From the NCBI RefSeq assembly GCF_005404945.1, contig NZ_BJDG01000003.1:1-64000 (forward strand): a stretch of 64,000 bases of DNA. Reading direction: 5' to 3'. Shown here one piece after another: positions 1-64,000 of the stretch. The stretch comes from Lactiplantibacillus pingfangensis (GTDB lineage Bacteria > Bacillota > Bacilli > Lactobacillales > Lactobacillaceae). The translations under genes and the position numbers were made by a program. How positions within the stretch are numbered: position 1 is the stretch's first letter; each line of letters opens with the position of its first letter. The notes beneath the pieces were generated by a model. It did no database searches. It had not been told where the DNA came from and was given only the letters and a program-made list of their open reading frames with translations.

Positions 1-674
1 TCAATCGTTATACGAAACAAGCACGGGAAAGTGTCCAAATAATTGTCACCGATATGAACTACACCTATCCTAAGCTGATAAAGCTAGTATTTCCTAACGC
101 AGTCGTAGTAATTGATCGTTTTCATATTGTTAATGCCGTCGTGGTTGGCTTTAATCGAACCCGAATTCGCGTGATGAAAAAATTTCCGACGTCATCTTTA
201 GAATATAAGGCTTTTAAACGCTATTGGAAACTATTTTTAAAACCCAATGGCGAATTAGATATTGGCAGTTATCGGCATTACACGCACGTTCGTGGTTTCA
301 ACACGGAGAACAGTTTAGTCGACACTTTACTGGGATTGGATCAAGAACTTAACGAAGCTTACGAAACCTTACAAGCCGTTATGAGTGCCATCAGGCTACG
401 GGATGAAAGCCGACTGCGGCTCGCATTAGATCCACAACATCACAATCCAGAAGAGATGGAAAAACACTTAGCTTCTCTTCGCGAGAACCAAAAGTTCATT
501 GAAAATGCCTTAAAATATGAATATTCAAACGGACCACTAGAAGGAACGAATAACAAACTCAAAGTGCTCAAACGAGTCGCTTATGGTTTTGGTTGCTTTG
601 TAAACTTCAGATTACGGATTCATTTGATATTTAGTGTACAGAAAGCGCCCAGCCACGGGGCGGCTGGGCGCTAA
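1..674 (+). CDS. ISL3-family transposase, C-terminal part (5' end outside window)
   Basis: The reading frame is open from base 3, so the gene starts upstream of the window. The visible part is the C-terminal half of a DDE transposase of the ISL3 type. It has a catalytic-type Asp in VTDMN, the VIDRFHIV block typical of the family, and a C-terminal GPLEGTNNKLK block carrying the catalytic Glu followed by a basic stretch. The frame reads through the hairpin at 644-672 and stops at 672-674, just inside the terminal inverted repeat. The transposase would cut and paste its own element. It converges on the hydrolase remnant on the other strand. The visible part is uninterrupted; whether the whole protein is intact cannot be seen. 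Confidence 0.9.
   Translation, partial: NRYTKQARESVQIIVTDMNYTYPKLIKLVFPNAVVVIDRFHIVNAVVVGFNRTRIRVMKKFPTSSLEYKAFKRYWKLFLKPNGELDIGSYRHYTHVRGFNTENSLVDTLLGLDQELNEAYETLQAVMSAIRLRDESRLRLALDPQHHNPEEMEKHLASLRENQKFIENALKYEYSNGPLEGTNNKLKVLKRVAYGFGCFVNFRLRIHLIFSVQKAPSHGAAGR
644..672. terminator. Hairpin near the IS right end (bidirectional terminator-like)
   Basis: A perfect 11-bp stem (agcgcccagcc / ggctgggcgct) has a 7-nt loop. On the minus strand it is followed by TTTC, and on the plus strand it overlaps the transposase stop codon. It probably limits transcription into or out of the element. Confidence 0.6.
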
Positions 675-685
675 TGATAGCTGAT

Positions 686-710
686 TACCAACAACAGTTG
701 ACAAAGAGCC
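686..710 (-). repeat. Right terminal inverted repeat of the ISL3-type element
   Basis: Read inward from the end on the minus strand it begins GGCTCTTTGTCAACTGTTGT. Elements of this family characteristically end in GGCTCT-type repeats. The matching left repeat is outside the window. Confidence 0.75.
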
Positions 711-1758
711 GACAAAGGTTGTTTCGACGCCAGTGTCGGCTAGTCGTTCAGCGTAGTCCCATGCTTGTAGCCGAAATGGATCGAATTCACCCATCATAAT
801 GGTCGTTGCTGGCGAATTGCCTAAGTCTAACTGATTAATTGGTGAAATTAATGGCGCCGCCGCGTTGACGTTTTCCGGCAAATAATAATCGGTCATAATT
901 GTGTCAATTTGTCGGAATAAGTCATGGTAATGTTCGAAGCGGGCCCGTTGACTTGGAATGATTGAAAATTGATCTACATCCCAAAATGGGCCATGATGAT
1001 CGGCACCGGGCGCGGTGACTGGGTATAGCAGTAATTGTTGATTAATTTGCTGACTGCCGAGTTGGCGATTTAAATTGGCAACTGCCAAGGCGATGTTGGC
1101 ACCAGCCGAATCACCGGCAATCGCAATTTTGGCGTCCGGTCGCGCTTGTTCAAGATAATGAATGACCGCTAAGCCGTCTAAAATTCCAGCGGGCGCCTTG
1201 TGTTCGGGTGCGAGGCTATAATCGACATTTATAATCTCACAGTGACTGCGATCGGCGATTAATTTCAAGAGAGCCGTGTTATTGCTAGGTTGACCACCAT
1301 AAAACGCCCCACCGTGAAAATAAACGAGTAATTGTGGTTGGAGCAAAATGGCTGGTGTTAACCACTCGACTGGCACCGTTCTTGTTTGGCATTTCAGTAA
1401 GGTCTGTTCAACGCTGACCCGATCGCCAACAGCATCAGCGATTGCTGGTGTCAGGCTGCCGGTGCGCAACTCAGTGAGATTATTTTCCAAATGAACCGGT
1501 GCGGTTAAATCTGCCAAATTCTTTAAAACGGCGGGATCAAATTGGCCACCGGTGACATGTTCGTTGAAGGGTTTAGTAATTTTATTAACGCCATTAATTT
1601 TTACGGCATTTAGATTAGTCATTGGCATCATGATTAGGACCTACTTTCTTAAGACACATTCAGGTGATTGCTTAAGTTTAATTATAAGTAGGTATTATCT
1701 AGATTAATAAAATACTGAATAGTAACTTTAGTGAATAATCAAATCAAGGCTAATTTTA

Positions 1759-2274
1759 TTAGGCAATGAGGTCAAATAAGTAATATAGCAAACCAATTAG
1801 CTCATAGCCGAGTAACAACATTAACACGTTGGAAGTGTAAAAGTAGACCCGACCGTGAAGCTTCTTAGATAAGTTAAGGCGCAACTGATGTGCATCGTAA
1901 ATTTTAGTCACGCGGTAATAACTCGTCAAGGTGACGACAAATAGAGCGGTTGCGGCCAGAGTAATGATGGCTAGAAATAACAGAAAACTAATCCCAAGGG
2001 TAGCTGGCAAAAAGGCGAGCCAAGCTAGTCCAAGAATGTTCGCCGACGCTAGTCCCAAGCCTTGAATGCGCCAGCCATGTTCATAACGTTTGGCGAGACG
2101 ACCGGCGTGTGGATGGGCCTGATTGAAATCTGCTAATTTCACCATAAAGTTTGCCAACTCACGGGTGCTGAGCAGTGTGCCATCCGTCAACTGGCGATTT
2201 AGTCGGAAGGTGAGGATGATGATGATGAGCAATCCAAGCATGGTTACAAATAGTAACCCGTAAAAAAATGTCAA
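1759..2274 (-). CDS. Small membrane protein of unknown function
   Basis: I do not recognise a family. The protein has four hydrophobic segments: one at the N-terminus, two close together in the middle (TLGISFLLFL region), and one at the C-terminus (SNVLMLLLGYELIGLLYYLF). A basic, polar loop of about 50 residues follows the first segment. The frame is open to 2292, but a TTG there would lie inside the ribosome-binding site. GGGAGG at 2284-2289 instead points to the TTG at 2272-2274, ten bases downstream, giving 171 residues. It probably has its own transcript: a strong hairpin at 2407-2454 separates it from murE. Confidence 0.7.
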   Translation of the reverse strand: MTFFYGLLFVTMLGLLIIIILTFRLNRQLTDGTLLSTRELANFMVKLADFNQAHPHAGRLAKRYEHGWRIQGLGLASANILGLAWLAFLPATLGISFLLFLAIITLAATALFVVTLTSYYRVTKIYDAHQLRLNLSKKLHGRVYFYTSNVLMLLLGYELIGLLYYLFDLIA

Positions 2275-2406
2275 ATTATGTGTGCCTCCCAAGTTTAGAT
2301 AAGTTGAGTATACGCTTCTCTTGTAAATTTTTAGTAAAGAACCGAAAAAGAGATTGGCGCATAAAATGAGTCACTTCCGGCGGAAAAAGTCTCGTTAGGA
2401 ACAACT

Positions 2407-2454
2407 GAAGCGTGTCATCAAAGGCCAGTTGGGACAGCCTTGATGACACGCTTC
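2407..2454 (-). terminator. Hairpin downstream of murE
   Basis: The arms gaagcgtgtcatcaa (2407-2421) and ttgatgacacgcttc (2440-2454) form a perfect 15-bp stem just after the murE stop. There is no long T-run on the minus strand and only TTCTTTGT on the plus strand, so it may work partly as a processing or stabilising hairpin. Confidence 0.6.
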
Positions 2455-2468
2455 TTTGTCGTTACGAT

Positions 2469-3947
2469 TTAAATGGTTGGTTTGAGCGCTAAAGCTTTGG
2501 CAGCTTCTTCGCTGTCATCGAAATGGTGCTTAGTCCGACCTAAAATTTGATAGTCTTCATGACCTTTGCCAGCAATTAAAACGACATCACCAGGTTGCGC
2601 CTGTGCAATTGCCGTGGCAATCGCTTCATGACGATCAACATAAACTGGCACGTTGGCGTCAGGAACACCGGCGACCATGTCTTGTAAGATGGTCTCGGGG
2701 TCTTCCGTCCGTGGATTGTCGGAGGTGAAGATTGGTTTGGTACTTCGTTGAACCGCAATTTTGGCCATCTTTGGCCGTTTGCCTTTATCACGGTCGCCAC
2801 CACAGCCAACGACACAATAAATGTCTTTTTTAGCAAAGTCTTGAATCGTTTCTAAGGCGTTCAGTAACCCGTCAGGCGTGTGTGAATAGTCCACAATGAC
2901 ACTGACACCGGTGTGTGATGGCACCGCTTGGAAACGGCCCTTAACGCCGGGAACCTTTTCGAGTGAGGCAATAATTTGATCTTCTGGAATACCACTCGCA
3001 TAAGCGGCGGCAAATGCGGCCAACATGTTATAAACGTTGAACTGACCGATTAGTTTCATCGTGACATGCGTGACATGTCCAAAGACCGACAAGTCAAATT
3101 CGGTACCGTGGCTTTGAATTTGAACATTTTGCGCGTTGATCATCGCATCTGGTTTTAAGCCAAAAGTTAACACGTGCGCAGACGTGTATTGTTCGAATTC
3201 TTTGCCAACGGGATCGTCAGTATTTAAGACAGCGACTTTTTCGGTCCCATTACTGCCATATTTGTTTCCAAGTTGGGCAAATAACATGGCTTTGGCTTCC
3301 GCGTATTTTGCCATCGTCTTATGAAAGTCTAAATGATCTTGCGTTAAATTAGTGAAGACGGCAATATCATAATCAATTCCCCAGACGCGTCCTAAGACGA
3401 GGGCAATTGAGGAAACTTCCATGGCGACCGTTTCGACACCGGCATCGCGCATCGCTGCAAGCGTCCGTTGGGTCGTAATCGCATCGGGTGTCGTATTGGC
3501 AGTCGGTAGTTTTTCATCTTTAATTTTACGGTACATCGTGCCAATCAAGCCGGTTGCTTGTTGTTGGTCACGGTAGATTTGTTCAATTAAGTGGGTGACG
3601 GTCGTTTTACCGTTCGTGCCGGTCACGCCAATCATGCGCATTTTTTGGCTAGGCGCACCATAGAAAACATCCGCTAAAATGGCCATCGCACGTTCAGTAT
3701 TTTGCACGTAAATGACTGGGACGGAAACGTCGATTGGCTTCTGGGCAACAATAATTTTTGCGCCAGCCGCGACGGCTTGATCAACCAACGTATGACCGTC
3801 GATATGATAGCCATCAACCGCAACAAACATCGCACCGTCCTTGATCTCGCGCGTGTCTTGTGTCAGCATCGTCACGTCAAAATCGGTGGTCAATGCTGGT
3901 TGAACCTGTTTGAATTTTAAACACTCAATTAATTTGCTTGCTTTCAT
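2469..3947 (-). CDS. murE: UDP-N-acetylmuramoyl-tripeptide synthetase, meso-DAP type
   Basis: A Mur ligase of 492 residues that adds the third amino acid to UDP-MurNAc-L-Ala-D-Glu in the cytoplasm. Domain order is the UDP-binding N-terminal domain (about 1-100), the ATPase domain with P-loop GTNGKTT at 110-116, and the C-terminal ligase domain. The amino-acid selectivity motif is DNPR at 410-413, followed by GKGHEDY near 460. This is the meso-diaminopimelate-binding signature, not the lysine-adding type. The ATG follows AAAGGACG. An aspartate kinase and an AsnB-type amidotransferase lie upstream on the same strand, and both can be linked to the DAP branch. The terminator at 4077-4116 suggests murE is transcribed separately from them. 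Confidence 0.95.
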   Translation of the reverse strand: MKASKLIECLKFKQVQPALTTDFDVTMLTQDTREIKDGAMFVAVDGYHIDGHTLVDQAVAAGAKIIVAQKPIDVSVPVIYVQNTERAMAILADVFYGAPSQKMRMIGVTGTNGKTTVTHLIEQIYRDQQQATGLIGTMYRKIKDEKLPTANTTPDAITTQRTLAAMRDAGVETVAMEVSSIALVLGRVWGIDYDIAVFTNLTQDHLDFHKTMAKYAEAKAMLFAQLGNKYGSNGTEKVAVLNTDDPVGKEFEQYTSAHVLTFGLKPDAMINAQNVQIQSHGTEFDLSVFGHVTHVTMKLIGQFNVYNMLAAFAAAYASGIPEDQIIASLEKVPGVKGRFQAVPSHTGVSVIVDYSHTPDGLLNALETIQDFAKKDIYCVVGCGGDRDKGKRPKMAKIAVQRSTKPIFTSDNPRTEDPETILQDMVAGVPDANVPVYVDRHEAIATAIAQAQPGDVVLIAGKGHEDYQILGRTKHHFDDSEEAAKALALKPTI

Positions 3948-4076
3948 TTAGTTAGACGTCCTTTTTTAATTAAAATAGACTACTTGACGCTTTCTAGGAT
4001 ACCATGCGGCAAGCTAAAAAGTCGAGCAGGACTAGCGGGGTTATTAGCCTTGTGATCATTAACAACTGAAGTTTGC

Positions 4077-4116
4077 CAAAAAAGGTGCTAGACCCGAAAT
4101 AACGGGCTAGCACCTT
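4077..4116 (-). terminator. Intrinsic terminator after the asnB-aspartate kinase operon
   Basis: The 14-15 bp stem (aaggtgctagacccg / cgggctagcacctt) is followed by TTTTTT when read on the minus strand. It sits eight bases beyond the aspartate kinase stop and separates it from murE. Confidence 0.85.
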
Positions 4117-4123
4117 AGTTAGT

Positions 4124-5329
4124 TTAAGCTTCAATACCTAAAAACTCATCATGGAGGGCATTCATCGCGACTTTCAAATCCGCTTCTTTAACTAGCACCC
4201 AAATCGTGGTGTAGCTATCTGTTGATTGTAAAATGTCGATATGTTGGGCACTCAAAGCGGTCACGATACGTGCGGTGACGCCGGGTGTCCCGGTAATGCC
4301 GGCACCGACGACGGAAACCTTGGCGCAGTCGCTAATGGCTTGGCAATGCACGTGAGCTTTAGTGAGTAAGTCTTTGGCGACCTTAGCATCACCGTTGACC
4401 AAGTTAAAGACCACTTGATGTTGGCTAATATTAATGAAGTCGACACTCAAGTTGTGATGGGCCATTAATTGGAAAATTTCGCTTGAACTCAAGGTATCCG
4501 TCGGCACGGTAAATTGTGTCAAATTCGTTTGGTGGGCAACACCAGTAACGGTTCGATAATGTTCAATTTGTGTCGTGGTCCGATCCGTGACTAACGTGCC
4601 AAGCTCATCCGGTGCTTGATAAGTTGAGCGAATACGCATGGGAACGTGCGCTTGCTCAGCAATTTCGACTGCCCGTGGATGAATCACTTTGGCACCTTCA
4701 TGGGCCATGTTGGCTAATTCTTCGTAGCTGATGGCCTTAATGAAGCGCGCATGGGTGACTAACCGTGGATCGGCGGTCATCATCCCGTTGACGTCAGTAA
4801 AGATATCCACACGCTTGGCTTTCAGTGCGGCGCCTAAAATTGCGGCGGAAGTATCAGAGCCACCACGACCAATCGTCGTGATGTGTCCGTCTTCGGTGGC
4901 CCCTTGAAAACCAGTGACGACTACCACATCAGCGTCAATAAAGGCGTCTTGAATTGGCTTCGGGTCGACGCGCAAGATTTTTGCATTTTGAAAATCGTCA
5001 TTAGTGACAATGCCGGCATCATGACCGGTCATGGCGATAACATTCAAGCCTTGTTCACGCGCCAGTTCAGTAAAGACAGCCGTAGAAATCGTTTCACCGA
5101 CAGAAACGAGCATGTCCAATTCACGGTTCGTCAAACGAGACGCTTCACCGTGAACGAGGCCCAGCAAGGAATCTGTCGCATAGGGGGCACCTTTACGACC
5201 AATCGCAGAAACGACAACAATGACTTTATCGCCTTGGTCCACGGCATATTGCACGTGACGTAGGGCTTGTTTACGGGCGGCATCGTCTTTAACGGATGTT
5301 CCGCCAAATTTTTGAACAATGATTTCCAT
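4124..5329 (-). CDS. lysC: Aspartate kinase (monofunctional, with C-terminal ACT domains)
   Basis: Phosphorylates L-aspartate, the first step toward diaminopimelate, lysine, threonine and methionine. The N-terminal kinase domain starts with the diagnostic KFGGTSV at residues 7-13 and continues with the GRGGSDTSA nucleotide/aspartate site. The last 140 or so residues have the layout of tandem ACT regulatory domains (VVGAGITGTPGVTARI), so feedback control by an end-product amino acid is likely. The length (401) is that of single-function class enzymes; no homoserine dehydrogenase is fused. The ATG is five bases after the asnB stop, and its ribosome-binding site (GAGGAG) lies inside the end of asnB, so translation is probably coupled. 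L. plantarum genomes have more than one aspartate kinase (thrA-type names are also used), so the symbol is tentative. Confidence 0.92.
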   Translation of the reverse strand: MEIIVQKFGGTSVKDDAARKQALRHVQYAVDQGDKVIVVVSAIGRKGAPYATDSLLGLVHGEASRLTNRELDMLVSVGETISTAVFTELAREQGLNVIAMTGHDAGIVTNDDFQNAKILRVDPKPIQDAFIDADVVVVTGFQGATEDGHITTIGRGGSDTSAAILGAALKAKRVDIFTDVNGMMTADPRLVTHARFIKAISYEELANMAHEGAKVIHPRAVEIAEQAHVPMRIRSTYQAPDELGTLVTDRTTTQIEHYRTVTGVAHQTNLTQFTVPTDTLSSSEIFQLMAHHNLSVDFINISQHQVVFNLVNGDAKVAKDLLTKAHVHCQAISDCAKVSVVGAGITGTPGVTARIVTALSAQHIDILQSTDSYTTIWVLVKEADLKVAMNALHDEFLGIEA

Positions 5330-5334
5330 CAGAA

Positions 5335-7236
5335 TTAAGGCTCCTCGATTTCACTCGCGTGGGCATTGGCAGTTGGGCTATCCATTAGTTGGTCACTTTC
5401 AACGTAAATCTTGTGCCACATCATGAAGGTCAAAACGGTCCACAATTTCCGTGAGTTATCACGAACACCGGCTTTATGATCGTCTAAAAGCTTCAAGAAG
5501 TAAGACTTGTCGAAGTACTCGTCAGTTTGTGACTCATTGATAATTTGTTTGGCCCAATCGTACATTTCATCTTTTAACCAGAACCGGATTGGCACTGGGA
5601 AGCCGAGCTTCTTTCGATGTAAGACGTGTTCCGGCACAATGTCTTCAACGGCTTTGCGCAAAATATACTTAGTGGTGCCATGGCTGATCCGTAAATCAGC
5701 TGGAATTTCAGCAGCCAAGTTGTAAACTTCGCGGTCCACAAATGGGGTCCGTAATTCCAAACTGGAAGCCATCGTGGTCCGATCGGCGTTGTGCAATAAG
5801 TCACCGTTTAACCAAGTATGCATGTCGATAAATTGCATCCGACTGATTGGGTCGTAATCGACAGATTCATCATAGAATGGTTGCGTGATTGATTGGAACG
5901 GATGATTTTGATTGTAGTTCTTGATAAAGGTTTTCTTTTCATCTTCGCCAAAAATAAAGGCATTCCCAACGTAACGATTTTCCAGTGGGGTCGTGCCACG
6001 CATTAAGAATGAACGGCCACGCATGCCCTCTGGCATCATTAGCGCGATTTTTTTCAAAGCGCCGTTGATGGGTTTCGTATAACGGAATGGTTTCAATGAT
6101 TCTGGTTCGTGATAAATCGTGTAACCACCGAATAGCTCATCGGCACCTTCACCAGTTAAGGCAACCTTGACATGTTTAACGGCTTCTTTGGCTAGGAAGT
6201 ACTGCGGCACAGCGGCCGGATCAGCCAACGGATCATCCATACTCCAAACGAAGTGTGGGAAGGCCTTCATGAAGGCTTCTGGCGTAATAATGCTACTGTG
6301 ATTTTTGACTTCTAAAATCTGAGCGGTTTCTTGGGCAACGTCTAGTTCGCTATAACCTTCACGTTCGAAACCGACGGAAATCGTTTCGAGGTTAGGATTA
6401 TAGTTTTTAGCAATTGCTACTATAATAGAAGAATCAATCCCACCAGATAAGAATGAGCCAACGGGGACATCTGACCGCATGTGAATTTTAACGGAATCAA
6501 TCAAGGCATCTTTGATTTTTTGGGCATATTCATCTTCAGAACGTTTGACTGGATGGAATTCACGATGGTAATAGCGGGTAATCTGCGGTGCGGCGCCAAG
6601 TTTCTTCGTTAAGGAACAACCAGGGGCTAACATCTTGATTTCTTTCGTTAACGTTTCAGGTTCAGGAACGAATTGGAAGGTCATGTAATCTTGCATGGCA
6701 TTCTTATCAAAGGTTTTATCCTTTAGAATCTTGTAAATGGCTTTGCTTTCAGAAGCATAGTAGAAGTCTGAACCTTGAACCGCATAGTAGAACGGTTTGA
6801 TTCCAAATTGATCCCGGGCAGCGAAAAGGGTCTTTTCTTGTTTGTCCCAAATCACGAAGGCAAACATCCCACGGAAGTATTTGGTACAGTTTTCTTTGTA
6901 CTTGGCATACATGCCTAAGATGACTTCGGAATCAGAACTCGTCTTGAATTCGTAGCCTTCAGCTTCAAGTTGGTCACGTAATTCAATGTAGTTATAGATT
7001 TCACCATTGTAAGTCATCCAATAGCGTTCGTTGTCATATGAAAGTGGTTGGTGTCCACCGGCTAAGTCAATAATACTCAAGCGACGGAATCCCATTGTAA
7101 TGTTGTCATCAGCAAAGTAACCATCATCATCGGGACCCCGATGGACAATCATCTTTGTCATTTCGTGGATCGTTTGATCGTAGGCCTCATTATCAGTCTT
7201 GGTCCGATCAGTTAAACAACCAGCAAAACCGCACAT
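5335..7236 (-). CDS. asnB: AsnB-type glutamine amidotransferase (AsnB1-like, probable mDAP amidation)
   Basis: A class II glutamine amidotransferase of the asparagine synthetase B family, 633 residues. Cys2 is the glutaminase nucleophile (MCGFAG), followed by the R-P-D contact region HRGPDDDG. The synthetase domain has the ATP-pyrophosphatase loop SGGIDSS near 264-270 and GEGADELFGGY further on. Such enzymes make asparagine, but in L. plantarum the homologue AsnB1 is established to amidate the DAP side chain of peptidoglycan precursors. The neighbouring aspartate kinase and DAP-type MurE favour that role here (inference). The gene is first in an operon with the aspartate kinase. The ATG is preceded by GAGAGATG. 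Confidence 0.9.
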   Translation of the reverse strand: MCGFAGCLTDRTKTDNEAYDQTIHEMTKMIVHRGPDDDGYFADDNITMGFRRLSIIDLAGGHQPLSYDNERYWMTYNGEIYNYIELRDQLEAEGYEFKTSSDSEVILGMYAKYKENCTKYFRGMFAFVIWDKQEKTLFAARDQFGIKPFYYAVQGSDFYYASESKAIYKILKDKTFDKNAMQDYMTFQFVPEPETLTKEIKMLAPGCSLTKKLGAAPQITRYYHREFHPVKRSEDEYAQKIKDALIDSVKIHMRSDVPVGSFLSGGIDSSIIVAIAKNYNPNLETISVGFEREGYSELDVAQETAQILEVKNHSSIITPEAFMKAFPHFVWSMDDPLADPAAVPQYFLAKEAVKHVKVALTGEGADELFGGYTIYHEPESLKPFRYTKPINGALKKIALMMPEGMRGRSFLMRGTTPLENRYVGNAFIFGEDEKKTFIKNYNQNHPFQSITQPFYDESVDYDPISRMQFIDMHTWLNGDLLHNADRTTMASSLELRTPFVDREVYNLAAEIPADLRISHGTTKYILRKAVEDIVPEHVLHRKKLGFPVPIRFWLKDEMYDWAKQIINESQTDEYFDKSYFLKLLDDHKAGVRDNSRKLWTVLTFMMWHKIYVESDQLMDSPTANAHASEIEEP

Positions 7237-7576
7237 GTGTGTTCATCTCTCAATCTTTAAGTTTAATTTTTAAGTGTCTAACTTGTACTCATGTTTTGTT
7301 GTTAATTTACCCGATTTTACGGTTTAAGTAAAGTAATCATGGGCATTGTAACGGATTCTTACCGAATTGCCATCTTAATTTTGAGAAAAAAACGGCTGTT
7401 TTGACATGCTAAAACTAATATCCGGCTTATATCCAGTTTTCATAAGTACATTGAACTATTATACTTGCTTTGAGAACTAAGATAAAGGTGATTAGATGTT
7501 TCGTAGCGTTTACAAAGTAAAATAAATTTAATATAACTGTATTTTTTCACGATGAACACCCCACTAATTCCAGCTT

Positions 7577-7596
7577 AAATATTACGAAATATTACA
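7577..7596 (+). promoter_or_regulatory. Tandem 10-mer, possible response-regulator site
   Basis: AAATATTACG is directly followed by AAATATTACA, and a third ATTACA lies at 7610. The 10-11 base repeat spacing and the TGTAAT-like complement recall WalR (YycF) sites in front of cell-wall hydrolase genes. However, the spacing is 10 rather than the consensus 11, so the assignment is weak. Confidence 0.3.
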
Positions 7597-7686
7597 AAAA
7601 GGCCGATTTATTACAGTGAGACGGCGAATTAGTAATCTGATTGCTATTGGGCTGTCACATTCAGTCCGTATACTTAGCTCCTGTTG

Positions 7687-7721
7687 TTAAGTCCGGTATC
7701 TAAGTGGTGCCGGACTTTAAG
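7687..7721 (+). promoter_or_regulatory. Leader hairpin upstream of the LysM transglycosylase
   Basis: Arms around TTAAGTCCGG and CCGGACTTTAA with a short loop form a strong stem 37 bases ahead of the start codon. No T-run follows, so it is more likely an mRNA stability or translation element than a terminator. Confidence 0.45.
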
Positions 7722-7757
7722 AAACTACCCAAAAAACACAGGAGTGAAACTATTTAT

Positions 7758-8408
7758 ATGAAGATCAAGAGTTTACTATTATCAACTGCAGCCGCGGCTA
7801 GTTTGTTTGTCCTCGGCACAACTGCTGCCAACGCCGACACCATTACGGTTAAGGCTGGCGACACCGTTAGTGCATTGGCAGACACTTATAACACCACGAT
7901 TTCCGCAATTGAAACAGCTAACTCATTAGCTGACGTTAACTTAATTATCGTTGGCCAACAGTTGGAAGTAACTGGCACGACAACACAAGCGGTTGTTACC
8001 CCAGCGTCACAAGCACCTGCCCAATCACAGGCACCTGCTTCACAAGCGCCGGCTCAGTCACAAGCTCCCGTACAGTCACAAGCTCCTGTACAGTCACAAG
8101 CACCAGTTCAATCACAAGCTGCCTCGCAAGCGCCAGCAGTATCACAAGCACCAGCGCAATCGCAAGCTGCTCCGGCAACGTCTGGTTCAGACAGTGCCGC
8201 TAAAGACTGGATTGCCAACAAAGAATCTGGTGGTTCATACTCAGCTACCAATGGTCGTTACATTGGTAAGTATCAATTAGATTCATCATACTTAAATGGT
8301 GACTACTCAGCTGCTAACCAAGAACGTGTTGCGAACAATTACGTTTCATCACGTTACGGTTCATGGGCCGCAGCACAATCATTCTGGCAATCACACGGCT
8401 GGTACTAA
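7758..8408 (+). CDS. Secreted LysM transglycosylase-like peptidoglycan hydrolase
   Basis: Secreted cell-wall protein of 216 residues. The signal peptide ends near ANA-DT (residue 26). One LysM peptidoglycan-binding domain follows (27-71, ITVKAGDTVSALADTY...IIVGQQLEV), then a low-complexity Ser/Gln/Ala/Pro linker (about 79-146, repeats of SQAPAQ/SQAPVQ). The C-terminal lysozyme-like domain (147-216) holds the probable catalytic Glu156 in NKESGGS. L. plantarum has several such extracellular transglycosylases. I chose the ATG at 7758 because GGAGTG lies ten bases upstream and the signal peptide starts there; the frame is open further upstream. A terminator follows. Confidence 0.92.
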   Translation: MKIKSLLLSTAAAASLFVLGTTAANADTITVKAGDTVSALADTYNTTISAIETANSLADVNLIIVGQQLEVTGTTTQAVVTPASQAPAQSQAPASQAPAQSQAPVQSQAPVQSQAPVQSQAASQAPAVSQAPAQSQAAPATSGSDSAAKDWIANKESGGSYSATNGRYIGKYQLDSSYLNGDYSAANQERVANNYVSSRYGSWAAAQSFWQSHGWY

Positions 8409-8441
8409 ACTCAGCCTTAAATTCTACGAACATTAAATAAT

Positions 8442-8483
8442 CGGTCTCAGCCTACTTATCTTGTAGGTTGGGGCCGGTTTTTG
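8442..8483 (+). terminator. Terminator of the LysM gene
   Basis: The stem cggtctcagcctac / gtaggttggggccg (with G-U pairs) has a 7-base loop and is followed by TTTTTG. Confidence 0.8.
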
Positions 8484-8543
8484 TTTGTCAGCGAAAGGTT
8501 GAAAGATGAAAGCCATGAACAAGCCTCATCGTGCCAATTACCA

Positions 8544-8732
8544 GCTGTCGCTTCCGGTTGGGACTGATAACATGCGGTCGTGGGACCGGTCCAAGCCAGG
8601 AACGTCTTGGACCTCGCCTGGAACCCTTGCAAAAATCGCAAGTGTCCCAGACCGTCCGTGGCGTAACGTCGGCCAAAACCAGCCGATGCAACGCCACCAT
8701 CACGACCGATGCTATCAGTCCCAACCTGCAGC
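8544..8732. repeat. Dispersed structured element, family R1, copy A
   Basis: The left arm (8544-8582) and right arm (8701-8732) are complementary over ggttgggactgat / atcagtcccaacc and cggtcgtg / cacgaccg. The interior is homologous to copy B (shared blocks near GTCTTGG, TTGCAAAAA, GACCGTCCGT). It lies directly downstream of a terminator. Small open frames across it on both strands are by-products of its sequence, not genes. Confidence 0.75.
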
Positions 8733-8981
8733 AAATTAAAGTTAAGAGACAGAAATGTTTAGCCGTGTCCCACAGTGCACAACGGTTCTGCCTGACTGGG
8801 TACCACCAGTTTAGTTTAAGAGCGACAGTTGCTGGGATAGTTCCGTTCACATTTCTTTTTAGGCTGGCAATGTTTAGCCGTCCATCTAAAGAATGAAAGC
8901 ACAAAAAGTGTTGGGGTAGTAATACGCTGTCAATAATTATGGGGGATGTGCAGTTGACAGCGGAGGATTAGCTAAGTGTTT

Positions 8982-9452
8982 TTAGTCACGATGAACTTTT
9001 TCCGAAGCAACTGGTAGCTCTGGGTAAGGATCAGGGAGCTGATTAGCTAATTTTTCGGCCTTCGCGTATTGGCGCTCGGCGGTGATAATTTGTGCGGCCT
9101 TCGGCGCATTGTAAATGTTGAGTTTGAAGTCGATTTCTTTTAAATTCGCCAGTATTTTCCGTTGTTCAGCGAGAATGGCTTCTCGGTGAGCCGCTAAAAG
9201 TTGTTGCCGGGTTGGAATGGTACTGGGGCCAACCATAACAGCTTCAATATAGGTGCGAATATCGGCAATTTTCATGCCGGTGTTTTTTAAACAAGTGATC
9301 GTATGCAATAGTTGCAAGTCTGCGTCTGTAAATTCGCGGTAGCCAGATTGGTTGCGACTGACAAACGGTAATAACCCCTGTTTATCATAAAAGCGAAGGG
9401 TATAGATGGACAGGTGGGTCTTTTCAGCGACGGCTTTAATACTGTAAGTCAA
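8982..9452 (-). CDS. MerR-family transcriptional regulator
   Basis: 156 residues. The N-terminal winged helix-turn-helix starts MTYSIKAVAEKTHLSIYTLR and continues FYDKQGLLPF...GYREFTDADL, the standard MerR core. A helical dimerisation region follows, with a variable C-terminal tail. No cysteine cluster is visible, so a metal sensor is unlikely; it resembles the stress- or aldehyde-responsive group. Translation starts at TTG (9450-9452) with GAGGTG seven bases upstream. It is divergent from the SDR gene, whose promoter has the long spacer typical of MerR-activated genes. Confidence 0.9.
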   Translation of the reverse strand: MTYSIKAVAEKTHLSIYTLRFYDKQGLLPFVSRNQSGYREFTDADLQLLHTITCLKNTGMKIADIRTYIEAVMVGPSTIPTRQQLLAAHREAILAEQRKILANLKEIDFKLNIYNAPKAAQIITAERQYAKAEKLANQLPDPYPELPVASEKVHRD

Positions 9453-9470
9453 AATTTTTCACCTCTTTAC

Positions 9471-9501
9471 TTGCCCTAGAGTGTTGTCGAGGGTTTATGC
9501 T
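9471..9501 (+). promoter_or_regulatory. MerR-type promoter (19-bp spacer) of the SDR gene
   Basis: The -35 TTGCCC (9471-9476) and -10 TATGCT (9496-9501) are 19 bp apart. The spacer region holds an imperfect dyad with outer arms CCCT and AGGG. An over-long spacer with a centred dyad is the hallmark of promoters untwisted by MerR-family activators, so regulation by the divergent MerR protein is likely. Confidence 0.7.
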
Positions 9502-9547
9502 AATTTCAGTTTAAAAGTTAAGCTAAAAAAATACAAGTAATGGAGCA

Positions 9548-10573
9548 ATGAAAATGAAAACAAAAGTATTAGTAACTGGTGGCAATGGCTTTTTAGCCTT
9601 GTGGGTGATTAAAGATTTACTGGAACAAGCTTACGCCGTTCGGGCAACGTTGCGGTCGTTGGCAAAAGCGGATGAGGTTCGACAGACTTTGCGTGATCAG
9701 GGCGTCGATGTTGCCAATTTAAGTTTTGTCGCGGCTGATTTAACACAGGATGAGGGCTGGGCAGAAGCGATGCAAACGATCGACGTTGTGATGAGCGTGG
9801 CCGCACCAGTCTTTGTTAATGGTGAAAGCGTGGAAAGCGAAGTTGTTGAGACGGCGAAAAACGGGACACTACGAATTTTGAAGGCGGCTGAAACAGCTGG
9901 CGTCAAACGGGTTGTGATGACGGCTAATCTTGGTGCGGTCGGCTTTAGCCGACTAGATCATCAGGGCCAAGTGACTGAGCAAGATTGGACTAATCCCGAC
10001 CAAGCGGGGTTGTCCTTGTATGAAAAGTCAAAATTATTAGCGGAACATGCGGCCTGGCATTATGTCAAAACCACGGAATCGCCATTAGAATTAGTCACGG
10101 TCAATGCCGGCGCAATGCTTGGAAAGTCCATGAACCGGCATGTTTCTGGGAGCTTTGGACTGATTGAACGCCTTATCAAAGGCCAAGCGACACCAAACTT
10201 TCAAGTGAATGTGGTCGATGTGCGGGACGTCGCAGCGATGCATGTTTTAGCAATGCAAACGCCCACTGCGGCCGCACAGCGCTTTTTGGCGGTGGCGGAT
10301 CGGGCCATTACGGCTAAAGAGATCAGGACGTTAATTAAAGCTCAACGGCCAGCACAAGCGACTCATTTACCGCGCGTCTTATTGCCAACTTGGCTAATTC
10401 GTAGTTTAGCACCGATAGTGCCAGCTGCTGGTGAGGTGAGTTTGATGATGCGTGTCAATCATGACGTTAGCAATCGGAAGGCCCGGACCATCTTGGGCTG
10501 GCAGCCGCACTACAGCGCAGATGAGGCTTGGCGGCAACCGATAGCCTGGGTAATAATTGATAAGCAAAATTAA
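9548..10573 (+). CDS. NAD(P)-dependent extended SDR (epimerase / dihydroflavonol reductase-like)
   Basis: 341 residues with an N-terminal Rossmann fold. The glycine motif GGNGFLALWV near residues 9-18 is a variant of GxxGxxG in which the last Gly is replaced. The catalytic Tyr-x-x-x-Lys is YEKSK near residue 158. Members reduce carbonyl compounds or act on nucleotide sugars; the substrate cannot be told from sequence. Close similarity to the dihydroflavonol/cinnamoyl-reductase-like group and a MerR-type promoter suggest an inducible aldehyde or ketone reductase (inference). It is monocistronic and ends at a bidirectional hairpin. Confidence 0.85.
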   Translation: MKMKTKVLVTGGNGFLALWVIKDLLEQAYAVRATLRSLAKADEVRQTLRDQGVDVANLSFVAADLTQDEGWAEAMQTIDVVMSVAAPVFVNGESVESEVVETAKNGTLRILKAAETAGVKRVVMTANLGAVGFSRLDHQGQVTEQDWTNPDQAGLSLYEKSKLLAEHAAWHYVKTTESPLELVTVNAGAMLGKSMNRHVSGSFGLIERLIKGQATPNFQVNVVDVRDVAAMHVLAMQTPTAAAQRFLAVADRAITAKEIRTLIKAQRPAQATHLPRVLLPTWLIRSLAPIVPAAGEVSLMMRVNHDVSNRKARTILGWQPHYSADEAWRQPIAWVIIDKQN

Positions 10574-10614
10574 CGGCACTAAAACCGACTCTGATCGTGG
10601 TTTTAGTGCTGTTA
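10571..10614. terminator. Bidirectional terminator between SDR and azlD
   Basis: The stem GCACTAAAACC / GGTTTTAGTGC, with further pairing outside it, starts at the SDR stop codon and serves both convergent genes. Confidence 0.8.
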
Positions 10615-10634
10615 ATGACAGACTTAGGGATTGA

Positions 10635-10961
10635 TTAGCCTAGACCGACTAAGCGCAGCAGTGCCATGGCAATCACGCCGGTAATCACGACCGCTAGCAG
10701 GCTTTTCGTTAAAATACCCGCTAGAATGGCAGGGATTGAGGCATAGATATTGGCTAAATTAAAGCCAGGCCAGTGACCCGCGTGGTAGGTCAGCAGGCTT
10801 TCAACAAAGATCGCGGTCATAATCGCAACTGGTACAAACGACAGGAAGCTAATCAACCATTTGGGAACGGTCAGATTTTTAATCACGGCGAAGGGGACGA
10901 CGCGTGACAGCCAAGTGACAAGTCCAGATAAGAGAATCGTAACGAGCACGTAGTTAGTCAT
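10635..10961 (-). CDS. azlD: AzlD-family branched-chain amino acid export subunit
   Basis: 108 residues with three to four hydrophobic segments (TNYVLVTILLSGLVTWLSRVVPF at the N-terminus). This is the small partner of AzlC in the LIV-E exporter family. Its start overlaps the end of azlC by eight bases, showing translational coupling. Together the pair would export branched-chain amino acids or analogues across the membrane; the substrate is inferred from the family only. Confidence 0.85.
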   Translation of the reverse strand: MTNYVLVTILLSGLVTWLSRVVPFAVIKNLTVPKWLISFLSFVPVAIMTAIFVESLLTYHAGHWPGFNLANIYASIPAILAGILTKSLLAVVITGVIAMALLRLVGLG

Positions 10962-11658
10962 GCGGGCTCACCACCATTCCAAAGCCACAGCCGAGCAAAG
11001 CCGCGATAAGTAGGGCAATGTTCCCGGGAAAAAAGCGCATGAGAAAGAACATCGCAATTGCGACAAATATGACGACTAGCAATTGTGTTTTTAATGATTT
11101 ACTCCGATCGGTGATGATTTGTAAATATAACAGGCCAATGAACATGCCCACGACCGCAAAATCGAGGCCAAATTGATTTGGATCAGTAATCAAGTTACCG
11201 AGCAAGCAACCGACAACCGTTGCGACCGCCCAAACGAGATAAGCGATAATGTTGGCGGCATGTAACCAGCGCGGTCGGAGTTGATGATGGGTTTGATTCA
11301 ATTTATTCATACTTAACGCAAAGGTTTCATCGGTCAAAAGTGACCCTAAGGCGATATTTTGTGCCAGCGATTCTTTTTTGAAATATTGCGCAATTGACAG
11401 ACTCATCAGGATCATCCGTGAATTAATGAGAAAAGTTGAGAGAACGATGGCAGAAACTGGGCTACCGGCGAGCAACATGCTGATGATAATAAATTGTGCG
11501 GAACCAGCATAAACAATCAAGGACATCAGCAGGACCGCTAATACTGATAAGTGACTTGTATTGGCCACAATGCCCATCGCTAAGCCAACACCAATGTACC
11601 CAAACAAGGTTGGCACGACGTCTTTAAGGCCGCTTTTAAAGGTTAAACTTGCGTCCAT
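10954..11658 (-). CDS. azlC: AzlC-family branched-chain amino acid permease
   Basis: 234 residues, polytopic membrane protein. The family signature regions are FGYIGVGLAMGIVA and YAGSAQFIIISMLLAG, followed by further hydrophobic helices to the C-terminus. It is the large subunit of the two-component AzlCD exporter. The ATG follows AAGGAGG. It is first gene of a two-gene operon with azlD. Confidence 0.9.
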   Translation of the reverse strand: MDASLTFKSGLKDVVPTLFGYIGVGLAMGIVANTSHLSVLAVLLMSLIVYAGSAQFIIISMLLAGSPVSAIVLSTFLINSRMILMSLSIAQYFKKESLAQNIALGSLLTDETFALSMNKLNQTHHQLRPRWLHAANIIAYLVWAVATVVGCLLGNLITDPNQFGLDFAVVGMFIGLLYLQIITDRSKSLKTQLLVVIFVAIAMFFLMRFFPGNIALLIAALLGCGFGMVVSPHD

Positions 11659-11848
11659 ATTTTTCGGGAACCTCCTTAAAATGAGTCAAAAAATTCAGTG
11701 AGTCTAGTTTACACTTTTTGGTGAAAATAATGAAGAACTTTATCATATCATTTTAATGTTGCGGTCACGAAATTATTACTTGCATTTGTGAGTGGCTGGG
11801 CGTAACATAAGCTCATTGATTTTTTGAAAGGACAAATGGTGAGAGATA

Positions 11849-12067
11849 ATGACTCTGGAACAATTAGCAGCCCGTAGCGGGGTCGCTGCTGATAAAATCG
11901 TTGCTTATACAAAGGCTGGTTTACTCCCATGCAAAGACGCTCATGCGACGTTCAATGCTGACGATCAATATTGGCTAGATATGGTCAATTGCTTCTTAGA
12001 AAATGGCTCATCCGTTGAGGACTTAAAAGATTTGATGCCACTGTGCGAACAGTGTGCCACCAACTAG
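11849..12067 (+). CDS. Small MerR-type helix-turn-helix protein
   Basis: Only 72 residues: a MerR-like DNA-binding head (MTLEQLAARSGVAADKIVAYTKAGLL, then DDQYWLDMVNCFLENGSSVEDLKDL) without an effector domain. Three cysteines (CKD, NC and the C-terminal CEQC) are unusual for such a short protein. The CxxC near the end could bind metal or sense redox (inference). A purine-rich GGTGAG precedes the ATG. It stands alone and is followed by a terminator. Confidence 0.75.
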   Translation: MTLEQLAARSGVAADKIVAYTKAGLLPCKDAHATFNADDQYWLDMVNCFLENGSSVEDLKDLMPLCEQCATN

Positions 12068-12097
12068 GCCTAAATTAGGATACTGCAAGTAGAACGG

Positions 12098-12136
12098 CGT
12101 TAATCATCGGTTTAAAACTGATGGTTAACGTTTTTT
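12098..12136 (+). terminator. Terminator of the small MerR-like gene
   Basis: The stem cgttaatcatcgg / ctgatggttaacg is followed by TTTTTT. Confidence 0.85.
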
Positions 12137-12163
12137 GTTTGCCCGGATAATCGTGACTACCAC

Positions 12164-12216
12164 AAAAAAAAGCACTCACATGCGTCAATTTGTTGACGTG
12201 TGTGAGTGCTTTTTCC
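12164..12216 (-). terminator. Terminator of the MFS-DUF4811 operon (bidirectional)
   Basis: A long stem of AAAAAGCACTCACA and TGTGAGTGCTTTTT, with inner GCGTCAA/TTGACGT pairing, lies 20 bases beyond the DUF4811 stop. It is symmetrical with T-runs on both strands. Confidence 0.85.
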
Positions 12217-12237
12217 GTCCAGCGATAAAGGCATGGA

Positions 12238-12957
12238 CTAGTTAGCTTGTTTGACTGTTTTTATCATTTTTTGCATGGCGGTTGCTTGGTATTGTGCGGC
12301 TGCCTGTTTTTCTAATTGTGCTAATTGTGTCTGGGTCATGGCCGGGTTTTTAACCATGGCGGCCTTGACGGTGCTTTGCACATAAGCTTTAGCTTGTACT
12401 TTCATCGTCGCTGACTGTTGTTTTGCAAGAGCACTGAGCTTTTTGGCTTGGGTGGCACTAAGGACAGCCCAAGTCTTTTTAACGTAGAAAGTATTCTGGC
12501 GTTTGATCAATTGTTTATCATTATTGGCAATACCAAACCAGAACTTCGCTGTATTATTTTCATACTGCCAACGAGTAGTTTTGGTGACCAGCTTGGTGGC
12601 CCCAGTTGTCGTTTTCACATGGTTAACCGTTTTAATGCTAGCCTTGGTGGTGCTGACTTTCTTTTGATCAGTCATCGTTTTGTAAATATAGACGCGGTTC
12701 TTATCCGCCGTCCCGACTGACTGATAGAGTAGCAGGTCTAATTGACTGCTACCAGCTGATTTTAATGGTTGTGTCTTGGTGGTGGTCACTTTTTCCATCC
12801 CCAAATGTTGGCTGTCGTTCATCACAATAAGCACTAATGAAGCAACTAACGTTAGACCGAAGAGGGCAGTTAAGCCATTCTTGAGCCAAGAAGGTTGGAG
12901 ATAAATGAAGGTTAAGAACAACACGATGGCACTGAGGACCAAAGTAACAATAATCAT
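12238..12957 (-). CDS. DUF4811-domain membrane protein
   Basis: 239 residues. Two N-terminal membrane helices (about 2-20 and 28-47) are followed by a mostly extracellular domain with many Thr/Lys and a helical Gln/Ala-rich tail. I recognise it as a DUF4811 protein, a family found in lactobacilli beside MFS drug exporters. Its function is unknown. The start codon overlaps the stop of the MFS gene (TAATG), so the two are translationally coupled and the protein may assist the transporter. Confidence 0.8.
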   Translation of the reverse strand: MIIVTLVLSAIVLFLTFIYLQPSWLKNGLTALFGLTLVASLVLIVMNDSQHLGMEKVTTTKTQPLKSAGSSQLDLLLYQSVGTADKNRVYIYKTMTDQKKVSTTKASIKTVNHVKTTTGATKLVTKTTRWQYENNTAKFWFGIANNDKQLIKRQNTFYVKKTWAVLSATQAKKLSALAKQQSATMKVQAKAYVQSTVKAAMVKNPAMTQTQLAQLEKQAAAQYQATAMQKMIKTVKQAN

Positions 12958-14429
12958 TAGTCATCAACCTCCTTTGTAACTGGTTTGATTGAATGTTGTT
13001 TGTCTTGCATAAAGAAGGCAACGACTAACCCAACCACACAGAAGGCGACCGCAACGTAGAAGGCCGCGTGATAGCCACTTAAAGTTGCGTTGAAGTAGTC
13101 ATTTTGGTAAGCCAATGGTTGAGACTTTAGCAAACTTTTAGCTGGTGCTTGAGACGTGGTCACATTAGATAACACTGAAGTTAAAATGGCGGTCCCAATT
13201 GAACTGGCAATTTGGCGAACCGTGTTGTTCACGGCAGTCCCATGACCCATCATGTCTAATGGTAAGGCGTTCATCCCGGCAGTGGTGGCGGGCATCATGA
13301 CCATTGAAATCCCAAACATTCGAATGGCATATAACACGACGATATAGATGGTTGCGGTTGTCCGCGTAATGAACATAAATGGAATCGTTCCAGCGGTTAA
13401 GAGGAACATCCCTAAGATGGCTAAGCGTTTGGCACCAAAGCGGTCAAAGGCTTGACCGGTAATGGGGCTCATGATCCCCATCATTAAGGCACCGGCTAAC
13501 AAAGTTAAGCCGGAATCAAAGGCCGAGAAGCCATGAATAATTTGTAAATACAGTGGAATGACCATTTCGGCACCGACCATGGCCATGTTAGTCACAGAAC
13601 TTAAAATCGCCGCGACCGTAAAACGAACATGTTTGAAAACTCGGAAGTCCAGAAATGGCTTTGCCATAGTTAATTGACGCCAAACAAATAAGATAATGCC
13701 AATGACCCCGATGGCTAACATAATTAGGACTTTTGCGGAAGTCCAGCCGTCGTCACCAACGGAGGAGAAACCGTAAAGTAAACTACCAAAGCCTAAGGTG
13801 GATAACGCTAGGGATAAGAAGTCTAATTTTGGCTTTGAGGTTTCAAGCACATTGGCCATGAAGAAGAAGCCGGCAATAATCACGATGGCAACGATTGGAA
13901 TAATCATCCCAAATAAATCACGCCAGCTCATGTTATCAATGACCCAACCAGAAAGGGTCGGACCAATCGCAGGTGCTAAGCCAATGACGATCCCGGCCAT
14001 CCCCATGGCAGCGCCACGTTTATCGGCTGGGAAGATCGTTAACATAATCGTTTGTAGCAATGGCATCGTGACACCGACACCGACGGCTTGGATTAAACGT
14101 CCCGTTAATAATAGTTGGAAGTTGGGCGCCGTAAAACAAATAATGGTCCCAATTTCAAAAATAGTCATGGCAGATAGGTATAACCATTTAGTACTGAAAC
14201 GGGTGCTTAACCAAGCGCTAACTGGAATCATAATCCCGTTAACGAGCAAGAACCCGGTAGTTAACCATTGAACCGTAGACGTGGTAATATCGAAGGCCTT
14301 CATTAAGGTTGGAAAGGCGGTCGTTAAAATCGTTTGATTCAGGACGGTACAAAATGTCCCGATTAATAGTATGGCAATGAGTAAACCACGTTTATATGGT
14401 TTCCCATTCGTATCAACAGCAGTTGACAT
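12957..14429 (-). CDS. MFS multidrug exporter, DHA2 (14-TM, EmrB/QacA) family
   Basis: 490 residues with about 14 hydrophobic helices. Family motif A-like and motif C regions are visible: LTGRLIQAVGVGVTMPL early, and GLAPAIGPTLSGWVI for the antiporter motif C. Such proteins are proton-driven exporters of toxic compounds in the cytoplasmic membrane. A MerR-type gene lies divergently upstream, and the two promoters share an inverted repeat, so induction by a substrate through that regulator is likely. First gene of an operon with the DUF4811 gene. Confidence 0.9.
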   Translation of the reverse strand: MSTAVDTNGKPYKRGLLIAILLIGTFCTVLNQTILTTAFPTLMKAFDITTSTVQWLTTGFLLVNGIMIPVSAWLSTRFSTKWLYLSAMTIFEIGTIICFTAPNFQLLLTGRLIQAVGVGVTMPLLQTIMLTIFPADKRGAAMGMAGIVIGLAPAIGPTLSGWVIDNMSWRDLFGMIIPIVAIVIIAGFFFMANVLETSKPKLDFLSLALSTLGFGSLLYGFSSVGDDGWTSAKVLIMLAIGVIGIILFVWRQLTMAKPFLDFRVFKHVRFTVAAILSSVTNMAMVGAEMVIPLYLQIIHGFSAFDSGLTLLAGALMMGIMSPITGQAFDRFGAKRLAILGMFLLTAGTIPFMFITRTTATIYIVVLYAIRMFGISMVMMPATTAGMNALPLDMMGHGTAVNNTVRQIASSIGTAILTSVLSNVTTSQAPAKSLLKSQPLAYQNDYFNATLSGYHAAFYVAVAFCVVGLVVAFFMQDKQHSIKPVTKEVDD

Positions 14430-14462
14430 GAAATCCCTTCTCTCTAAAAAACTACGTTGTCT

Positions 14463-14491
14463 AATATAAGCGGCTTTGATACTTTTGTCAA
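14463..14491 (-). promoter_or_regulatory. Promoter of the MFS operon
   Basis: Read on the minus strand, -35 TTGACA (14486-14491) and -10 TATATT (14463-14468) are 17 bp apart. The -35 box is one half of the palindrome at 14486-14502. Confidence 0.7.
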
Positions 14492-14502
14492 CAAACTTGA
14501 CA
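14486..14502. promoter_or_regulatory. Palindrome formed by two back-to-back -35 boxes
   Basis: TGTCAA-N5-TTGACA is a perfect inverted repeat that contains the -35 boxes of both divergent promoters. A repressor or activator bound here would control both genes. The MerR-type protein encoded on the right is the obvious candidate (inference). Confidence 0.55.
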
Positions 14503-14524
14503 TTAATATTAAAAAATATATACT
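14497..14524 (+). promoter_or_regulatory. Promoter of the MerR-type regulator gene
   Basis: -35 TTGACA (14497-14502), 16 bp spacer, -10 TATACT (14519-14524), in an AT-rich stretch. Confidence 0.7.
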
Positions 14525-14557
14525 AAGTATTGTAAATTAAAGAAAAGAGGTCGCTTT

Positions 14558-15010
14558 GTGAACAATCAGGATGCAGATTTTTTCAAAACCTTTAAAACAC
14601 AAATTAATAAACATAAATTTACGGTTGGCATTAGTGATTTAGCTAAAACCACGGGGGTCTCGCAAACACAGCTTCGTTACTGGGAGCAAAAGGGCTACAT
14701 TCATAGTCAGAAGGCGACCGAGAAGAATACAGCTCATCGGTTTTCTTATGGGACTTTGATGCGGGTTCATTTTATTAAAGCCATGCTCGATGAGGGTTTT
14801 ACGCTGGCTGCAGCAGCTCAGCGGGCCAGCGAGCACGGGACCCAGATGGAAATGATGCGAATATTTGTGACGAACGCTTTTGAAGGTGTGGAAGAGCGTG
14901 ATGGCCATCATATGATCAATTTAGGTTATTTTGATGAGGCCCACACAAAGAATTTATATGTCTATATTGTCGATAGCCAACCGCATTATCGGGTCTATCC
15001 TAAAAAATAA
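14558..15010 (+). CDS. MerR-family regulator, divergent from the MFS exporter
   Basis: 150 residues. Unlike most MerR proteins the helix-turn-helix starts only near residue 23 (FTVGISDLAKTTGVSQTQLRYWEQKGYI), after a polar N-terminal extension. The C-terminal part is short and lacks a recognised ligand domain. It starts at GTG (14558) after AGAGG. Divergent orientation and the shared palindrome make it the likely regulator of the exporter operon. Confidence 0.85.
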   Translation: MNNQDADFFKTFKTQINKHKFTVGISDLAKTTGVSQTQLRYWEQKGYIHSQKATEKNTAHRFSYGTLMRVHFIKAMLDEGFTLAAAAQRASEHGTQMEMMRIFVTNAFEGVEERDGHHMINLGYFDEAHTKNLYVYIVDSQPHYRVYPKK

Positions 15011-15087
15011 GGTTGTAACCCCTATCTTCTAGCTTGTGAAACCAGTTGATTAATGGTAGATTTAAGTCGGTAAGTATCGGTAAGTCA

Positions 15088-15349
15088 TGCGGACAACAAG
15101 TTTCTCACTCGTCAACCGATCTTATGGCTGGGTTGACCGTTGTCATGTTGGTCGTGTTTTGAAGTTTAACTTTGCAAAGAGATTTACAACAGAGCGCGAA
15201 ACTAGCGCTGAGAGATGCCTGAATCAGTTCAGGTAGTGATCGTGCATAAAAACAACGTGTAATTGAATCTAGAAGTTTGTTTCAATTTGTCCGGTGATGA
15301 TACTTACTAGTAGGGCCCAAGTGCTGTGAGAAAGCTTGGGTCTTTTTTT
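15088..15349 (+). ncRNA. Candidate structured RNA ending in a terminator
   Basis: Nested stems at 15090-15146, small hairpins agcgc/gcgct and cctgaa/ttcagg, and a terminal stem GGCCCAAG/CTTGGGTC with seven Ts suggest an independent transcript. No downstream gene follows on this strand, so it is not an obvious leader. I do not recognise the family. A 6S-type (Lacto-usp) RNA is conceivable, but I see no diagnostic motif. The 5' end is uncertain. Confidence 0.35.
15314..15349 (+). terminator. Intrinsic terminator of the candidate RNA
   Basis: The 8-bp stem ggcccaag / cttgggtc is followed by ttttttt. It is not attached to a protein gene. Confidence 0.8.
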
Positions 15350-15352
15350 ATA

Positions 15353-15483
15353 AAAAAGAGTGTTCACCACAGCGGGTTGCTTCCGAGCATAGCCTAGTCA
15401 CCAGTATCATGCGCACTTGGCATGGTGCTGGTGACGTAGCTAAGCGGAGGACGCAGCTGTGGTGAACACGTTTCGACTATAAA
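15353..15483. repeat. Dispersed structured element, family R2, copy 1
   Basis: Outer arms gtgttcaccacagc (15360-15373) and gctgtggtgaacac (15456-15469) are perfectly complementary. The inner stem is GTCACCAG/CTGGTGAC. The conserved parts of the family lie between them: gcgggttgct-ccgagcatagc on the left, gctaagcggagg-cgcagc on the right, and gtttcgactataaa after the right arm. Confidence 0.75.
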
Positions 15484-15573
15484 AAAAGAGTGTTCAGCAA
15501 CACGGTTTGCTGGTGAGCATTATCGTGGTTAAGCGGAGCCCGCAGTGTCGCTGAGCACGTTTCGACTATAAAT
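15484..15573. repeat. Dispersed structured element, family R2, copy 2 (short form)
   Basis: Directly follows copy 1, starting again with aaagagtgttca. The outer arms gtgttcagcaacac / gtgtcgctgagcac pair with wobble. The inner stem of the other copies is missing. The tail cacgtttcgactataaa is identical to copy 1. Confidence 0.7.
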
Positions 15574-15655
15574 ATAGAAACAACCTCAAAAGGTTGAGCA
15601 TAAAATAATGACGCGTGCCGCAACAACACGAATTCAAGCCTATATTTCAACAGCA

Positions 15656-15692
15656 ACTAAAAACCCACCCTCTAACATAAGCAGGCGGGTTA
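15656..15692 (-). terminator. Terminator of the CHRD-like gene
   Basis: Read on the minus strand, the stem AACCCGCC / GGTGGGTT is followed by TTTT, 27 bases past the stop codon. Confidence 0.75.
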
Positions 15693-15718
15693 ATTAGCAA
15701 TCTGAGTAAAATTTGATA

Positions 15719-16282
15719 TTAAAGTGACTGAACAAGTTCAATTTTACCGACAGCAATCGGTAACGTCACATGGGTAGAATAATGGCCGACTGCGCCGGCA
15801 ACAGTGGCTGGCAACGTAACGTCATCCGTGACGCCGTGGACGTAAATGACGCGCTTATCTAATTCTAGCTCGCTGTCATTAAAGGTTGCCTTGAAATTAG
15901 TTGTGAGTTCAGCTAATGGCACTACTTTGGTATAGGCAAAATAACCGTTGACATCTGCGACCGGATAATCATCGTTGGGAATGTTCATTTTATGTGGTGC
16001 GGCGTCTAAAGGCACCATCGTTGTGCCAGAAACAACGCCAGTTTCAGGTAAGTCAACGAAACCGTCATGGTTAGCGTCCTGTGCCATCGTGGCGATTGCT
16101 GCCGGTCGACCGTCTGGGAAACCATGGAAATGTTCCCAATGTTGGGCGTTAGCCGGTGTGTCAAACATTTCAAGATTAATCGTCAATGTGTCACCATTAA
16201 TCACGAGTAAGGCAGTACCATGAGCGGAATGACCGATTTTTTCAGCATTTAATGGCACAATTTCTGCACGATAGATTTTCAT
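15719..16282 (-). CDS. Uncharacterised protein, possibly CHRD-like
   Basis: 187 residues, no signal peptide or membrane helix. The pattern GTALLVINGDTLTINLEMFDT...HWEHFHGFPDG, with a His cluster after a beta-rich segment, resembles the CHRD/Cu-Zn-SOD-like fold. The similarity is weak and no function can be given. DANHDGFVDLPE resembles a single EF-hand-like calcium loop. The ATG follows GGAGG. The gene is divergent from an FLP-like regulator, and a perfect FNR-type palindrome lies between them, so it may be oxygen- or redox-controlled (inference). Confidence 0.65.
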   Translation of the reverse strand: MKIYRAEIVPLNAEKIGHSAHGTALLVINGDTLTINLEMFDTPANAQHWEHFHGFPDGRPAAIATMAQDANHDGFVDLPETGVVSGTTMVPLDAAPHKMNIPNDDYPVADVNGYFAYTKVVPLAELTTNFKATFNDSELELDKRVIYVHGVTDDVTLPATVAGAVGHYSTHVTLPIAVGKIELVQSL

Positions 16283-16341
16283 AAGTGATAGCCTCCGTTA
16301 ATTTGATGGCCTTAGTGTATAATAAAACCAGCACTAAAAAA

Positions 16342-16355
16342 TTGATAATTATCAA
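16342..16355. promoter_or_regulatory. Perfect FNR-type palindrome
   Basis: TTGATAATTATCAA matches the FNR/FLP consensus TTGAT-N4-ATCAA exactly. It lies 15 bases upstream of the Crp/Fnr-family gene. The sequence TATAAT at 16318-16323 could serve as a plus-strand -10 box. On the minus strand a TACACT -10 box (16314-16319) would place the palindrome centre at about -41.5, the usual class II activation position. Confidence 0.75.
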
Positions 16356-16369
16356 GAAAAGAGCAAAAA

Positions 16370-17020
16370 ATGACTCATTCAGCAATTAACTGTGTGCAGA
16401 ACGCGCCAATCTTTAAGGGCTTGGCAGCAGAAGATATTGCACAATTGGCGCAAATTTCGGTTCATCAGGAATTAGTTAAGCGGGGGCAAGTCTTGTACCA
16501 GCCGTTCACGCCGTTGCAGCGGATGATGATTGTGGATCAGGGGCGCGTGAAGGTTTATCAGTTGGATGAAAATGGTAAGGAAAAGGTGTTGTATATGCTC
16601 CGAGCGGGGTCGATTGATAGCGAGGCGGCCTTATTTACACAACATCAACATTATAATTACGCGGAGGCGGCCGAAGACAGTTTGATTTGTTCAATTGGTC
16701 GCGCTGATTTTCAGGCGTTAATTCACCGAGTGCCACAGGTGGCGTTTAATTTACTGAATGTGTTGGGTGATCGACTAACCGCGTTGGAATCGGTCAGTGC
16801 GTTGACGGGAAATTTAAAAGCCAAGAACCGAATCTTGGTCTACTTGCAACAAGTCAGTGCCCAACAGCAGCAAAATCCACTTATTTTGCCAGAAAAGAAG
16901 AAAGAATTGGCGAGCTTTTTAGGCATCACGCCAGAAACGTTGAGCCGTCAACTCGGACAGTTGGTTCAGGACGGTTTGCTAAAAATTGATGGTCGAAAAA
17001 TGACATTGATCGAAAAATGA
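16370..17020 (+). CDS. Crp/Fnr-family regulator, FLP-like
   Basis: 216 residues. An N-terminal cyclic-nucleotide-binding-like beta barrel (about 10-125) is followed by a long dimer helix (VAFNLLNVLGDRLTALESVSAL) and a C-terminal winged helix (FLGITPETLSRQLGQLVQDGLL). It lacks the N-terminal iron-sulfur cysteine cluster of true FNR. It does have just two cysteines, Cys8 and Cys107, matching the spacing of the redox pair of Lactobacillus casei FLP (Cys5/Cys102). A dithiol-disulfide switch is therefore likely. A consensus FNR site upstream suggests autoregulation and control of the divergent gene. Confidence 0.88.
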   Translation: MTHSAINCVQNAPIFKGLAAEDIAQLAQISVHQELVKRGQVLYQPFTPLQRMMIVDQGRVKVYQLDENGKEKVLYMLRAGSIDSEAALFTQHQHYNYAEAAEDSLICSIGRADFQALIHRVPQVAFNLLNVLGDRLTALESVSALTGNLKAKNRILVYLQQVSAQQQQNPLILPEKKKELASFLGITPETLSRQLGQLVQDGLLKIDGRKMTLIEK

Positions 17021-17068
17021 GGCCAGCAGGGTGTGCTGACCTCATAGATGATTTGTAAGGGTGGTTGA

Positions 17069-17413
17069 TTATGATTTGGAGAGTTGCGCGAAATGACTTG
17101 CGTACCACTCGTCCCAGCTAAGTGCTGGATTGCCGCTCTCAAAATATTTTTGATCCAAACGATCAATCAGGCTGAGATAATCCTGATATGAAAAGTTAAC
17201 ACTGTCAGTTAACCGTTCGCTGGTCGTCATGTAACGTCCTAAGTTCAAATGGTCGTTAATATCAGTCATAAAATTAACGACATCATAGTTGGACATTAAC
17301 TCAAGATTGTTAGCATCAAAAAGCTTTTGATAAAACTTGGCAAAGCTTTCAACAGCTGTATGTTGCAAGCTATCATTGAGTTCGGTAATAGATAATTGAG
17401 CATCTTCAGTCAC
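17069..17413 (-). CDS. Small cytoplasmic protein of unknown function
   Basis: 114 residues, acidic, predicted mostly helical, without membrane segment or known motif. GTG start (17411-17413) with GGAGG nine bases upstream, a convincing initiation site. It converges with the FLP-like gene and is divergent from the MntR-type gene. I see no clue to function. Confidence 0.7.
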   Translation of the reverse strand: MTEDAQLSITELNDSLQHTAVESFAKFYQKLFDANNLELMSNYDVVNFMTDINDHLNLGRYMTTSERLTDSVNFSYQDYLSLIDRLDQKYFESGNPALSWDEWYASHFAQLSKS

Positions 17414-17599
17414 GATGCGGTTCCTCCTTAGTATTGAAGCACGATCCGAGAAAATAAATTTTAAAACGGTTGTTGCCCGTAAGCAACAGTTTTGCGCTAC
17501 AATTTAATTATGGCACGATTACTATGGCATTTCAAAGGATTGTCAAAATTATGTGACTTAATTAACCAGTGGTAAAAAAATTATAAATGGTGTACGATA

Positions 17600-17611
17600 G
17601 CTTAATTAAGC
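17600..17611. promoter_or_regulatory. Palindrome upstream of the MntR/DtxR-type gene
   Basis: GCTTAATTAAGC is a perfect 12-bp palindrome 34 bases ahead of the start codon. Another TTAATTAA lies about 40 bases upstream. It may be an operator for autoregulation, but it does not match a DtxR/MntR consensus that I can recall precisely. Confidence 0.35.
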
Positions 17612-17645
17612 AGACAGATAAATTTAGTTGAGGTGAAGTAAATTC

Positions 17646-18293
17646 ATGACCCCCATGAAGGAAGATTACTTAAAAATCATTTTCGAACTTGGTGGTACGA
17701 AGAAAAAGGTGTCGAACAAGCAAATTGCGCTAAGCTTAGACATCGCAGCCGGTTCTGTGACGGAAATGGTTGGTAAATTAGTGCAAGACGGATTGGCAAG
17801 GCATACCCCGTATGCCGGGATTTCATTAACGACTGAGGGGATTCGCTATGCGGAAACCTTGGTTCGTAAGCATCGTATTTGGGAAGATTTTCTCGTTGAT
17901 AAGCTCAATTATGATTTGCCGGATGTTCATTCTGAAGCGGAAGTTTTGGAACATGTGACGAGTGAACGGCTAGTTGATTCCTTGGAGTCGTATTTAGGCC
18001 ATCCAACGCACTGTCCACATGGTGGGGCGATTCCTGATAAGGATGGGCAATATACCGAAGACAGTCATACTGCTTTGGCAGATACTGAAGATGGCAGTGT
18101 GGTTTCTATTGAACGGTTTATTGATAATCATGACTTGTTGGTTTATTTACACGATATTGCGTTGAAGATTGGTCAGGCGGTCAAAGTTGTGAAGCATGAT
18201 CCCTTCGAAGGTCCGGTCACGATCGAAGTACAAGCGACCGGCCAACAGATTCCGGTGAGTTACAAAGCGGCGCACAATATTTTTGTCAGCTAG
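17646..18293 (+). CDS. mntR: DtxR/MntR-family metal-dependent repressor
   Basis: 215 residues. The N-terminal winged helix (KKVSNKQIALSLDIAAGSVTEMVGKLVQDGLA...ISLTTEG) is followed by the metal-binding dimerisation domain (LVRKHRIWEDFLVDKL...HSEAEVLEHVTS, where His and Glu ligands are expected). A C-terminal FeoA/SH3-like domain completes the long DtxR layout. In lactobacilli, which accumulate manganese, such proteins usually sense Mn2+ and repress uptake genes. Metal choice is inferred and the symbol is tentative. The ATG at 17646 has GAGGTG ten bases upstream; a second ATG lies at 17655. Confidence 0.85.
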   Translation: MTPMKEDYLKIIFELGGTKKKVSNKQIALSLDIAAGSVTEMVGKLVQDGLARHTPYAGISLTTEGIRYAETLVRKHRIWEDFLVDKLNYDLPDVHSEAEVLEHVTSERLVDSLESYLGHPTHCPHGGAIPDKDGQYTEDSHTALADTEDGSVVSIERFIDNHDLLVYLHDIALKIGQAVKVVKHDPFEGPVTIEVQATGQQIPVSYKAAHNIFVS

Positions 18294-18536
18294 TTATTGG
18301 CGAAAATGCTGCCGGTGATCTTTGTTGCCAATTGCGAAATTTTTAATCGTTTGATAAAAGAATTTAGGAAATTAGCGTGATTCGCTATCCTTTTCGAAAA
18401 CAATATGCTACAATTACTCTTGTAGCTTGGTTAGGTAATTTTGGTCAGATCGTTTCAATAAACTATCCCCATTTGCACCGAATCATGATTTACATTAATT
18501 TATATGTGCAAAAAAGCACTAGGAGGATTTTTTATT
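18294..18536 (+). promoter_or_regulatory. Promoter region and long 5' UTR of the cold-shock gene
   Basis: 243 bases without a gene. TACAAT at 18409-18414 is the best -10 candidate; the matching -35 is weak. A transcript from there would have a leader of about 115 bases, as usual for csp mRNAs, where the leader folds to control stability and translation at low temperature. Confidence 0.45.
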
Positions 18537-18737
18537 ATGGAACATGGAACAGTTAAATGGTTTAACGCCGATAAAGGTTTTGGTTTTATCACTCGCGAAA
18601 ACGGTAGCGATGTATTCGTACATTTCTCAGCTATCCAAGAAGACGGCTTCAAGACTCTTGAAGAAGGCCAAGCTGTAGCATTCGACGTTGAAGAAAGCGA
18701 TCGTGGCCCACAAGCAGTTAACGTTACTAAAGACTAA
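18537..18737 (+). CDS. cspC: Cold-shock protein (CspA family)
   Basis: 66 residues, single cold-shock domain with both RNA-binding motifs: RNP1 KGFGFIT and RNP2 VFVHFSAI. It binds single-stranded RNA/DNA and acts as an RNA chaperone in the cytoplasm. The ATG at 18537 is set by AGGAGG ten bases upstream; the frame is open further upstream but not supported. L. plantarum has three such genes (cspL, cspP, cspC). The order here suggests cspC, though sequence alone does not prove which paralogue it is. Confidence 0.92.
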
Positions 18738-18785
18738 TTAACGGCTTAAAAGGCTTTTCTCTAATTCGTTAGAGAAACTTCAAAG

Positions 18786-18823
18786 ACCGGTTATGGAGGG
18801 AAACTTCCATAGCCGGTTTTTTT
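18786..18823 (+). terminator. Terminator of the cold-shock gene
   Basis: The stem accggttatgga / tccatagccggt is followed by ttttttt. Confidence 0.9.
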
Positions 18824-18915
18824 CGGCCTTTTTTAACTTTTGGGGTAGCTGTCAGGCCAGAATTAGCTTAAAGTTAGGCTATTAAGAAATGTGCGTCACT
18901 TAGGGGGAAAATACG

Positions 18916-19659
18916 ATGACCACCGATGAACTGATTATTGCCACTTGTTTGAAAGCCGGTAAGATTATGGTCGAAAACGGCTCAGAAATTTCGCGAGTAG
19001 ATGATACGATGATTCGAATCGCTCAAAATGCCGGGGTCGTTCAGGCCAATACTTATGTGACAATTACTGGGGTGATGATGTCGATTCAAGGACGCAATGC
19101 CACTCAAATCGCCTCCGTGACCAAACGAACGATTGATTTGGAGAAAGTTTCTCAGGTCAACCAATTGTCGCGAGAGTTTGCCGACCAACGCATTGATTTA
19201 CCAACGTTACATGCCCGTTTGGGACAATTAGATCAGGCGTCGCGCTCATTTCCATTATGGCTTCAATTAGTTGGCGCGGCTTTGGTCAGCGGGCCATTGA
19301 TGATCATGTTTCGGCAAGAGACCGTTAATACTTGGCCTACCGTGGTCATTGGGACCTTAGGATATCTAGTCTTTTATCTCTTAAATCGTTATTTAAAAAT
19401 TAAATTTTTGAGTGAGTTAGTGGCTGCGCTCCTAATTGGCTTTTCTGCCGAATGGGCCTATCAAGTTGGCTGGGGCACAAATATCAATGATATTATCATT
19501 GGTTCGTTGATGCCGTTAGTTCCCGGGGTACCGCTGACTAACGCTGTTCGTGATATTTTGGCCGGTAATTTTGTCAGTGGTCCGGCGCGCGCGGTTGAAG
19601 CTTTAATCAGCGCCGCAGCGTTAGGTTTTGGCATTGCCGTCGTCATTACGATTTTCTAG
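18916..19659 (+). CDS. Threonine/serine exporter, ThrE N-terminal-type subunit (DUF1212)
   Basis: 247 residues. The soluble N-terminal domain begins with the family start (LIIATCLKAGKIMVENGSEISRVDDTM) and is followed by five hydrophobic helices from about residue 110. It matches the first half of the ThrE exporter, here encoded separately from the second half. The stop is followed after 11 bases by the partner gene. Exported substrate (Thr/Ser) is from the family. The ATG lies after a GGGGG-rich site. Confidence 0.88.
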   Translation: MTTDELIIATCLKAGKIMVENGSEISRVDDTMIRIAQNAGVVQANTYVTITGVMMSIQGRNATQIASVTKRTIDLEKVSQVNQLSREFADQRIDLPTLHARLGQLDQASRSFPLWLQLVGAALVSGPLMIMFRQETVNTWPTVVIGTLGYLVFYLLNRYLKIKFLSELVAALLIGFSAEWAYQVGWGTNINDIIIGSLMPLVPGVPLTNAVRDILAGNFVSGPARAVEALISAAALGFGIAVVITIF

Positions 19660-19670
19660 GAGGTGTGCTG

Positions 19671-20126
19671 ATGGGAGTCATTGGACAATTAATACTGGCT
19701 TATTTAGCAGTTTTAGGTTTTGGCCTGATTATTAATATTCCGCGGCATGCCTTAAATGTGGCTGGTTGGATCGGCACCATCACTTGGGCTAGCTATCTAA
19801 TCATGCAGGCCGCTGATGGTGGGGTGGTCCTCGGTAGCTTTATCGGTTCTGTTGGCATTGGGGTATTAAGTAATTTAGCCGCACATTATAAAAAAATGCC
19901 GTCGATTATTTTCAATATTCCCAGCTTAGTGTCATTTGTGCCGGGAAGTCAGGCGTATCAAATGGTTCGTAACTTTGCGCTTGGTAAATATGATCAAGCG
20001 GTGGGGTTCATGTTGCAGGTGGTCGTGATTACTGGGGCAATTGCCTTGGGATTTTTAGTTGCAGAACTGTTAAATCAACTGATTGCTTTTTGTTTGCAGC
20101 AGTGGCAGAAGTTGCGTTCATCGTAA
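19671..20126 (+). CDS. Threonine/serine exporter, ThrE C-terminal-type subunit (DUF3815)
   Basis: 151 residues, five hydrophobic helices, the second half of a split ThrE exporter. The ATG at 19671 follows AGGAGGTG with good spacing; upstream in-frame codons overlap the ribosome-binding site. Conserved features are IFNIPSLVSFVPGSQAYQMV. It forms an operon with the preceding gene. A structured R2 element and then a terminator follow the stop codon. Confidence 0.88.
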   Translation: MGVIGQLILAYLAVLGFGLIINIPRHALNVAGWIGTITWASYLIMQAADGGVVLGSFIGSVGIGVLSNLAAHYKKMPSIIFNIPSLVSFVPGSQAYQMVRNFALGKYDQAVGFMLQVVVITGAIALGFLVAELLNQLIAFCLQQWQKLRSS

Positions 20127-20303
20127 AAGAGTGGAACAAGAGGCGGGTTGCTACCGAGCATAGCATAGGAAAACGAGTGATTGGGGCTTTCAATCGGTCG
20201 TTTTCCTATGCTAAGCGGAAGTCGCAGCCTTTTGTTCCACGTTTCGACTATAAATATTCGGAGCTACAAACCGAGTCTGGGGTATTGTCCTAGGCTTTTT
20301 TTG
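20127..20303. repeat. Dispersed structured element, family R2, copy 3, with terminator
   Basis: Outer arms gtggaacaagaggc (20131-20144) / gccttttgttccac (20227-20240); inner perfect 15-bp stem agcataggaaaacga / tcgttttcctatgct. The conserved internal segments match the other copies. The tail continues through gtttcgactataaatattcg into a terminator (AGTCTGGG / CCTAGGCT plus TTTTTT). The element starts at the ThrE stop codon, so it is probably the 3' UTR of that operon. Confidence 0.8.
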
Positions 20304-20378
20304 TGAGTATCACTTGCCTTCCACTAACTCTAAACTGGTAAACTGAGCTTACTTTGAGATATTGGGGGATTTTTACAG

Positions 20379-21233
20379 ATGATGAAACGAAAAATATTAG
20401 CTGTGCTGCTTAGTTTGGGACTGATTCTAACCGTGGTTGTTGCTGGCTGTGGTCGAAAAACGATTTCTAAAAAAGAGAGTCAGAATTTGACCCCGACGTT
20501 ATTTTTCCATGGTGGCGGGAGTAGTTATCATGCTGAGGAGCAGATGGCGAACGCGGCTAAAAAAGCTGGGGCGACGAATACGATTATTCGGGCGATGGTC
20601 GACAAACAGGGGCAGGTTAAACTGGTTGGAACCATTAAACCAGGGGCAAAAAATCCAATCGTTGAGGTTAACTATGCGAATAACCGCGAGTTAAATTATC
20701 GTAAACATGGTGAATGGGCGACAGCGGTTGTTCGAAAACTGCAACAGCAATATCATTTTAAGGCAATCAACATGGTTGGCCATTCGTTGGGCAATATCTC
20801 GCTGATTTATTATTCGTTGCAAAATGCGGGGAATACGCGCTTGCCAAAATTACGAAAACAAGTAGATATTGCCGGTCACTTTGCTGGCTTGAACTTTGCC
20901 AAAATACCAGCATCGGTCAAGCAGCCGGCTGGTTTAACTTTGAATGCTGCTGGCAAACCTAATCATATGAACGCCACTTATCGTCAAATGACGGCGTTGC
21001 GTCAGACTTTGCCCAAAAATCAAGTCAGAATATTGAACATTTACGGCAATATCGGCGGGCACACGGATGGCACCGTTCCAAATGTGTCTTCGCTAGCTTT
21101 AAAATATCTCGTGGCACCAAGGGCAAAATCTTATCAAGAAAAGGTCTTTACGGGCAAATTAGCCCGTCATTCTAAATTACATGAAAATCCACAAGTTGAC
21201 CGGGCGTTGATCAGCTTTCTGTGGGGAAAATAA
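20379..21233 (+). CDS. Surface alpha/beta hydrolase (DUF915 type), probable lipoprotein
   Basis: 284 residues. The N-terminal signal ends in a lipobox-like VVAGC, with Cys24 as the probable lipid-modified residue. The hydrolase core has the nucleophile Ser136 in GHSLG, an oxyanion-type HGGG at 44-47 and a late Asp/His region (GGHTDGTVP). DUF915 hydrolases are common at the surface of lactobacilli; the substrate is unknown. The ATG pair is preceded by GGGGG. It is monocistronic, between two gene-free segments. Confidence 0.85.
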   Translation: MMKRKILAVLLSLGLILTVVVAGCGRKTISKKESQNLTPTLFFHGGGSSYHAEEQMANAAKKAGATNTIIRAMVDKQGQVKLVGTIKPGAKNPIVEVNYANNRELNYRKHGEWATAVVRKLQQQYHFKAINMVGHSLGNISLIYYSLQNAGNTRLPKLRKQVDIAGHFAGLNFAKIPASVKQPAGLTLNAAGKPNHMNATYRQMTALRQTLPKNQVRILNIYGNIGGHTDGTVPNVSSLALKYLVAPRAKSYQEKVFTGKLARHSKLHENPQVDRALISFLWGK

Positions 21234-21369
21234 CTCGAAATTGAGTGCTTCCGGTTGCTACTGATAAAATGCTCGACACCAGTCTAATTTAGAAGCAGTC
21301 GTTGCTGACAGGACAATGTTGATGATCTTTTGTATACTTGTAAGCTTCAAACAATAAACGTTTGTAGAT

Positions 21370-21412
21370 AAGAAGGGCACCATGACTGGATGTCAAAGCG
21401 CCCTTCTTTTTT
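21370..21412 (+). terminator. Terminator downstream of the surface hydrolase
   Basis: Arms agaagggc / gcccttct with a 20-base loop, then TTTTTT. It is 136 bases past the stop codon, so it could also end a separate short transcript. Confidence 0.65.
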
Positions 21413-21454
21413 GCGTCTAGTAGAGTCTGTTATTTCAATCACTTTTGGAGGCAG

Positions 21455-21700
21455 TCAGTCGAGTTTGGTCGATTCAGTGGCGTTAAATAGCCAACTGCCT
21501 TGTGGCGTTTGTTGATAAGCCATTTCAGTCACTTTACCGGTTTTCAAATCCGTAAAAATGAATTTGATTTCATCATTATTACGAGTTGCATAACGGACAG
21601 TTAAACCATTCGTTGGATTATTTTTTATTTTTTCAATTGCAGCCCCCATGGTTGGACCATCAGGATACTGACTGGCGAGTTCAAATTTTGTTTTTGACAT
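21455..21700 (-). CDS. Small protein of unknown function
   Basis: 81 residues, soluble and beta-rich (LTVRYATRNNDEIKFIFTDLKTGKVTEMAYQQ), with no motif I recognise. GGAGCTGAG precedes the ATG at proper distance and codon use looks like that of its neighbours, so it is probably real. No functional link to neighbours is visible. Confidence 0.65.
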   Translation of the reverse strand: MSKTKFELASQYPDGPTMGAAIEKIKNNPTNGLTVRYATRNNDEIKFIFTDLKTGKVTEMAYQQTPQGSWLFNATESTKLD

Positions 21701-21831
21701 TTTCTCAGCTCCAAATTAAGTCATAAGTTATTATAGCATGTTAGTGATTATCGCTTTAAGCCTGAAAGGTGAAATTCGTGAGGGAAGTCCATCGTGTCAA
21801 TAACCAGCATATACAGATTAGTTAACGCCTA

Positions 21832-21912
21832 TCGCTTCCTGTTAGCACTACTAAGCATGCGGTCGTGGGGCCGTCCCACCACCGTACGACGATTCTGCCT
21901 GACGGAGCGCTC
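21832..21912. repeat. Fragment of dispersed element R1 (copy D)
   Basis: cgcttcc-N14-catgcggtcgtggg matches the left arm of R1 copies A and C. The segment after it (gattctgcctgac) matches sequence just right of copy A. The middle and right arm are missing, so this looks like a deletion remnant. Confidence 0.45.
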
Positions 21913-21962
21913 GTCGCGAATTTAGCTTATGAGCAACTATTGCTCATATTTCCTTTAGATAA

Positions 21963-21994
21963 CAAAAAAACTATCGACTGTTGTCGATAGTTTT
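21963..21994 (-). terminator. Terminator of the LCP gene
   Basis: The perfect 12-bp stem aaaactatcgac / gtcgatagtttt has a 4-base loop, 19 bases past the stop codon. Confidence 0.85.
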
Positions 21995-22012
21995 AGTCGT
22001 CCGAATGAGTAC

Positions 22013-23023
22013 TTATTTAGCGTACATCGAACCAGTAGTTGCTTCTTTTAGATCCAAAGACTTCCGTAAAACATTCGTGACCCGTTGCTTTTCAGTTTGA
22101 GGCACAACTTCGAACGATTGGCCGTTGATCATTTTACCGTTACCTTGGGCATGATCCGAAACGATGTTCTTAGTTGCAACACGGTAATTAGAAACGATGC
22201 TGGTTAAGTTTCCGAATGTTAAGTCGGTCCGTGTTTCCTTAGCTAATGATTTTAAGAAATCTTGTTTCATTAAGTTAGTCGCATTGGTACTTTCGCTAAT
22301 GATGGCGGTAATCAATTGCCGTTGACGTTGTTGCCGACCGTAGTCACCCAATGGATCATCGTAACGCATCCGTGAATAACCTAAAGCTTTGGCCCCATTC
22401 ATGTGGGTTTTAACGCCCTTAGTGTAGCTGTTACCTTCATAATTGAAAGTTCGTACGGGGGTGATATCCACGCCACCGACTTCGTCAACAACTTTTTTCA
22501 TCCCACCCATGTTGATTAAAGCGTAATAATCAATCGGAACATTTAACCATTTTTCAACAGTTTTAATGGTGGTGCCGGCACTACCATAAGCGTAGGCGGC
22601 ATTTAATTTTGATGGAAAATCTTGCTCAAATCCAGATACAGAAACTTCTGAATCTCGTGGCAAACTCATTAATGTCGTCGTTTTAGTCGTTGGATTAATC
22701 GTTGCCAAGATAATACTATCGGTACGTCCCTTATAGTCTCGACCAAGGGCCCCGGTATCGGTACCTAACAATAGAATTGAAACCGGCTTTTTACCATTTA
22801 AAATGGCATCCGTATTCCGCGTCTTTTTAATCCCACTACTTTGATACACGATCTTCGCGGCATTACGTGCGTTGAAATAAGTTCGTGCGGCAAATGCACC
22901 AATCCCAACTAACAACACTGCTAGGATGACCAACAGTGTGTTCCGAACTGGATGCTTCTTCTTAGGTCCTTTACCCCCAGATTTTTCCTGATGCATCTGT
23001 GAACGACTTGGCATTTCTTCCAT
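22013..23023 (-). CDS. LytR-CpsA-Psr (LCP) family cell-wall glycopolymer ligase
   Basis: 336 residues. A short basic cytoplasmic tail (GKGPKKKHPVR), one membrane helix (about 30-50 of the mature start) and an extracellular LCP domain. The domain has the conserved ILLLGTDTG, the Arg/Asp-rich GRTDSIILATI, and TTTLMSLPRDSEV. LCP enzymes transfer teichoic acids or polysaccharides from the lipid carrier to peptidoglycan. The ATG at 23023 is chosen because GGAGG lies nine bases upstream; an in-frame TTG at 23038 overlaps that site. It is monocistronic with its own terminator. Lactobacilli have several paralogues, so I give no symbol. Confidence 0.92.
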   Translation of the reverse strand: MEEMPSRSQMHQEKSGGKGPKKKHPVRNTLLVILAVLLVGIGAFAARTYFNARNAAKIVYQSSGIKKTRNTDAILNGKKPVSILLLGTDTGALGRDYKGRTDSIILATINPTTKTTTLMSLPRDSEVSVSGFEQDFPSKLNAAYAYGSAGTTIKTVEKWLNVPIDYYALINMGGMKKVVDEVGGVDITPVRTFNYEGNSYTKGVKTHMNGAKALGYSRMRYDDPLGDYGRQQRQRQLITAIISESTNATNLMKQDFLKSLAKETRTDLTFGNLTSIVSNYRVATKNIVSDHAQGNGKMINGQSFEVVPQTEKQRVTNVLRKSLDLKEATTGSMYAK

Positions 23024-23290
23024 GAATTTTTCCTCCAATAGTTATGTAAAAACTATACATAGTTTAGCATGCTTTCGCGTCATCGGAAACACTTTTCAAA
23101 TAACGTGAGAAAGCGCGCGTACCCGTAACTCATCACTAATCATACCTGTTTTATGACCATAACGTGTCGGATTTACGCTTTCTTTGTGATTTTTTAAGGT
23201 TCCCTAAACAAAGCCGGGCACCTTTTAGCCTGTGAATCAATTATGGTATAATTTTATTAATTGTTAATATTAATGGGGGTTCTAATTTTG

Positions 23291-23953
23291 ATGATCGATA
23301 AGTCGCGTTATCGGCCGGTCAAGTTCGTGATTGCAGTGATCTTATTTGCATATTTAAGTTATTTTATTCAGTCCGGTGCGGTGGGTGTTGATCTATTCGA
23401 CGCGGGGCTGATCTCGCTAGCAACGATTAAGGTAAACGGCTTTTTTACGTTGATTTTTAAGGTGATTAGCTGGTTAGCATCACCCGGTCGCGATATCCTT
23501 TGGATTGTGCTCTTAGCGTTTCTGCTTTATGGGTTTAAGTACAAGATTCAAGCGCTTTGGTCGCTAGCCTTGATGGCTGGTGGCGTTGTGCTTGATTTCA
23601 TTTTTAAACACTTGGTTGCGCGTGCCCGGCCAATTGGTCATTTGGCAACTGACACGGGTTACAGCTATCCGAGTGGTCATACGATGGGAACCTTTATCCT
23701 AGTGGCGACGATAATTATTATAATTGTTCCAGAAATAGATAATTATCGTCTGGCACAAACCGTCAAATGGGTCAGCATTATCTGGTTAATTTTAGTCATG
23801 GTTGCGCGCGTTTATTTGCAGGCGCATTATCCGACTGATACGATTGGCGCGGTTTTGCTGGGCTGGTTGTGGGTCGAAATTATGGAATGGGTCTATATCT
23901 GGTGTGCACCAACTTTAATCAATTGGCGACTGTGCTATCGGTCTTATTTGTAA
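23291..23953 (+). CDS. PAP2-family membrane phosphatase
   Basis: 220 residues with about six membrane helices. The three catalytic PAP2 motifs are present: K-x6-RP (KHLVARARP), PSGH (YPSGHTMG) and SR-x5-H-x3-D type (RVYLQAHYPTD). Such enzymes dephosphorylate phosphatidate, undecaprenyl pyrophosphate or related lipids at the outer membrane face; the substrate is undetermined. The start is placed at ATG 23291, ten bases after GGGGGT. A TTG at 23288 is an alternative. Confidence 0.88.
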   Translation: MIDKSRYRPVKFVIAVILFAYLSYFIQSGAVGVDLFDAGLISLATIKVNGFFTLIFKVISWLASPGRDILWIVLLAFLLYGFKYKIQALWSLALMAGGVVLDFIFKHLVARARPIGHLATDTGYSYPSGHTMGTFILVATIIIIIVPEIDNYRLAQTVKWVSIIWLILVMVARVYLQAHYPTDTIGAVLLGWLWVEIMEWVYIWCAPTLINWRLCYRSYL

Positions 23954-23966
23954 ACAAACCGAACAA

Positions 23967-24003
23967 AATAAAAGCGATCTCCGTTACTGGAGGTCGCTTT
24001 TTC
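23967..24003. terminator. Bidirectional terminator between PAP2 and esterase genes
   Basis: The stem aaagcgatctcc / ggaggtcgcttt is followed by TTTTT on the plus strand and A/T-rich sequence on the other. Confidence 0.85.
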
Positions 24004-24012
24004 TGAAGCGGG

Positions 24013-24807
24013 CTAGTCGAGCGCTTTCAGCCACTCAAGTGCGAGTTCAAGCCAATGGGCTGCGTGTGGTAAATCAGCATCTGGTTTCCAAGCAGTTTGC
24101 GAATTTGCGAGGGCTAAGCCGTGGGGACCGTGATTAAAGAGATGTAATTCATAGGGAAGCCGCTGCTGTGCAAATGCCTGAGCATAAGCTAAAGCGTTGG
24201 TCGCTGGAACCAAGGGATCATCGGCGGTTGCCCAAATGAAGGTCGGACGGTTATGCGCGTTGACGTACGCATCGGCGGCCAGTTCCGTTGGTTGTGTCGT
24301 CCATTTGGCCAGTGTGCTGGCCTCGGTTGGATAGCCATAGACCGGATTAATCACCGGATAGCTCAAAATGACGTTGGCAACTGCCAGTTCCGTTGCCGGA
24401 ACTTGTAGTCGACTCGGCAGCTCGGTTTGCCAATAGTCGTTATAAAGCGCAACGATGTGACCGCCAACACTAAAGCCAACTGGTGTGATGTGGTTCGGAT
24501 CAATGTGCCAAGCCGCGGTATTTTGATGAATCAGTTGGATGGCACGCCCCAAATCATACACGGGTGCTAAGCCAAGTGGCTGTTGATCGCCGATTAAGGT
24601 ATATTCTAGGTAGAAAGCTTGGTAGCCATGACCTGCAAAGGCCAAAGCCAGCGTTTCTGCCTGAGCAACTGGGATATGCGTGTAACCGCCACCAGGAACG
24701 ATAATGATGGCTGGTAACCGCTTTTGATGCGCATTCTCGTCTGGTGTGTGCAGCAAACCAGTTAATTGTGCTGGCCCAGTCGCTAATTTTTGTTGAATCG
24801 CTTGCAT
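24013..24807 (-). CDS. Alpha/beta hydrolase (esterase)
   Basis: 264 residues, cytoplasmic. Oxyanion region PGGGYTHI; nucleophile Ser in GFSVGGH; acid Asp in TADDPLVP; catalytic His in NHGPHGLAL. All triad positions are present. It resembles acetyl-xylan-esterase-like and dienelactone-hydrolase-like carboxylesterases of lactobacilli. The substrate is unknown. The frame is open to 24852, but GAGGTG lies seven bases ahead of the ATG at 24807, so translation should start there. Confidence 0.87.
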   Translation of the reverse strand: MQAIQQKLATGPAQLTGLLHTPDENAHQKRLPAIIIVPGGGYTHIPVAQAETLALAFAGHGYQAFYLEYTLIGDQQPLGLAPVYDLGRAIQLIHQNTAAWHIDPNHITPVGFSVGGHIVALYNDYWQTELPSRLQVPATELAVANVILSYPVINPVYGYPTEASTLAKWTTQPTELAADAYVNAHNRPTFIWATADDPLVPATNALAYAQAFAQQRLPYELHLFNHGPHGLALANSQTAWKPDADLPHAAHWLELALEWLKALD

Positions 24808-24868
24808 GCAATCACCTCTATTGATATGGTTAACATAGCTATTATAACGCAAGCGAGGGGGTCAAGGA

Positions 24869-25435
24869 ATGCTCAAAGCAACACCGAATTTACATAATGA
24901 ACAACTGCGATTACGGCCATTCGTCGTTGGGGATGCGGCCGATTATTTTGAAATGGTGCATGATCCCCAGGTGGCCGTGAACGCTGGCTTTACCCCGGCC
25001 AACAGTTTGGTTGAGGCAGAATATTTACTAAGTCGTCAACTTAAACTGCCAGAAGTGTATGCGATTGAGTTGAGCCAATCGGCCAAAGTCATTGGTAGCG
25101 TGGGTTTATACGAGCGGATGAATGCCCAAGGCGAACCGGCACCACAACAGATGGATCTAGGTTATATGTTGACGGCAACGGCATGGGGACAAGGCTATAT
25201 GACGGCGGCCGTGCATCTGATTATCAATTATGCGTTTGAAGACTTACACTTACGACGGTTGACGGCCAGCTGTCTGGCACCCAATACGGCGTCAAAATTG
25301 ATCTTGGAACATGCGGGATTTCAGCAGTACGATCAAGTTACCCATCCCGCCTACGCTCAGTTTGGTGCGGGCCAAACTGAATTGTTTTTTGAGTTATTGC
25401 CCGTAAATGGAGATGAAACTAATGCAACTCGCTAA
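24869..25435 (+). CDS. GNAT-family N-acetyltransferase (RimJ/RimL-like)
   Basis: 188 residues. The family layout is clear: LRLRPFVVGDAADYF at the start, GYMLTATAWGQGYMTAAV as the acetyl-CoA binding region (Q/R-x-x-G-x-G/A variant), then LRRLTASCLAPNTASKLILEHAGF. These enzymes acetylate N-terminal or side-chain amines; the target is unknown. Its end overlaps the start of the Rrf2-type gene by 14 bases. Confidence 0.87.
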   Translation: MLKATPNLHNEQLRLRPFVVGDAADYFEMVHDPQVAVNAGFTPANSLVEAEYLLSRQLKLPEVYAIELSQSAKVIGSVGLYERMNAQGEPAPQQMDLGYMLTATAWGQGYMTAAVHLIINYAFEDLHLRRLTASCLAPNTASKLILEHAGFQQYDQVTHPAYAQFGAGQTELFFELLPVNGDETNATR

Positions 25436-25946
25436 ATCATTCGAACAGGCTGCTTGTGTGCTCGTTTTGCTAGCGACACAACGCCCTGATATTCCGCTGA
25501 CGTCAGATGTGATTCATGAACGGATTGGGGGTTCGGCGTCGTATATTCGTAAAATTATTCGAAAATTGGTCGTGGCTGATCTCGTGGCATCTACAAGTGG
25601 CAACAATGGTGGCGTGCAGTTAGCCCGATCACCGGAATCAATTTCGATTAAGGATGTTGTGCTGGCGATTGAAGGACCACTGCATACCTTTCCAGACCGT
25701 GGTTATTTTGATCAAGTCTTTAAAGATGTTCAACCGGTGGCCGATGAGGGGACCAAAGTGGTCAATGGTATTTTTTCGCAGGCTGATCAATTATGGCTGC
25801 AGTTTTTGAGTGAACAAAAAATTGCGGCGTTAATCAAGGATCTGTTGGCAGTCAGTCAAATTCCAGTCCTGAATTGGAACAACCAATCTGAAGATAAAAT
25901 GGGACAATTAAACCAAATTTTAGCGCGAATGCGGACGGCCAAGTGA
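25422..25946 (+). CDS. Rrf2-family transcriptional regulator
   Basis: 174 residues. The winged helix with VIHERIGGSASYIRKIIRKLVVADLV and GNNGGVQLARSPESISIKDVVLAIEG matches Rrf2 proteins. The iron-sulfur cysteines of IscR/NsrR are absent (only one Cys, near the N-terminus). It therefore belongs to the cluster-free group common in lactic acid bacteria. The ATG at 25422 is favoured by GGAG nine bases upstream; an earlier in-frame ATG at 25407 lies before that site. It overlaps the acetyltransferase gene, so the two are probably co-translated. Confidence 0.87.
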   Translation: MQLAKSFEQAACVLVLLATQRPDIPLTSDVIHERIGGSASYIRKIIRKLVVADLVASTSGNNGGVQLARSPESISIKDVVLAIEGPLHTFPDRGYFDQVFKDVQPVADEGTKVVNGIFSQADQLWLQFLSEQKIAALIKDLLAVSQIPVLNWNNQSEDKMGQLNQILARMRTAK

Positions 25947-26131
25947 GTGACCGTACAAACTACTTGAAAATGTATGCGGTTTCGAACGGCGATTTGCTGA
26001 AAACAGGGAACTAGCGGGCTAATCATCGGCAAGGTTCACAGAAACTTTTTTTCACAAGTGAACAATCGCTGTCATTACGGGGATATCTGTGGTATTCTAA
26101 CATTAATTTTCACAAATAGGAGCGAGCAAAA

Positions 26132-27814
26132 ATGGCAGATAAAAAGTATTATGGCGCTGACGCTATCGTTGATAGTTTGGCCAATCATGACGTTAAGTAT
26201 GTTTTCGGAATTCCTGGCGCAAAGATCGACCGGGTTTTCGAACGCTTAGACCATCCGGTGAACCCGAAGAGTCCCAAGTTAATCGTGACTCGTCACGAAC
26301 AAAATGCCGCCTTTATTGCGGCCGGAATTGGTCGGATTACGGGTAAGCCCGGCGTGGTAATGACGACGTCTGGTCCTGGTGCCAGTAACTTAGCGACCGG
26401 CTTAGTCACCGCCACTGCTGAGGGAGACCCAGTGCTGGCGATTTCTGGTCAAGTTCAACGGGCTGACCTGTTACGCTTGACGCACCAAAGCATGGATAAT
26501 GCCGCCTTATTTGAACCAATTACAAAATATAGCGTTGAAGTTCAAGAACCTGAAAATGTTTCAGAAGTCATCGCCAATGCGTATCAATCAGCGACGGCTG
26601 CCAAGCAAGGGGCCAGCTTCGTAAGTGTGCCACAAGATGTGACGGACTCAATCGTGCGTCGCCCAGTGATTAACCCCTTACAGGCCCCTAAATTGGGACC
26701 CGCTAGTCCAGTTGAAGCGACTTTATTGGCACAAAAAATTAAAGCAGCGAAGTTACCGGTCCTACTCGTTGGGATGCGGGCTTCTTCACCAGAAGTTACC
26801 AAAGCGATTCGGAATTTAGTGACAGCGGCCAATTTGCCCGTTGTTGAAACGTTCCAAGCAGCCGGCGTGATTTCACGTGATTTGGAAGCTGAACATTTCT
26901 TTGGCCGAGTTGGCTTGTTCCGTAATCAACCAGGCGATATGTTGTTGAAAAAGTCCGACTTAGTGATTGCCATTGGTTACGATCCAATCGAGTATGAACC
27001 ACGTAACTGGAATGCAGAAGGTAAATCTCGGATTGTGGTCATTGACGCCATGCGGGCTGAAATTGATCATAATTTCCAACCAGAAACAGAACTTGTTGGG
27101 GACATTGCGCAGACCTTAGATTTCTTATTACCTTATATGAACGGTTATGACATTAGTGCGGATGCCAAAGATTACTTGAGTGAATTACAAGAAAAGTTGA
27201 AGACCAGAGACTTCGTGCCAAATATCGACACCGACTCTAAGTTGAGTCATCCATTGTCCGTGATTGCGGCCTTGCAACAACGGGTGACGGATGAGATGAC
27301 TGTGACGGTTGATGTGGGGAGCTTCTATATTTGGATGGCCCGCCATTTCCGCAGCTACGAACCCCGCCACTTACTCTTTAGTAATGGAATGCAGACCTTA
27401 GGTGTCGCGTTGCCATGGGCGATTGCAGCAGCATTAGTTCGGCCAAAGACACAAATTGTCTCAGTTTCTGGTGATGGTGGCTTCCTGTTCTCTAGTCAAG
27501 AACTAGAAACGGCCGTACGGTTGCATTTAAACATCGTGCATTTAGTTTGGAATGATGGCAATTATGATATGGTCAAGTTCCAAGAAGAAATGAAGTACGG
27601 CGAAGATGCTGCGGTTAAATTCGGCCCGGTTGATTTCGTGAAGTATGCGGAAAGCTTTGGTGCGACTGGTTTACGTGTCAATGAACCGAGTGAGTTGAAC
27701 GCCGTCTTGGACGAAGCCTTCAAGACGGATGGTCCGGTGGTTGTCGATATTCCAATTGACTATTCGGACAATCAAGCGCTCGGTAAAACGATGTTGCCTG
27801 ATCAATTCTATTAG
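26132..27814 (+). CDS. alsS: Catabolic acetolactate synthase
   Basis: 560 residues, a thiamine-diphosphate enzyme that joins two pyruvates to alpha-acetolactate, the acetoin/diacetyl pathway. The TPP-activating Glu is in TRHEQNAAF, the pyrophosphate/Mg motif is [20 protein letters not shown]...WNDGNYDM, and the central domain follows PGPG-like [13 protein letters not shown]. The length and lack of a regulatory subunit gene nearby point to the catabolic type. ATG after GGAGCGAG. No decarboxylase gene (alsD) is adjacent. Confidence 0.92.
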
Positions 27815-27833
27815 AATCAAAGCGTTTTTACGG

Positions 27834-27862
27834 TTGTCAAATTGAAATGGCTTTTGTATAAT
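27834..27862 (+). promoter_or_regulatory. Promoter of the lysine riboswitch-lysP transcript
   Basis: -35 TTGTCA (27834-27839), 17-bp spacer, -10 TATAAT (27857-27862), about 10 bases before the riboswitch begins. Confidence 0.8.
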
Positions 27863-27871
27863 GGTTGAGTA

Positions 27872-28060
27872 TATCGAAAGAAGAGGACGCGGTTAACATG
27901 AGTAGCCAATCGGAATCGGGTAACCGGTGTTGAGGATTAGTGAAAGGGGCAATCGCCGAAATGAACCTGACTGTTACCGTCAAGTTTGTTGGGCCTTGGT
28001 TGAATAAATCAAGGACTGTCGCAACTGGGAATCAGTTGCGGGGCGCTATCGACGATGAAA
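27872..28060 (+). promoter_or_regulatory. Lysine riboswitch (L box)
   Basis: The conserved core of the lysine aptamer is readable in order: AAGAGGACGCGG, GAGTAGCC, GTGAAAGGGG, AATCGCCGAA, TTGGGCC, GAATAAATC, GGACTGTCGC, GGGGCGCTATC. It lies between a good promoter and a terminator-like hairpin (28087-28120), upstream of an amino-acid permease. Lysine binding is expected to favour termination. An 88-codon-range open frame within it is accidental. Confidence 0.95.
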
Positions 28061-28086
28061 TCAGCATTCAACATGACCATCTGATG

Positions 28087-28120
28087 AAGTCTTTTTGCGC
28101 AGTTTGCAGAAAGACTTTTT
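28087..28120 (+). terminator. Riboswitch-controlled terminator ahead of lysP
   Basis: The stem aagtcttt / aaagactt with an inner tgcgcagtttgca hairpin is followed by TTTTT. It lies 110 bases before the lysP start. Confidence 0.8.
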
Positions 28121-28229
28121 ATTTTGGTCAAGGAATGCCAGAATCGGTGGAAACACTTTTAGATATAAATTTAAAACTTGTCGCTGGGCTGATGTCTGGC
28201 GCAAGTGAACTAATTTTGGAGGTTTCTGC

Positions 28230-29678
28230 ATGGCAGAAGAACAACAGCATGAAGTGAAGCGCTCGTTACAAACGCGCCATCTCTCCATGATTGCGTTAGG
28301 TGGTAGTATCGGGACTGGCTTGTTTGTGGCATCTGGTTCCGCAATTTCAACGGCTGGACCGGGTGGGGCGTTGCTCGCTTATGTCGGCATTGGGATTATG
28401 GTGTATTTCTTGATGACCAGTCTAGGTGAAATGGCGACATATTTGCCAGTTTCGGGGTCATTTTCAACGTATTCAACGCGGTTTGTTGATCCGGCACTGG
28501 GGTTTGCAATGGGTTGGAATTATTGGTTTAATTGGGCGATTACATTGGCGGTTGATATTAGTACGGCCGCCATCGTCATGCAATTTTGGTTGCCACACAT
28601 TCCCGGCTGGATTTTCAGTTTGATTGCGCTGGTCTTAATCTTTACGATCAACGCTTTATCGGTTCGATCTTTTGGCGAAACCGAGTATTGGCTGTCATTA
28701 ATCAAAGTGATCACTGTCCTGATTTTCATCGCGGTCGGTGTTTTGACGATTTTTGGGATTATGGGTAGTAGTGCCACGGATCTCAGCAATTTCACCTACA
28801 AAAAGGCGCCCTTCGTTGGTGGGATTCCAACCATCTTGAGCGTGTTTGTCGTTGCCGGGTTCTCATTTCAAGGGACTGAATTAATTGGGATTACGGCTGG
28901 CGAATCTGCCACACCTGAAAAGAGTATTCCAGCGGCAATTAAACAAGTCTTTTGGCGGATTTTATTGTTCTATATTTTGGCAATTTTCATTATTGCGGCA
29001 ATTATTCCTTACACTTCGAAAGATTTGCTAGGGTCTTCCGCCACGGATATTGCCATCAGTCCATTTACCTTAGTCTTTAAAAAGGCCGGCTTAGCGGCCG
29101 CCGCTAGTGTGATGAACGCCGTCATTTTGACCTCGGTCTTATCAGCGGCCAACTCTGGCATGTACGCTTCAACCCGGATGCTGTATTCCTTATCAAAACA
29201 AGGCTATGCACCCAAGACGTTCGGTCGGGTGAATGGTCGGGGCATTCCGATCATGGCGCTATTAGGGACAACTGTCATTGGATTATTGACGTTCCTGTCG
29301 AGCATGTTTGGTGATCGTATTTATATTTTCCTCGTTTCTGCGAGTGGGCTAACCGGATTCATCGCCTGGCTTGGCATTGCCATTTCACATTTGCGTTTCC
29401 GACAAGCATTCGTGAAGCAGGGGCATGAGCTAAGTGAATTACGCTATCACGCTAAATTGTTCCCATTTGGTCCACTATTTGCCTTTTTCCTCTGTGTGAT
29501 CGTGATTGTGGGGCAAGATTTGCATTCCTTTGCCACTTTAGATTGGCAGGCAATCGGTGTGACTTATATGAGTATTCCGTTATTTATCGTTTTATTTTTC
29601 TACTATAAGATTCGTTATCATACTAAATTAATCCCACTAGATGAAGTGGATCTAACTAAGCATCACTTTGATGACTAG
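28230..29678 (+). CDS. lysP: Lysine permease (APC superfamily, AAT family)
   Basis: 482 residues with 12 predicted membrane helices. The N-terminal signature RHLSMIALGGSIGTGLFVASG is typical of amino-acid permeases of the APC superfamily. The second half contains the conserved GFSFQGTELIGITAGES segment. The lysine riboswitch directly upstream identifies the substrate as lysine with good confidence. The ATG follows GGAGG. It is monocistronic with a terminator six bases after the stop. It imports lysine, complementing synthesis from aspartate. Confidence 0.93.
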   Translation: MAEEQQHEVKRSLQTRHLSMIALGGSIGTGLFVASGSAISTAGPGGALLAYVGIGIMVYFLMTSLGEMATYLPVSGSFSTYSTRFVDPALGFAMGWNYWFNWAITLAVDISTAAIVMQFWLPHIPGWIFSLIALVLIFTINALSVRSFGETEYWLSLIKVITVLIFIAVGVLTIFGIMGSSATDLSNFTYKKAPFVGGIPTILSVFVVAGFSFQGTELIGITAGESATPEKSIPAAIKQVFWRILLFYILAIFIIAAIIPYTSKDLLGSSATDIAISPFTLVFKKAGLAAAASVMNAVILTSVLSAANSGMYASTRMLYSLSKQGYAPKTFGRVNGRGIPIMALLGTTVIGLLTFLSSMFGDRIYIFLVSASGLTGFIAWLGIAISHLRFRQAFVKQGHELSELRYHAKLFPFGPLFAFFLCVIVIVGQDLHSFATLDWQAIGVTYMSIPLFIVLFFYYKIRYHTKLIPLDEVDLTKHHFDD

Positions 29679-29682
29679 TCTG

Positions 29683-29718
29683 AAAAACACTTGGACTCCT
29701 TGAGTTCAGGTGCTTTTT
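29683..29718 (+). terminator. Terminator of lysP
   Basis: Stem AAACACTTGGACTC / GAGTTCAGGTGCTTT with T-run. Confidence 0.8.
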
Positions 29719-29833
29719 ACGGTCATAAAGGCAAACTTTTAGAAGATGGTTACCATTAAGAAGTCCCAAAGAAAAGGGGCGAGTAATTGCAAATTTATCA
29801 AATCATGCTACGCTGAAAAAAGAAAGGCAGCGA

Positions 29834-30604
29834 GTGTATTTGAAGAAGAGAATTGTAACCAGTCTGGTGTTGCTGTCACTGGCGGGCGTCTTAGGTGGTT
29901 GTACGACGTTTGGCTTATCTAGTCAAGCAACCGCGCAGCGTACGCAAATGAGCAGCTCACAGACGAAACGACAAAAACTAATCAGTGCCTTACCAACCGG
30001 CGTCAAGTCGACGGATGCTGATTTAATTGTGGTCAATAAATGGCATAAGCATGACGAACTAACTTTCAGTAAATCGACGCTTGACGATCAGACGATTCGG
30101 ACCTCAGCCTTAAAACCGTTAACGGCGTTTTTAAATGGGGCTAAAGCTGCTGGGTATCCGGCGACTTTTGTTTCAGGCTATCGTTCGGTTGCGGCTCAAG
30201 AAACCGTGTGGAATCAGTCGATTGAGACTTATGAAAATGAGGGCAAAAGTAAACAACAAGCGTTAAAGCTGACGAAAGAATTTGTCGCTATCCCACGTGC
30301 GAGTGAATATCAAACTGGCTTGGCCGCTGATATTATGAATACAAAGTGGTACAACGACAACGGTAATCAGTTACTGTCAAAATCTGATCAAGCTGCCGGG
30401 CAAAAGTGGTTGATCAAGCATGCGCCCGATTATGGCTTTGTTTTAAGGTTTACGAAGACGGGGAAGTCCACGACTGGCATTGACTATGAATCTTGGCATT
30501 TCCGTTATGTGGGCAAGCAGAACGCCGCGTTCATGACCAAGCATAACCTAACGCTGGAACAATATGTCTCCTTACTCAAATCCCGTGAAAAAGCGGCGAA
30601 GTAA
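29834..30604 (+). CDS. VanY/M15B D,D-carboxypeptidase-like lipoprotein, altered zinc site
   Basis: 256 residues. The signal peptide ends in lipobox LGGC (Cys23). A linker is followed by an M15B peptidase domain: SGYRS near 114, the zinc motif region SEYQTGLAADI (157-167), and YESWHFRYVG with the third ligand His222. The family motif is SxHxxGxAxD. Here the His is Tyr159, while Asp166 and His222 are kept. Activity is doubtful or the metal site is unusual. The GTG start at 29834 follows AAAGG; a TTG at 29840 is possible. Normal members trim the terminal D-Ala of peptidoglycan stems. Confidence 0.85.
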   Translation: MYLKKRIVTSLVLLSLAGVLGGCTTFGLSSQATAQRTQMSSSQTKRQKLISALPTGVKSTDADLIVVNKWHKHDELTFSKSTLDDQTIRTSALKPLTAFLNGAKAAGYPATFVSGYRSVAAQETVWNQSIETYENEGKSKQQALKLTKEFVAIPRASEYQTGLAADIMNTKWYNDNGNQLLSKSDQAAGQKWLIKHAPDYGFVLRFTKTGKSTTGIDYESWHFRYVGKQNAAFMTKHNLTLEQYVSLLKSREKAAK

Positions 30605-30707
30605 TCTTGTAACTAGATATTGCATTTTAGCAGGCGGGTGCGTACAATATGTAGTGTTGCTTTAATAAACAGATGAACTATTGGTCATGAATAAAGGAGA
30701 GAACCCC

Positions 30708-31343
30708 ATGCTTGTAATGTCAGGAACAATCGGTGCCGGTAAGACCAGTTTGACGCAGTTAGTAGCCGACCACTTTGGCTCAAAGGCGTTTTATGAATCG
30801 GTCGATGACAATCCCATTTTGCCGTTATTCTATAAGGACCCTAAAAAATATGCTTTTTTGCTACAAATTTACTTTTTAAATAAACGACTTGGTAGTATTA
30901 AATCAGCGTTTGCGAATGACCTCGATGTCTTGGATCGCTCGATTTTTGAAGATTCTTTGTTATTCCATTTAAATGGTGACTTGGGTCGTGCGACCAGTAC
31001 GGAAGTCGATATTTATGATTCTTTATTAGATAACATGATGCAAGAATTGCCAGAAGCTGAACACCAAAAGAGTCCTGATTTATTAATCCATATTAATATT
31101 TCGTTTGAGACGATGTTGAAACGGATTCAAAAGCGGGGCCGTTCTTATGAACAAATTGATCAAGATCCCGACTTGTATAAGTATTATGAGACCTTGAATG
31201 ATCGGTATGCCCAATGGTATGCCAACTATGATCACAGTCCAAAGATGCAAATTGACGGTGATCAACTTGATTTTGTGGCAGATTCAGATGCCCGTGACCA
31301 AGTTATTAAATTAATTGATGATAAGGTTGCTAGTTTAGCCTAG
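30708..31343 (+). CDS. Deoxynucleoside kinase (dGK/dAK type)
   Basis: 211 residues. The P-loop GTIGAGKTS is at the N-terminus, followed by the substrate/arginine motif DRSIFED and a lid with basic residues (KRIQKRGRSYE). It phosphorylates deoxyadenosine or deoxyguanosine for nucleotide salvage. Lactobacilli often have a dAK/dGK tandem, but only one gene is present here. The ATG at 30708 follows AAGGAGAG; earlier in-frame codons overlap that site. No operon partner. Confidence 0.88.
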   Translation: MLVMSGTIGAGKTSLTQLVADHFGSKAFYESVDDNPILPLFYKDPKKYAFLLQIYFLNKRLGSIKSAFANDLDVLDRSIFEDSLLFHLNGDLGRATSTEVDIYDSLLDNMMQELPEAEHQKSPDLLIHINISFETMLKRIQKRGRSYEQIDQDPDLYKYYETLNDRYAQWYANYDHSPKMQIDGDQLDFVADSDARDQVIKLIDDKVASLA

Positions 31344-31387
31344 TTGCCTTATAGTAATAGCAGAATATTAAACACGGCGCGTTTTAA

Positions 31388-31577
31388 GTAGACAGTCAGA
31401 GAACCGGTGGTTGGTGTGAACCGGATGTCGAAACTCCGACGCGACAAAGTGGGCAGGTAATACTGCACGGCAGAGCCGTTATCCGTTTGAGGGTGGGATT
31501 CTTAGTAATCCTGAACTTGGGTGGTACCGCGAATCGCAGTCTTTTCGTCCCAATTTGGGAGGAGAGACTGTTTTTTT
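31388..31577 (+). promoter_or_regulatory. Serine T-box leader of serS
   Basis: The T-box sequence TGGGTGGTACCGCG is at 31518-31531. The stem I distal motif ggtggttggtg-tgaacc lies near 31406-31422. The specifier is probably TCC (31435-31437, Ser) in aaacTCCgac. The terminator is the stem cgcagtcttttcgtccc / gggaggagagactg with a T-run (31536-31577). Uncharged tRNA-Ser should disrupt it and allow serS expression. Confidence 0.93.
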
Positions 31578-31604
31578 ATTGCAAATTTTAAGGAGGATTT
31601 TTAG

Positions 31605-32879
31605 ATGTTAGATGTCAAACAAATTCGTCAAAAACCAGATTTCTTTAAAGAACAACTTGGCCATCGTGGTGTGCCGGCTGAACAAATTGATGCGTTGATC
31701 AAGGCAGATGCTGATCGTCGTGACTTTATCGCCAAGAGTGAACAATTGAAGTCAACGCGGAATCAAGTTTCCGGGGAAATTTCACAGTTGAAGCGCAACA
31801 AGCAAGATGCCAGTGCTCAAATTGCCGAAATGCAAAAAGTTAGTGCTGAAATTAAGACTTTAGATGAGGATCGGCGTAAGGCCGAGGTCGAAGTTCAAGA
31901 TATGGCCGCGCATTTACCAAATGTGCCCCATCCAGATGTGCCCGTTAGTTTAAATGAAGATGATTCCGTTGAACTGCGTCGTATTGGGACACCGCGGAAA
32001 TTTGATTTTGAACCGAAAGCCCATTGGGAACTCGGCGAAAGCCTGGGTATTTTGGACTTTGAACGTGGGGCTAAAGTTTCCGGCAGTCGTTTCTTATACT
32101 ATATGGGCGATGGTGCCAAGCTCGAGCGTGCCGTCTACAACTTTTTCTTAGATCAACATGAAGCAGAAGGGTATACGGAAGTCTTACCACCATACATGGT
32201 CACGGATGAATCCATGTACGGAACTGGCCAATTTCCTAAGTTTAAAGATGACGCGTTCCGCATCACAACCCAAGATTTGAGTTTAATTCCAACCGCAGAA
32301 GTGCCATTGGTGAACTACTATCGTGATGAAGTGATTCCAGCCGAAAAGTTACCCGTTTATTTCACCGCGTTGACTCCTGCTTTCCGTGAAGAGGCTGGGA
32401 GTGCCGGTCGCGATACTAAGGGCCTGATTCGGTTACATCAATTTAACAAGGTTGAAATGGTCAAGTTTACGAAACCCGAAGACTCATGGGATGAACTTGA
32501 AAAGTTGACGAACAACGCCGAATCATTATTGAAAAAGTTGGGCTTACCTTATCATGTAATTACGTTGACATCAGGCGATATGAGTTTCACTGCCGCGATG
32601 ACGCATGACTTGGAAGTTTGGTTCCCAGAACAAAACAAGTATCGTGAAATTTCAAGTTGTTCAAACTGTACCGATTTCCAAGCACGTCGGGCCCATATCC
32701 AATACCGTGACGATGATGGCAAGCTTCAATTTGTCCACACGTTAAATGGTAGTGGGTTAGCCGTTGGTCGGACCGTTGCCGCCATCATGGAAAACTATCA
32801 AAATGCGGATGGTTCAATTACCATTCCAGACGTTTTGGTGCCTTACATGCACGGCAAGACTAAGATTACGAAAAATTAA
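31605..32879 (+). CDS. serS: Seryl-tRNA synthetase
   Basis: 424 residues, class II synthetase. The N-terminal long antiparallel coiled coil (about 25-100) binds the tRNA-Ser variable arm. Catalytic motif 2 ([21 protein letters not shown]) and motif 3 ([18 protein letters not shown]) are intact. It charges tRNA-Ser in the cytoplasm. The ATG follows AAGGAGG. A T-box leader controls it and a terminator follows at once. Confidence 0.97.
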
Positions 32880-32888
32880 GCCTGAGTT

Positions 32889-32921
32889 CAAAAGAATCGC
32901 TGAATAGCGGTTCTTTTTTTG
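32889..32921 (+). terminator. Terminator of serS
   Basis: The stem aaagaatcgc / gcggttcttt has a 6-base loop and a T-run. Confidence 0.85.
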
Positions 32922-33002
32922 CACTTTAAACTTGAAGGTTGCAAGATGAAGATCGCTAATAAATACTGCAGTGTCAGTACATTGGTGAAAAAAGGTTAAT
33001 GT

Positions 33003-33191
33003 TGTCGCCTCCGGGCGTTGCTGATTACATGCGGGCGAGGGACCAGGCCAAGCCTGAAGACCGGTCTTGGCCTTCGCCCGGAATGGTTGCAAAAACCGCA
33101 ACTATCCCGGACCGTCCGTCCCGTAAGACCGGCAAAAAAGCGCCGCTCAAACGGGACTTTCACGCCCGATGCAATCTGCAACGCCCTCCAG
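33003..33191. repeat. Dispersed structured element, family R1, copy B
   Basis: The left arm (gggcgttgctgat) and right arm (atctgcaacgccc) are complementary, yet differ in sequence from the arms of copy A (ggttgggactgat / atcagtcccaacc). The interior shares long blocks with copy A. Like copy A it lies just downstream of a terminator. Confidence 0.75.
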
Positions 33192-33520
33192 CTAGGTTAG
33201 TACCAAGGCATTACGCCGGGACAGTTGAACTTTAAATGGTTTTTGGCGTTCAATCACCTTAAACTGTACGTTATCACGGAGACTGGCACTTGACGGAAGC
33301 TTGCCTAGGTGCAGCGGAAAGCTTAGTCGTATCTGACACCCCAAGGAGTATTAGGTGCAACTGGTGGCAATCCACCAACTACGGGACATCTAAACCGCAA
33401 CTGGGCGGATATCAAACTGTTTTCTGACCCAGATTTAAAAGGGTCAACTAGCTGGCATCAGTAGCTGTAAGTAGCCATCGGCGGTATATATATCGGCACA
33501 AACACCAAGGACAATCTTAG

Positions 33521-33720
33521 GGTAAAGCTAGTTTGGATGCGATACTTAGAATTATTGATGCCCATCAAAATGGCAATTATCGCCAGAGTTTAATTAAAGC
33601 TGTACAATTGGTGACTCGCGGTGTCCAAGAGAAATTAAAAGTGAACACTTAGGCATCACTTTGGAACGGATCTACGTTGATGCGCCACGAGTCTGGCAAA
33701 GAGATTTAGGTGACTGGTGA
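33521..33720 (+). pseudogene. Possible remnant of a frameshifted gene
   Basis: The frame GKASLDAILRIIDAHQNG...VQEKLK runs to a stop at 33650-33652. Shifting the frame near 33640 continues it as EHLGITLERIYVDAPRVW...LGDW to a stop at 33718-33720. Both parts look protein-like and lack a start codon or ribosome-binding site. I cannot assign a family; it may be chance. Confidence 0.3.
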
Positions 33721-33729
33721 TTTAAAATA

Positions 33730-33940
33730 ATGCACATCTCTAGCCGTGAGGGGGCTTCGTTTGGGGCTCAGCCGTGGCATTTGACTTAGCGTGGTGGTTT
33801 TTCCGCGGTTAGTCAAAAACCAGCTTTTGAGACCGCTCTTTGGCTCAAAAATGGTTCACAGCGTTCCAGCCCCAAACGAAGCCCCCGGTAGGCGGAAATT
33901 AGCAGTTAGTCACTAATCAATTAGCGAGTTGGAAATTGGC
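33730..33940. repeat. Dispersed structured element, family R3, copy 1
   Basis: It is nearly identical to 52630-52845 over about 175 bases, with a more diverged tail. A perfect 19-bp outer stem (gggggcttcgtttggggct at 33750-33768, complement at 33868-33886) encloses two further helices: TTTGACT/AGTCAAA, and AACCA-TTTTGAG/CTCAAAA-TGGTT. No reading frame and no T-run. Confidence 0.8.
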
Positions 33941-34198
33941 AAAGTAGACAAGACAAAATATTGAATATATTCAGCCGATTAACAGCGGCTAATCTGGTGT
34001 TTTGAAAGATATAATGAGTTAAGTATGGAATTAGCGGAGGGTAATATGGGTTTTAACTGAACAATTTCAAAATTAAAAAATAGCTATGGATCGCTTGATA
34101 TTAGGAATCAGAGCCATTGATCACTTGAGAAGATCAAAAAAGTTGCAATTAGGGCTTTGCTAATTTTGTGACCAGTGCTATAATATTTCTTGTCGGAA

Positions 34199-34223
34199 AA
34201 ATATGCGTTTCAAAAGCATATTT
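34199..34223. repeat. Inverted repeat upstream of the tRNA promoter
   Basis: AAATATGC and GCATATTT flank a 9-base spacer, 25 bases upstream of the tRNA promoter. A possible TATAAT box lies just before it. Role unknown. Confidence 0.35.
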
Positions 34224-34246
34224 ATCCAAAAAGATTTAAAAAGATG

Positions 34247-34275
34247 TTGACAGTTATTCAACATGATGGTAAAGT
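34247..34275 (+). promoter_or_regulatory. Promoter of the tRNA cluster
   Basis: -35 TTGACA (34247-34252), 17-bp spacer, -10 TAAAGT (34270-34275), about 70 bases ahead of the first tRNA. Confidence 0.65.
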
Positions 34276-34346
34276 TAAATAGTTGTCACGGCTTAACAGT
34301 AAGCACTGTCTGGAACGACAACAAGGCATGGTTAATTATTAATCAT

Positions 34347-34428
34347 GCGGGTGTGGCGGAACTGGCAGACGCGCTAGATTTAGGTTCTAGTGTCTTACGA
34401 CGTGGGGGTTCGAGTCCCTTCACCCGCA
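34347..34428 (+). tRNA. tRNA-Leu (UAG)
   Basis: Acceptor GCGGGTG/CACCCGC, long variable arm, anticodon TAG in the loop attTAGgt, T arm GGTTCGAGTCC. CCA is not encoded. Confidence 0.96.
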
Positions 34429-34431
34429 CAT

Positions 34432-34504
34432 GCCGACTTAGCTCAGTTGGCAGAGCATCTCACTAGTAATGAGGAGGTCGGAGGTTCGAATCCTCTAGTC
34501 GGCA
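34432..34504 (+). tRNA. tRNA-Thr (AGU)
   Basis: Acceptor GCCGACT/AGTCGGC, anticodon stem TCTCA/TGAGG with loop ctAGTaa, T arm GGTTCGAATCC. CCA is not encoded. Confidence 0.95.
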
Positions 34505-34531
34505 TTCTCCATCAATTAAATAGTTTTTTAT

Positions 34532-34603
34532 GCGGAAGTAGTTCAGTGGTAGAACATCACCTTGCCATGGTGGGGGTCGCGAGTTCGAATCTCGTCTTCC
34601 GCT
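34532..34603 (+). tRNA. tRNA-Gly (GCC)
   Basis: Acceptor GCGGAAG/CTTCCGC, anticodon loop ttGCCat, T arm GAGTTCGAATCTC, discriminator U as usual for glycine. CCA is not encoded. Confidence 0.95.
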
Positions 34604-34611
34604 TTTAATTT

Positions 34612-34697
34612 GCCGGGGTGGCGGAATTGGCAGACGCACAGGACTTAAAATCCTGCGGTTAGTAATAACCGTACCGGTTCGACCCCGGTCCTCGGCA
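34612..34697 (+). tRNA. tRNA-Leu (UAA)
   Basis: Acceptor GCCGGGG/CCTCGGC, anticodon stem CAGGA/TCCTG with loop ctTAAaa, long variable arm, T arm GGTTCGACCCC. Confidence 0.96.
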
Positions 34698-34707
34698 TTT
34701 TAAATAT

Positions 34708-34781
34708 GCACCCATAGCGCAATTGGATAGAGTGTCTGACTACGAATCAGAAGGTTGTAGGTTCGACTCCTACTGGGTGCA
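34708..34781 (+). tRNA. tRNA-Arg (ACG)
   Basis: Acceptor GCACCCA/TGGGTGC, anticodon stem TCTGA/TCAGA with loop ctACGaa (A34 normally edited to inosine), T arm GGTTCGACTCC. Confidence 0.95.
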
Positions 34782-34788
34782 TTAGTAT

Positions 34789-34862
34789 CGGGAAGTAGCT
34801 CAGCTTGGTAGAGCACCTGGTTTGGGACCAGGGGGTCGCAGGTTCGAATCCTGTCTTCCCGA
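34789..34862 (+). tRNA. tRNA-Pro (UGG)
   Basis: Acceptor CGGGAAG/CTTCCCG, anticodon stem CCTGG/CCAGG with loop ttTGGga, T arm GGTTCGAATCC. Confidence 0.95.
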
Positions 34863-34872
34863 TCGATCTCAA

Positions 34873-34904
34873 CAGTCTTAGTTATTGTAACTAGGGCTTT
34901 TTAT
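34873..34904 (+). terminator. Hairpin between the two tRNA-Pro genes
   Basis: AGTCTTAGTT / AACTAGGGCT form a stem with some wobble, followed by TTTTT. It may separate the last tRNA from the main tRNA transcript or allow partial read-through. Confidence 0.6.
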
Positions 34905-34917
34905 TTAAACTTTTTAA

Positions 34918-34991
34918 CGGGAAGTAGCTCAGCTTGGTAGAGCACTACGTTCGGGACGTAGGGGTCGCAGGTTCAAATCCTGTTTTCCCGA
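34918..34991 (+). tRNA. tRNA-Pro (CGG)
   Basis: Acceptor CGGGAAG/TTTCCCG (one G-U), anticodon stem CTACG/CGTAG with loop ttCGGga, T arm GGTTCAAATCC. Nearly identical to the UGG gene outside the anticodon arm, consistent with duplication. Confidence 0.95.
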
Positions 34992-35012
34992 TTACGACTA
35001 AACCACAGAGAG

Positions 35013-35039
35013 ATCCAGTCAATTTGGCTGGATTTTTTT
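35013..35039 (+). terminator. Terminator of the tRNA cluster
   Basis: Stem atccagtc / ggctggat followed by ttttttt. Confidence 0.85.
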
Positions 35040-35267
35040 GTCGCCTTTTTGAACGACCAATTGGCTGTTAAACAGGTCGGTGAAAAATAGCGCTCCAACA
35101 CTTGTCTGCGGGCAAGCAAACCGTCATGATAGTTCAGTGATAGAATTATTGAAATCTTTTTAAACGGCCGGCTTGATTTTCGGTTCAATCAATTGAATGC
35201 AACTGCGCTGCGTGCTATGCTTTAACAACCGTGGGAGGCTAGTTGCGCCGCCCTTTAGGTGAAATTC

Positions 35268-35316
35268 TTTGCAATTTGTTTTTATCCTCGTATAATGAAA
35301 GTCAATATTAGTCAAA
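35268..35316 (+). promoter_or_regulatory. ctsR-clpC promoter with CtsR operator
   Basis: -35 TTTGCA (35268-35273), 17-bp spacer, -10 TATAAT (35291-35296). The CtsR heptad pair AGTCAAT-ATT-AGTCAAA (35300-35316) starts four bases after the -10, covering the transcription start. This position fits repression by CtsR and heat-shock release. Confidence 0.88.
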
Positions 35317-35338
35317 GATAATGTAAAGGGTGAAGCAG

Positions 35339-35806
35339 ATGCAAAGTCAAAATATCTCCGATATCATCGAAAAATATTTAAAAAGTATTTTGGCGGACGC
35401 TGAGCACGTTGAAATTCGGCGATCAGAAATTGCTGACCTATTCAACGTGGTCCCTTCTCAAATCAATTATGTGATTAAGACGCGTTTCACCATTCAAAAT
35501 GGTTACTTAGTTGAAAGTAAACGTGGTGGTGGTGGCTATATTCGCATTGAGAAGGTAAACCTCCTAGATGACGCTGACGTTTTGGATACCTTGATTCAAG
35601 TTATTGGGGATTCAATCACGCAACGGGATGCCTACGCGGTCGTCCAAAGTCTCTATGAAGATGATGTGTTAAATCGCAGGGAAGCCCAATTAATTTTAGT
35701 CGCGACGGATCGTAACACGCTTGCTGTGGACGATCATGACTTGGAAAATAGTCTGCGGGCGCGCATTATAATTGGAATCTTGAACCACCTGCGTTATGAA
35801 AGTTAA
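35339..35806 (+). CDS. ctsR: Class III heat-shock repressor CtsR
   Basis: 155 residues. The N-terminal winged helix (ISDIIEKYLKSIL...RRSEIADLFNVVPSQINYVIKTRF) ends in the glycine-rich wing (SKRGGGGYIRI), whose Arg-Gly tip is the known thermosensor and DNA contact in CtsR. The C-terminal dimerisation helices follow. It represses clp genes at normal temperature. The ATG at 35339 follows AAGGGTG; a GTG at 35330 overlaps that site. It is first gene of the ctsR-clpC operon and its operator lies upstream, so it is autoregulated. Confidence 0.95.
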   Translation: MQSQNISDIIEKYLKSILADAEHVEIRRSEIADLFNVVPSQINYVIKTRFTIQNGYLVESKRGGGGYIRIEKVNLLDDADVLDTLIQVIGDSITQRDAYAVVQSLYEDDVLNRREAQLILVATDRNTLAVDDHDLENSLRARIIIGILNHLRYES

Positions 35807-35824
35807 GGAAAGCGAGGAATCGCA

Positions 35825-38329
35825 ATGGATAACCTATTTACCCCGAGTGCCAAGAGTGTCTTAGTTTTAGCGCAAGAACAAGCTAAGTATTTTAAACATC
35901 AAGCAGTAGGAACGGAACATTTATTATTGGCATTGGCAATCGAGAAAAATGGGATTGCTAATAAAGTCTTACAACAATATGCGGTTACTGAGGACGATAT
36001 TCGTGAAGAAATTGAACGCTTCACGGGTTATGGCACCTTAAGTAACGTTGGCAAGGATACTTATTTGCCTTATTCACCAAAAGCCAAAGAAATTTTGTCG
36101 GTGGCTGGTGATGAAGCCAAACGTTTAGGCGCCAATAAGATTGGTACTGAACATTTGTTGTTGGCAATGTTGTCAGACGAAAGTATCCTGTCCTCGCGTA
36201 TTTTAATGAATTTAAATTTGGATTTAGGTCAGACTCGCAAAGTTGTCTTGCGTAAGCTTGGTGTCAGTGATGCTATGGGCAAGCGCAAGGGCAACAGTCA
36301 AATTCGTGGTGGCAAGAAGGCGGAAGGGACGCCGACTTTGGATTCATTAGCTCGCGATTTGACTCAGTTAGCCAGTGAACAACAAATGGATCCCGTCGTT
36401 GGCCGTTCCAAAGAGGTCAAACGGGTTATTCAAATCTTGTCACGCCGGACGAAGAACAACCCAGTCTTGATTGGTGAACCAGGTGTTGGTAAAACTGCGA
36501 TTGCAGAAGGTTTGGCACAAAAAATTGTTGCTGGTGATGTCCCGAGCGACATGGCTGACAAGCGCTTGATGATGCTTGATATGGGCTCACTCGTGGCTGG
36601 AACGAAGTATCGTGGTGAATTCGAAGATCGGTTAAAGAAAGTGATCGACGAAATTTACAATGATGGTCACGTCATCCTCTTTATTGATGAATTACACACG
36701 TTAATTGGTGCCGGTGGGGCTGAAGGTGCAATCGACGCCTCCAACATTTTGAAGCCAGCTTTGGCACGTGGTGAACTCCAAACGATTGGTGCTACAACTT
36801 TAAATGAATACCAAAAGTATATTGAGTCTGATGCGGCCTTAGAACGGCGGTTTGCGACGGTCATGGTTGATGAACCAACGCCAGATGAAGCGGTTGAAAT
36901 TTTAACCGGCTTGCGGCCACGCTATGAAGAACATCATCACGTCAATATTACCGATGAAGCTGTGGAACAAGCAGTTAAGCTGTCCAGTCGCTATATTAGC
37001 GATCGTTTCTTACCAGATAAGGCGATTGATTTGATGGATGAAGCAGCCGCGAAGGTTCGGATTGATCAGATGGATCAGCCAACTAAGCTGTCAAAGAATC
37101 AAGACAAATTAGCAGAACTGCGCCAGCAAAAAGAAACTGCCATCGAAGATCAGGATTTCGAACAAGCAGCGGATATTCGTAAAAAAGAAATGAAACTCAA
37201 GGATCGTTTAGATAGTCTGACGGCGGCGCAAGAAGCGGCGGCTGAAGATGGCGATGGTCCTAAGTATGCGTTAAATGTGACTGCTGAAGATATTGCGCAG
37301 GTCGTGGCTGAATGGACCGGGGTGCCCCTCACCCAGTTGCAAAAGACTGAAAGTGAACGGCTCGTTAACTTGGAAAGCATTTTGCATGAACGGGTTGTCG
37401 GCCAACCTGAGGCGGTCTCCGCGGTGGCACGTGCGATTCGGCGGGCCCGTAGCGGGTTGAAAGATCCGAGTCGACCAATTGGCTCCTTCATGTTTCTTGG
37501 TCCAACTGGGGTCGGGAAGACTGAACTAGCCAAGGCATTAGCCGAAGCGATGTTTGGTTCGGAAGACAACATGATTCGGATTGACATGTCAGAATATATG
37601 GAACGCTATTCAACGAGCCGCTTGATTGGGTCAGCCCCCGGTTATGTCGGTTATGACGAAGGTGGGCAATTGACAGAGAAAGTTCGTCAAAAGCCATACT
37701 CCGTTGTACTATTTGATGAAGTTGAAAAGGCCCATCCAGATGTCTTTAATATTTTGTTACAAGTCTTGGATGATGGTTACTTAACTGATTCAAAGGGTCG
37801 TAAAGTTGATTTCCGAAACACCATTTTGATCATGACTTCTAACTTGGGTGCAACCACGCTTCGTGATGAAAAGTCGGTTGGTTTCGGTGCTGCTGATCAT
37901 GCGAATGATTACAAAGCGGTTTCGGCCACGATTCATGAAGAATTGCGCAAGGCCTTCCGACCAGAATTCTTAAATCGGATTGACGAAACGATTGTCTTCC
38001 ATTCCTTGAATCGGGACGAATTACATGAAATCGTGAAGTTAATGGCGACTGAAATTGTTGATCGCGTCGCACAGCAAGGCATTAAAATCAAAATCACCCC
38101 AGCGGCAATTGATGTTGTGGCGAAGGCTGGTTTTGATCCTGAATATGGAGCACGACCAATTCGGCGGGCATTACAGACTGAGGTTGAAGATCGGTTAAGT
38201 GAATCACTCTTAACAGGTGAGATCAAAGTTAACGATCAAGTGACGATTGGGGCTAGCAAAGGCGCGATTACGATTAGCGTCAAGAGCCAACCAAAATCAG
38301 ATGGTCGTTCAACGGTTTCTTCTAAATAA
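35825..38329 (+). CDS. clpC: ATP-dependent Clp protease ATPase subunit ClpC
   Basis: 834 residues. Double Clp-N repeat (1-150), first AAA+ domain (Walker A GEPGVGKT, Walker [12 protein letters not shown]), UVR-containing middle domain ([29 protein letters not shown]), second AAA+ domain (Walker [10 protein letters not shown], Walker [12 protein letters not shown]) and C-terminal helical domain. It unfolds substrates for ClpP and assists protein quality control. It follows ctsR by 18 bases. The mcsA and mcsB genes present between them in Bacillus are absent, as in other lactobacilli. A terminator follows. Confidence 0.96.
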
Positions 38330-38346
38330 CTAAAACTCAATTCATA

Positions 38347-38378
38347 AGCGTTCAGGCAATTGTGTCTGAACGTTTTTT
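38347..38378 (+). terminator. Terminator of the ctsR-clpC operon
   Basis: Stem gcgttcaggc / gtctgaacgt followed by TTTTTT. Confidence 0.85.
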
Positions 38379-38568
38379 GTGGTGTCAGACGCAACTACGC
38401 CGGTAGTAATCGTTAAAAAAATGGTGTAGATTATAAGAGAAAGAAAAACTGTCGTGTGAAGACGCTTCACCGGCAGACGATGGGATTAGAACTTAGACAT
38501 GCACAGCAGAGTGTTAGCTAATGATTGATTTCGAACTTTGACGCATAAAAAGAAAGGTGAGAATTTAA

Positions 38569-39174
38569 ATGGTAACGCGTGCGGAACAACTGGCTAAAAC
38601 GCATCAGGCAATTTTAGATGCCGCACGAGAGTTATTCTTAAAGCATGGCTATGCGGCAACTAGTACGCGCGACATTGCTAATGCGATTGGGATTACTCAG
38701 CCAGCTTTGTATCATCATTTTAAAGATAAAGAAGTTATTTTCCTAGCCGTGATTACAACGGTCGGTGGCGAGATTAAGACGGGCTTGGATCAGATTTTAT
38801 CACAACCGAACCAAGAACCCTTGGAACAATTAACGGATGTTTCCTTGCTCTTAACACATAAGCATCCGGCCGATATCTTCACGTTAATTCACACGAGCTT
38901 TAAAGATTTGTCGCGTGAGCATATTGGTCAGTTAGCAGGCGTTTTCCGTAATGATTATGTGCAGCCATTGCAGACCTTCTTTGGTCAACCGAACTTGCAG
39001 TTGCAAGCGGGGGTCACACCAGCGATGGCGGCTAACTTTTACCTCACGAGCCTGAGCCCGTTGTTCAATAGTTTTCATCGAATTGGGGATCCTGCAGCGG
39101 ATGAACGGACCCAAGTCCAAACGTTGCTCAAGATGATCTTGTTCGGGGTGGCTCGTGAGTCGGAAACAAAATAG
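38569..39174 (+). CDS. TetR/AcrR-family transcriptional regulator
   Basis: 201 residues. The N-terminal helix-turn-helix is typical (AILDAARELFLKHGYAATSTRDIANAIGITQPALYHHFKDKEVIF). The C-terminal helical ligand domain is variable and gives no substrate. The ATG follows AAAGGTGAG. It stands alone between the clpC terminator and the rpoB promoter. No transporter is adjacent, so its target is not evident. Confidence 0.9.
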   Translation: MVTRAEQLAKTHQAILDAARELFLKHGYAATSTRDIANAIGITQPALYHHFKDKEVIFLAVITTVGGEIKTGLDQILSQPNQEPLEQLTDVSLLLTHKHPADIFTLIHTSFKDLSREHIGQLAGVFRNDYVQPLQTFFGQPNLQLQAGVTPAMAANFYLTSLSPLFNSFHRIGDPAADERTQVQTLLKMILFGVARESETK

Positions 39175-39203
39175 GAAACAGTTAATTTTAACGAACGACT
39201 AGG

Positions 39204-39232
39204 TTGACAGCAACCGGTTTTCGATGTATATT
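39204..39232 (+). promoter_or_regulatory. Promoter of rpoB-rpoC
   Basis: -35 TTGACA (39204-39209), 17-bp spacer, -10 TATATT (39227-39232). It gives a leader of nearly 200 bases. Confidence 0.75.
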
Positions 39233-39239
39233 ATAACTT

Positions 39240-39436
39240 GTCTGTAACCGTGAACTTGAACAAAGACGCAATCTATTGTCTGCGTGTTTTGTTAATATAA
39301 GCCCAAAAATAGTCCAACTTAAATGGCTATTTTTGGTTTTTTTATGCCCAAAATTCGGTTTTTAGTGCATTTGTAACACAAATGTAATATTAGCTGATTG
39401 GACCAAGTCACGGAATAATAAGAAGGGGTGAACAAC
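39240..39436 (+). promoter_or_regulatory. rpoB leader with attenuator hairpin (possible Lacto-rpoB motif)
   Basis: The leader contains a perfect 10-bp stem CCAAAAATAG / CTATTTTTGG followed by seven Ts (39303-39343), about 90 bases before rpoB: an attenuator by position. A conserved RNA called Lacto-rpoB is described upstream of rpoB in lactic acid bacteria. Location fits, but I cannot confirm its consensus by eye. Confidence 0.6.
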
Positions 39437-42400
39437 TTGGCCGGACATTTAGTTAAATACGGTAAACACCGTACCCGTAGAAGTTATGCACGTATCAAGG
39501 AAGTTCTTGATTTGCCTAACTTGATTGAAATCCAATCTGATTCATATCAGTGGTTCTTGGATGAAGGTCTCCGGGAAATGTTTGAAGATATTTTGCCAAT
39601 CGACGATTTTGCAGGGAAACTTTCACTTGAATTTGTCGACTATCAACTATTAGAACCAAAGTACACCGTCGATGAAGCCCGTGAACATGATGCGAACTAT
39701 TCTGCACCACTGCATGTGACTTTACGACTGACTAACCATGAAACTGGCGAAATCAAGTCGCAAGATGTATTCTTTGGCGATTTCCCATTAATGACTGAAC
39801 AAGGGACCTTTATTATTAATGGTGCCGAACGGGTCATTGTTTCACAATTGGTTCGTTCACCCGGTGTTTACTTTAATGAAGAATTAGATAAAAATGGTCG
39901 TCCTAGCTATGGCACTACCGTGATTCCTAACCGTGGGGCTTGGCTAGAACTTGAAACCGATGCTAAGAATATTTCTTACGTTCGGATTGACCGGACGCGG
40001 AAGATTCCATTAACAGAATTAGTTCGTGCCTTAGGTTATGGTTCTGACGATGACATCATCGACATGTTGGGTGAAACCGACAGTTTGATCAACACCTTGG
40101 AAAAAGATGTTCATAAAAACACTGATGATTCACGTGTCGAAGAATCCTTGAAGGATATCTACGAACGACTACGTCCAGGCGAACCTAAGACTGCTGACAG
40201 TTCACGGAGTCTGTTGACTGCGCGCTTCTTTGATCCTAAACGTTACGACTTCGCACCAGTTGGTCGTTACAAGGTTAACAAGAAGTTAAGCATGAAGACA
40301 CGTTTGATGGGCTTGACCTTGGCTGAAACCTTGGCCGATCCTGATACCGGTGAAGTGATTGCTCAAAAAGGCGATGTCATCGATAAAAACGTGATGGCTA
40401 AGCTATCGAGCTATTTGGAAAATGACGACTTCAAGACCGTGACCTATACACCGTCTGATGAAGCAGTTGTCACGAATCCAATGGTTTTACAGGTTGTGAA
40501 AGTTTACTCACAAAATGACCCAGAAAAGGTTGTTAACGTGATTGGCAATGGCAACATTGACCTTAAGTTCAAACACATTTTGCCTGCAGATATCATTGCT
40601 TCCATTAACTACTTCTTTAACTTACAAGAAGGCTTAGGCACGACGGATGATATTGATCACTTGGGTAACCGGCGGATTCGTTCCGTGGGTGAATTGTTAC
40701 AAAACCAATTCCGGATCGGGTTATCTCGGATGGAACGGGTTGTTCGTGAACGGATGTCGATTCAAGACGCCGCCACGGTAACACCACAACAATTGATCAA
40801 TATTCGCCCAGTCGTTGCATCAATCAAAGAATTCTTTGGGTCATCACAATTGTCTCAATTCATGGATCAAACGAACCCCTTAGGTGAATTAACGCATAAG
40901 CGTCGTTTATCAGCCTTAGGACCTGGTGGTTTGACTCGTGATCGGGCCGGTTATGAAGTTCGAGACGTGCACTATACCCACTACGGTCGGATGTGCCCAA
41001 TCGAAACACCTGAAGGTCCTAACATTGGTTTGATCAACAGTTTGTCTTCTTATGCCAAGGTTAACCGTTATGGCTTCATCGAAACGCCTTATCGTCGTGT
41101 CGATTGGACGACTCATAAAGTTACCGATAAGATTGACTATTTAGCTGCTGACGAAGAAGACCAATTTGTCATTGCCCAAGCGAACTCGCCATTAACTGAT
41201 GATGGTGCCTTCATTGATGACACAGTTTTAGCCCGTAAAAAGGAAGAAAACTTGGAAATCTCAATCGAAGACGTCGATTACATGGACGTTTCGCCTAAGC
41301 AAGTTGTTGCCGTTGCCACCGCATGTATTCCTTTCTTGGAAAACGATGACTCTAACCGGGCCTTAATGGGTGCCAACATGCAACGACAAGCCGTTCCTTT
41401 GGTTGATCCACATGCCCCATTAATTGGGACTGGGATCGAATACAAAGCGGCGCATGATTCAGGGATTGCCTTAATCAACCGGCATGAAGGAACAGTTGAA
41501 TACGTTGATGCGCGTGAAATTCGGGTTCGACGTGACGATGGTTCCTTAGATACCTACAAATTAATGAAGTTCCGTCGTTCAAATGGTGGTAAAAACTACA
41601 ACCAACGGCCAATCGTTAAAACCGGTGACCATGTTGATAACGACGAAGTCTTAGCCGATGGTCCAGCAATGGAAGGCGGGGAATTAGCTTTAGGCCAAAA
41701 CCCATTAGTTGCTTTCATGACTTGGAACGGTTATAACTTCGAAGATGCCATCATTATTAATGAACGTTTGGTTCGTGAAGATGTTTACACGTCAATTCAT
41801 ATTGAAGAATACGAATCAGAAGCGCGTGATACGAAACTCGGACCTGAAGAAATGACCCGTGAAATTCCTAACGTTGGGGAAGACGCTTTGCGTAACCTTG
41901 ATGAAGATGGGATTATCCGCGTTGGGGCCGAAGTTAAAGATGGTGACATCCTCGTTGGTAAGGTAACGCCTAAAGGGGTTACGGAATTATCAGCCGAAGA
42001 ACGTTTGTTACATGCGATCTTTGGTGAAAAGGCTCGTGAAGTTCGGGATACCTCGCTCCGAGTACCACATGGTGGTGGCGGGATTATTCAAGATGTTAAG
42101 ATCTTTACCCGTGAAAATGGGGACGAATTATCACCTGGTGTCAACATGATGGTTCGGGTCTACATTGCCCAAAAACGTAAGATTCAAGTCGGTGACAAGA
42201 TGGCCGGACGACATGGTAATAAAGGGACCGTTTCAATCGTGGTTCCTCAAGAAGACATGCCGTACATGCCAGATGGCACTCCAATTGATATTATGCTGAG
42301 CCCAATGGGTGTGCCTTCACGTATGAACATCGGACAAGTTTTGGAATTGCATTTAGGTATGGCTGCTCGTAAATTGGGTATTCATATGGCAACGCCGGTC

Positions 42401-43042
42401 TTTGATGGGGCGCGTGATTCTGATATTTGGAAGGCTGTTCGTGAAGCTGGACTCGATGCCGATGGGAAGTCAATCGTCTATGATGGACGGACTGGTGAAC
42501 CATTTGATAAGCGCATCGCCGTTGGTGTCATGCACTATATGAAGCTTAGTCACATGGTTGATGATAAGATTCATGCCCGTTCAATCGGACCTTACTCTTT
42601 AGTTACGCAACAACCACTTGGTGGGAAAGCGCAATTTGGGGGCCAACGTTTCGGTGAAATGGAAGTTTGGGCCTTGGAAGCTTATGGGGCTGCTTACACT
42701 TTACAAGAAATCTTGACTTACAAGTCTGATGACGTGGTTGGTCGGGTTAAGACCTATGAAGCCATTGTTAAGGACGAACCAATTCCTAAGCCAGGCGTGC
42801 CAGAATCATTCCGCGTGTTGGTCAAGGAATTACAAGCATTGGGACTCGATATGAAGGTCTTGGATGCTGAAGATAAAGAAATTGAATTGCGGGATATGGA
42901 TGACGAAGACGACGATGTCGTTAACGTGGATGCCTTGAGCAAAATCCAGCAAGAAAATGAACAAAAAGCTGCTGATAAGCCAGTGAAGACTGACAAACCA
43001 GCCGCAACTGAACCAACAAACGCTCACCAGGATAATCAATAA
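39437..43042 (+). CDS. rpoB: RNA polymerase beta subunit
   Basis: 1201 residues. All hallmark regions are present. The rifampicin-binding cluster reads [31 protein letters not shown] with sensitive-type residues; [12 protein letters not shown] and the C-terminal [25 protein letters not shown] clamp region follow. An acidic, poorly conserved tail ends the protein. Start is TTG at 39437 (MAGHLVKYG), six bases after AAGGGGTG; the GTG at 39428 is inside the ribosome-binding site. Operon with rpoC, 17 bases apart. Confidence 0.97.
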
Positions 43043-43059
43043 AAAGGGAGGTCGGTCCT

Positions 43060-46000
43060 TTGATCGATGTCAACAAGTTTGAAAGCATGCAAATCGGTCT
43101 GGCATCCCCAGACAAGATTCGTAGCTGGTCATACGGCGAAGTTAAAAAGCCCGAAACCATTAACTACCGGACATTGAAACCTGAAAAAGACGGTCTGTTT
43201 GATGAACGTATCTTCGGTCCTACTAAGGATTGGGAATGTGCGTGTGGTAAATACAAACGGATCCGTTATAAGGGTATTGTCTGTGACCGTTGTGGTGTCG
43301 AAGTTACCCGTAGTAAAGTCCGTCGTGAACGGATGGGGCATATCGAACTCGCCGCACCAGTCACTCACATCTGGTATTTCAAGGGTATTCCTAGCCGGAT
43401 GGGCCTTGTCTTAGACATGAGCCCACGGGCACTTGAAGAAATCATTTACTTCGCTTCATACGTTGTTATCGAACCTGGTAACACACCACTTGAAAAGAAG
43501 CAATTGCTTTCAGAACGTGAATACCGTGAAAAGAAAGCCCAATACGGCAAAGAATTTGATGCCGAAATGGGTGCTGAAGCCATCAAACGTCTATTAAATA
43601 ACGTGGATCTTGAAAAAGAAGCACGGGACTTAAAAGAAGCTTTGAAGGATGCTTCCGGTCAAAAGCGGACACGTGCCGTTCGTCGTTTGGATATCATTGA
43701 AGCCTTTGTGACTTCTGGTAACGAACCGGCTTGGATGGTCATGGATGCAATTCCGGTCATTCCCCCGGACTTACGGCCAATGGTTCAATTGGAAGGTGGG
43801 CGTTTTGCCACTTCTGACTTGAATGATTTGTACCGTCGTGTGATTAACCGTAACAACCGTTTGAAGCGTTTGTTGGACTTAAATGCCCCTGGTATTATTG
43901 TTCAAAACGAAAAACGGATGCTCCAAGAAGCTGTCGATGCCTTGATTGATAACGGGCGGCGTGGTCGTCCCGTTGCTGGTCCTGGTAACCGGCCATTGAA
44001 GTCTCTTTCACATATGTTGAAAGGGAAGCAAGGTCGATTCCGTCAAAACTTACTTGGTAAGCGGGTTGACTATTCTGGTCGTTCCGTTATCGATGTTGGC
44101 CCATTCTTGAAGATGAACCAAATGGGGTTACCTCGTCAAATGGCGTTGGAACTCTTCAAGCCGTTCATCATGAAAGAATTGGTTAAACGCGAATTGGCTT
44201 CTAACATTAAGAATGCTAAACGGAAAATCGAACGAGCTGATGATGATGTTTGGGGCGTCTTAGAAGACGTCATCAAAGAACATCCCGTGTTATTAAACCG
44301 GGCCCCTACGCTTCACCGTTTAGGGATTCAAGCATTCGAACCTGTTTTAGTTAGTGGTAAAGCAATGCGGTTGCATCCGTTGGCTTGTGAAGCTTACAAT
44401 GCCGATTTTGATGGTGACCAAATGGCCATTCATTTGCCTTTGTCAGATGAAGCCCAAGCCGAAGCACGTTTGTTAATGTTAGCTGCTCATCATATCTTGG
44501 CACCTAAAGACGGGAAACCCGTTGTGACGCCATCTCAAGATATGGTTATCGGTAACTACTACTTGACGACTGAAGAAGTTGGTCGTGAAGGCGAAGGCAT
44601 GATCTTCAAAGATTTGGATGAAGCACAAAAAGCTTATCAAGCTGGTTATGTGCACATGCACAGCCGGATTGGTCTGCAAGTTTCATCAATGCCTGACAAG
44701 CCATTTACCGATGAAGAAAAACAAGAAGTCTTGGTTACAACGGTTGGTAAAGCAATCTTCAACAATATCTTACCTGGTAAGTTCCCATACTTGAACGAAC
44801 CAACGAATGATAATTTGATTGATGGCACACCTGATCGTTACTTCTTGAAGCCTGGTGAAAATATTCATGACTTCTTAGATGGTCAAGAATTGATCATGCC
44901 ATTTAAGAAGGGCTTCTTAGCCGATATTATCGCCGAAGTTTACAAGCAATATCATGTGACTGCAACGTCACTCTTGCTTGACCGGATGAAAGACTTAGGT
45001 TACAACATTTCAACTAAGTCTGGTTTGACGGTTGGGGTTGCCGATATTACTGACTTGAAAGAAAAGCCAGCCATTATCGACGAAGCTCATAAACAAGTTA
45101 ATACGATTTCAAAACAGTTCCGTCGTGGGTTAATTACTGACGATGAACGTTATGAACGGGTCATTGGTGTTTGGAACGACGCCAAAGATCAAATTCAACA
45201 AAAACTGATTGAAAGTTTCAGCCCAGACAATCCTATCTTCATGATGAGTGACTCTGGTGCCCGTGGTAACATTTCTAACTTTACACAGTTAGCTGGGATG
45301 CGTGGTTTGATGGCTGCCCCTAATGGGAAGATCATGGAATTACCTATTCTTTCAAACTTCCGTGAAGGACTATCAGTCTTGGAAATGTTTATTTCTACCC
45401 ATGGGGCTCGTAAAGGGATGACCGATACGGCCTTGAAGACTGCCAACTCAGGTTACTTGACTCGTCGACTTGTCGATGTTGCGCAAGATGTCATTGTCCG
45501 TGAAAAGGATTGTGGGACTGATCGTGGGTTACGGATTAGTGCCATCATGGAAGGTAATGAAGTCATCGAACCATTGTACGACCGGATTCTTGGTCGTTAC
45601 ACGATGAAGTCAATCTTCAATCCAGACACGCATGAAGAAATCATTGGCAACAACGTCATGATTGATGAAGATTTGGCGCAAAAGATTGTTGATGCCGGTG
45701 TTACCGAAGTCACGATTCGTTCTGCATTTACTTGCAACACGAAACATGGGGTTTGTGAACACTGTTATGGTCGTAACATGGCTACCGGTGACGAAGTTGA
45801 AGTCGGTGAAGCTGTTGGGACTGTCGCTGCGCAATCAATCGGTGAACCTGGGACCCAATTAACCATGCGGACTTTCCATACTGGTGGGGTTGCCGGAGAC
45901 GATATTACCCAAGGGTTACCTCGTGTTCAAGAAATTGTTGAATCACGTAATCCTAAAGGGCGTGCCGAAATCACCGAAGTTACTGGGACGGTTCAATCAA

Positions 46001-46701
46001 TTGAAGAAAATCCAGCAGAACGGACGAAGAAAGTTACGATTAAGGGTGAAACTGATACTCGGACTTATACTTTACCGTTAACAGCGCGGATGGCGGTTAG
46101 TGAAGGCGACTTTATTCACCGTGGTGCAGCGTTGAACGTTGGGTCAATTGATCCTAAGCAATTAATTCAAGTTCGCGATGTTTTATCGACTGAAAACTAC
46201 TTGCTCCGTGAAGTCCAACGGGTTTATCGGATGCAAGGGGTTGAAATTGGTGATAAGCACGTTGAAATCATGATTCGTCAGATGCTTCGTAAGGTCCGGA
46301 TCATGGATCCAGGTGACACTGATGTCTTACCTGGGACTTTGATGGATATTGCTGACTTCAAGGATGAAAACTACAAGACGTTGATTGCTGGTGGGATTCC
46401 AGCAACATCACGGCCAGTTATTCTTGGGATTACCAAAGCTGCCTTGGAAACAAACAGTTTCTTATCAGCGGCGTCATTCCAGGAAACCACTCGGGTCTTA
46501 ACTGATGCGGCTATTCGTGGTAAGAACGATCCATTGATCGGTCTGAAAGAAAATGTCATCATCGGTAAGATTATTCCTGCTGGAACTGGTATGCCTAACT
46601 ATCGGCATATCAAGCCAAAGGAAGTTGGTAACGTGGCTGATGGGGTTTACTCAATCAGCGACCTTGAAAAACAAATGCAAGAACAAGATGCTAGCAAGTA
46701 A
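43060..46701 (+). CDS. rpoC: RNA polymerase beta' subunit
   Basis: 1213 residues. The N-terminal zinc site is [20 protein letters not shown]; the catalytic magnesium motif is [12 protein letters not shown]; the second zinc site is CGTDRG...[13 protein letters not shown]. The trigger loop and C-terminal parts are complete. TTG start with GGGAGGT eight bases upstream. Last gene of the rpoBC operon, with a terminator 16 bases after the stop. Confidence 0.97.
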
Positions 46702-46716
46702 TTGCTGACACTTTAG

Positions 46717-46749
46717 AAAGGACGGCCAGTTAAATGGTCGTCCTTTTTG
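46717..46749 (+). terminator. Terminator of rpoBC
   Basis: The stem aaaggacggcca / tggtcgtccttt is followed by TTTTT. Confidence 0.88.
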
Positions 46750-46783
46750 TTTGCCGTTGATGAATTTGGAATATCTGCCAAAA

Positions 46784-46906
46784 ATTGCCGCTTCCGGTTG
46801 AGACTGATTACATGCGGTCGTGGGACCGGGCGAAGGTCAAGACCGCTCCTCAGGCTTGGCCTGGTCCCTCGTCCGCATGTAATCAGTGATGCCCGGAAGC
46901 GGCAAT
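46784..46906. repeat. Dispersed structured element, family R1, copy C (compact)
   Basis: A 123-base near-palindrome. The outer arms attgccgcttccgg / ccggaagcggcaat are perfect; the next segments actgattacatgcgg / ccgcatgtaatcagt are also perfect, and ggacc/ggtcc closes the centre. The middle of copies A and B is missing. It directly follows the rpoBC terminator. Confidence 0.8.
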
Positions 46907-47043
46907 ATGAACTTCTTTTCATCACCAATTTACTGGTACCACTATATTTATTAGTATTTTTTGTCTTTCAACCGGCAAGCATTGAATTAAACTGAATTTC
47001 AGGTAGTATTGAATCAGAAACATACGAGAGGTTGGGGAATGCA

Positions 47044-47694
47044 ATGTTAAAAGACGAGCAGATTGTTTGGGCGATTCATCAAATGGAAACTGAAATGGGA
47101 CCGGTTGGACCGTCCTTGGATTCACGAACACCGTTTCAGTATCTCGTCTCAGTCATTTTAAGTGCGCAAGCGACCGATGTCTCGGTCAATAAGGTCACAC
47201 CGGTTTTGTTTGAACGTTATCCAGATCCGAAGGCGTTGATGATGGCTGATGTCGAAGATGTTGAACGGCTCATTAAAAGCGTGGGCCTGTTTCATAACAA
47301 GGCCAGAAATATTATCAAGACTGCCCGCATTGTCCATGAAGAACTGAACGATGTGGTCCCAACCGATCGTAAGGGGATCATGGCACTACCGGGTGCTGGC
47401 AGAAAAACTGCGAATGTGGTGTTAAGTGATGTCTTTGATCAAGCAACATTTGCAGTTGACACGCATGTGTCGGCTATTTCGAAACGATTGCATTTTATTG
47501 ATAGCGCCGCTACCCCTTTACAAGTGGAACAAAAAATTGTTGGCGTGTTGCCGCCAGATGAGTTGCATCGTGCGCATCATACGATGATTGAATTTGGCCG
47601 CAAGTACTCAATGAAACTAGCGCCAGCTAAAGAGGTTTGTCAATTGATTATTGATTGTGATCGGTTGGATGAAGAAAACGAAGGACTACAGTAA
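47044..47694 (+). CDS. nth: Endonuclease III (DNA glycosylase/AP lyase), incomplete iron-sulfur site
   Basis: 216 residues. The helix-hairpin-helix LPGAGRKTANVV carries the catalytic Lys121, and Asp139 lies in AVDTHV. It removes oxidised pyrimidines and nicks the strand. The C-terminal [4Fe-4S] loop is degenerate: of the family pattern C-x6-C-x2-C-x5-C, only the last two cysteines (199 and 205) remain. The cluster is therefore probably absent. The ATG at 47044 is chosen after GGGG; a TTG lies at 47032. It is followed by an R2 element with terminator. Confidence 0.9.
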   Translation: MLKDEQIVWAIHQMETEMGPVGPSLDSRTPFQYLVSVILSAQATDVSVNKVTPVLFERYPDPKALMMADVEDVERLIKSVGLFHNKARNIIKTARIVHEELNDVVPTDRKGIMALPGAGRKTANVVLSDVFDQATFAVDTHVSAISKRLHFIDSAATPLQVEQKIVGVLPPDELHRAHHTMIEFGRKYSMKLAPAKEVCQLIIDCDRLDEENEGLQ

Positions 47695-47701
47695 GTTAAA
47701 A

Positions 47702-47880
47702 GCGGAGAGTGGGACCAAAGGCGGGTTGCTACCGAGCATAGCATAGGAAACCGAATGATTGGGACTTTCAATCGTTCGGTTTCCGTAGCTAAGCGGAGGT
47801 CGCAGCCTTTTGTTGCACGTTTCGAGGATAAATATTCGCAGCTACAAACCGAGTCTAGGGCTTTGTCCCGAACTTTTTAA
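47702..47880. repeat. Dispersed structured element, family R2, copy 4, with terminator-like end
   Basis: It starts eight bases after the nth stop. Outer arms gtgggaccaaaggc / gccttttgttgcac (three mismatches); inner stem around ggaaaccgaat / gttcggtttcc; conserved internal segments and the gtttcga-gataaatattcg tail as in copy 3. It ends in GTCTAGGG / CCCGAAC followed by TTTTT. Confidence 0.78.
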
Positions 47881-47887
47881 ATTCTGA

Positions 47888-48568
47888 TCAAACCAGTTGT
47901 GTGGTTAAGATGAAGGCCCAAGTCAGAAATGGGACGAAGGGCAGTTGTCGACGTTGCGGCTGGATGATAAAAATAGTGAGAGCGGCTGCCGACGCCAAGA
48001 TCAGACTGTTGAAGACTAAATTTGGTGTGGCTAGACAGGTTAGCAGGACTAAGATGTCAACATCACCAGCGCCGAACTTTTTCGTTTGCCAAGCAATCAA
48101 GTATAAGCTAATCAACAAGCCAATTAAGATGAACAATGGCACTGACCAGATAAGCGGGTGGATCCAAACGCCGATGATGGCAGGCGCAACTAGCGTAATT
48201 GGGAAAACACTGAAATGGTCATGGTCAGTGAGACTATTAAAAAGCAAGACCGCATAGCCTAACAATAGGGGGGCACTAGTTGTGAGAGGCGCTTGCCAGT
48301 TAAGGAGGACGAGGCAGCCGAAGATGAGTTCGATCCAAGTTGAACGCAAGTTGATCCGCGAGCGACAGTCAAAGCAGCGGCCACGTTGTAGTAAGACGCC
48401 CAGCACCGGGATTAATTGCCAAAATCTTAATTGATGCCGACATTTTGGACATATTGAGCGTTGCGTCGTGTATAATGAGTGTGTGTCGCTGAGTCGTTCG
48501 GCCATGCAAGTAATGAATGAGCCGCAGCAGGCACCACTAATGAAGATGAAGCTATCGAGTAGAAGCAT
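47888..48568 (-). CDS. comC: Type IV prepilin peptidase ComC (A24 family)
   Basis: 226 residues, polytopic. The N-terminal cytoplasmic loop has the two CxxC pairs (CPKC...CFDC) of bifunctional prepilin peptidases. Catalytic aspartates lie in SLTDHDHF and in the GxGD-type motif GAGDVDIL. It cleaves and methylates pre-pseudopilins (ComGC and others) for DNA uptake. Start at ATG 48568, six bases after AAAGGTGG; an earlier TTG at 48574 abuts that site. It converges with nth. No other competence gene lies beside it. Confidence 0.92.
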   Translation of the reverse strand: MLLLDSFIFISGACCGSFITCMAERLSDTHSLYTTQRSICPKCRHQLRFWQLIPVLGVLLQRGRCFDCRSRINLRSTWIELIFGCLVLLNWQAPLTTSAPLLLGYAVLLFNSLTDHDHFSVFPITLVAPAIIGVWIHPLIWSVPLFILIGLLISLYLIAWQTKKFGAGDVDILVLLTCLATPNLVFNSLILASAAALTIFIIQPQRRQLPFVPFLTWAFILTTQLV

Positions 48569-48820
48569 CGTCAACCACCTTTCTAGGAGTTAACTACGCA
48601 AGTTATTTGCGAGTTCACGGTTGACACGATAGTTTCATCATGATACTCTAGTAAAGGTGCTTTTTGCAGACAGATTCCTGTATAGGAATACAGACATGCT
48701 GACTGGTCGGCTAAGCGCATAAACGCCATCGTTCAAGGGTTATTTTTTTGCTTAAAAAAGAACCACCTGGATGTGTGGACTTAAAAATCAGACATTTTTG
48801 GAAGGAGGACACTTTAGAAC
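48569..48820. promoter_or_regulatory. Divergent region between comC and rpsL
   Basis: Contains the comC promoter side and the str operon leader. The inverted repeat ATTCCTGTATAGGAAT (48674-48689) lies in the middle, 131 bases before rpsL, and could be an operator or the base of a leader hairpin. A short A/T-rich stretch precedes rpsL. Confidence 0.45.
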
Positions 48821-49234
48821 ATGCCAACAATTAATCAATTAATTCGTAAAGGTCGTAAATCTAAAGTATCAAAATCAAATGCCCCTGCTTTAAACTTCGG
48901 GTATAACAGTTACAAGAAGGTTGCTACAAACAACCCTGCACCACAAAAACGGGGCGTTGCAACACGTGTCGGCACAATGACTCCTAAGAAGCCTAACTCA
49001 GCTTTACGGAAGTATGCACGTGTCCGCTTATCTAACTTGATTGAAGTTACCGCTTATATTCCTGGTATTGGTCACAACCTCCAAGAACATAGTGTTGTTT
49101 TGATTCGTGGTGGACGTGTAAAGGATTTACCTGGTGTACGTTATCACGTTATCCGTGGTACTTTAGATACGGCCGGCGTCGAAGATCGTCGTCAAAGTCG
49201 TTCTAAGTACGGTACCAAGAAGCCAAAGGAATAA
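48821..49234 (+). CDS. rpsL: Ribosomal protein uS12
   Basis: 137 residues, complete. It forms part of the decoding centre of the 30S subunit. The streptomycin-related residues are the sensitive type: Lys56 in TPKKPNS and Lys101 in GGRVKDLPG (E. coli 43 and 88). GGAGG precedes the ATG. First gene of rpsL-rpsG-fusA. Confidence 0.97.
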
Positions 49235-49248
49235 AGGAGGTAAGTTAA

Positions 49249-49719
49249 ATGCCAAGAAAAGGACAACCAGCAAAGCGCGAAGTTTTGCCAGATCCAATGT
49301 ACGATTCTAAGTTAGTAACGCGTTTAATTAACCACTTAATGTTAGATGGTAAACGTGGGACTGCATCAACTATCTTGTATGATGCGTTTGATCAAATTAA
49401 GGAACAAACTGGAAACGAACCTTTAGATGTCTTCGAAGAAGCAATGAAGAACGTTATGCCAGTACTTGAAGTTAAGGCTCGCCGTGTCGGTGGTTCTAAC
49501 TATCAAGTTCCTATCGAAGTTCGTCCAGATCGTAAGACGACCTTAGCACTTCGTTGGATCGTTCAATATGCACGTTCACGTGGTGAACACACCATGTCAG
49601 ACCGGTTAGCACGTGAAATCATGGATGCTGCCAACAATACTGGTGCCTCAGTTAAGAAGCGTGAAGATACGCATAAAATGGCTGAAGCCAACCGTGCCTT
49701 TGCACATTATCGTTGGTAA
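49249..49719 (+). CDS. rpsG: Ribosomal protein uS7
   Basis: 156 residues, full length. It nucleates assembly of the 30S head and contacts the E-site tRNA. It starts [16 protein letters not shown] and ends in the conserved [22 protein letters not shown] precedes the ATG, 14 bases after rpsL. A hairpin terminator follows before fusA, so some transcripts probably end here. Confidence 0.97.
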
Positions 49720-49770
49720 GATTTCTATGGTTTGGTTGAAGCTTAACTTTAACTAAACGTAACAACAAGG

Positions 49771-49806
49771 TGGCTATTATATGTGAGCATATAGTAGTCA
49801 TTTTTT
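49771..49806 (+). terminator. Hairpin with T-run between rpsG and fusA
   Basis: The 13-bp stem tggctattatatg / catatagtagtca is followed by TTTTTT. It should cut or attenuate read-through from rpsL-rpsG into fusA. Confidence 0.8.
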
Positions 49807-49826
49807 GAAAAAAGTTTTATACTTTT

Positions 49827-49844
49827 CCTACTATATATAGTAGG
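49827..49844. promoter_or_regulatory. Perfect 18-bp palindrome upstream of fusA
   Basis: CCTACTATATATAGTAGG lies between the rpsG hairpin and fusA. It may be an operator, part of a promoter (TATA-like centre) or a second short hairpin. I recognise no regulator for it. Confidence 0.5.
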
Positions 49845-49890
49845 TTTGACGGTTAATTCCATTTAATTGAGAGGAGTAACACATTTTCTA

Positions 49891-51990
49891 ATGGCTAATA
49901 CAAGAGAATTTTCACTCGATAAGACTCGTAACATTGGTATTATGGCCCATATCGATGCTGGTAAGACCACTACTACCGAACGTATCTTGTACTACACTGG
50001 TAAAATCCATAAAATTGGTGAAACCCATGATGGTGCTTCACAAATGGACTGGATGGCCCAAGAACAAGAACGTGGGATTACGATTACCTCTGCTGCGACA
50101 ACTGCTCAGTGGAAGGACCACCGGATCAACATCATTGATACCCCAGGACACGTTGACTTCACTGTTGAAGTTGAACGGTCACTTCGGGTCTTAGATGGTG
50201 CGATTACCGTTTTAGATGCCCAAGCTGGTGTTGAACCTCAAACTGAAACTGTTTGGCGTCAAGCATCAACTTATAACGTTCCTCGGATCGTTTTTGTTAA
50301 CAAGATGGACAAAATTGGTGCGGACTTCAAGTATTCAGTAAGTACGATCCATGATCGTTTACAAGCTAATGCTCACGCTATCCAATTACCAATTGGTGCT
50401 GAAGATAATTTCGAAGGGGTTATTGACTTAATCGAAATGAAGGCTGATCTTTATGATGAAGATCAACTTGGGACTGAATGGGATACTGTTGACATTCCAG
50501 AAGAATACAAAGCAGATGCCCAAGCAGCTCGTGATGACTTGATTGAAGCCTTGGCTGATATCGATGATGGCATCATGGAAAAATACCTTGGCGGTGAAGA
50601 AATCTCTAAAGAAGAGATCAAAGCTGCGATCCGTAAGGGTACCTTGGCACTTGAATTCTTCCCAGTTTTGGCTGGTTCAGCATTCAAGAACAAGGGTGTT
50701 CAAATGTTAATGGACGCGACTGTGGATTACTTACCATCACCACTTGATGTTAAGCCTTACAAAGCCACTGATCCTGAAACTGATGAAGACGTCGACTTAA
50801 TTGCCGGTGATGACAAGCCTTTCGCTGCTTTAGCATTTAAGGTTGCCACCGATCCATTCGTTGGTCGTTTAACCTTTATCCGGGTTTACCAAGGAACTTT
50901 GGAATCTGGCTCATATGTTTTAAATGCTACCAAGGACAAGCGTGAACGTGTCGGTCGTTTACTTCAAATGCATTCTAACCAACGGAAAGAAATCCCAGAA
51001 GTCTTCTCTGGTGATATCGCCGCTGCGATTGGCTTGAAGAACACCACGACTGGTGACTCATTGACTTCTATTGAACATCCATATCATTTGGAATCAATGG
51101 AATTCCCTGATCCCGTTATCCAAGTTGCCGTTGAACCTAAGACTAAGGCTGACCAAGATAAGATGAACGTTGCCTTACAAAAGCTTTCTGAAGAAGATCC
51201 TACTTTCAAGGCTGAAACTAACCAAGAAACTGGTGAAACTTTAATCGCTGGGATGGGTGAATTGCATTTGGACATTATCGTTGACCGGATGCGTCGTGAA
51301 TTCAACGTTGAAGCAACTGTTGGTGCCCCTCAAGTTTCTTATCGTGAAACCTTTACAAAGGCTACCAAAGTTCAAGGTAAGTTCGTTCACCAATCTGGTG
51401 GTAAAGGTCAATATGGGGATGTTTGGGTTGAATTTACACCTAACGAAGAAGGTAAGGGCTTCGAATTCGAAGATGCCATCGTCGGTGGGGTTGTTCCTCG
51501 CGAATACATTCCTTCAGTTGAACAAGGTTTGAAGGAATCAATGGCTAACGGTGTGTTAGCTGGCTATCCTTTAGTTGACGTTAAGGCTAAACTCTATGAT
51601 GGGTCTTACCATGATGTCGATTCTAGTGAAGCAGCCTTCAAGATTGCCGCTTCCTTATCACTACGGAATGCTGCTAAATCAGCTGGTCCTGTTATTTTGG
51701 AACCAATCATGAAGGTTGACATTGTTGCCCCAGAAGATTACTTAGGTGATGTTATGGGCCATGTTACCGCTCGTCGTGGAACTATTGACGGGATGGAAGA
51801 ACGTGGGAACGCACAAGAAGTTCATGCGTTTGTGCCTTTAGCTGAAATGTTTGGTTATGCAACCACTTTACGTTCAGCAACTCAAGGCCGTGGGACTTTC
51901 ACAATGACATTTGATCATTACGAAAAGGTACCTAAGTCTGTTCAAGCTGAAATCATCAAGAAAAATGGCGGCACTCCTGCCGAAGATTAA
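49891..51990 (+). CDS. fusA: Translation elongation factor G
   Basis: 699 residues. GTPase motifs in order: AHIDAGKTT (P-loop), [10 protein letters not shown] (switch I), DTPGHVDF (switch II), NKMD and GSAFKNKG. Domains II-V are complete, ending in [18 protein letters not shown]. It drives ribosome translocation. The ATG at 49891 fits the family N-terminus ([17 protein letters not shown]). The GAGGAG site is 14 bases upstream, longer than usual. The tuf gene that follows fusA in many bacteria is absent, as in other lactobacilli. Confidence 0.96.
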
Positions 51991-52001
51991 TCTTGATTCA
52001 G

Positions 52002-52036
52002 AAAAGTCGTTAAGCAATTTGCTTAGCGGCTTTTTG
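52002..52036 (+). terminator. Terminator of fusA
   Basis: The stem aaaagtcgttaagc / gcttagcggctttt is followed by T residues, 12 bases past the stop. Confidence 0.88.
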
Positions 52037-52629
52037 TTTACGCTAAATTAAGCGTGACGACGAGTAGGGGAATGGAGAAGTGAGCTGTGTCTCAGGAAGC
52101 GGCGTATGCCTCATGCTAATTCCTTGCACGCAGAAACAAGTGACATCACTTCAACACGACTATCATGAAGTCTTACAACTATTGTCCAGATATACTAGAA
52201 GGCAGTTAGCGTGATCGTCGCTGCAATTTAAAATTAGCTGCTGTCGTGCGACCGAACTAACCAGCCTCGCAACGTGCAAAAGTTTGTTTCGAAAAACGAC
52301 CGCGCATAAAAATATGGTCAGGGTAAAAATTTCTTTCGGTAGCAAGATTGAATGACAAAGAAGCAGCTTTCAGATCTAATTGCGTTAACACACATCGACT
52401 AGCGATGGCACAAACTTAGTAAATTAAAAAAGTTAAAAGGAAAAATAACTTTATGATAACCGGGGCTTAAGCATCTTATTCAGACTAGTAATTACGGTGT
52501 TGTTAGTCGGTCTCTGTGCCAACTAGAACTGACAAGGGCTCAAGACGTTATGAAGGGACATGAAAGGTCTATTAGGGATCATTGGTCTTACACGTTGATT
52601 GGATCGGTTAAGGTGTGATCATTAAGAGC

Positions 52630-52845
52630 AATGCACATGACTAGCCGTGAGGGGGCTTCGTTTGGGGCTTAGCCGTGGCATTTGACTTAGCAGGGTGGTT
52701 TGTCCGCGGTTAGTCAAAAACCAGCTTTTGAGACCGCCCTTTGGCTCAAAAATGGTTCATGGCGTTCCAGCCCCAAACGAAGCCCCCGGCAGGCGGAAAG
52801 TAGCGCTAGTCGATAATCAATTCATGGGTTGGAATTTGAATAAAA
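52630..52845. repeat. Dispersed structured element, family R3, copy 2
   Basis: Near-identical to 33730-33905. The perfect 19-bp outer stem is at 52651-52669 and 52769-52787. Inner helices TTTGACT/AGTCAAA and AACCA-TTTTGAG/CTCAAAA-TGGTT are unchanged; differences fall mainly in loops. The tail to about 52845 is more diverged. Confidence 0.8.
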
Positions 52846-53170
52846 GCCCCAACAAGTAATTAATATAGCGAAAACCGTTCGAATAAAAATATGTGCATCG
52901 ACTTGCAATGTTATAAAAATACGAGTAATATGCCTAATGTTGTCTTGCGTATTTTACTAATTAGTCTTAAGCCAATTGGTCAATGGTGATCACAGTAGGT
53001 TAAGACAGAGAATGACTAACACGACTAACTGTAACGGTTGAAAAGCTTGGTTCGCGAATAAAAGTTTGAAAAGACTACTATTCTAAACGAATTTATGTTA
53101 CATTTATTGGTGCTGGTTCAAAAAAGGTAACACGGTTTACAACGATGGTTCGAAAAAAGTGCGTCAGCGC

Positions 53171-53199
53171 TTGCTATTACAAAGCTTTTCAGTTATTAT
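53171..53199 (+). promoter_or_regulatory. Probable S10 operon promoter
   Basis: -35 TTGCTA (53171-53176), 17-bp spacer, -10 TATTAT (53194-53199), about 170 bases before rpsJ. Confidence 0.6.
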
Positions 53200-53206
53200 A
53201 GATTGT

Positions 53207-53369
53207 GCTTGGTATTTAGAAGGGGAGTACTGTACCCCCCAGCATCAAGTAGTCGTAGTTAGCTTTGATGTGAAAGGTTGCGACACGCCCGGCCACATTG
53301 TCATGGGGCGCGGCGGTAATTTTCACGGAGCTAGTCTTATTTTCAAAATAGACGAAGGAGGTCACAACA
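53207..53369 (+). promoter_or_regulatory. S10 operon leader
   Basis: Hairpins are visible: ggggagtac / gtacccccc near 53222-53240, gcatcaa / tttgatg near 53243-53272, and cgccc / gggcg near 53286-53311. This is the position of the ribosomal-protein-regulated S10 leader in other bacteria. The regulator (L4 or another) cannot be told. An open frame running through it into rpsJ out of phase is not a gene. Confidence 0.45.
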
Positions 53370-53678
53370 ATGGCAAAGCAAAAAATTCGTATCCGTTTAA
53401 AGGCATACGAACACCGTATTCTTGATCAGTCCGCTGACAAGATTGTTGAAACGGCAAAGAGAACTGGTGCTACTATTTCTGGTCCAATTCCATTGCCCAC
53501 TGATCGGACAATCTACACGGTTCTCCGTTCACCACATAAGTTCAAGAAGTCTCGTGAACAATTCGAGATGCGGACTCACAAGCGTTTAATCGATATCGTT
53601 AACCCAACGCCTAAGACAGTCGACTCATTAATGAAGTTAGACTTGCCTAGCGGTGTAGATATTGAAATCAAGCTTTAA
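53370..53678 (+). CDS. rpsJ: Ribosomal protein uS10
   Basis: 102 residues, full length ([22 protein letters not shown] to the DIEIKL end). A 30S head protein that in other bacteria also acts as transcription antitermination factor NusE. GGAGG precedes the ATG. First gene of the S10-spc operon. Confidence 0.97.
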
Positions 53679-53715
53679 TTTTTCAAACTAAAATCAATTA
53701 ATTGGAGGTGTACTC

Positions 53716-54345
53716 ATGACCACTAAAGGAATCTTAGGGAAAAAGGTAGGAATGACGCAAGTCTTCACCGAAGCCGGCGAATTAATCCCAGTTACAGTTA
53801 TTGCAACTGAACCTAACGTTGTGTTACAAGTTAAAACCATCGAAAACGACGGTTACGAAGCAATTCAATTAGGTATCGACGACAAACGTGAAGTCTTAAG
53901 CAACAAACCTGCTCAAGGTCATGCAGCAAAAGCAAAAACGGCTCCTAAGCGCTTCATTCGTGAAATTCGTAATGTTGAGCTTGGAGATTACACAGTAGGT
54001 GACGAAGTCAAGGCTGATATTTTCGCAGCCGGTGACGCTGTCGACGTTACGGGTATCACTAAAGGTCATGGTTACCAAGGTAATATTCATAAAGACGGAC
54101 AAAGTCGTGGACCAATGGCCCATGGGTCTCGTTACCATCGTCGTCCTGGTTCATTAGGTGCTATTATTAACCGTGTCTTCAAAGGTAAGAAATTACCAGG
54201 CCGGATGGGTAATCATCAACGGACGATGCAAAACTTAACGGTGGTTCGTGCCGACGTTGAAAACAACGTTTTATTAATTAAGGGTAATGTCCCTGGCGCA
54301 AACAAATCATTCGTTACAATTAAAACATCTGTAAAGAGTAAATAA
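53716..54345 (+). CDS. rplC: Ribosomal protein uL3
   Basis: 209 residues. Starts [17 protein letters not shown]; the conserved loop that reaches the peptidyl transferase centre ([33 protein letters not shown]) is intact. It is one of the first proteins to assemble on 23S rRNA. GGAGGTG precedes the ATG. Confidence 0.97.
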
Positions 54346-54363
54346 GGAAGGAGGACATAATAC

Positions 54364-54987
54364 ATGACTAGCGTAGCATTATACAAACAAGACGGTACGC
54401 AAAATGGTGACGTTACTTTAAACGACGCAGTGTTCGGTGTTGAACCTAACGAAAACGTGGTTTTTGATGCCATCTTGATGCAACGTGCATCATTGCGTCA
54501 AGGGACTCATGCTGTTAAGAACCGTAGTGCTCGTCGCGGTGGTGGTCGTAAACCATGGCGTCAAAAGGGTACTGGTCGGGCTCGTCAAGGTTCTATCCGT
54601 TCGCCACAATGGCGTAAAGGTGGGATTGTCTTCGGACCTACACCACGTTCATACAGTTACAAATTACCTAAGAAGGTAATGCGCTTAGCTTTGAAGTCTG
54701 TCCTTTCTCAAAAGGTCTTAGACAACAGCTTAGTTGCAGTTGAAGGTTTAGCTTTCGACGCACCAAAGACTAAGGAATTTGCTAACGTATTAAACAACCT
54801 CAAAGTCGACACCAAGACACTTGTTTTGGTTGAAGAGGACAATGAAAAGGCTGCTTTGGCAGGTCGTAACTTACCAAATGTTAAGATCCTAAAAGCCAAA
54901 GGTGTTAACGTACTTGATGTCGCTAATAGTGACAAATTAGTCGTTACCCAAAAAGCCCTCGATCAATTAGGGGAGGCGCTCGCATAA
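54364..54987 (+). CDS. rplD: Ribosomal protein uL4
   Basis: 207 residues. The extended loop lining the exit tunnel ([25 protein letters not shown]) carries the residues linked to macrolide resistance and is of wild-type form. L4 can also autoregulate the S10 operon. Its stop overlaps the rplW start (TAATG). Confidence 0.97.
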
Positions 54988-55280
54988 TGGAAGCACGCGA
55001 TGTAATTTTACGCCCTGTCGTTACTGAATCATCAATGGCTGGCTTGGATGACAAGCGCTATACTTTTGATGTCAACGTACAGGCTACTAAAACGCAAGTT
55101 AAAAAGGCAATCGAAGAAATCTTCGATGTCAAAGTTGTAAAAGTTAACGTCATGAACGTTAAAGGGAAGTTTAAGCGTCAAGGTCGTTACGCCGGCTATA
55201 CTAAGAAGCGTCGTAAGGCTATTGTTACCTTAACTCCTGATTCAAACGAAATTAAGTTGTTCAACGACGCTCAACAATAA
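54987..55280 (+). CDS. rplW: Ribosomal protein uL23
   Basis: 97 residues. Starts [17 protein letters not shown]. It sits at the tunnel exit, where trigger factor and the signal recognition particle dock. The start shares one base with the rplD stop, so the two are translationally coupled; the upstream site is GGGGAGG inside rplD. Confidence 0.97.
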
Positions 55281-55303
55281 ATCTAATTTAGGAGGTTACT
55301 CTA

Positions 55304-56143
55304 GTGGGTATTAGAAAGTATAAACCAACCACTAACGGCCGTCGTAATATGACTGGTTCTGATTTTGCTGAAATCACTAAAACAAAACCAGAAAAGTCAT
55401 TATTAGACTCACAAAGCCATACAGCTGGTCGTAACAGTTATGGTCACATCACTGTTCGTCATCGTGGTGGCGGTCATAAACAACAATACCGTTTAGTTGA
55501 CTTCAAACGTATCAAAGATGAAGTTCCTGCAACGGTTAAAGCAATCGAATATGATCCTAACCGGACTGCTAACATTGCCTTATTGGTATATGCTGACGGT
55601 GTGAAATCATATATCTTAGCACCAAAGGGTTTGGAAGTTGGGATGCAAGTTCAATCTGGTGTCGAAGCTGATATCAAGGTTGGTAACGCATTACCATTAA
55701 ACAATATCCCAGTTGGTACGATTGTGCATAACATTGAATTGAAGCCTGGTAAGGGTGGGCAATTAGCTCGTTCAGCTGGTGCTTCCGCGCAATTACTTGG
55801 TAAGGAAGGCAAATATGCAATTGTACGTTTGTCATCTGGTGAAGTTCGTTTAGTTCTATTAACTGCCCGTGCCACTGTTGGTACTGTTGGTAATGAACAA
55901 CACGAATTGATCAACTCAGGTAAGGCCGGTCGTACGCGTTGGCAAGGTAAACGTCCAACGGTTCGTGGTTCTGTTATGAACCCTAACGATCACCCTCATG
56001 GTGGTGGTGAAGGTAAAGCACCAATCGGTCATCCATCTCCTATGTCACCATGGGGTAAGAAGACTCTTGGTAAGAAGACTCGGAACAAGAAGGCTCGTTC
56101 AAACAAGCTTATCGTTCGTGGTCGTCGTCCAGGCAAACACTAA
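55304..56143 (+). CDS. rplB: Ribosomal protein uL2
   Basis: 279 residues, full length. The conserved region near the peptidyl transferase centre ([29 protein letters not shown]) with its invariant His is present. Initiation is at GTG (55304) after GGAGG. Confidence 0.97.
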
Positions 56144-56182
56144 AATTTGAAATTACTGTAGTTCTCGAGAGGAGGTCACACG

Positions 56183-56458
56183 ATGGGTCGAAGTTTAAAG
56201 AAGGGACCTTTCGCAGATTCGCATTTATTGAAAAAAGTGGATGCACAATCTGATTCTGACAAGAAATCTGTCATCAAGACGTGGTCACGTCGTTCAACAA
56301 TTTTCCCAAGTTTTATTGGGTTAACAATCGCAGTTTATGATGGTCGCAAACATGTCCCTGTTTATATCCAAGACGATATGGTTGGTCATAAGTTAGGTGA
56401 ATTTGTACCTACACGGACTTTCCATGGTCATGGTACAGACGATAAGACAACGAAGTAA
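56183..56458 (+). CDS. rpsS: Ribosomal protein uS19
   Basis: 91 residues, starts [19 protein letters not shown]. It is a 30S head protein that pairs with uS13 near the A-site finger. GAGGAGG precedes the ATG. The end ([10 protein letters not shown]) is the normal variable tail. Confidence 0.97.
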
Positions 56459-56478
56459 TAGTTAGGAGGATATAAAGA

Positions 56479-56826
56479 ATGGCTGAACAAGTAACATCTG
56501 CACATGCAACTGCAAAAACTGTTCGTATCGCCGCTCGTAAGGTCCGCCTAGTTGTCGATCTTATCAGAGGTAAAAGCGTTGCTGAAGCATTAGCAATCTT
56601 GAAGTTTACGCCACGCGGTGGCTCGCCAGTAGTTGAAAAAGTACTATTGTCTGCCGTCGCTAACGCTGAAAATAACTTTGACTTAGATCGTGAAGATTTG
56701 GTCGTAAGTGAAGCCTTCGTCAATGAAGGACCAACCTTAAAACGGTTCCGTCCTCGTGCCAAAGGTTCTGCTTCACCAATCAACAAGCGGACAAGCCACA
56801 TTACGATCACAGTTACTGAAAAATAG
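56479..56826 (+). CDS. rplV: Ribosomal protein uL22
   Basis: 115 residues. The long beta hairpin reaching into the exit tunnel ([26 protein letters not shown]) is intact, with no insertion of the kind that gives macrolide resistance. AGGAGG precedes the ATG. Confidence 0.97.
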
Positions 56827-56838
56827 GAGGGATAACGC

Positions 56839-57495
56839 GTGGGTCAAAAAGTAAATCCAACCGGATTACGTGTCGGAATCATTCGCGACTGGGAAGCAAA
56901 ATGGTATGCTGAAAAAGATTTTGCAACTTACTTAAACGAAGATTTACGTATCCGTAAGTATATTGAAAAACGACTTGCCGACGCTTCCGTCTCCACCGTT
57001 GAAATCGAACGCGCTGCAAATCGCGTGAACATTTCAATCCATACCGCAAAACCAGGGATGGTTATTGGTAAGGGTGGTTCTGAAGTTGAAGCACTTCGTA
57101 AAGAATTAAATGAATTAACTGGTAAACGTGTACACATCAACATTATCGAAATCAAGAAACCTGATTTGGATGCCAAATTAGTTGGTGAAAGTATTGCACG
57201 TCAATTGGAAGGCCGTGTTGCTTTCCGTCGTGCCATGCGTGGTGCTATGCAACGTACTATGCGTTCTGGCGCCAAAGGGATCAAGACTCAAGTTGCTGGT
57301 CGTTTGAATGGTGCCGACATGTCACGTGTCGAAACTTACTCAGACGGTACGGTTCCATTGCATACGCTTCGTGCGGACATTGACTACTCATGGGTAGAAG
57401 CAATGACAACCTATGGTAAACTTGGTGTTAAGACCTGGATCTACCGTGGCGAAATTTTGCCAGAAAAGAAATCTGCAGATAAAGGAGGAAAATAA
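56839..57495 (+). CDS. rpsC: Ribosomal protein uS3
   Basis: 218 residues with a type II KH domain ([19 protein letters not shown]) and a C-terminal domain at the mRNA entry channel ([25 protein letters not shown]). GTG start at 56839 after AGGAGG. It ends two bases before rplP. Confidence 0.97.
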
Positions 57496-57497
57496 AC

Positions 57498-57932
57498 ATG
57501 CTAGTACCTAAACGGGTTAAATTCCGTCGTGTTCACCGTGGTAAGATGCGCGGTGAAGCAAAAGGCGGTAAATCAGTTGCTTTTGGTGAATATGGTTTAC
57601 AAACACTAGAATCACACTGGATTAGTAACCGACAGATCGAAGCTGCTCGTGTTGCTATGAACCGTTACATGAAGCGTGGCGGTAAAGTATGGATTAAGAT
57701 TTTCCCTCACAAGTCCTACACTGAAAAAGGTGTCGGCGTGCGGATGGGTAATGGGAAAGGTACTCCTGCAGGTTGGGTTGCCCCAGTAAAACGTAACAAG
57801 GTTATGTTTGAAGTCGGTGGCGTATCTGAAGAAGTTGCTCGCGAAGCTTTACGCTTAGCTGGCACCAAGTTACCTGTGAAAACCAAGATTATTAAGCGCG
57901 AGGAAGTAGGTGGCGAATCAGATGAAGGCTAA
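57498..57932 (+). CDS. rplP: Ribosomal protein uL16
   Basis: 144 residues, starts [19 protein letters not shown]. It helps position A-site tRNA on the 50S subunit. The site GGAGG lies within the end of rpsC. Its last codons overlap the rpmC start by 11 bases. Confidence 0.97.
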
Positions 57933-58116
57933 GGAAATTAAAGCATTGTCCACTACTGAAATGCTCGAAAAAGAAAAGTCTTATAAAGACGAACTCTTCA
58001 ACTTGCGTTTTCAATTGGCCACTGGTCAGCTTGAAAATACCGCTCGTTTAAAGCAAGTTCGTAAGAATATCGCACGTATTAAAACTGCGTTGCGTGAACA
58101 AGAATTAAACAAGTAG
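57922..58116 (+). CDS. rpmC: Ribosomal protein uL29
   Basis: 64 residues ([14 protein letters not shown]...ALREQELNK), the helical hairpin protein near the tunnel exit. The ATG at 57922 lies nine bases after AGGTGG, inside the end of rplP; an upstream GTG at 57910 would lie before that site and is not supported. Confidence 0.95.
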
Positions 58117-58140
58117 CCTATAAAAGGAGGCAATCAACGA

Positions 58141-58410
58141 ATGAGTGAAGATACTCGTAATAGCCGCAAGGTTATCCAAGGACGCGTTGTTTCAGATAAG
58201 ATGGATAAAACCATCGTTGTTGTCCGTGAAACATACAAGAATCATCCTGTATACGGCAAACGTGTTCGTTATTCCAAGAAATACAAAGCTCATGATGAAA
58301 ATAATGAAGCTCATGTTGGCGATATCGTCCGGATCATGGAAACTCGTCCTCTATCAGCTACAAAGCGTTTCCGCTTACTTGACGTCGTTCAAAAAGCTGT
58401 TATTATCTAG
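58141..58410 (+). CDS. rpsQ: Ribosomal protein uS17
   Basis: 89 residues with the conserved OB-fold ([14 protein letters not shown]...[12 protein letters not shown]). It is a primary 16S rRNA-binding protein. AGGAGG precedes the ATG. A fully overlapping frame four bases later is spurious. Confidence 0.97.
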
Positions 58411-58452
58411 TTTATTAGCTGAAGAAAATTAAATGAAGGGAGGACACTTACT

Positions 58453-58821
58453 GTGATCCAACAAGAAAGTCGTTTAAAAGTTGCTGATAACTCCGGTGCC
58501 CGTGAAATCCTGACTATCAAGGTTTTAGGTGGCTCAGGTCGTAAGACTGCTAACATCGGTGATATTATTGTCGCTACGGTCAAACAAGCAACACCCGGTG
58601 GTGTTGTCAAAGCTCATGATGTTGTTAAGGCGGTAATCGTTCGGACTAAGTCTGGCGTACATCGTACTGACGGTTCATACATCAAGTTTGATGAAAATGC
58701 TGCAGTTATTATTCGCGATGACAAGACACCACAAGGTACTCGTATCTTCGGACCTGTCGCTCGTGAATTACGTGATAAAGACTTCATGCGCATTGTTTCT
58801 TTAGCGCCAGAAGTACTGTAA
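58453..58821 (+). CDS. rplN: Ribosomal protein uL14
   Basis: 122 residues. GTG start ([29 protein letters not shown]). It contacts the small subunit and is the docking site of silencing factor RsfS. GGGAGG lies upstream. Confidence 0.97.
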
Positions 58822-58854
58822 TCACACACCGTAAATAAGGAGGTGCGCAACCTA

Positions 58855-59166
58855 ATGTTGATTAAAACAGGTGATAAAGTTCGTGTCATCAGTGGCAAGG
58901 ATCGTGGCCAAGAAGGTACTGTTAAGTCAGTAATCAAGTCCAAGAACCGTGTCGTTGTTGAAGGTGTTAACATGATTAAGAAACACCAAAAACCAACGAA
59001 CGTTAACCCACAAGGCGGTATCGTTGATGTCGAAGCAGCTTTAGATGCTTCTAACGTTATGGTCCTTGACCCATCTACTAACGAACCTACTCGTTTGGGT
59101 GTTCGTCGTGAAGACGGGAAGCGTGTCCGCTACGCTAAAAAGAGCGGCAAAGATTTAGAAAACTAA
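58855..59166 (+). CDS. rplX: Ribosomal protein uL24
   Basis: 103 residues with the KOW motif ([21 protein letters not shown]). It starts early 50S assembly. The ATG at 58855 follows AAGGAGGTG by nine bases; the GTG at 58843 is part of that site. Confidence 0.95.
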
Positions 59167-59196
59167 AACACTGACTGAAAGGAGGAAGCAAGTTTC

Positions 59197-59739
59197 ATGG
59201 AAAACCGTTTAAAAGCTCAATATGAAAAAGAAATCGTGCCAGCATTAGTTGACAAGTTCAACTACACTTCAGTAATGCAAGTGCCTAAGATGGCAAAGAT
59301 TGTTTTGAACATGGGTGTTGGTGATGCAGTTACCAATGCTAAGAACTTAGACGAAGCAGTTGAAGAATTGACTTTGATCTCCGGCCAAAAACCTTTGGTT
59401 ACACGAGCAAAGAAATCTATCGCTGGTTTCCGTCTTCGTGAAGGTATGCCAATCGGTGCCAAAGTTGACTTACGTGGCGAACGTATGTATGACTTCTTGG
59501 ACAAGTTGATCAATGTTTCATTACCACGTGTTCGTGACTTCCATGGTGTTAGCACGCGTTCATTTGATGGTCGCGGTAACTACACATTGGGTGTCCGTGA
59601 ACAATTGATCTTCCCAGAAATCAACTATGATAATGTTAACCGTGTTCGCGGTTTAGACATTGTAATCGTCACAACAGCTGATAGTGATGAAGAATCACGT
59701 GAGTTGTTAACTCAATTTGGCATGCCATTTGCTAAATAA
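59197..59739 (+). CDS. rplE: Ribosomal protein uL5
   Basis: 180 residues, full length ([21 protein letters not shown] to TQFGMPFAK). It binds 5S rRNA and contacts P-site tRNA. AAGGAGG precedes the ATG. Confidence 0.97.
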
Positions 59740-59759
59740 TCGAAGGGAGTTTATCTAAG

Positions 59760-59945
59760 TTGGCTAAAAAATCACAAATTGTTAGACAACAACGCGGTGC
59801 GAAGTTTGCAGTTCAAAACTACACACGTTGCGAACGTTGCGGTCGTCCACATTCAGTTTACCGTAAATTCCACTTGTGCCGTATCTGCCTCCGCGAATTG
59901 GCCCACAAAGGTCAAATTCCTGGCATGAAAAAGGCTAGCTGGTAA
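59760..59945 (+). CDS. rpsN: Ribosomal protein uS14, zinc-binding type Z
   Basis: 61 residues, the short zinc-ribbon form with [23 protein letters not shown] (two CxxC pairs). TTG start at 59760, with GGGAG upstream. Many Firmicutes also have a long zinc-free paralogue elsewhere for zinc starvation; that cannot be judged from this window. It is also named rpsZ in some genomes. Confidence 0.95.
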
Positions 59946-59978
59946 AAACAAACCCAAGTTAAAGGAGGTTAAACTTTC

Positions 59979-60374
59979 ATGATGACTGATCCAATCGCAG
60001 ATTTCTTGACTCGTATCCGTAACGCTAACATGGTACGCCACGACTCATTAGAAGTTCCTGCATCAAAAATCAAACGCAACATTGCCGAAATTTTAAAGAA
60101 TGAAGGTTTTGTTCGCGACGTTGAATATATCGATGATGACAAACAGGGCATCATCCGTGTCTTCTTGAAGTATGGTAAAGACAAGGAACGGGTTATCTCT
60201 GGTTTGAAGCGTATTTCAAAGCCAGGTTTACGTTCATATGTTAAAGCTGATGCTGTTCCTAAGGTTTTAAACGGTTTAGGGATTGCTATCATCTCAACTT
60301 CAGAAGGTGTAATTACTGATAAAGAAGCTCGTGCCAAGAAGCTTGGCGGCGAAGTTTTAGCTTACGTTTGGTAA
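59979..60374 (+). CDS. rpsH: Ribosomal protein uS8
   Basis: 131 residues ([18 protein letters not shown] to GGEVLAYVW). It is a central 30S assembly protein and, in other bacteria, a translational repressor of the spc operon. Two ATGs are adjacent; the first has the better distance to AGGAGG. Confidence 0.97.
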
Positions 60375-60403
60375 TAATTAATTAAGACGGGAGGTGCAAT
60401 TAA

Positions 60404-60940
60404 GTGAGTCGTATTGGTTATAAAACAATTAATATCCCTGCTGGGGTAGAAGTATCACAAGATGGCGAAGTTGTGACTGTCAAGGGTCCTAAGGGAACTT
60501 TAACTCGTAACATTGCTAGTGATATTACAATGACAGTTGAAGGCAGCGAAGTTAACTTCACTCGCCCAACTGATGACTTTAAGATGAAGGCATTACACGG
60601 TACTACCCGTGCTAATGTTAACAACATGGTTGAAGGGGTCACTAATGGCTTTACTAAGAATCTTCAATTGGTCGGTGTTGGTTACCGTGCCCAATTACAA
60701 GGTAAGAAATTAGTATTAAGCGTTGGTTATTCTCATCCTGTTGAATTCGAAACGCCAGAAAACTTAACAGTTGAAGTTCCTGACAACACTCATATCAATA
60801 TCTCTGGTATTGGTAAGCAAGCTGTTGGTGACTTTGCTGCCGAAGTACGGGCCATTCGTTCACCTGAACCTTACAAGGGTAAAGGGATTCGTTACGTCGA
60901 TGAATATGTTCGTCGTAAGGAAGGTAAAACTGGTAAATAA
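60404..60940 (+). CDS. rplF: Ribosomal protein uL6
   Basis: 178 residues. GTG start ([17 protein letters not shown]) after GGGAGGTG. It contains two homologous domains and the conserved C-terminal [27 protein letters not shown]. It sits near the GTPase-associated centre of the 50S. Confidence 0.97.
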
Positions 60941-60983
60941 AGCAGCTTAGTGCTGTCCATAACTATAATAAGAGGTGACTATT

Positions 60984-61340
60984 GTGATTTCAAAACCAGA
61001 TAAAAATAAGACACGTCAACGTCGTCACGCACGTGTCCGTGGTAAGATTTCTGGTACTGCTGAGCGCCCACGCTTAAATGTTTATCGTTCCAACAAAAAC
61101 ATCTACGCTCAAATTATTGATGATGTAGAGGGTGTAACGCTCGCAAGTGCCTCAACGTTAGATAGCGAAGTAACTGGTAACAACAAGTCTGAAAAGGCTG
61201 CTTCTGTTGGTGCTGTAGTTGCAAAACGTGCTGCTGAAAAGAAGATTGCTGATGTAGTCTTTGATCGTGGCGGTTACTTATATCACGGCCGGGTTCAAGC
61301 TTTAGCTGAAGCTGCTCGTGAAAACGGACTTAAATTCTAA
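60984..61340 (+). CDS. rplR: Ribosomal protein uL18
   Basis: 118 residues ([21 protein letters not shown]...[13 protein letters not shown]). It binds 5S rRNA. The GTG at 60984 lies eight bases after AGAGGTG; the GTG at 60975 is part of that site, so I place the start at 60984. Confidence 0.93.
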
Positions 61341-61360
61341 TAAAGGAGGAATAATACCAC

Positions 61361-61861
61361 ATGACTTTCATTGATCCATCAAAATTAGATCTTGACGATA
61401 ACGTTGTTGCCATTAACCGGATTACTAAAGTTGTCAAAGGTGGTCGTCGTCTTCGTTTTGCCGCATTGGTAATCGTTGGTGACCACAAAGGACACGTTGG
61501 TTTCGGTACTGGTAAGGCTCAAGAAGTTCCAGAAGCAATTCGGAAAGCATCCGAAGCTGCTAAAAAGAACTTGATCACTGTACCAATGGTCGGTACAACC
61601 ATTCCTCATGAAGCTCTCGGTGTTTACGGTGGTGGCCGCATTATGCTTAAGCCTGCCGTTGAAGGTTCTGGTGTCGCTGCTGGTGGCGCCGTTCGTGCCG
61701 TCATGGAATTGGCTGGTATTGATGATGTAACAAGTAAGCGTCTTGGCTCAAACACACCTGTAAACGTTGTTCGTGCAACGTTCGAAGGCTTGAAGAGCTT
61801 ACGAAAAGCAGACCAAATTGCTGCTTTACGTGGCGTTTCAGTTGAACATTTAGCTGAATAG
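61361..61861 (+). CDS. rpsE: Ribosomal protein uS5
   Basis: 166 residues. The double-stranded-RNA-binding-like N-terminal domain ([27 protein letters not shown]) and the C-terminal domain are complete. It takes part in decoding accuracy and mRNA unwinding at the entry channel. The spectinomycin-related loop is of normal form. Confidence 0.97.
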
Positions 61862-61875
61862 GGAGGACAAACAAC

Positions 61876-62058
61876 ATGGCTCAATTAAAGATCACTTTAG
61901 TGCGCAGTGCGGCTCATCGTCTTCCTAAGCAACGTAAAATCGTTAAGGAATTAGGTTTAGGCCGAGTTAACAGCTCAGTTGTAAAACCTGATGACGCAGC
62001 AACTCGCGGTCAAATCTTCCTCATTGCTCATTTGATCGATGTTGAAGTAATTAAGTAA
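61876..62058 (+). CDS. rpmD: Ribosomal protein uL30
   Basis: 60 residues ([35 protein letters not shown]). A small 50S protein. GGGAGG precedes the ATG. Confidence 0.97.
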
Positions 62059-62089
62059 TTAAATTTCTAAAAGAGGAGGTGCCTACTAA

Positions 62090-62521
62090 ATGAAGTTACA
62101 TGAATTAACACCAAGTGAAGGTTCACGTTTTTCACGCCGTCGTATTGGTCGTGGCGACTCAAGTGGCCAAGGTAAAACTTCTGGTCGTGGTCAAAAAGGT
62201 CAAAAGGCGCGTGGTAAGGTTCGTGTTGGTTTCGAAGGTGGCCAAATGCCATTGTATCGTCGGATTCCAAAACGTGGATTTACTAACATCAACCGTAAAG
62301 AATATGCGGTTGTTAACCTTGATGGCTTAAACCGCTTTGATGATGGTGCCGAAGTAACACCAGAATCATTGAAAGAAGCTGGCTTGGTTAAAAAGAGTGC
62401 TGCTGTTAAGATTCTTGGCAACGGCAAGCTCGACAAAAAGTTAACAGTTAAGGCAAACAAGTTCTCCGAAACTGCCGTTAAGGCAATCGAAGCTGCTGGC
62501 GGTAAAACTGAGGTGATCTAA
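62090..62521 (+). CDS. rplO: Ribosomal protein uL15
   Basis: 143 residues. The basic glycine-rich N-terminal extension ([30 protein letters not shown]) penetrates the 50S core. AGGAGGTG precedes the ATG. Its stop is one base before the secY start, with the secY ribosome-binding site in its last codons. Confidence 0.97.
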
Positions 62522-62522
62522 C

Positions 62523-63818
62523 TTGCTGACTACCATGAAGGACGCTCTGAAAGTTAAGGATATTCGGAATAAGATTCTGTTCACGTTGGGCGTTTTGATT
62601 GTATTTCGTCTTGGCTCTTATATCACAGTCCCAGGAGTTAATGCACAAGCGCTGCAATCCGTTGCATCTTCTGGGCTGATAAGTATGTTGAATACATTCA
62701 GTGGTGGCGGTTTAACTAATTATTCCATCCTTGCTATGGGGGTATCCCCTTACATTACTGCACAAATCATTGTTCAATTGTTACAAATGGACATTGTTCC
62801 GAAGTTTGTTGAATGGGGCAAACAAGGTGAAGTTGGTCGGCGGAAGCTTAATCAAGCAACCCGTTGGCTCACAATCATTTTGGCCTTTGTTCAATCAATT
62901 GGGATTACGGCTGGGTTTAACTCATTAAGTTCGCTTAAGTTGGTTAACAATCCTAGTGTGACAACATATCTAACGATTGGGGTCATCTTAACGGGTGGCG
63001 CCATGTTGACCACATGGATGGGTGATATGATCACTGATCGTGGGATGGGTAATGGTGTTTCAATCATTATCTTTGCCGGGATCATTGCTCGGACACCAAC
63101 CTCGTTGTACCAAATTTACCAAGAACAATTTGTCAATGTTTCAAAGAGTCAATGGTGGCAAAGTGGCTTGTTTGTTGTCGGATTATTATTACTTGTGATT
63201 ATCATCGTGATGTTTGTCACCTGGGTTGAACAAGCTAATGATCGGATTCCAATTCAATACACGCGCCGTGCAGCTGGTGCACCTGATAGTAGTTATCTAC
63301 CATTAAAGGTGAACGTTGCTGGGGTTATTCCTGTTATCTTCGCGAGTTCTTTTATCGCAACACCACAGACGATTTTGCTAGGTTTTCAAGCCGGTCACGG
63401 TGATGAAACTTGGTACACAGTCATGAGTAATATCTTTAATATGCAGTCTACGACCGGAGCAGTACTATATACGGTTCTGATTGTGCTTTTCACTTTCTTC
63501 TATGCGTTTGTTCAGGTCAATCCTGAAAAACTGTCGAAGAATTTACAAAAGCAAGGCAGCTATATTCCAGGCGTCTGGCCTGGTAAAGATACCCAAGACT
63601 GGGTTTCGAAATTGTTAATGCGACTTAGTACGGTTGGTGCCCTCTACCTAGGATTAATTTCCTTGATTCCATTATTGGCCTCAGATATCTTTGGCCTTGA
63701 TGAATCAATTGGGTTAGGTGGGACAAGTTTACTAATCGTTGTTGGGGTTGCGCTTGAAACAATTCGTCAAATTAAAGGATTAATGATGAAGCGAGACTAC
63801 GTCGGTTTTATTCGTTAA
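62523..63818 (+). CDS. secY: Preprotein translocase subunit SecY
   Basis: 431 residues, ten membrane helices, the channel of the Sec translocon. Conserved plug and pore regions (FRLGSYITVPGVN; GISPYITAQII-type GVSPYITAQIIVQLLQMD) and the cytoplasmic loop with RRAAGAPDSSYLPLKVN are present. TTG start at 62523, seven bases after GAGGTG; an ATG at 62535 is an alternative. It is coupled to rplO. Confidence 0.96.
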   Translation: MLTTMKDALKVKDIRNKILFTLGVLIVFRLGSYITVPGVNAQALQSVASSGLISMLNTFSGGGLTNYSILAMGVSPYITAQIIVQLLQMDIVPKFVEWGKQGEVGRRKLNQATRWLTIILAFVQSIGITAGFNSLSSLKLVNNPSVTTYLTIGVILTGGAMLTTWMGDMITDRGMGNGVSIIIFAGIIARTPTSLYQIYQEQFVNVSKSQWWQSGLFVVGLLLLVIIIVMFVTWVEQANDRIPIQYTRRAAGAPDSSYLPLKVNVAGVIPVIFASSFIATPQTILLGFQAGHGDETWYTVMSNIFNMQSTTGAVLYTVLIVLFTFFYAFVQVNPEKLSKNLQKQGSYIPGVWPGKDTQDWVSKLLMRLSTVGALYLGLISLIPLLASDIFGLDESIGLGGTSLLIVVGVALETIRQIKGLMMKRDYVGFIR

Positions 63819-63862
63819 TCAGCGGGTGTGTTGGGGAGACTCAGCACATTTGTGCATTATAG

Positions 63863-64000
<138 letters not shown>

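Follow-up and report, generated by a model that had tools for sequence, protein, structure and literature searches.

In this work, we describe R3, a repeat of Lactiplantibacillus pingfangensis that is a folded module, probably acting at the RNA level, and that, as our tests support, travels in derivatives of insertion sequences (ISs) of the ISLre2 family, whose transposase is a prokaryotic Mutator-like enzyme (p-MULT 3). The fold is retained by matched mutations across many genera. On balance, we favor the explanation that R3 is a conserved module of non-autonomous ISLre2-family elements, in which it would insulate outgoing transcripts.

The window, that is, the whole stretch of 64,000 nucleotides analyzed here, contains two copies, at 33,715-33,903 and 52,616-52,804. 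They share 91% identity over 189 nt by sequence comparison and 94% over the 175 nt aligned in the search for copies in the same genome, in agreement with an earlier note on this DNA that had described a near-identical pair about 19 kb apart. Direct reading also bore out the perfect 19-bp closing stem, whose arm and complement are identical in both copies, and the lack of a terminator: no run of T follows the stem and therefore the core is not a standard terminator. One window copy folds with a minimum free energy of -86.4 kcal/mol (z = -7.1), and none of 200 shuffled sequences did as well. The minus strand of this copy folds about equally well (-86.7), an observation that counts against the favored explanation.

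With model R1, a covariance model built from an alignment that includes the first window copy itself (33,737-33,899), the R-type core of that copy scored 158.8 bits (E = 2.6e-46, plus strand); the second core, at 52,638-52,800 on the same strand and upstream of the rpsJ promoter region, scored 146.3 bits (E = 1.6e-42). The first element lies between an open reading frame ending at 32,879 (serS according to the earlier note) and a tRNA cluster. Judging from its modules, it would extend approximately from 32,950 to 33,975 on the plus strand; neither end shows a clear inverted repeat, both being too decayed to be placed exactly. Upstream in this element, at 33,001-33,198 on the minus strand, there is a divergent partner fold of the L type with an extra arm (33.7 bits, E = 2e-8, under a covariance model built without that module). 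Directly upstream of the core, at 33,470-33,688 on the plus strand, we found a fossil of the C-terminus of an ISLre2-family transposase in a broken frame, detected by tblastn with the intact transposase of locus L330 (E = 1.9e-7, 40% identity, residues 368-439). The two copies had been placed in gene-free gaps, a description that does not hold for the first gap, which contains this coding remnant.

In the second element, a possible decayed left inverted repeat is located at 52,318-52,350 on the plus strand. It matches 22 of 33 positions of the left repeat of intact-ended copies and is the best place within 51,990-52,640, the next best unrelated one reaching 16. A possible decayed right end, at 52,855-52,885 on the plus strand, matches the right repeat weakly (20/36) and immediately precedes the -35 region of rpsJ; the sequence beyond it aligns with species without a core at that site. 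A lone L-type partner fold belonging to another element is present at 8,544-8,738 on the minus strand (47.5 bits, E = 1.4e-12), and the covariance search found no R-type partner within its reach in the window.

The repeat is far more than a pair, since at least 40 copies of the fold, of about 160 bases, are present in this genome. The 41 rows of the copy search comprise 35 near-full-length copies (87-100% identity), one internally deleted copy (as two pieces) and four divergent ones (71-76%), and the covariance search added further divergent copies, for example on contigs C15 and C28. The elements measure about 0.5-0.9 kb where their ends are readable, as in L010 and L016, both intact-ended and about 0.9 kb long. 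The fold also occurs well beyond this strain: model R1 detected it in at least 124 of 397 genomes of the family and at least 15 of 40 genera, a search in which at most seven candidates per genome were scored and which shows presence, not copy number, outside the genome studied. Such numbers and such a spread argue against a chance duplication restricted to one strain, which had been considered before.

The ends of the elements point to their origin. Placed side by side with intact ISLre2 elements, in a comparison by eye and not by score, the right end (...CCGAGAAAAACTTGACACTTAC) and the left end (GTTAGTGTNAAATTTTTCTC) look similar to theirs. The right end is recognizable in 21 of 40 copies and the left one in about eight, neither of them clearly in the two window copies. 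The left repeat is present in L010, L016, L023 and L024, and BLAST searches with L010 and L016 added L003, L004, L009 and L031; L001 and L032 also show left-end matches of 11/14, which we attributed to chance. When the 21 copies anchored by their right end were scanned for σA promoters, the score peaked at an offset of exactly 16 from that end (8.57 of 12), against a median of 3.52 over the offsets and a standard deviation of 0.46 among offsets other than 16. At this offset 15 of the 21 copies scored 8 or more, a value never reached by more than two at any other of the 61 offsets. The six copies that missed it, L016 among them, are a point against the favored explanation.

Members of the ISLre2/TnGBS group (p-MULT 3) place their right repeat beside promoters, with a 16-bp phasing upstream of σA -35 boxes, and generate target duplications of 8-9 bp, according to the available text of PMC3942029. 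The family is recognized by insertion in a fixed orientation, at a distance of 15-17 bp before a σA -35 box, a range that includes the peak of 16 found here. L016 is flanked by a perfect 9-bp target duplication, and its insertion site is empty, with no core, in 19 of 20 other genomes of the genus; this is the comparison of orthologous sites that the earlier note had proposed. Among the other copies checked, L010 and L024 show duplications matching at 7 of 9 positions, and the right end of L023 was not recognized. Insertion upstream of promoters also explains why R3 lies beside translation genes: the position noted before is correct, but translation is not its cause, as illustrated by L027, where the R3 site precedes a PyrR leader, and by L016, followed by a gene that we take, by eye, to be pyrH.

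Fossils of the ISLre2 transposase are detectable in two of 40 elements of this genome, one of them the window copy at 33,737. Only fragments were found in the elements of this genome, so that none qualifies as an autonomous ISLre2 IS with an intact transposase gene inside. In another genus, an intact ISLre2 IS carries the same fold between the transposase stop codon and the right repeat. This IS, represented by L330 and L329 (98.9% identical, that is, one IS), has matching repeats, a 465-aa ISLre2 transposase (365 bits for L330, cut-off 200) and a core beginning 17 bp past the stop codon. At the 16-bp place, L330 shows a weak -35 box (TTCACT) with TATAAT, and L329 lacks a promoter, which also counts against the favored explanation. 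Searches for an IS256-type transposase (PF00872) found none in the genome studied; PF06782 gave no match in 21 genomes of the genus, a result that carries no information since its control likewise matched nowhere. The NCBIfam ISLre2 model did give matches in the family.

The best reading of the window copies is therefore that they are remnants of an ISLre2-family IS, unable to move on their own (MITEs), given the right ends and their phasing, the target duplication with empty sites, the transposase fossils and the intact IS with the same fold. Like MITEs in general, the elements are short, non-coding and present in many copies, with inverted repeats and target duplication. A match inside a known IS end had been named as the sign of a MITE, and that is where the fold was found. 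Still, the fold model scores at E = 0.01 or better in only two of 25 ISLre2 loci, 16 of which have a readable transposase frame, and those two are the single IS described above; the module is thus an add-on that ISLre2 transposition does not need. This rarity is a further point against the favored explanation. L338 and L339, with 236 nt from stop codon to end, look similar by eye, but their model score is not convincing (E = 0.11).

The R-type fold consists of a P1 of about 19 bp, an internal loop, P2 and a three-way junction with P3 and P4. Among its 46 pairs, 35 show two-sided compensatory change. Paired cells amount to 94.5% versus 76.7% in shuffled alignments, and covariation to 0.480 versus 0.159 in shuffled and at most 0.104 in slid controls; the structure was derived from the very alignment tested, which gives it an advantage in the comparison with the slid controls. 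Of 85 cores, 68 fold better on the sense strand. The covariation, a check of the kind proposed earlier, reveals a real fold family. At the gathering threshold, Rfam 15 matched no core in the window or at 38 loci of this genome, in keeping with the earlier note, whose author knew of no named family of this description. That note had hesitated between a mobile element and an RNA family; its interpretation is partly supported, covariation speaking for the latter and repeat ends, target duplication, empty sites and fossils for the former.

The core lies just inside the right repeat, in sense with the transposase, and is retained in elements without any gene. Nearer the left end, the element often holds a second, divergent core that faces the other way, so that the 3' ends point outward. 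Partner folds occur upstream of 15 of 35 R3 copies and, over 116 distinct loci, 43 of 45 neighboring core pairs are arranged as minus then plus, with none convergent. A MITE family with different ends (ACGCTTGG) carries the same modules; targeting of promoters was not seen in these elements, an observation that weighs against the favored explanation.

By analogy with the family, the transposase would have acted on both inverted repeats and set the element so that 16 bp separate its right repeat from the σA -35 box downstream, insertion would have made the 9-bp duplication, and the transposase gene would later have decayed, leaving the fragment that alone is found in this genome. The module would work on RNA: a transcript crossing an element with two divergent cores would meet the sense-strand core last, before its exit, and the folded core would block, process or insulate it, sparing the neighboring promoter or gene. 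With the outgoing transcripts insulated, an insertion close to a promoter would be less costly, and the fold would stay under selection after the death of the transposase. A broader version, in which a portable structured RNA is a general exit module of transposons, facing outward in at least two end types and 15 genera, sparing host promoters (or contributing to targeting by way of RNA polymerase) and preserved by the host where insertions are old, strikes us as rather unlikely.

A possible reading, which we regard as doubtful, is that R3 belongs to selfish MITEs without present function, its compensatory changes coming from active source elements or from gene conversion between copies. MITE biology suffices for the spread, and in the sister species L. 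dongliensis and L. songbeiensis young copies decay without compensation (10 core pairs, two two-sided kept changes versus 16 broken), which also counts against the explanation that we favor. Elements are replaced at the same site in Levilactobacillus, and the differences in Lev2, Lev3 and one of L039/L061 (65-67% identity) suggest that the element was exchanged rather than mutated in place, likewise a point against the favored explanation. However, 11 core comparisons at sites common to older Lactiplantibacillus species gave 55 two-sided kept changes versus 25 broken, although some may be replacements, and the R core of Lev1 retains 94% identity, against 63% for the spacer and 67% for the outer flank. 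Lev5, where identity is 88-91% in the cores and 89-96% in the surroundings, shows no better preservation of the cores and is again a point against the explanation favored here.

The position of the core between stop codon and right repeat, its retention in gene-less elements, the outward 3' ends of the divergent pairs and the strong covariation would also suit an RNA, or RNA-like, cofactor needed in cis for movement or target finding, comparable to the guide-like RNAs of some other ISs. We consider such a role improbable, since 23 of 25 ISLre2 loci lack a match at the threshold given above, the fold is common to two types of element that differ in their ends and in their targeting, and no variable guide segment is visible in the alignment. 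Hardly less improbable is a fold acting as single-stranded DNA, with hairpin ends read while the DNA is replicated or transferred, in the manner of IS200/IS605 or REP elements. One strand folding better than the other would be expected there too, and the fold does lie near the element ends; however, because the cores of one element are divergent, no single strand carries both in sense form, and the inverted repeats and 8-9 bp duplications are of the DDE type. A structured element near gene starts also recalls a riboswitch-like leader regulating downstream genes in cis, but this is very improbable: the right ends of anchored copies in this genome precede the promoter instead of lying within the leader, in two species end counts put the number of elements near 110 per genome, beside unrelated genes, the T-run is missing, and a permissive Rfam search (up to E = 5) with nine loci gave no match to the core.

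EFAR repeats of Enterococcus faecalis, from a related order, are branched repeats of about 170 bp that insert into stem-loop targets; compared by description only, they are similar to R3 in size and branching but differ in target. The omega RNA and the IS110 bridge RNA are structured, IS-borne RNAs encoded between a transposase-type gene and the element end, where they guide other enzyme families. The R3 core has a similar location, but it is linked to a different enzyme family and a guide role is not indicated. R3 elements share with the ISLre2/TnGBS group the phasing, repeat ends, duplication and transposase fossil, and the module is also present in an intact IS; unlike that group, the window elements lack a functional transposase and contain a folded module, in some cases two. 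The available text of PMC3942029 describes no folded module and does not contain the word MITE. Correia/NEMIS, ERIC, RUP and CIR are short, non-coding, high-copy MITEs of less than 200 bp, with long stem-loops and transcripts predicted to fold, and Correia (through RNase III) and ERIC (through RNase E) were proposed to change mRNA stability (PMC2229807, available text). R3 elements are likewise high-copy, non-coding and predicted to fold, but L010 and L016 reach about 0.9 kb, and R3 differs in its three-way junction, invariant internal motifs, two-sided covariation, divergent pairs and presence in 15 genera. The pneumococcal repeats BOX, RUP and SPRITE, judged to be mobile but not autonomous and to have a likely influence on expression, resemble R3, by description only, as high-copy folded repeats of a Gram-positive genome; R3 is promoter-phased, and the available text of PMC3049150 reports no phasing for them. 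The literature searched, in which subscription journals are thinly covered, contains no description of R3 (including the available text of PMC2267715, PMC2229807, PMC3049150 and PMC3942029).

R3 links a promoter-targeting Mutator-like IS to a widespread RNA-like fold absent from Rfam and, if the fold has a job, shows how mobile DNA becomes tolerable beside promoters. As filled and empty orthologous sites and ISs with and without the module are available, the question is directly testable. Were the fold to have such a job, R3 could also account for many of the gene-free gaps of lactobacilli, bacteria of wide use in food. A plasmid, phage or viral origin received no match, in a blastn search with the window copy only and a viral scan with one exact pattern, which divergent relatives would escape. 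At L280 of L. songbeiensis, matching ends that lie far apart had suggested a large autonomous element, but the region proved to consist of short, separate elements with genes of ordinary appearance between them.

We found both copies of R3, a folded repeat with a core of about 160 bases, at 33730-33905 and 52630-52804, with the near-identity described in the earlier note (94% across 175 nt), and the fold of copy 1 was far better than that of its shuffled versions (z = -7.1; 0/200 as good). A repeat limited to these two copies, which the same note had considered, was not borne out: across all 59 contigs of the genome (2.9 Mb), at least 40 were found. The 41 matches comprised 35 near-full-length copies (87-100% identity), one internally deleted copy split in two pieces and four divergent copies (71-76%). 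Because a covariance search of the same genome added a few further divergent copies, 40 is a minimum.

The core alignment started from 183 profile hits, 174 of them full-length (160 distinct), which a k-mer filter reduced to 85; four of these were dropped by eye before alignment, leaving 81. The consensus fold has 46 pairs, 35 with two-sided changes. Paired cells amounted to 94.5%, compared with 76.7% after shuffling, and covariation to 0.480, compared with 0.159 in shuffled and 0.054-0.104 in slid controls, figures inflated by relatedness and by the derivation of the structure from the same alignment; none of 500 shuffles reached the core alignment on any of five measures. The sense strand outfolds its complement in 68 of 85 cores, and paired columns contain 221 G-T against 68 A-C cells (151 against 68 without the 70 G-T cells supplied by one nearly constant pair). 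Among 116 distinct loci, neighbouring cores at most 600 bp apart were divergent (- then +) in 43 of 45 pairs and convergent in none. In the own genome, a weak opposite-strand partner was detected upstream of 15 of the 35 R3 copies.

Outside the core, a flank alignment showed a block common to many R3 copies that terminates in AACTTGACACTTAC. This right-end anchor (at least 10/14 matches within 130 bp) was recognisable in 21 of 40 copies, and about 5% of shuffled flanks pass the same criterion. When a sigma-A promoter (TTGACA-17-TATAAT, maximum score 12) was scored at offsets 0-60 from the right end, a single peak appeared at exactly 16 bp (mean 8.57 versus a median over offsets of 3.52). Fifteen of the 21 anchored copies score at least 8 there, compared with two copies at most at every other offset; the six below 8 are L003, L012, L016, L017, L020 and L034. 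A matching left repeat is retained upstream in L010, L016, L024 and L023, the last with no recognised right end, and BLAST with L010 and L016 as queries located the left end also in L003, L004, L009 and L031. Elements with both ends known measure about 0.9 kb (L010, L016) or 0.5 kb (L024), with a target duplication that is perfect over 9 bp in L016 and matches at 7/9 in both L010 and L024.

L016 is inserted between genes that we take, from assignment by eye, to be tsf and pyrH. In 19 of the 20 other genomes of the genus, these flanks join directly, to within ~30 bp, and no core was found between them. In G007, an insert of ~0.8 kb at the identical point contains an R core together with a divergent partner, which score 58 and 34 bits. 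At this site (L300-L320; L317 1874-2562), the elements of the two genomes differ in subtype, lie before the same gene and are apparently independent insertions.

The 16-bp spacing to the -35 and the 9-bp duplication correspond to the signature described for p-MULT 3 transposases such as those of TnGBS and ISLre2, which insert in a fixed orientation 16 bp before the -35 and duplicate 8-9 bp of target (PMC3942029). With the NCBIfam ISLre2 model, the own genome yielded only a fragment, which sits between the two folds of element L021 and is 44% identical to the intact protein over 104 aligned positions. A similar fossil lies directly upstream of window copy 1 (33470-33688, E 2e-7, tblastn with the intact protein); at E 0.001, tblastn found such fossils in 2 of 40 R3 elements. 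The intact 465-aa transposase was found in two genomes of another genus (L330, 365 bits against a cut-off of 200, and L329), in what is one IS, 98.9% identical across 1,736 bp. The same fold occurs 17 nt past its stop codon (E 5e-23; own folding z = -9.2), followed by a right repeat closely resembling that of R3 elements. The fold does lie inside the end of a known IS family (ISLre2), an outcome that the earlier note had contemplated. Sixteen bp beyond the right repeat, L330 has a weak -35 (TTCACT) and TATAAT, and in L329 no promoter was seen at that place. That an ISLre2-type transposase placed the R3 elements is well supported.

Among 25 ISLre2 loci, 16 with a readable transposase frame, only L330 and L329 match the model at E ≤0.01, and in twelve others just 27-60 nt separate the stop codon from the element end. 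The fold is therefore an add-on module, absent from some ISLre2. In two other loci with an intact transposase (L338/L339) this distance is 236 nt, with a model score that is not convincing; the stretch contains a CTTAG/CTTAG hairpin like P3, below model significance, and could be distantly related to the module.

In L. dongliensis and L. songbeiensis, the modules reside in elements of ~350-410 bp, plus shorter forms, with different ends (TACGCTTGGTGCTAGTTG), so that one module pair is common to two end types. Allowing up to three mismatches, such ends number 223 and 225 per genome, against 1 and 3 for a reversed-pattern control. The 28 elements of this type with both ends known span 161-410 bp; their flanking bases match at 7-8/8 in eight and at 8-9/9 in six, and the 8-bp flank match averages 0.536, whereas mispaired flanks average 0.342 and 200 shuffles reached 0.42 at most. 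Promoter targeting was not seen in 63 flanks of these elements. Family-wide, with seven candidates at most scored per genome, the covariance model found the fold in at least 124 of 397 genomes and at least 15 of 40 genera. An exact pattern occurs in at least 105 stretches of named genomes, and nearly all of the 80 matches listed are from Lactiplantibacillus and Levilactobacillus. Viral contigs gave no match to one exact pattern, nor did plasmids and phages in blastn with the window copy.

As to the role of the fold, a transcript leaving an element with two divergent cores would meet the sense core last, and for this reason the sense core might well serve as an exit insulator or processing site on the outgoing transcript. 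Such a role would agree with the geometry and with the location of the fold on the promoter side of the IS; Correia and ERIC, for whose transcripts cutting has been proposed, offer a precedent (PMC2229807). A transposition cofactor is possible, although the many ISLre2 loci devoid of the module weaken this reading. That the fold has no function at all is a serious rival, on which selection in place bears. In 29 comparisons of cores at sites common to several species, pairing was kept after two-sided changes at 93 pairs and after one-sided changes at 30, and was not kept at 57; the respective numbers were 55, 14 and 25 in older Lactiplantibacillus (11 comparisons), 36, 8 and 16 in Levilactobacillus (8) and 2, 8 and 16 between the two sister species L. 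dongliensis and L. songbeiensis (10). The young sister-species copies look like neutral decay, and for some older comparisons (65-67% identity: Lev2, Lev3 and one of L039/L061) replacement of the element is more likely than mutation. In Lev1, a same-site comparison within Levilactobacillus, identity is 94% for the R core, against 63% for the spacer and 67% for the outer flank, with host flanks beyond at 95-98%; Lev4 (91% versus 82% and 74%) and Lev6 (95% versus 78% and 88%) are similar, and in Lev5 the cores are no better conserved than their surroundings. Selection on the core at old sites is therefore only suggestive.

The cores near 6205/6519 and 7572/7866 of L169/L170 occupy matching intergenic positions in related genomes of Levilactobacillus, directly beyond terminator-like stem-loops with T-runs, yet they differ clearly between these genomes; we read these differences as replacement, conversion or repeated insertion.

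In the window, element 1 consists of a partner fold on the minus strand (33001-33198), the transposase fossil and the core (33737-33899), ahead of a tRNA cluster, and both its ends are decayed. Element 2 has a possible left repeat at 52318, its core at 52638-52800 and a possible right end near 52880; the downstream gene is presumably rpsJ, as first labelled. At this site, L. nangangensis (115 bits) and L. daoliensis (108 bits) have another core subtype, accompanied by a partner; G007 has a sense core that scores lower (48 bits), and G019 and G004 show an antisense match farther upstream. No match at E 0.01 was obtained in the remaining 15 of 21 genomes within at most 1.5 kb upstream (99 bp in G002). 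Past element 2 and before the next gene, 53257-53359 matches the Rfam S10-Clostridia ribosomal leader just above threshold (37.1 bits, threshold 35.1). At 46784-46906, two L-type-like arms face each other across 19 nt, forming a 52-nt inverted repeat. The covariance model of the core, R1, gave no match there up to E = 1, and the stretch may be a partner module that was rearranged or truncated. A further interspersed repeat, at 15357-15578, 20128-20300 and 47706-47878 (families D2-D4; 61-87% alike), has the common blocks CTAAGCGGAGG.CGCAG ... CACGTTTCGACTATAA; in another species, the reverse complement of this block follows a core (L054 flank). A lysine riboswitch is strongly matched at 27873-28056.
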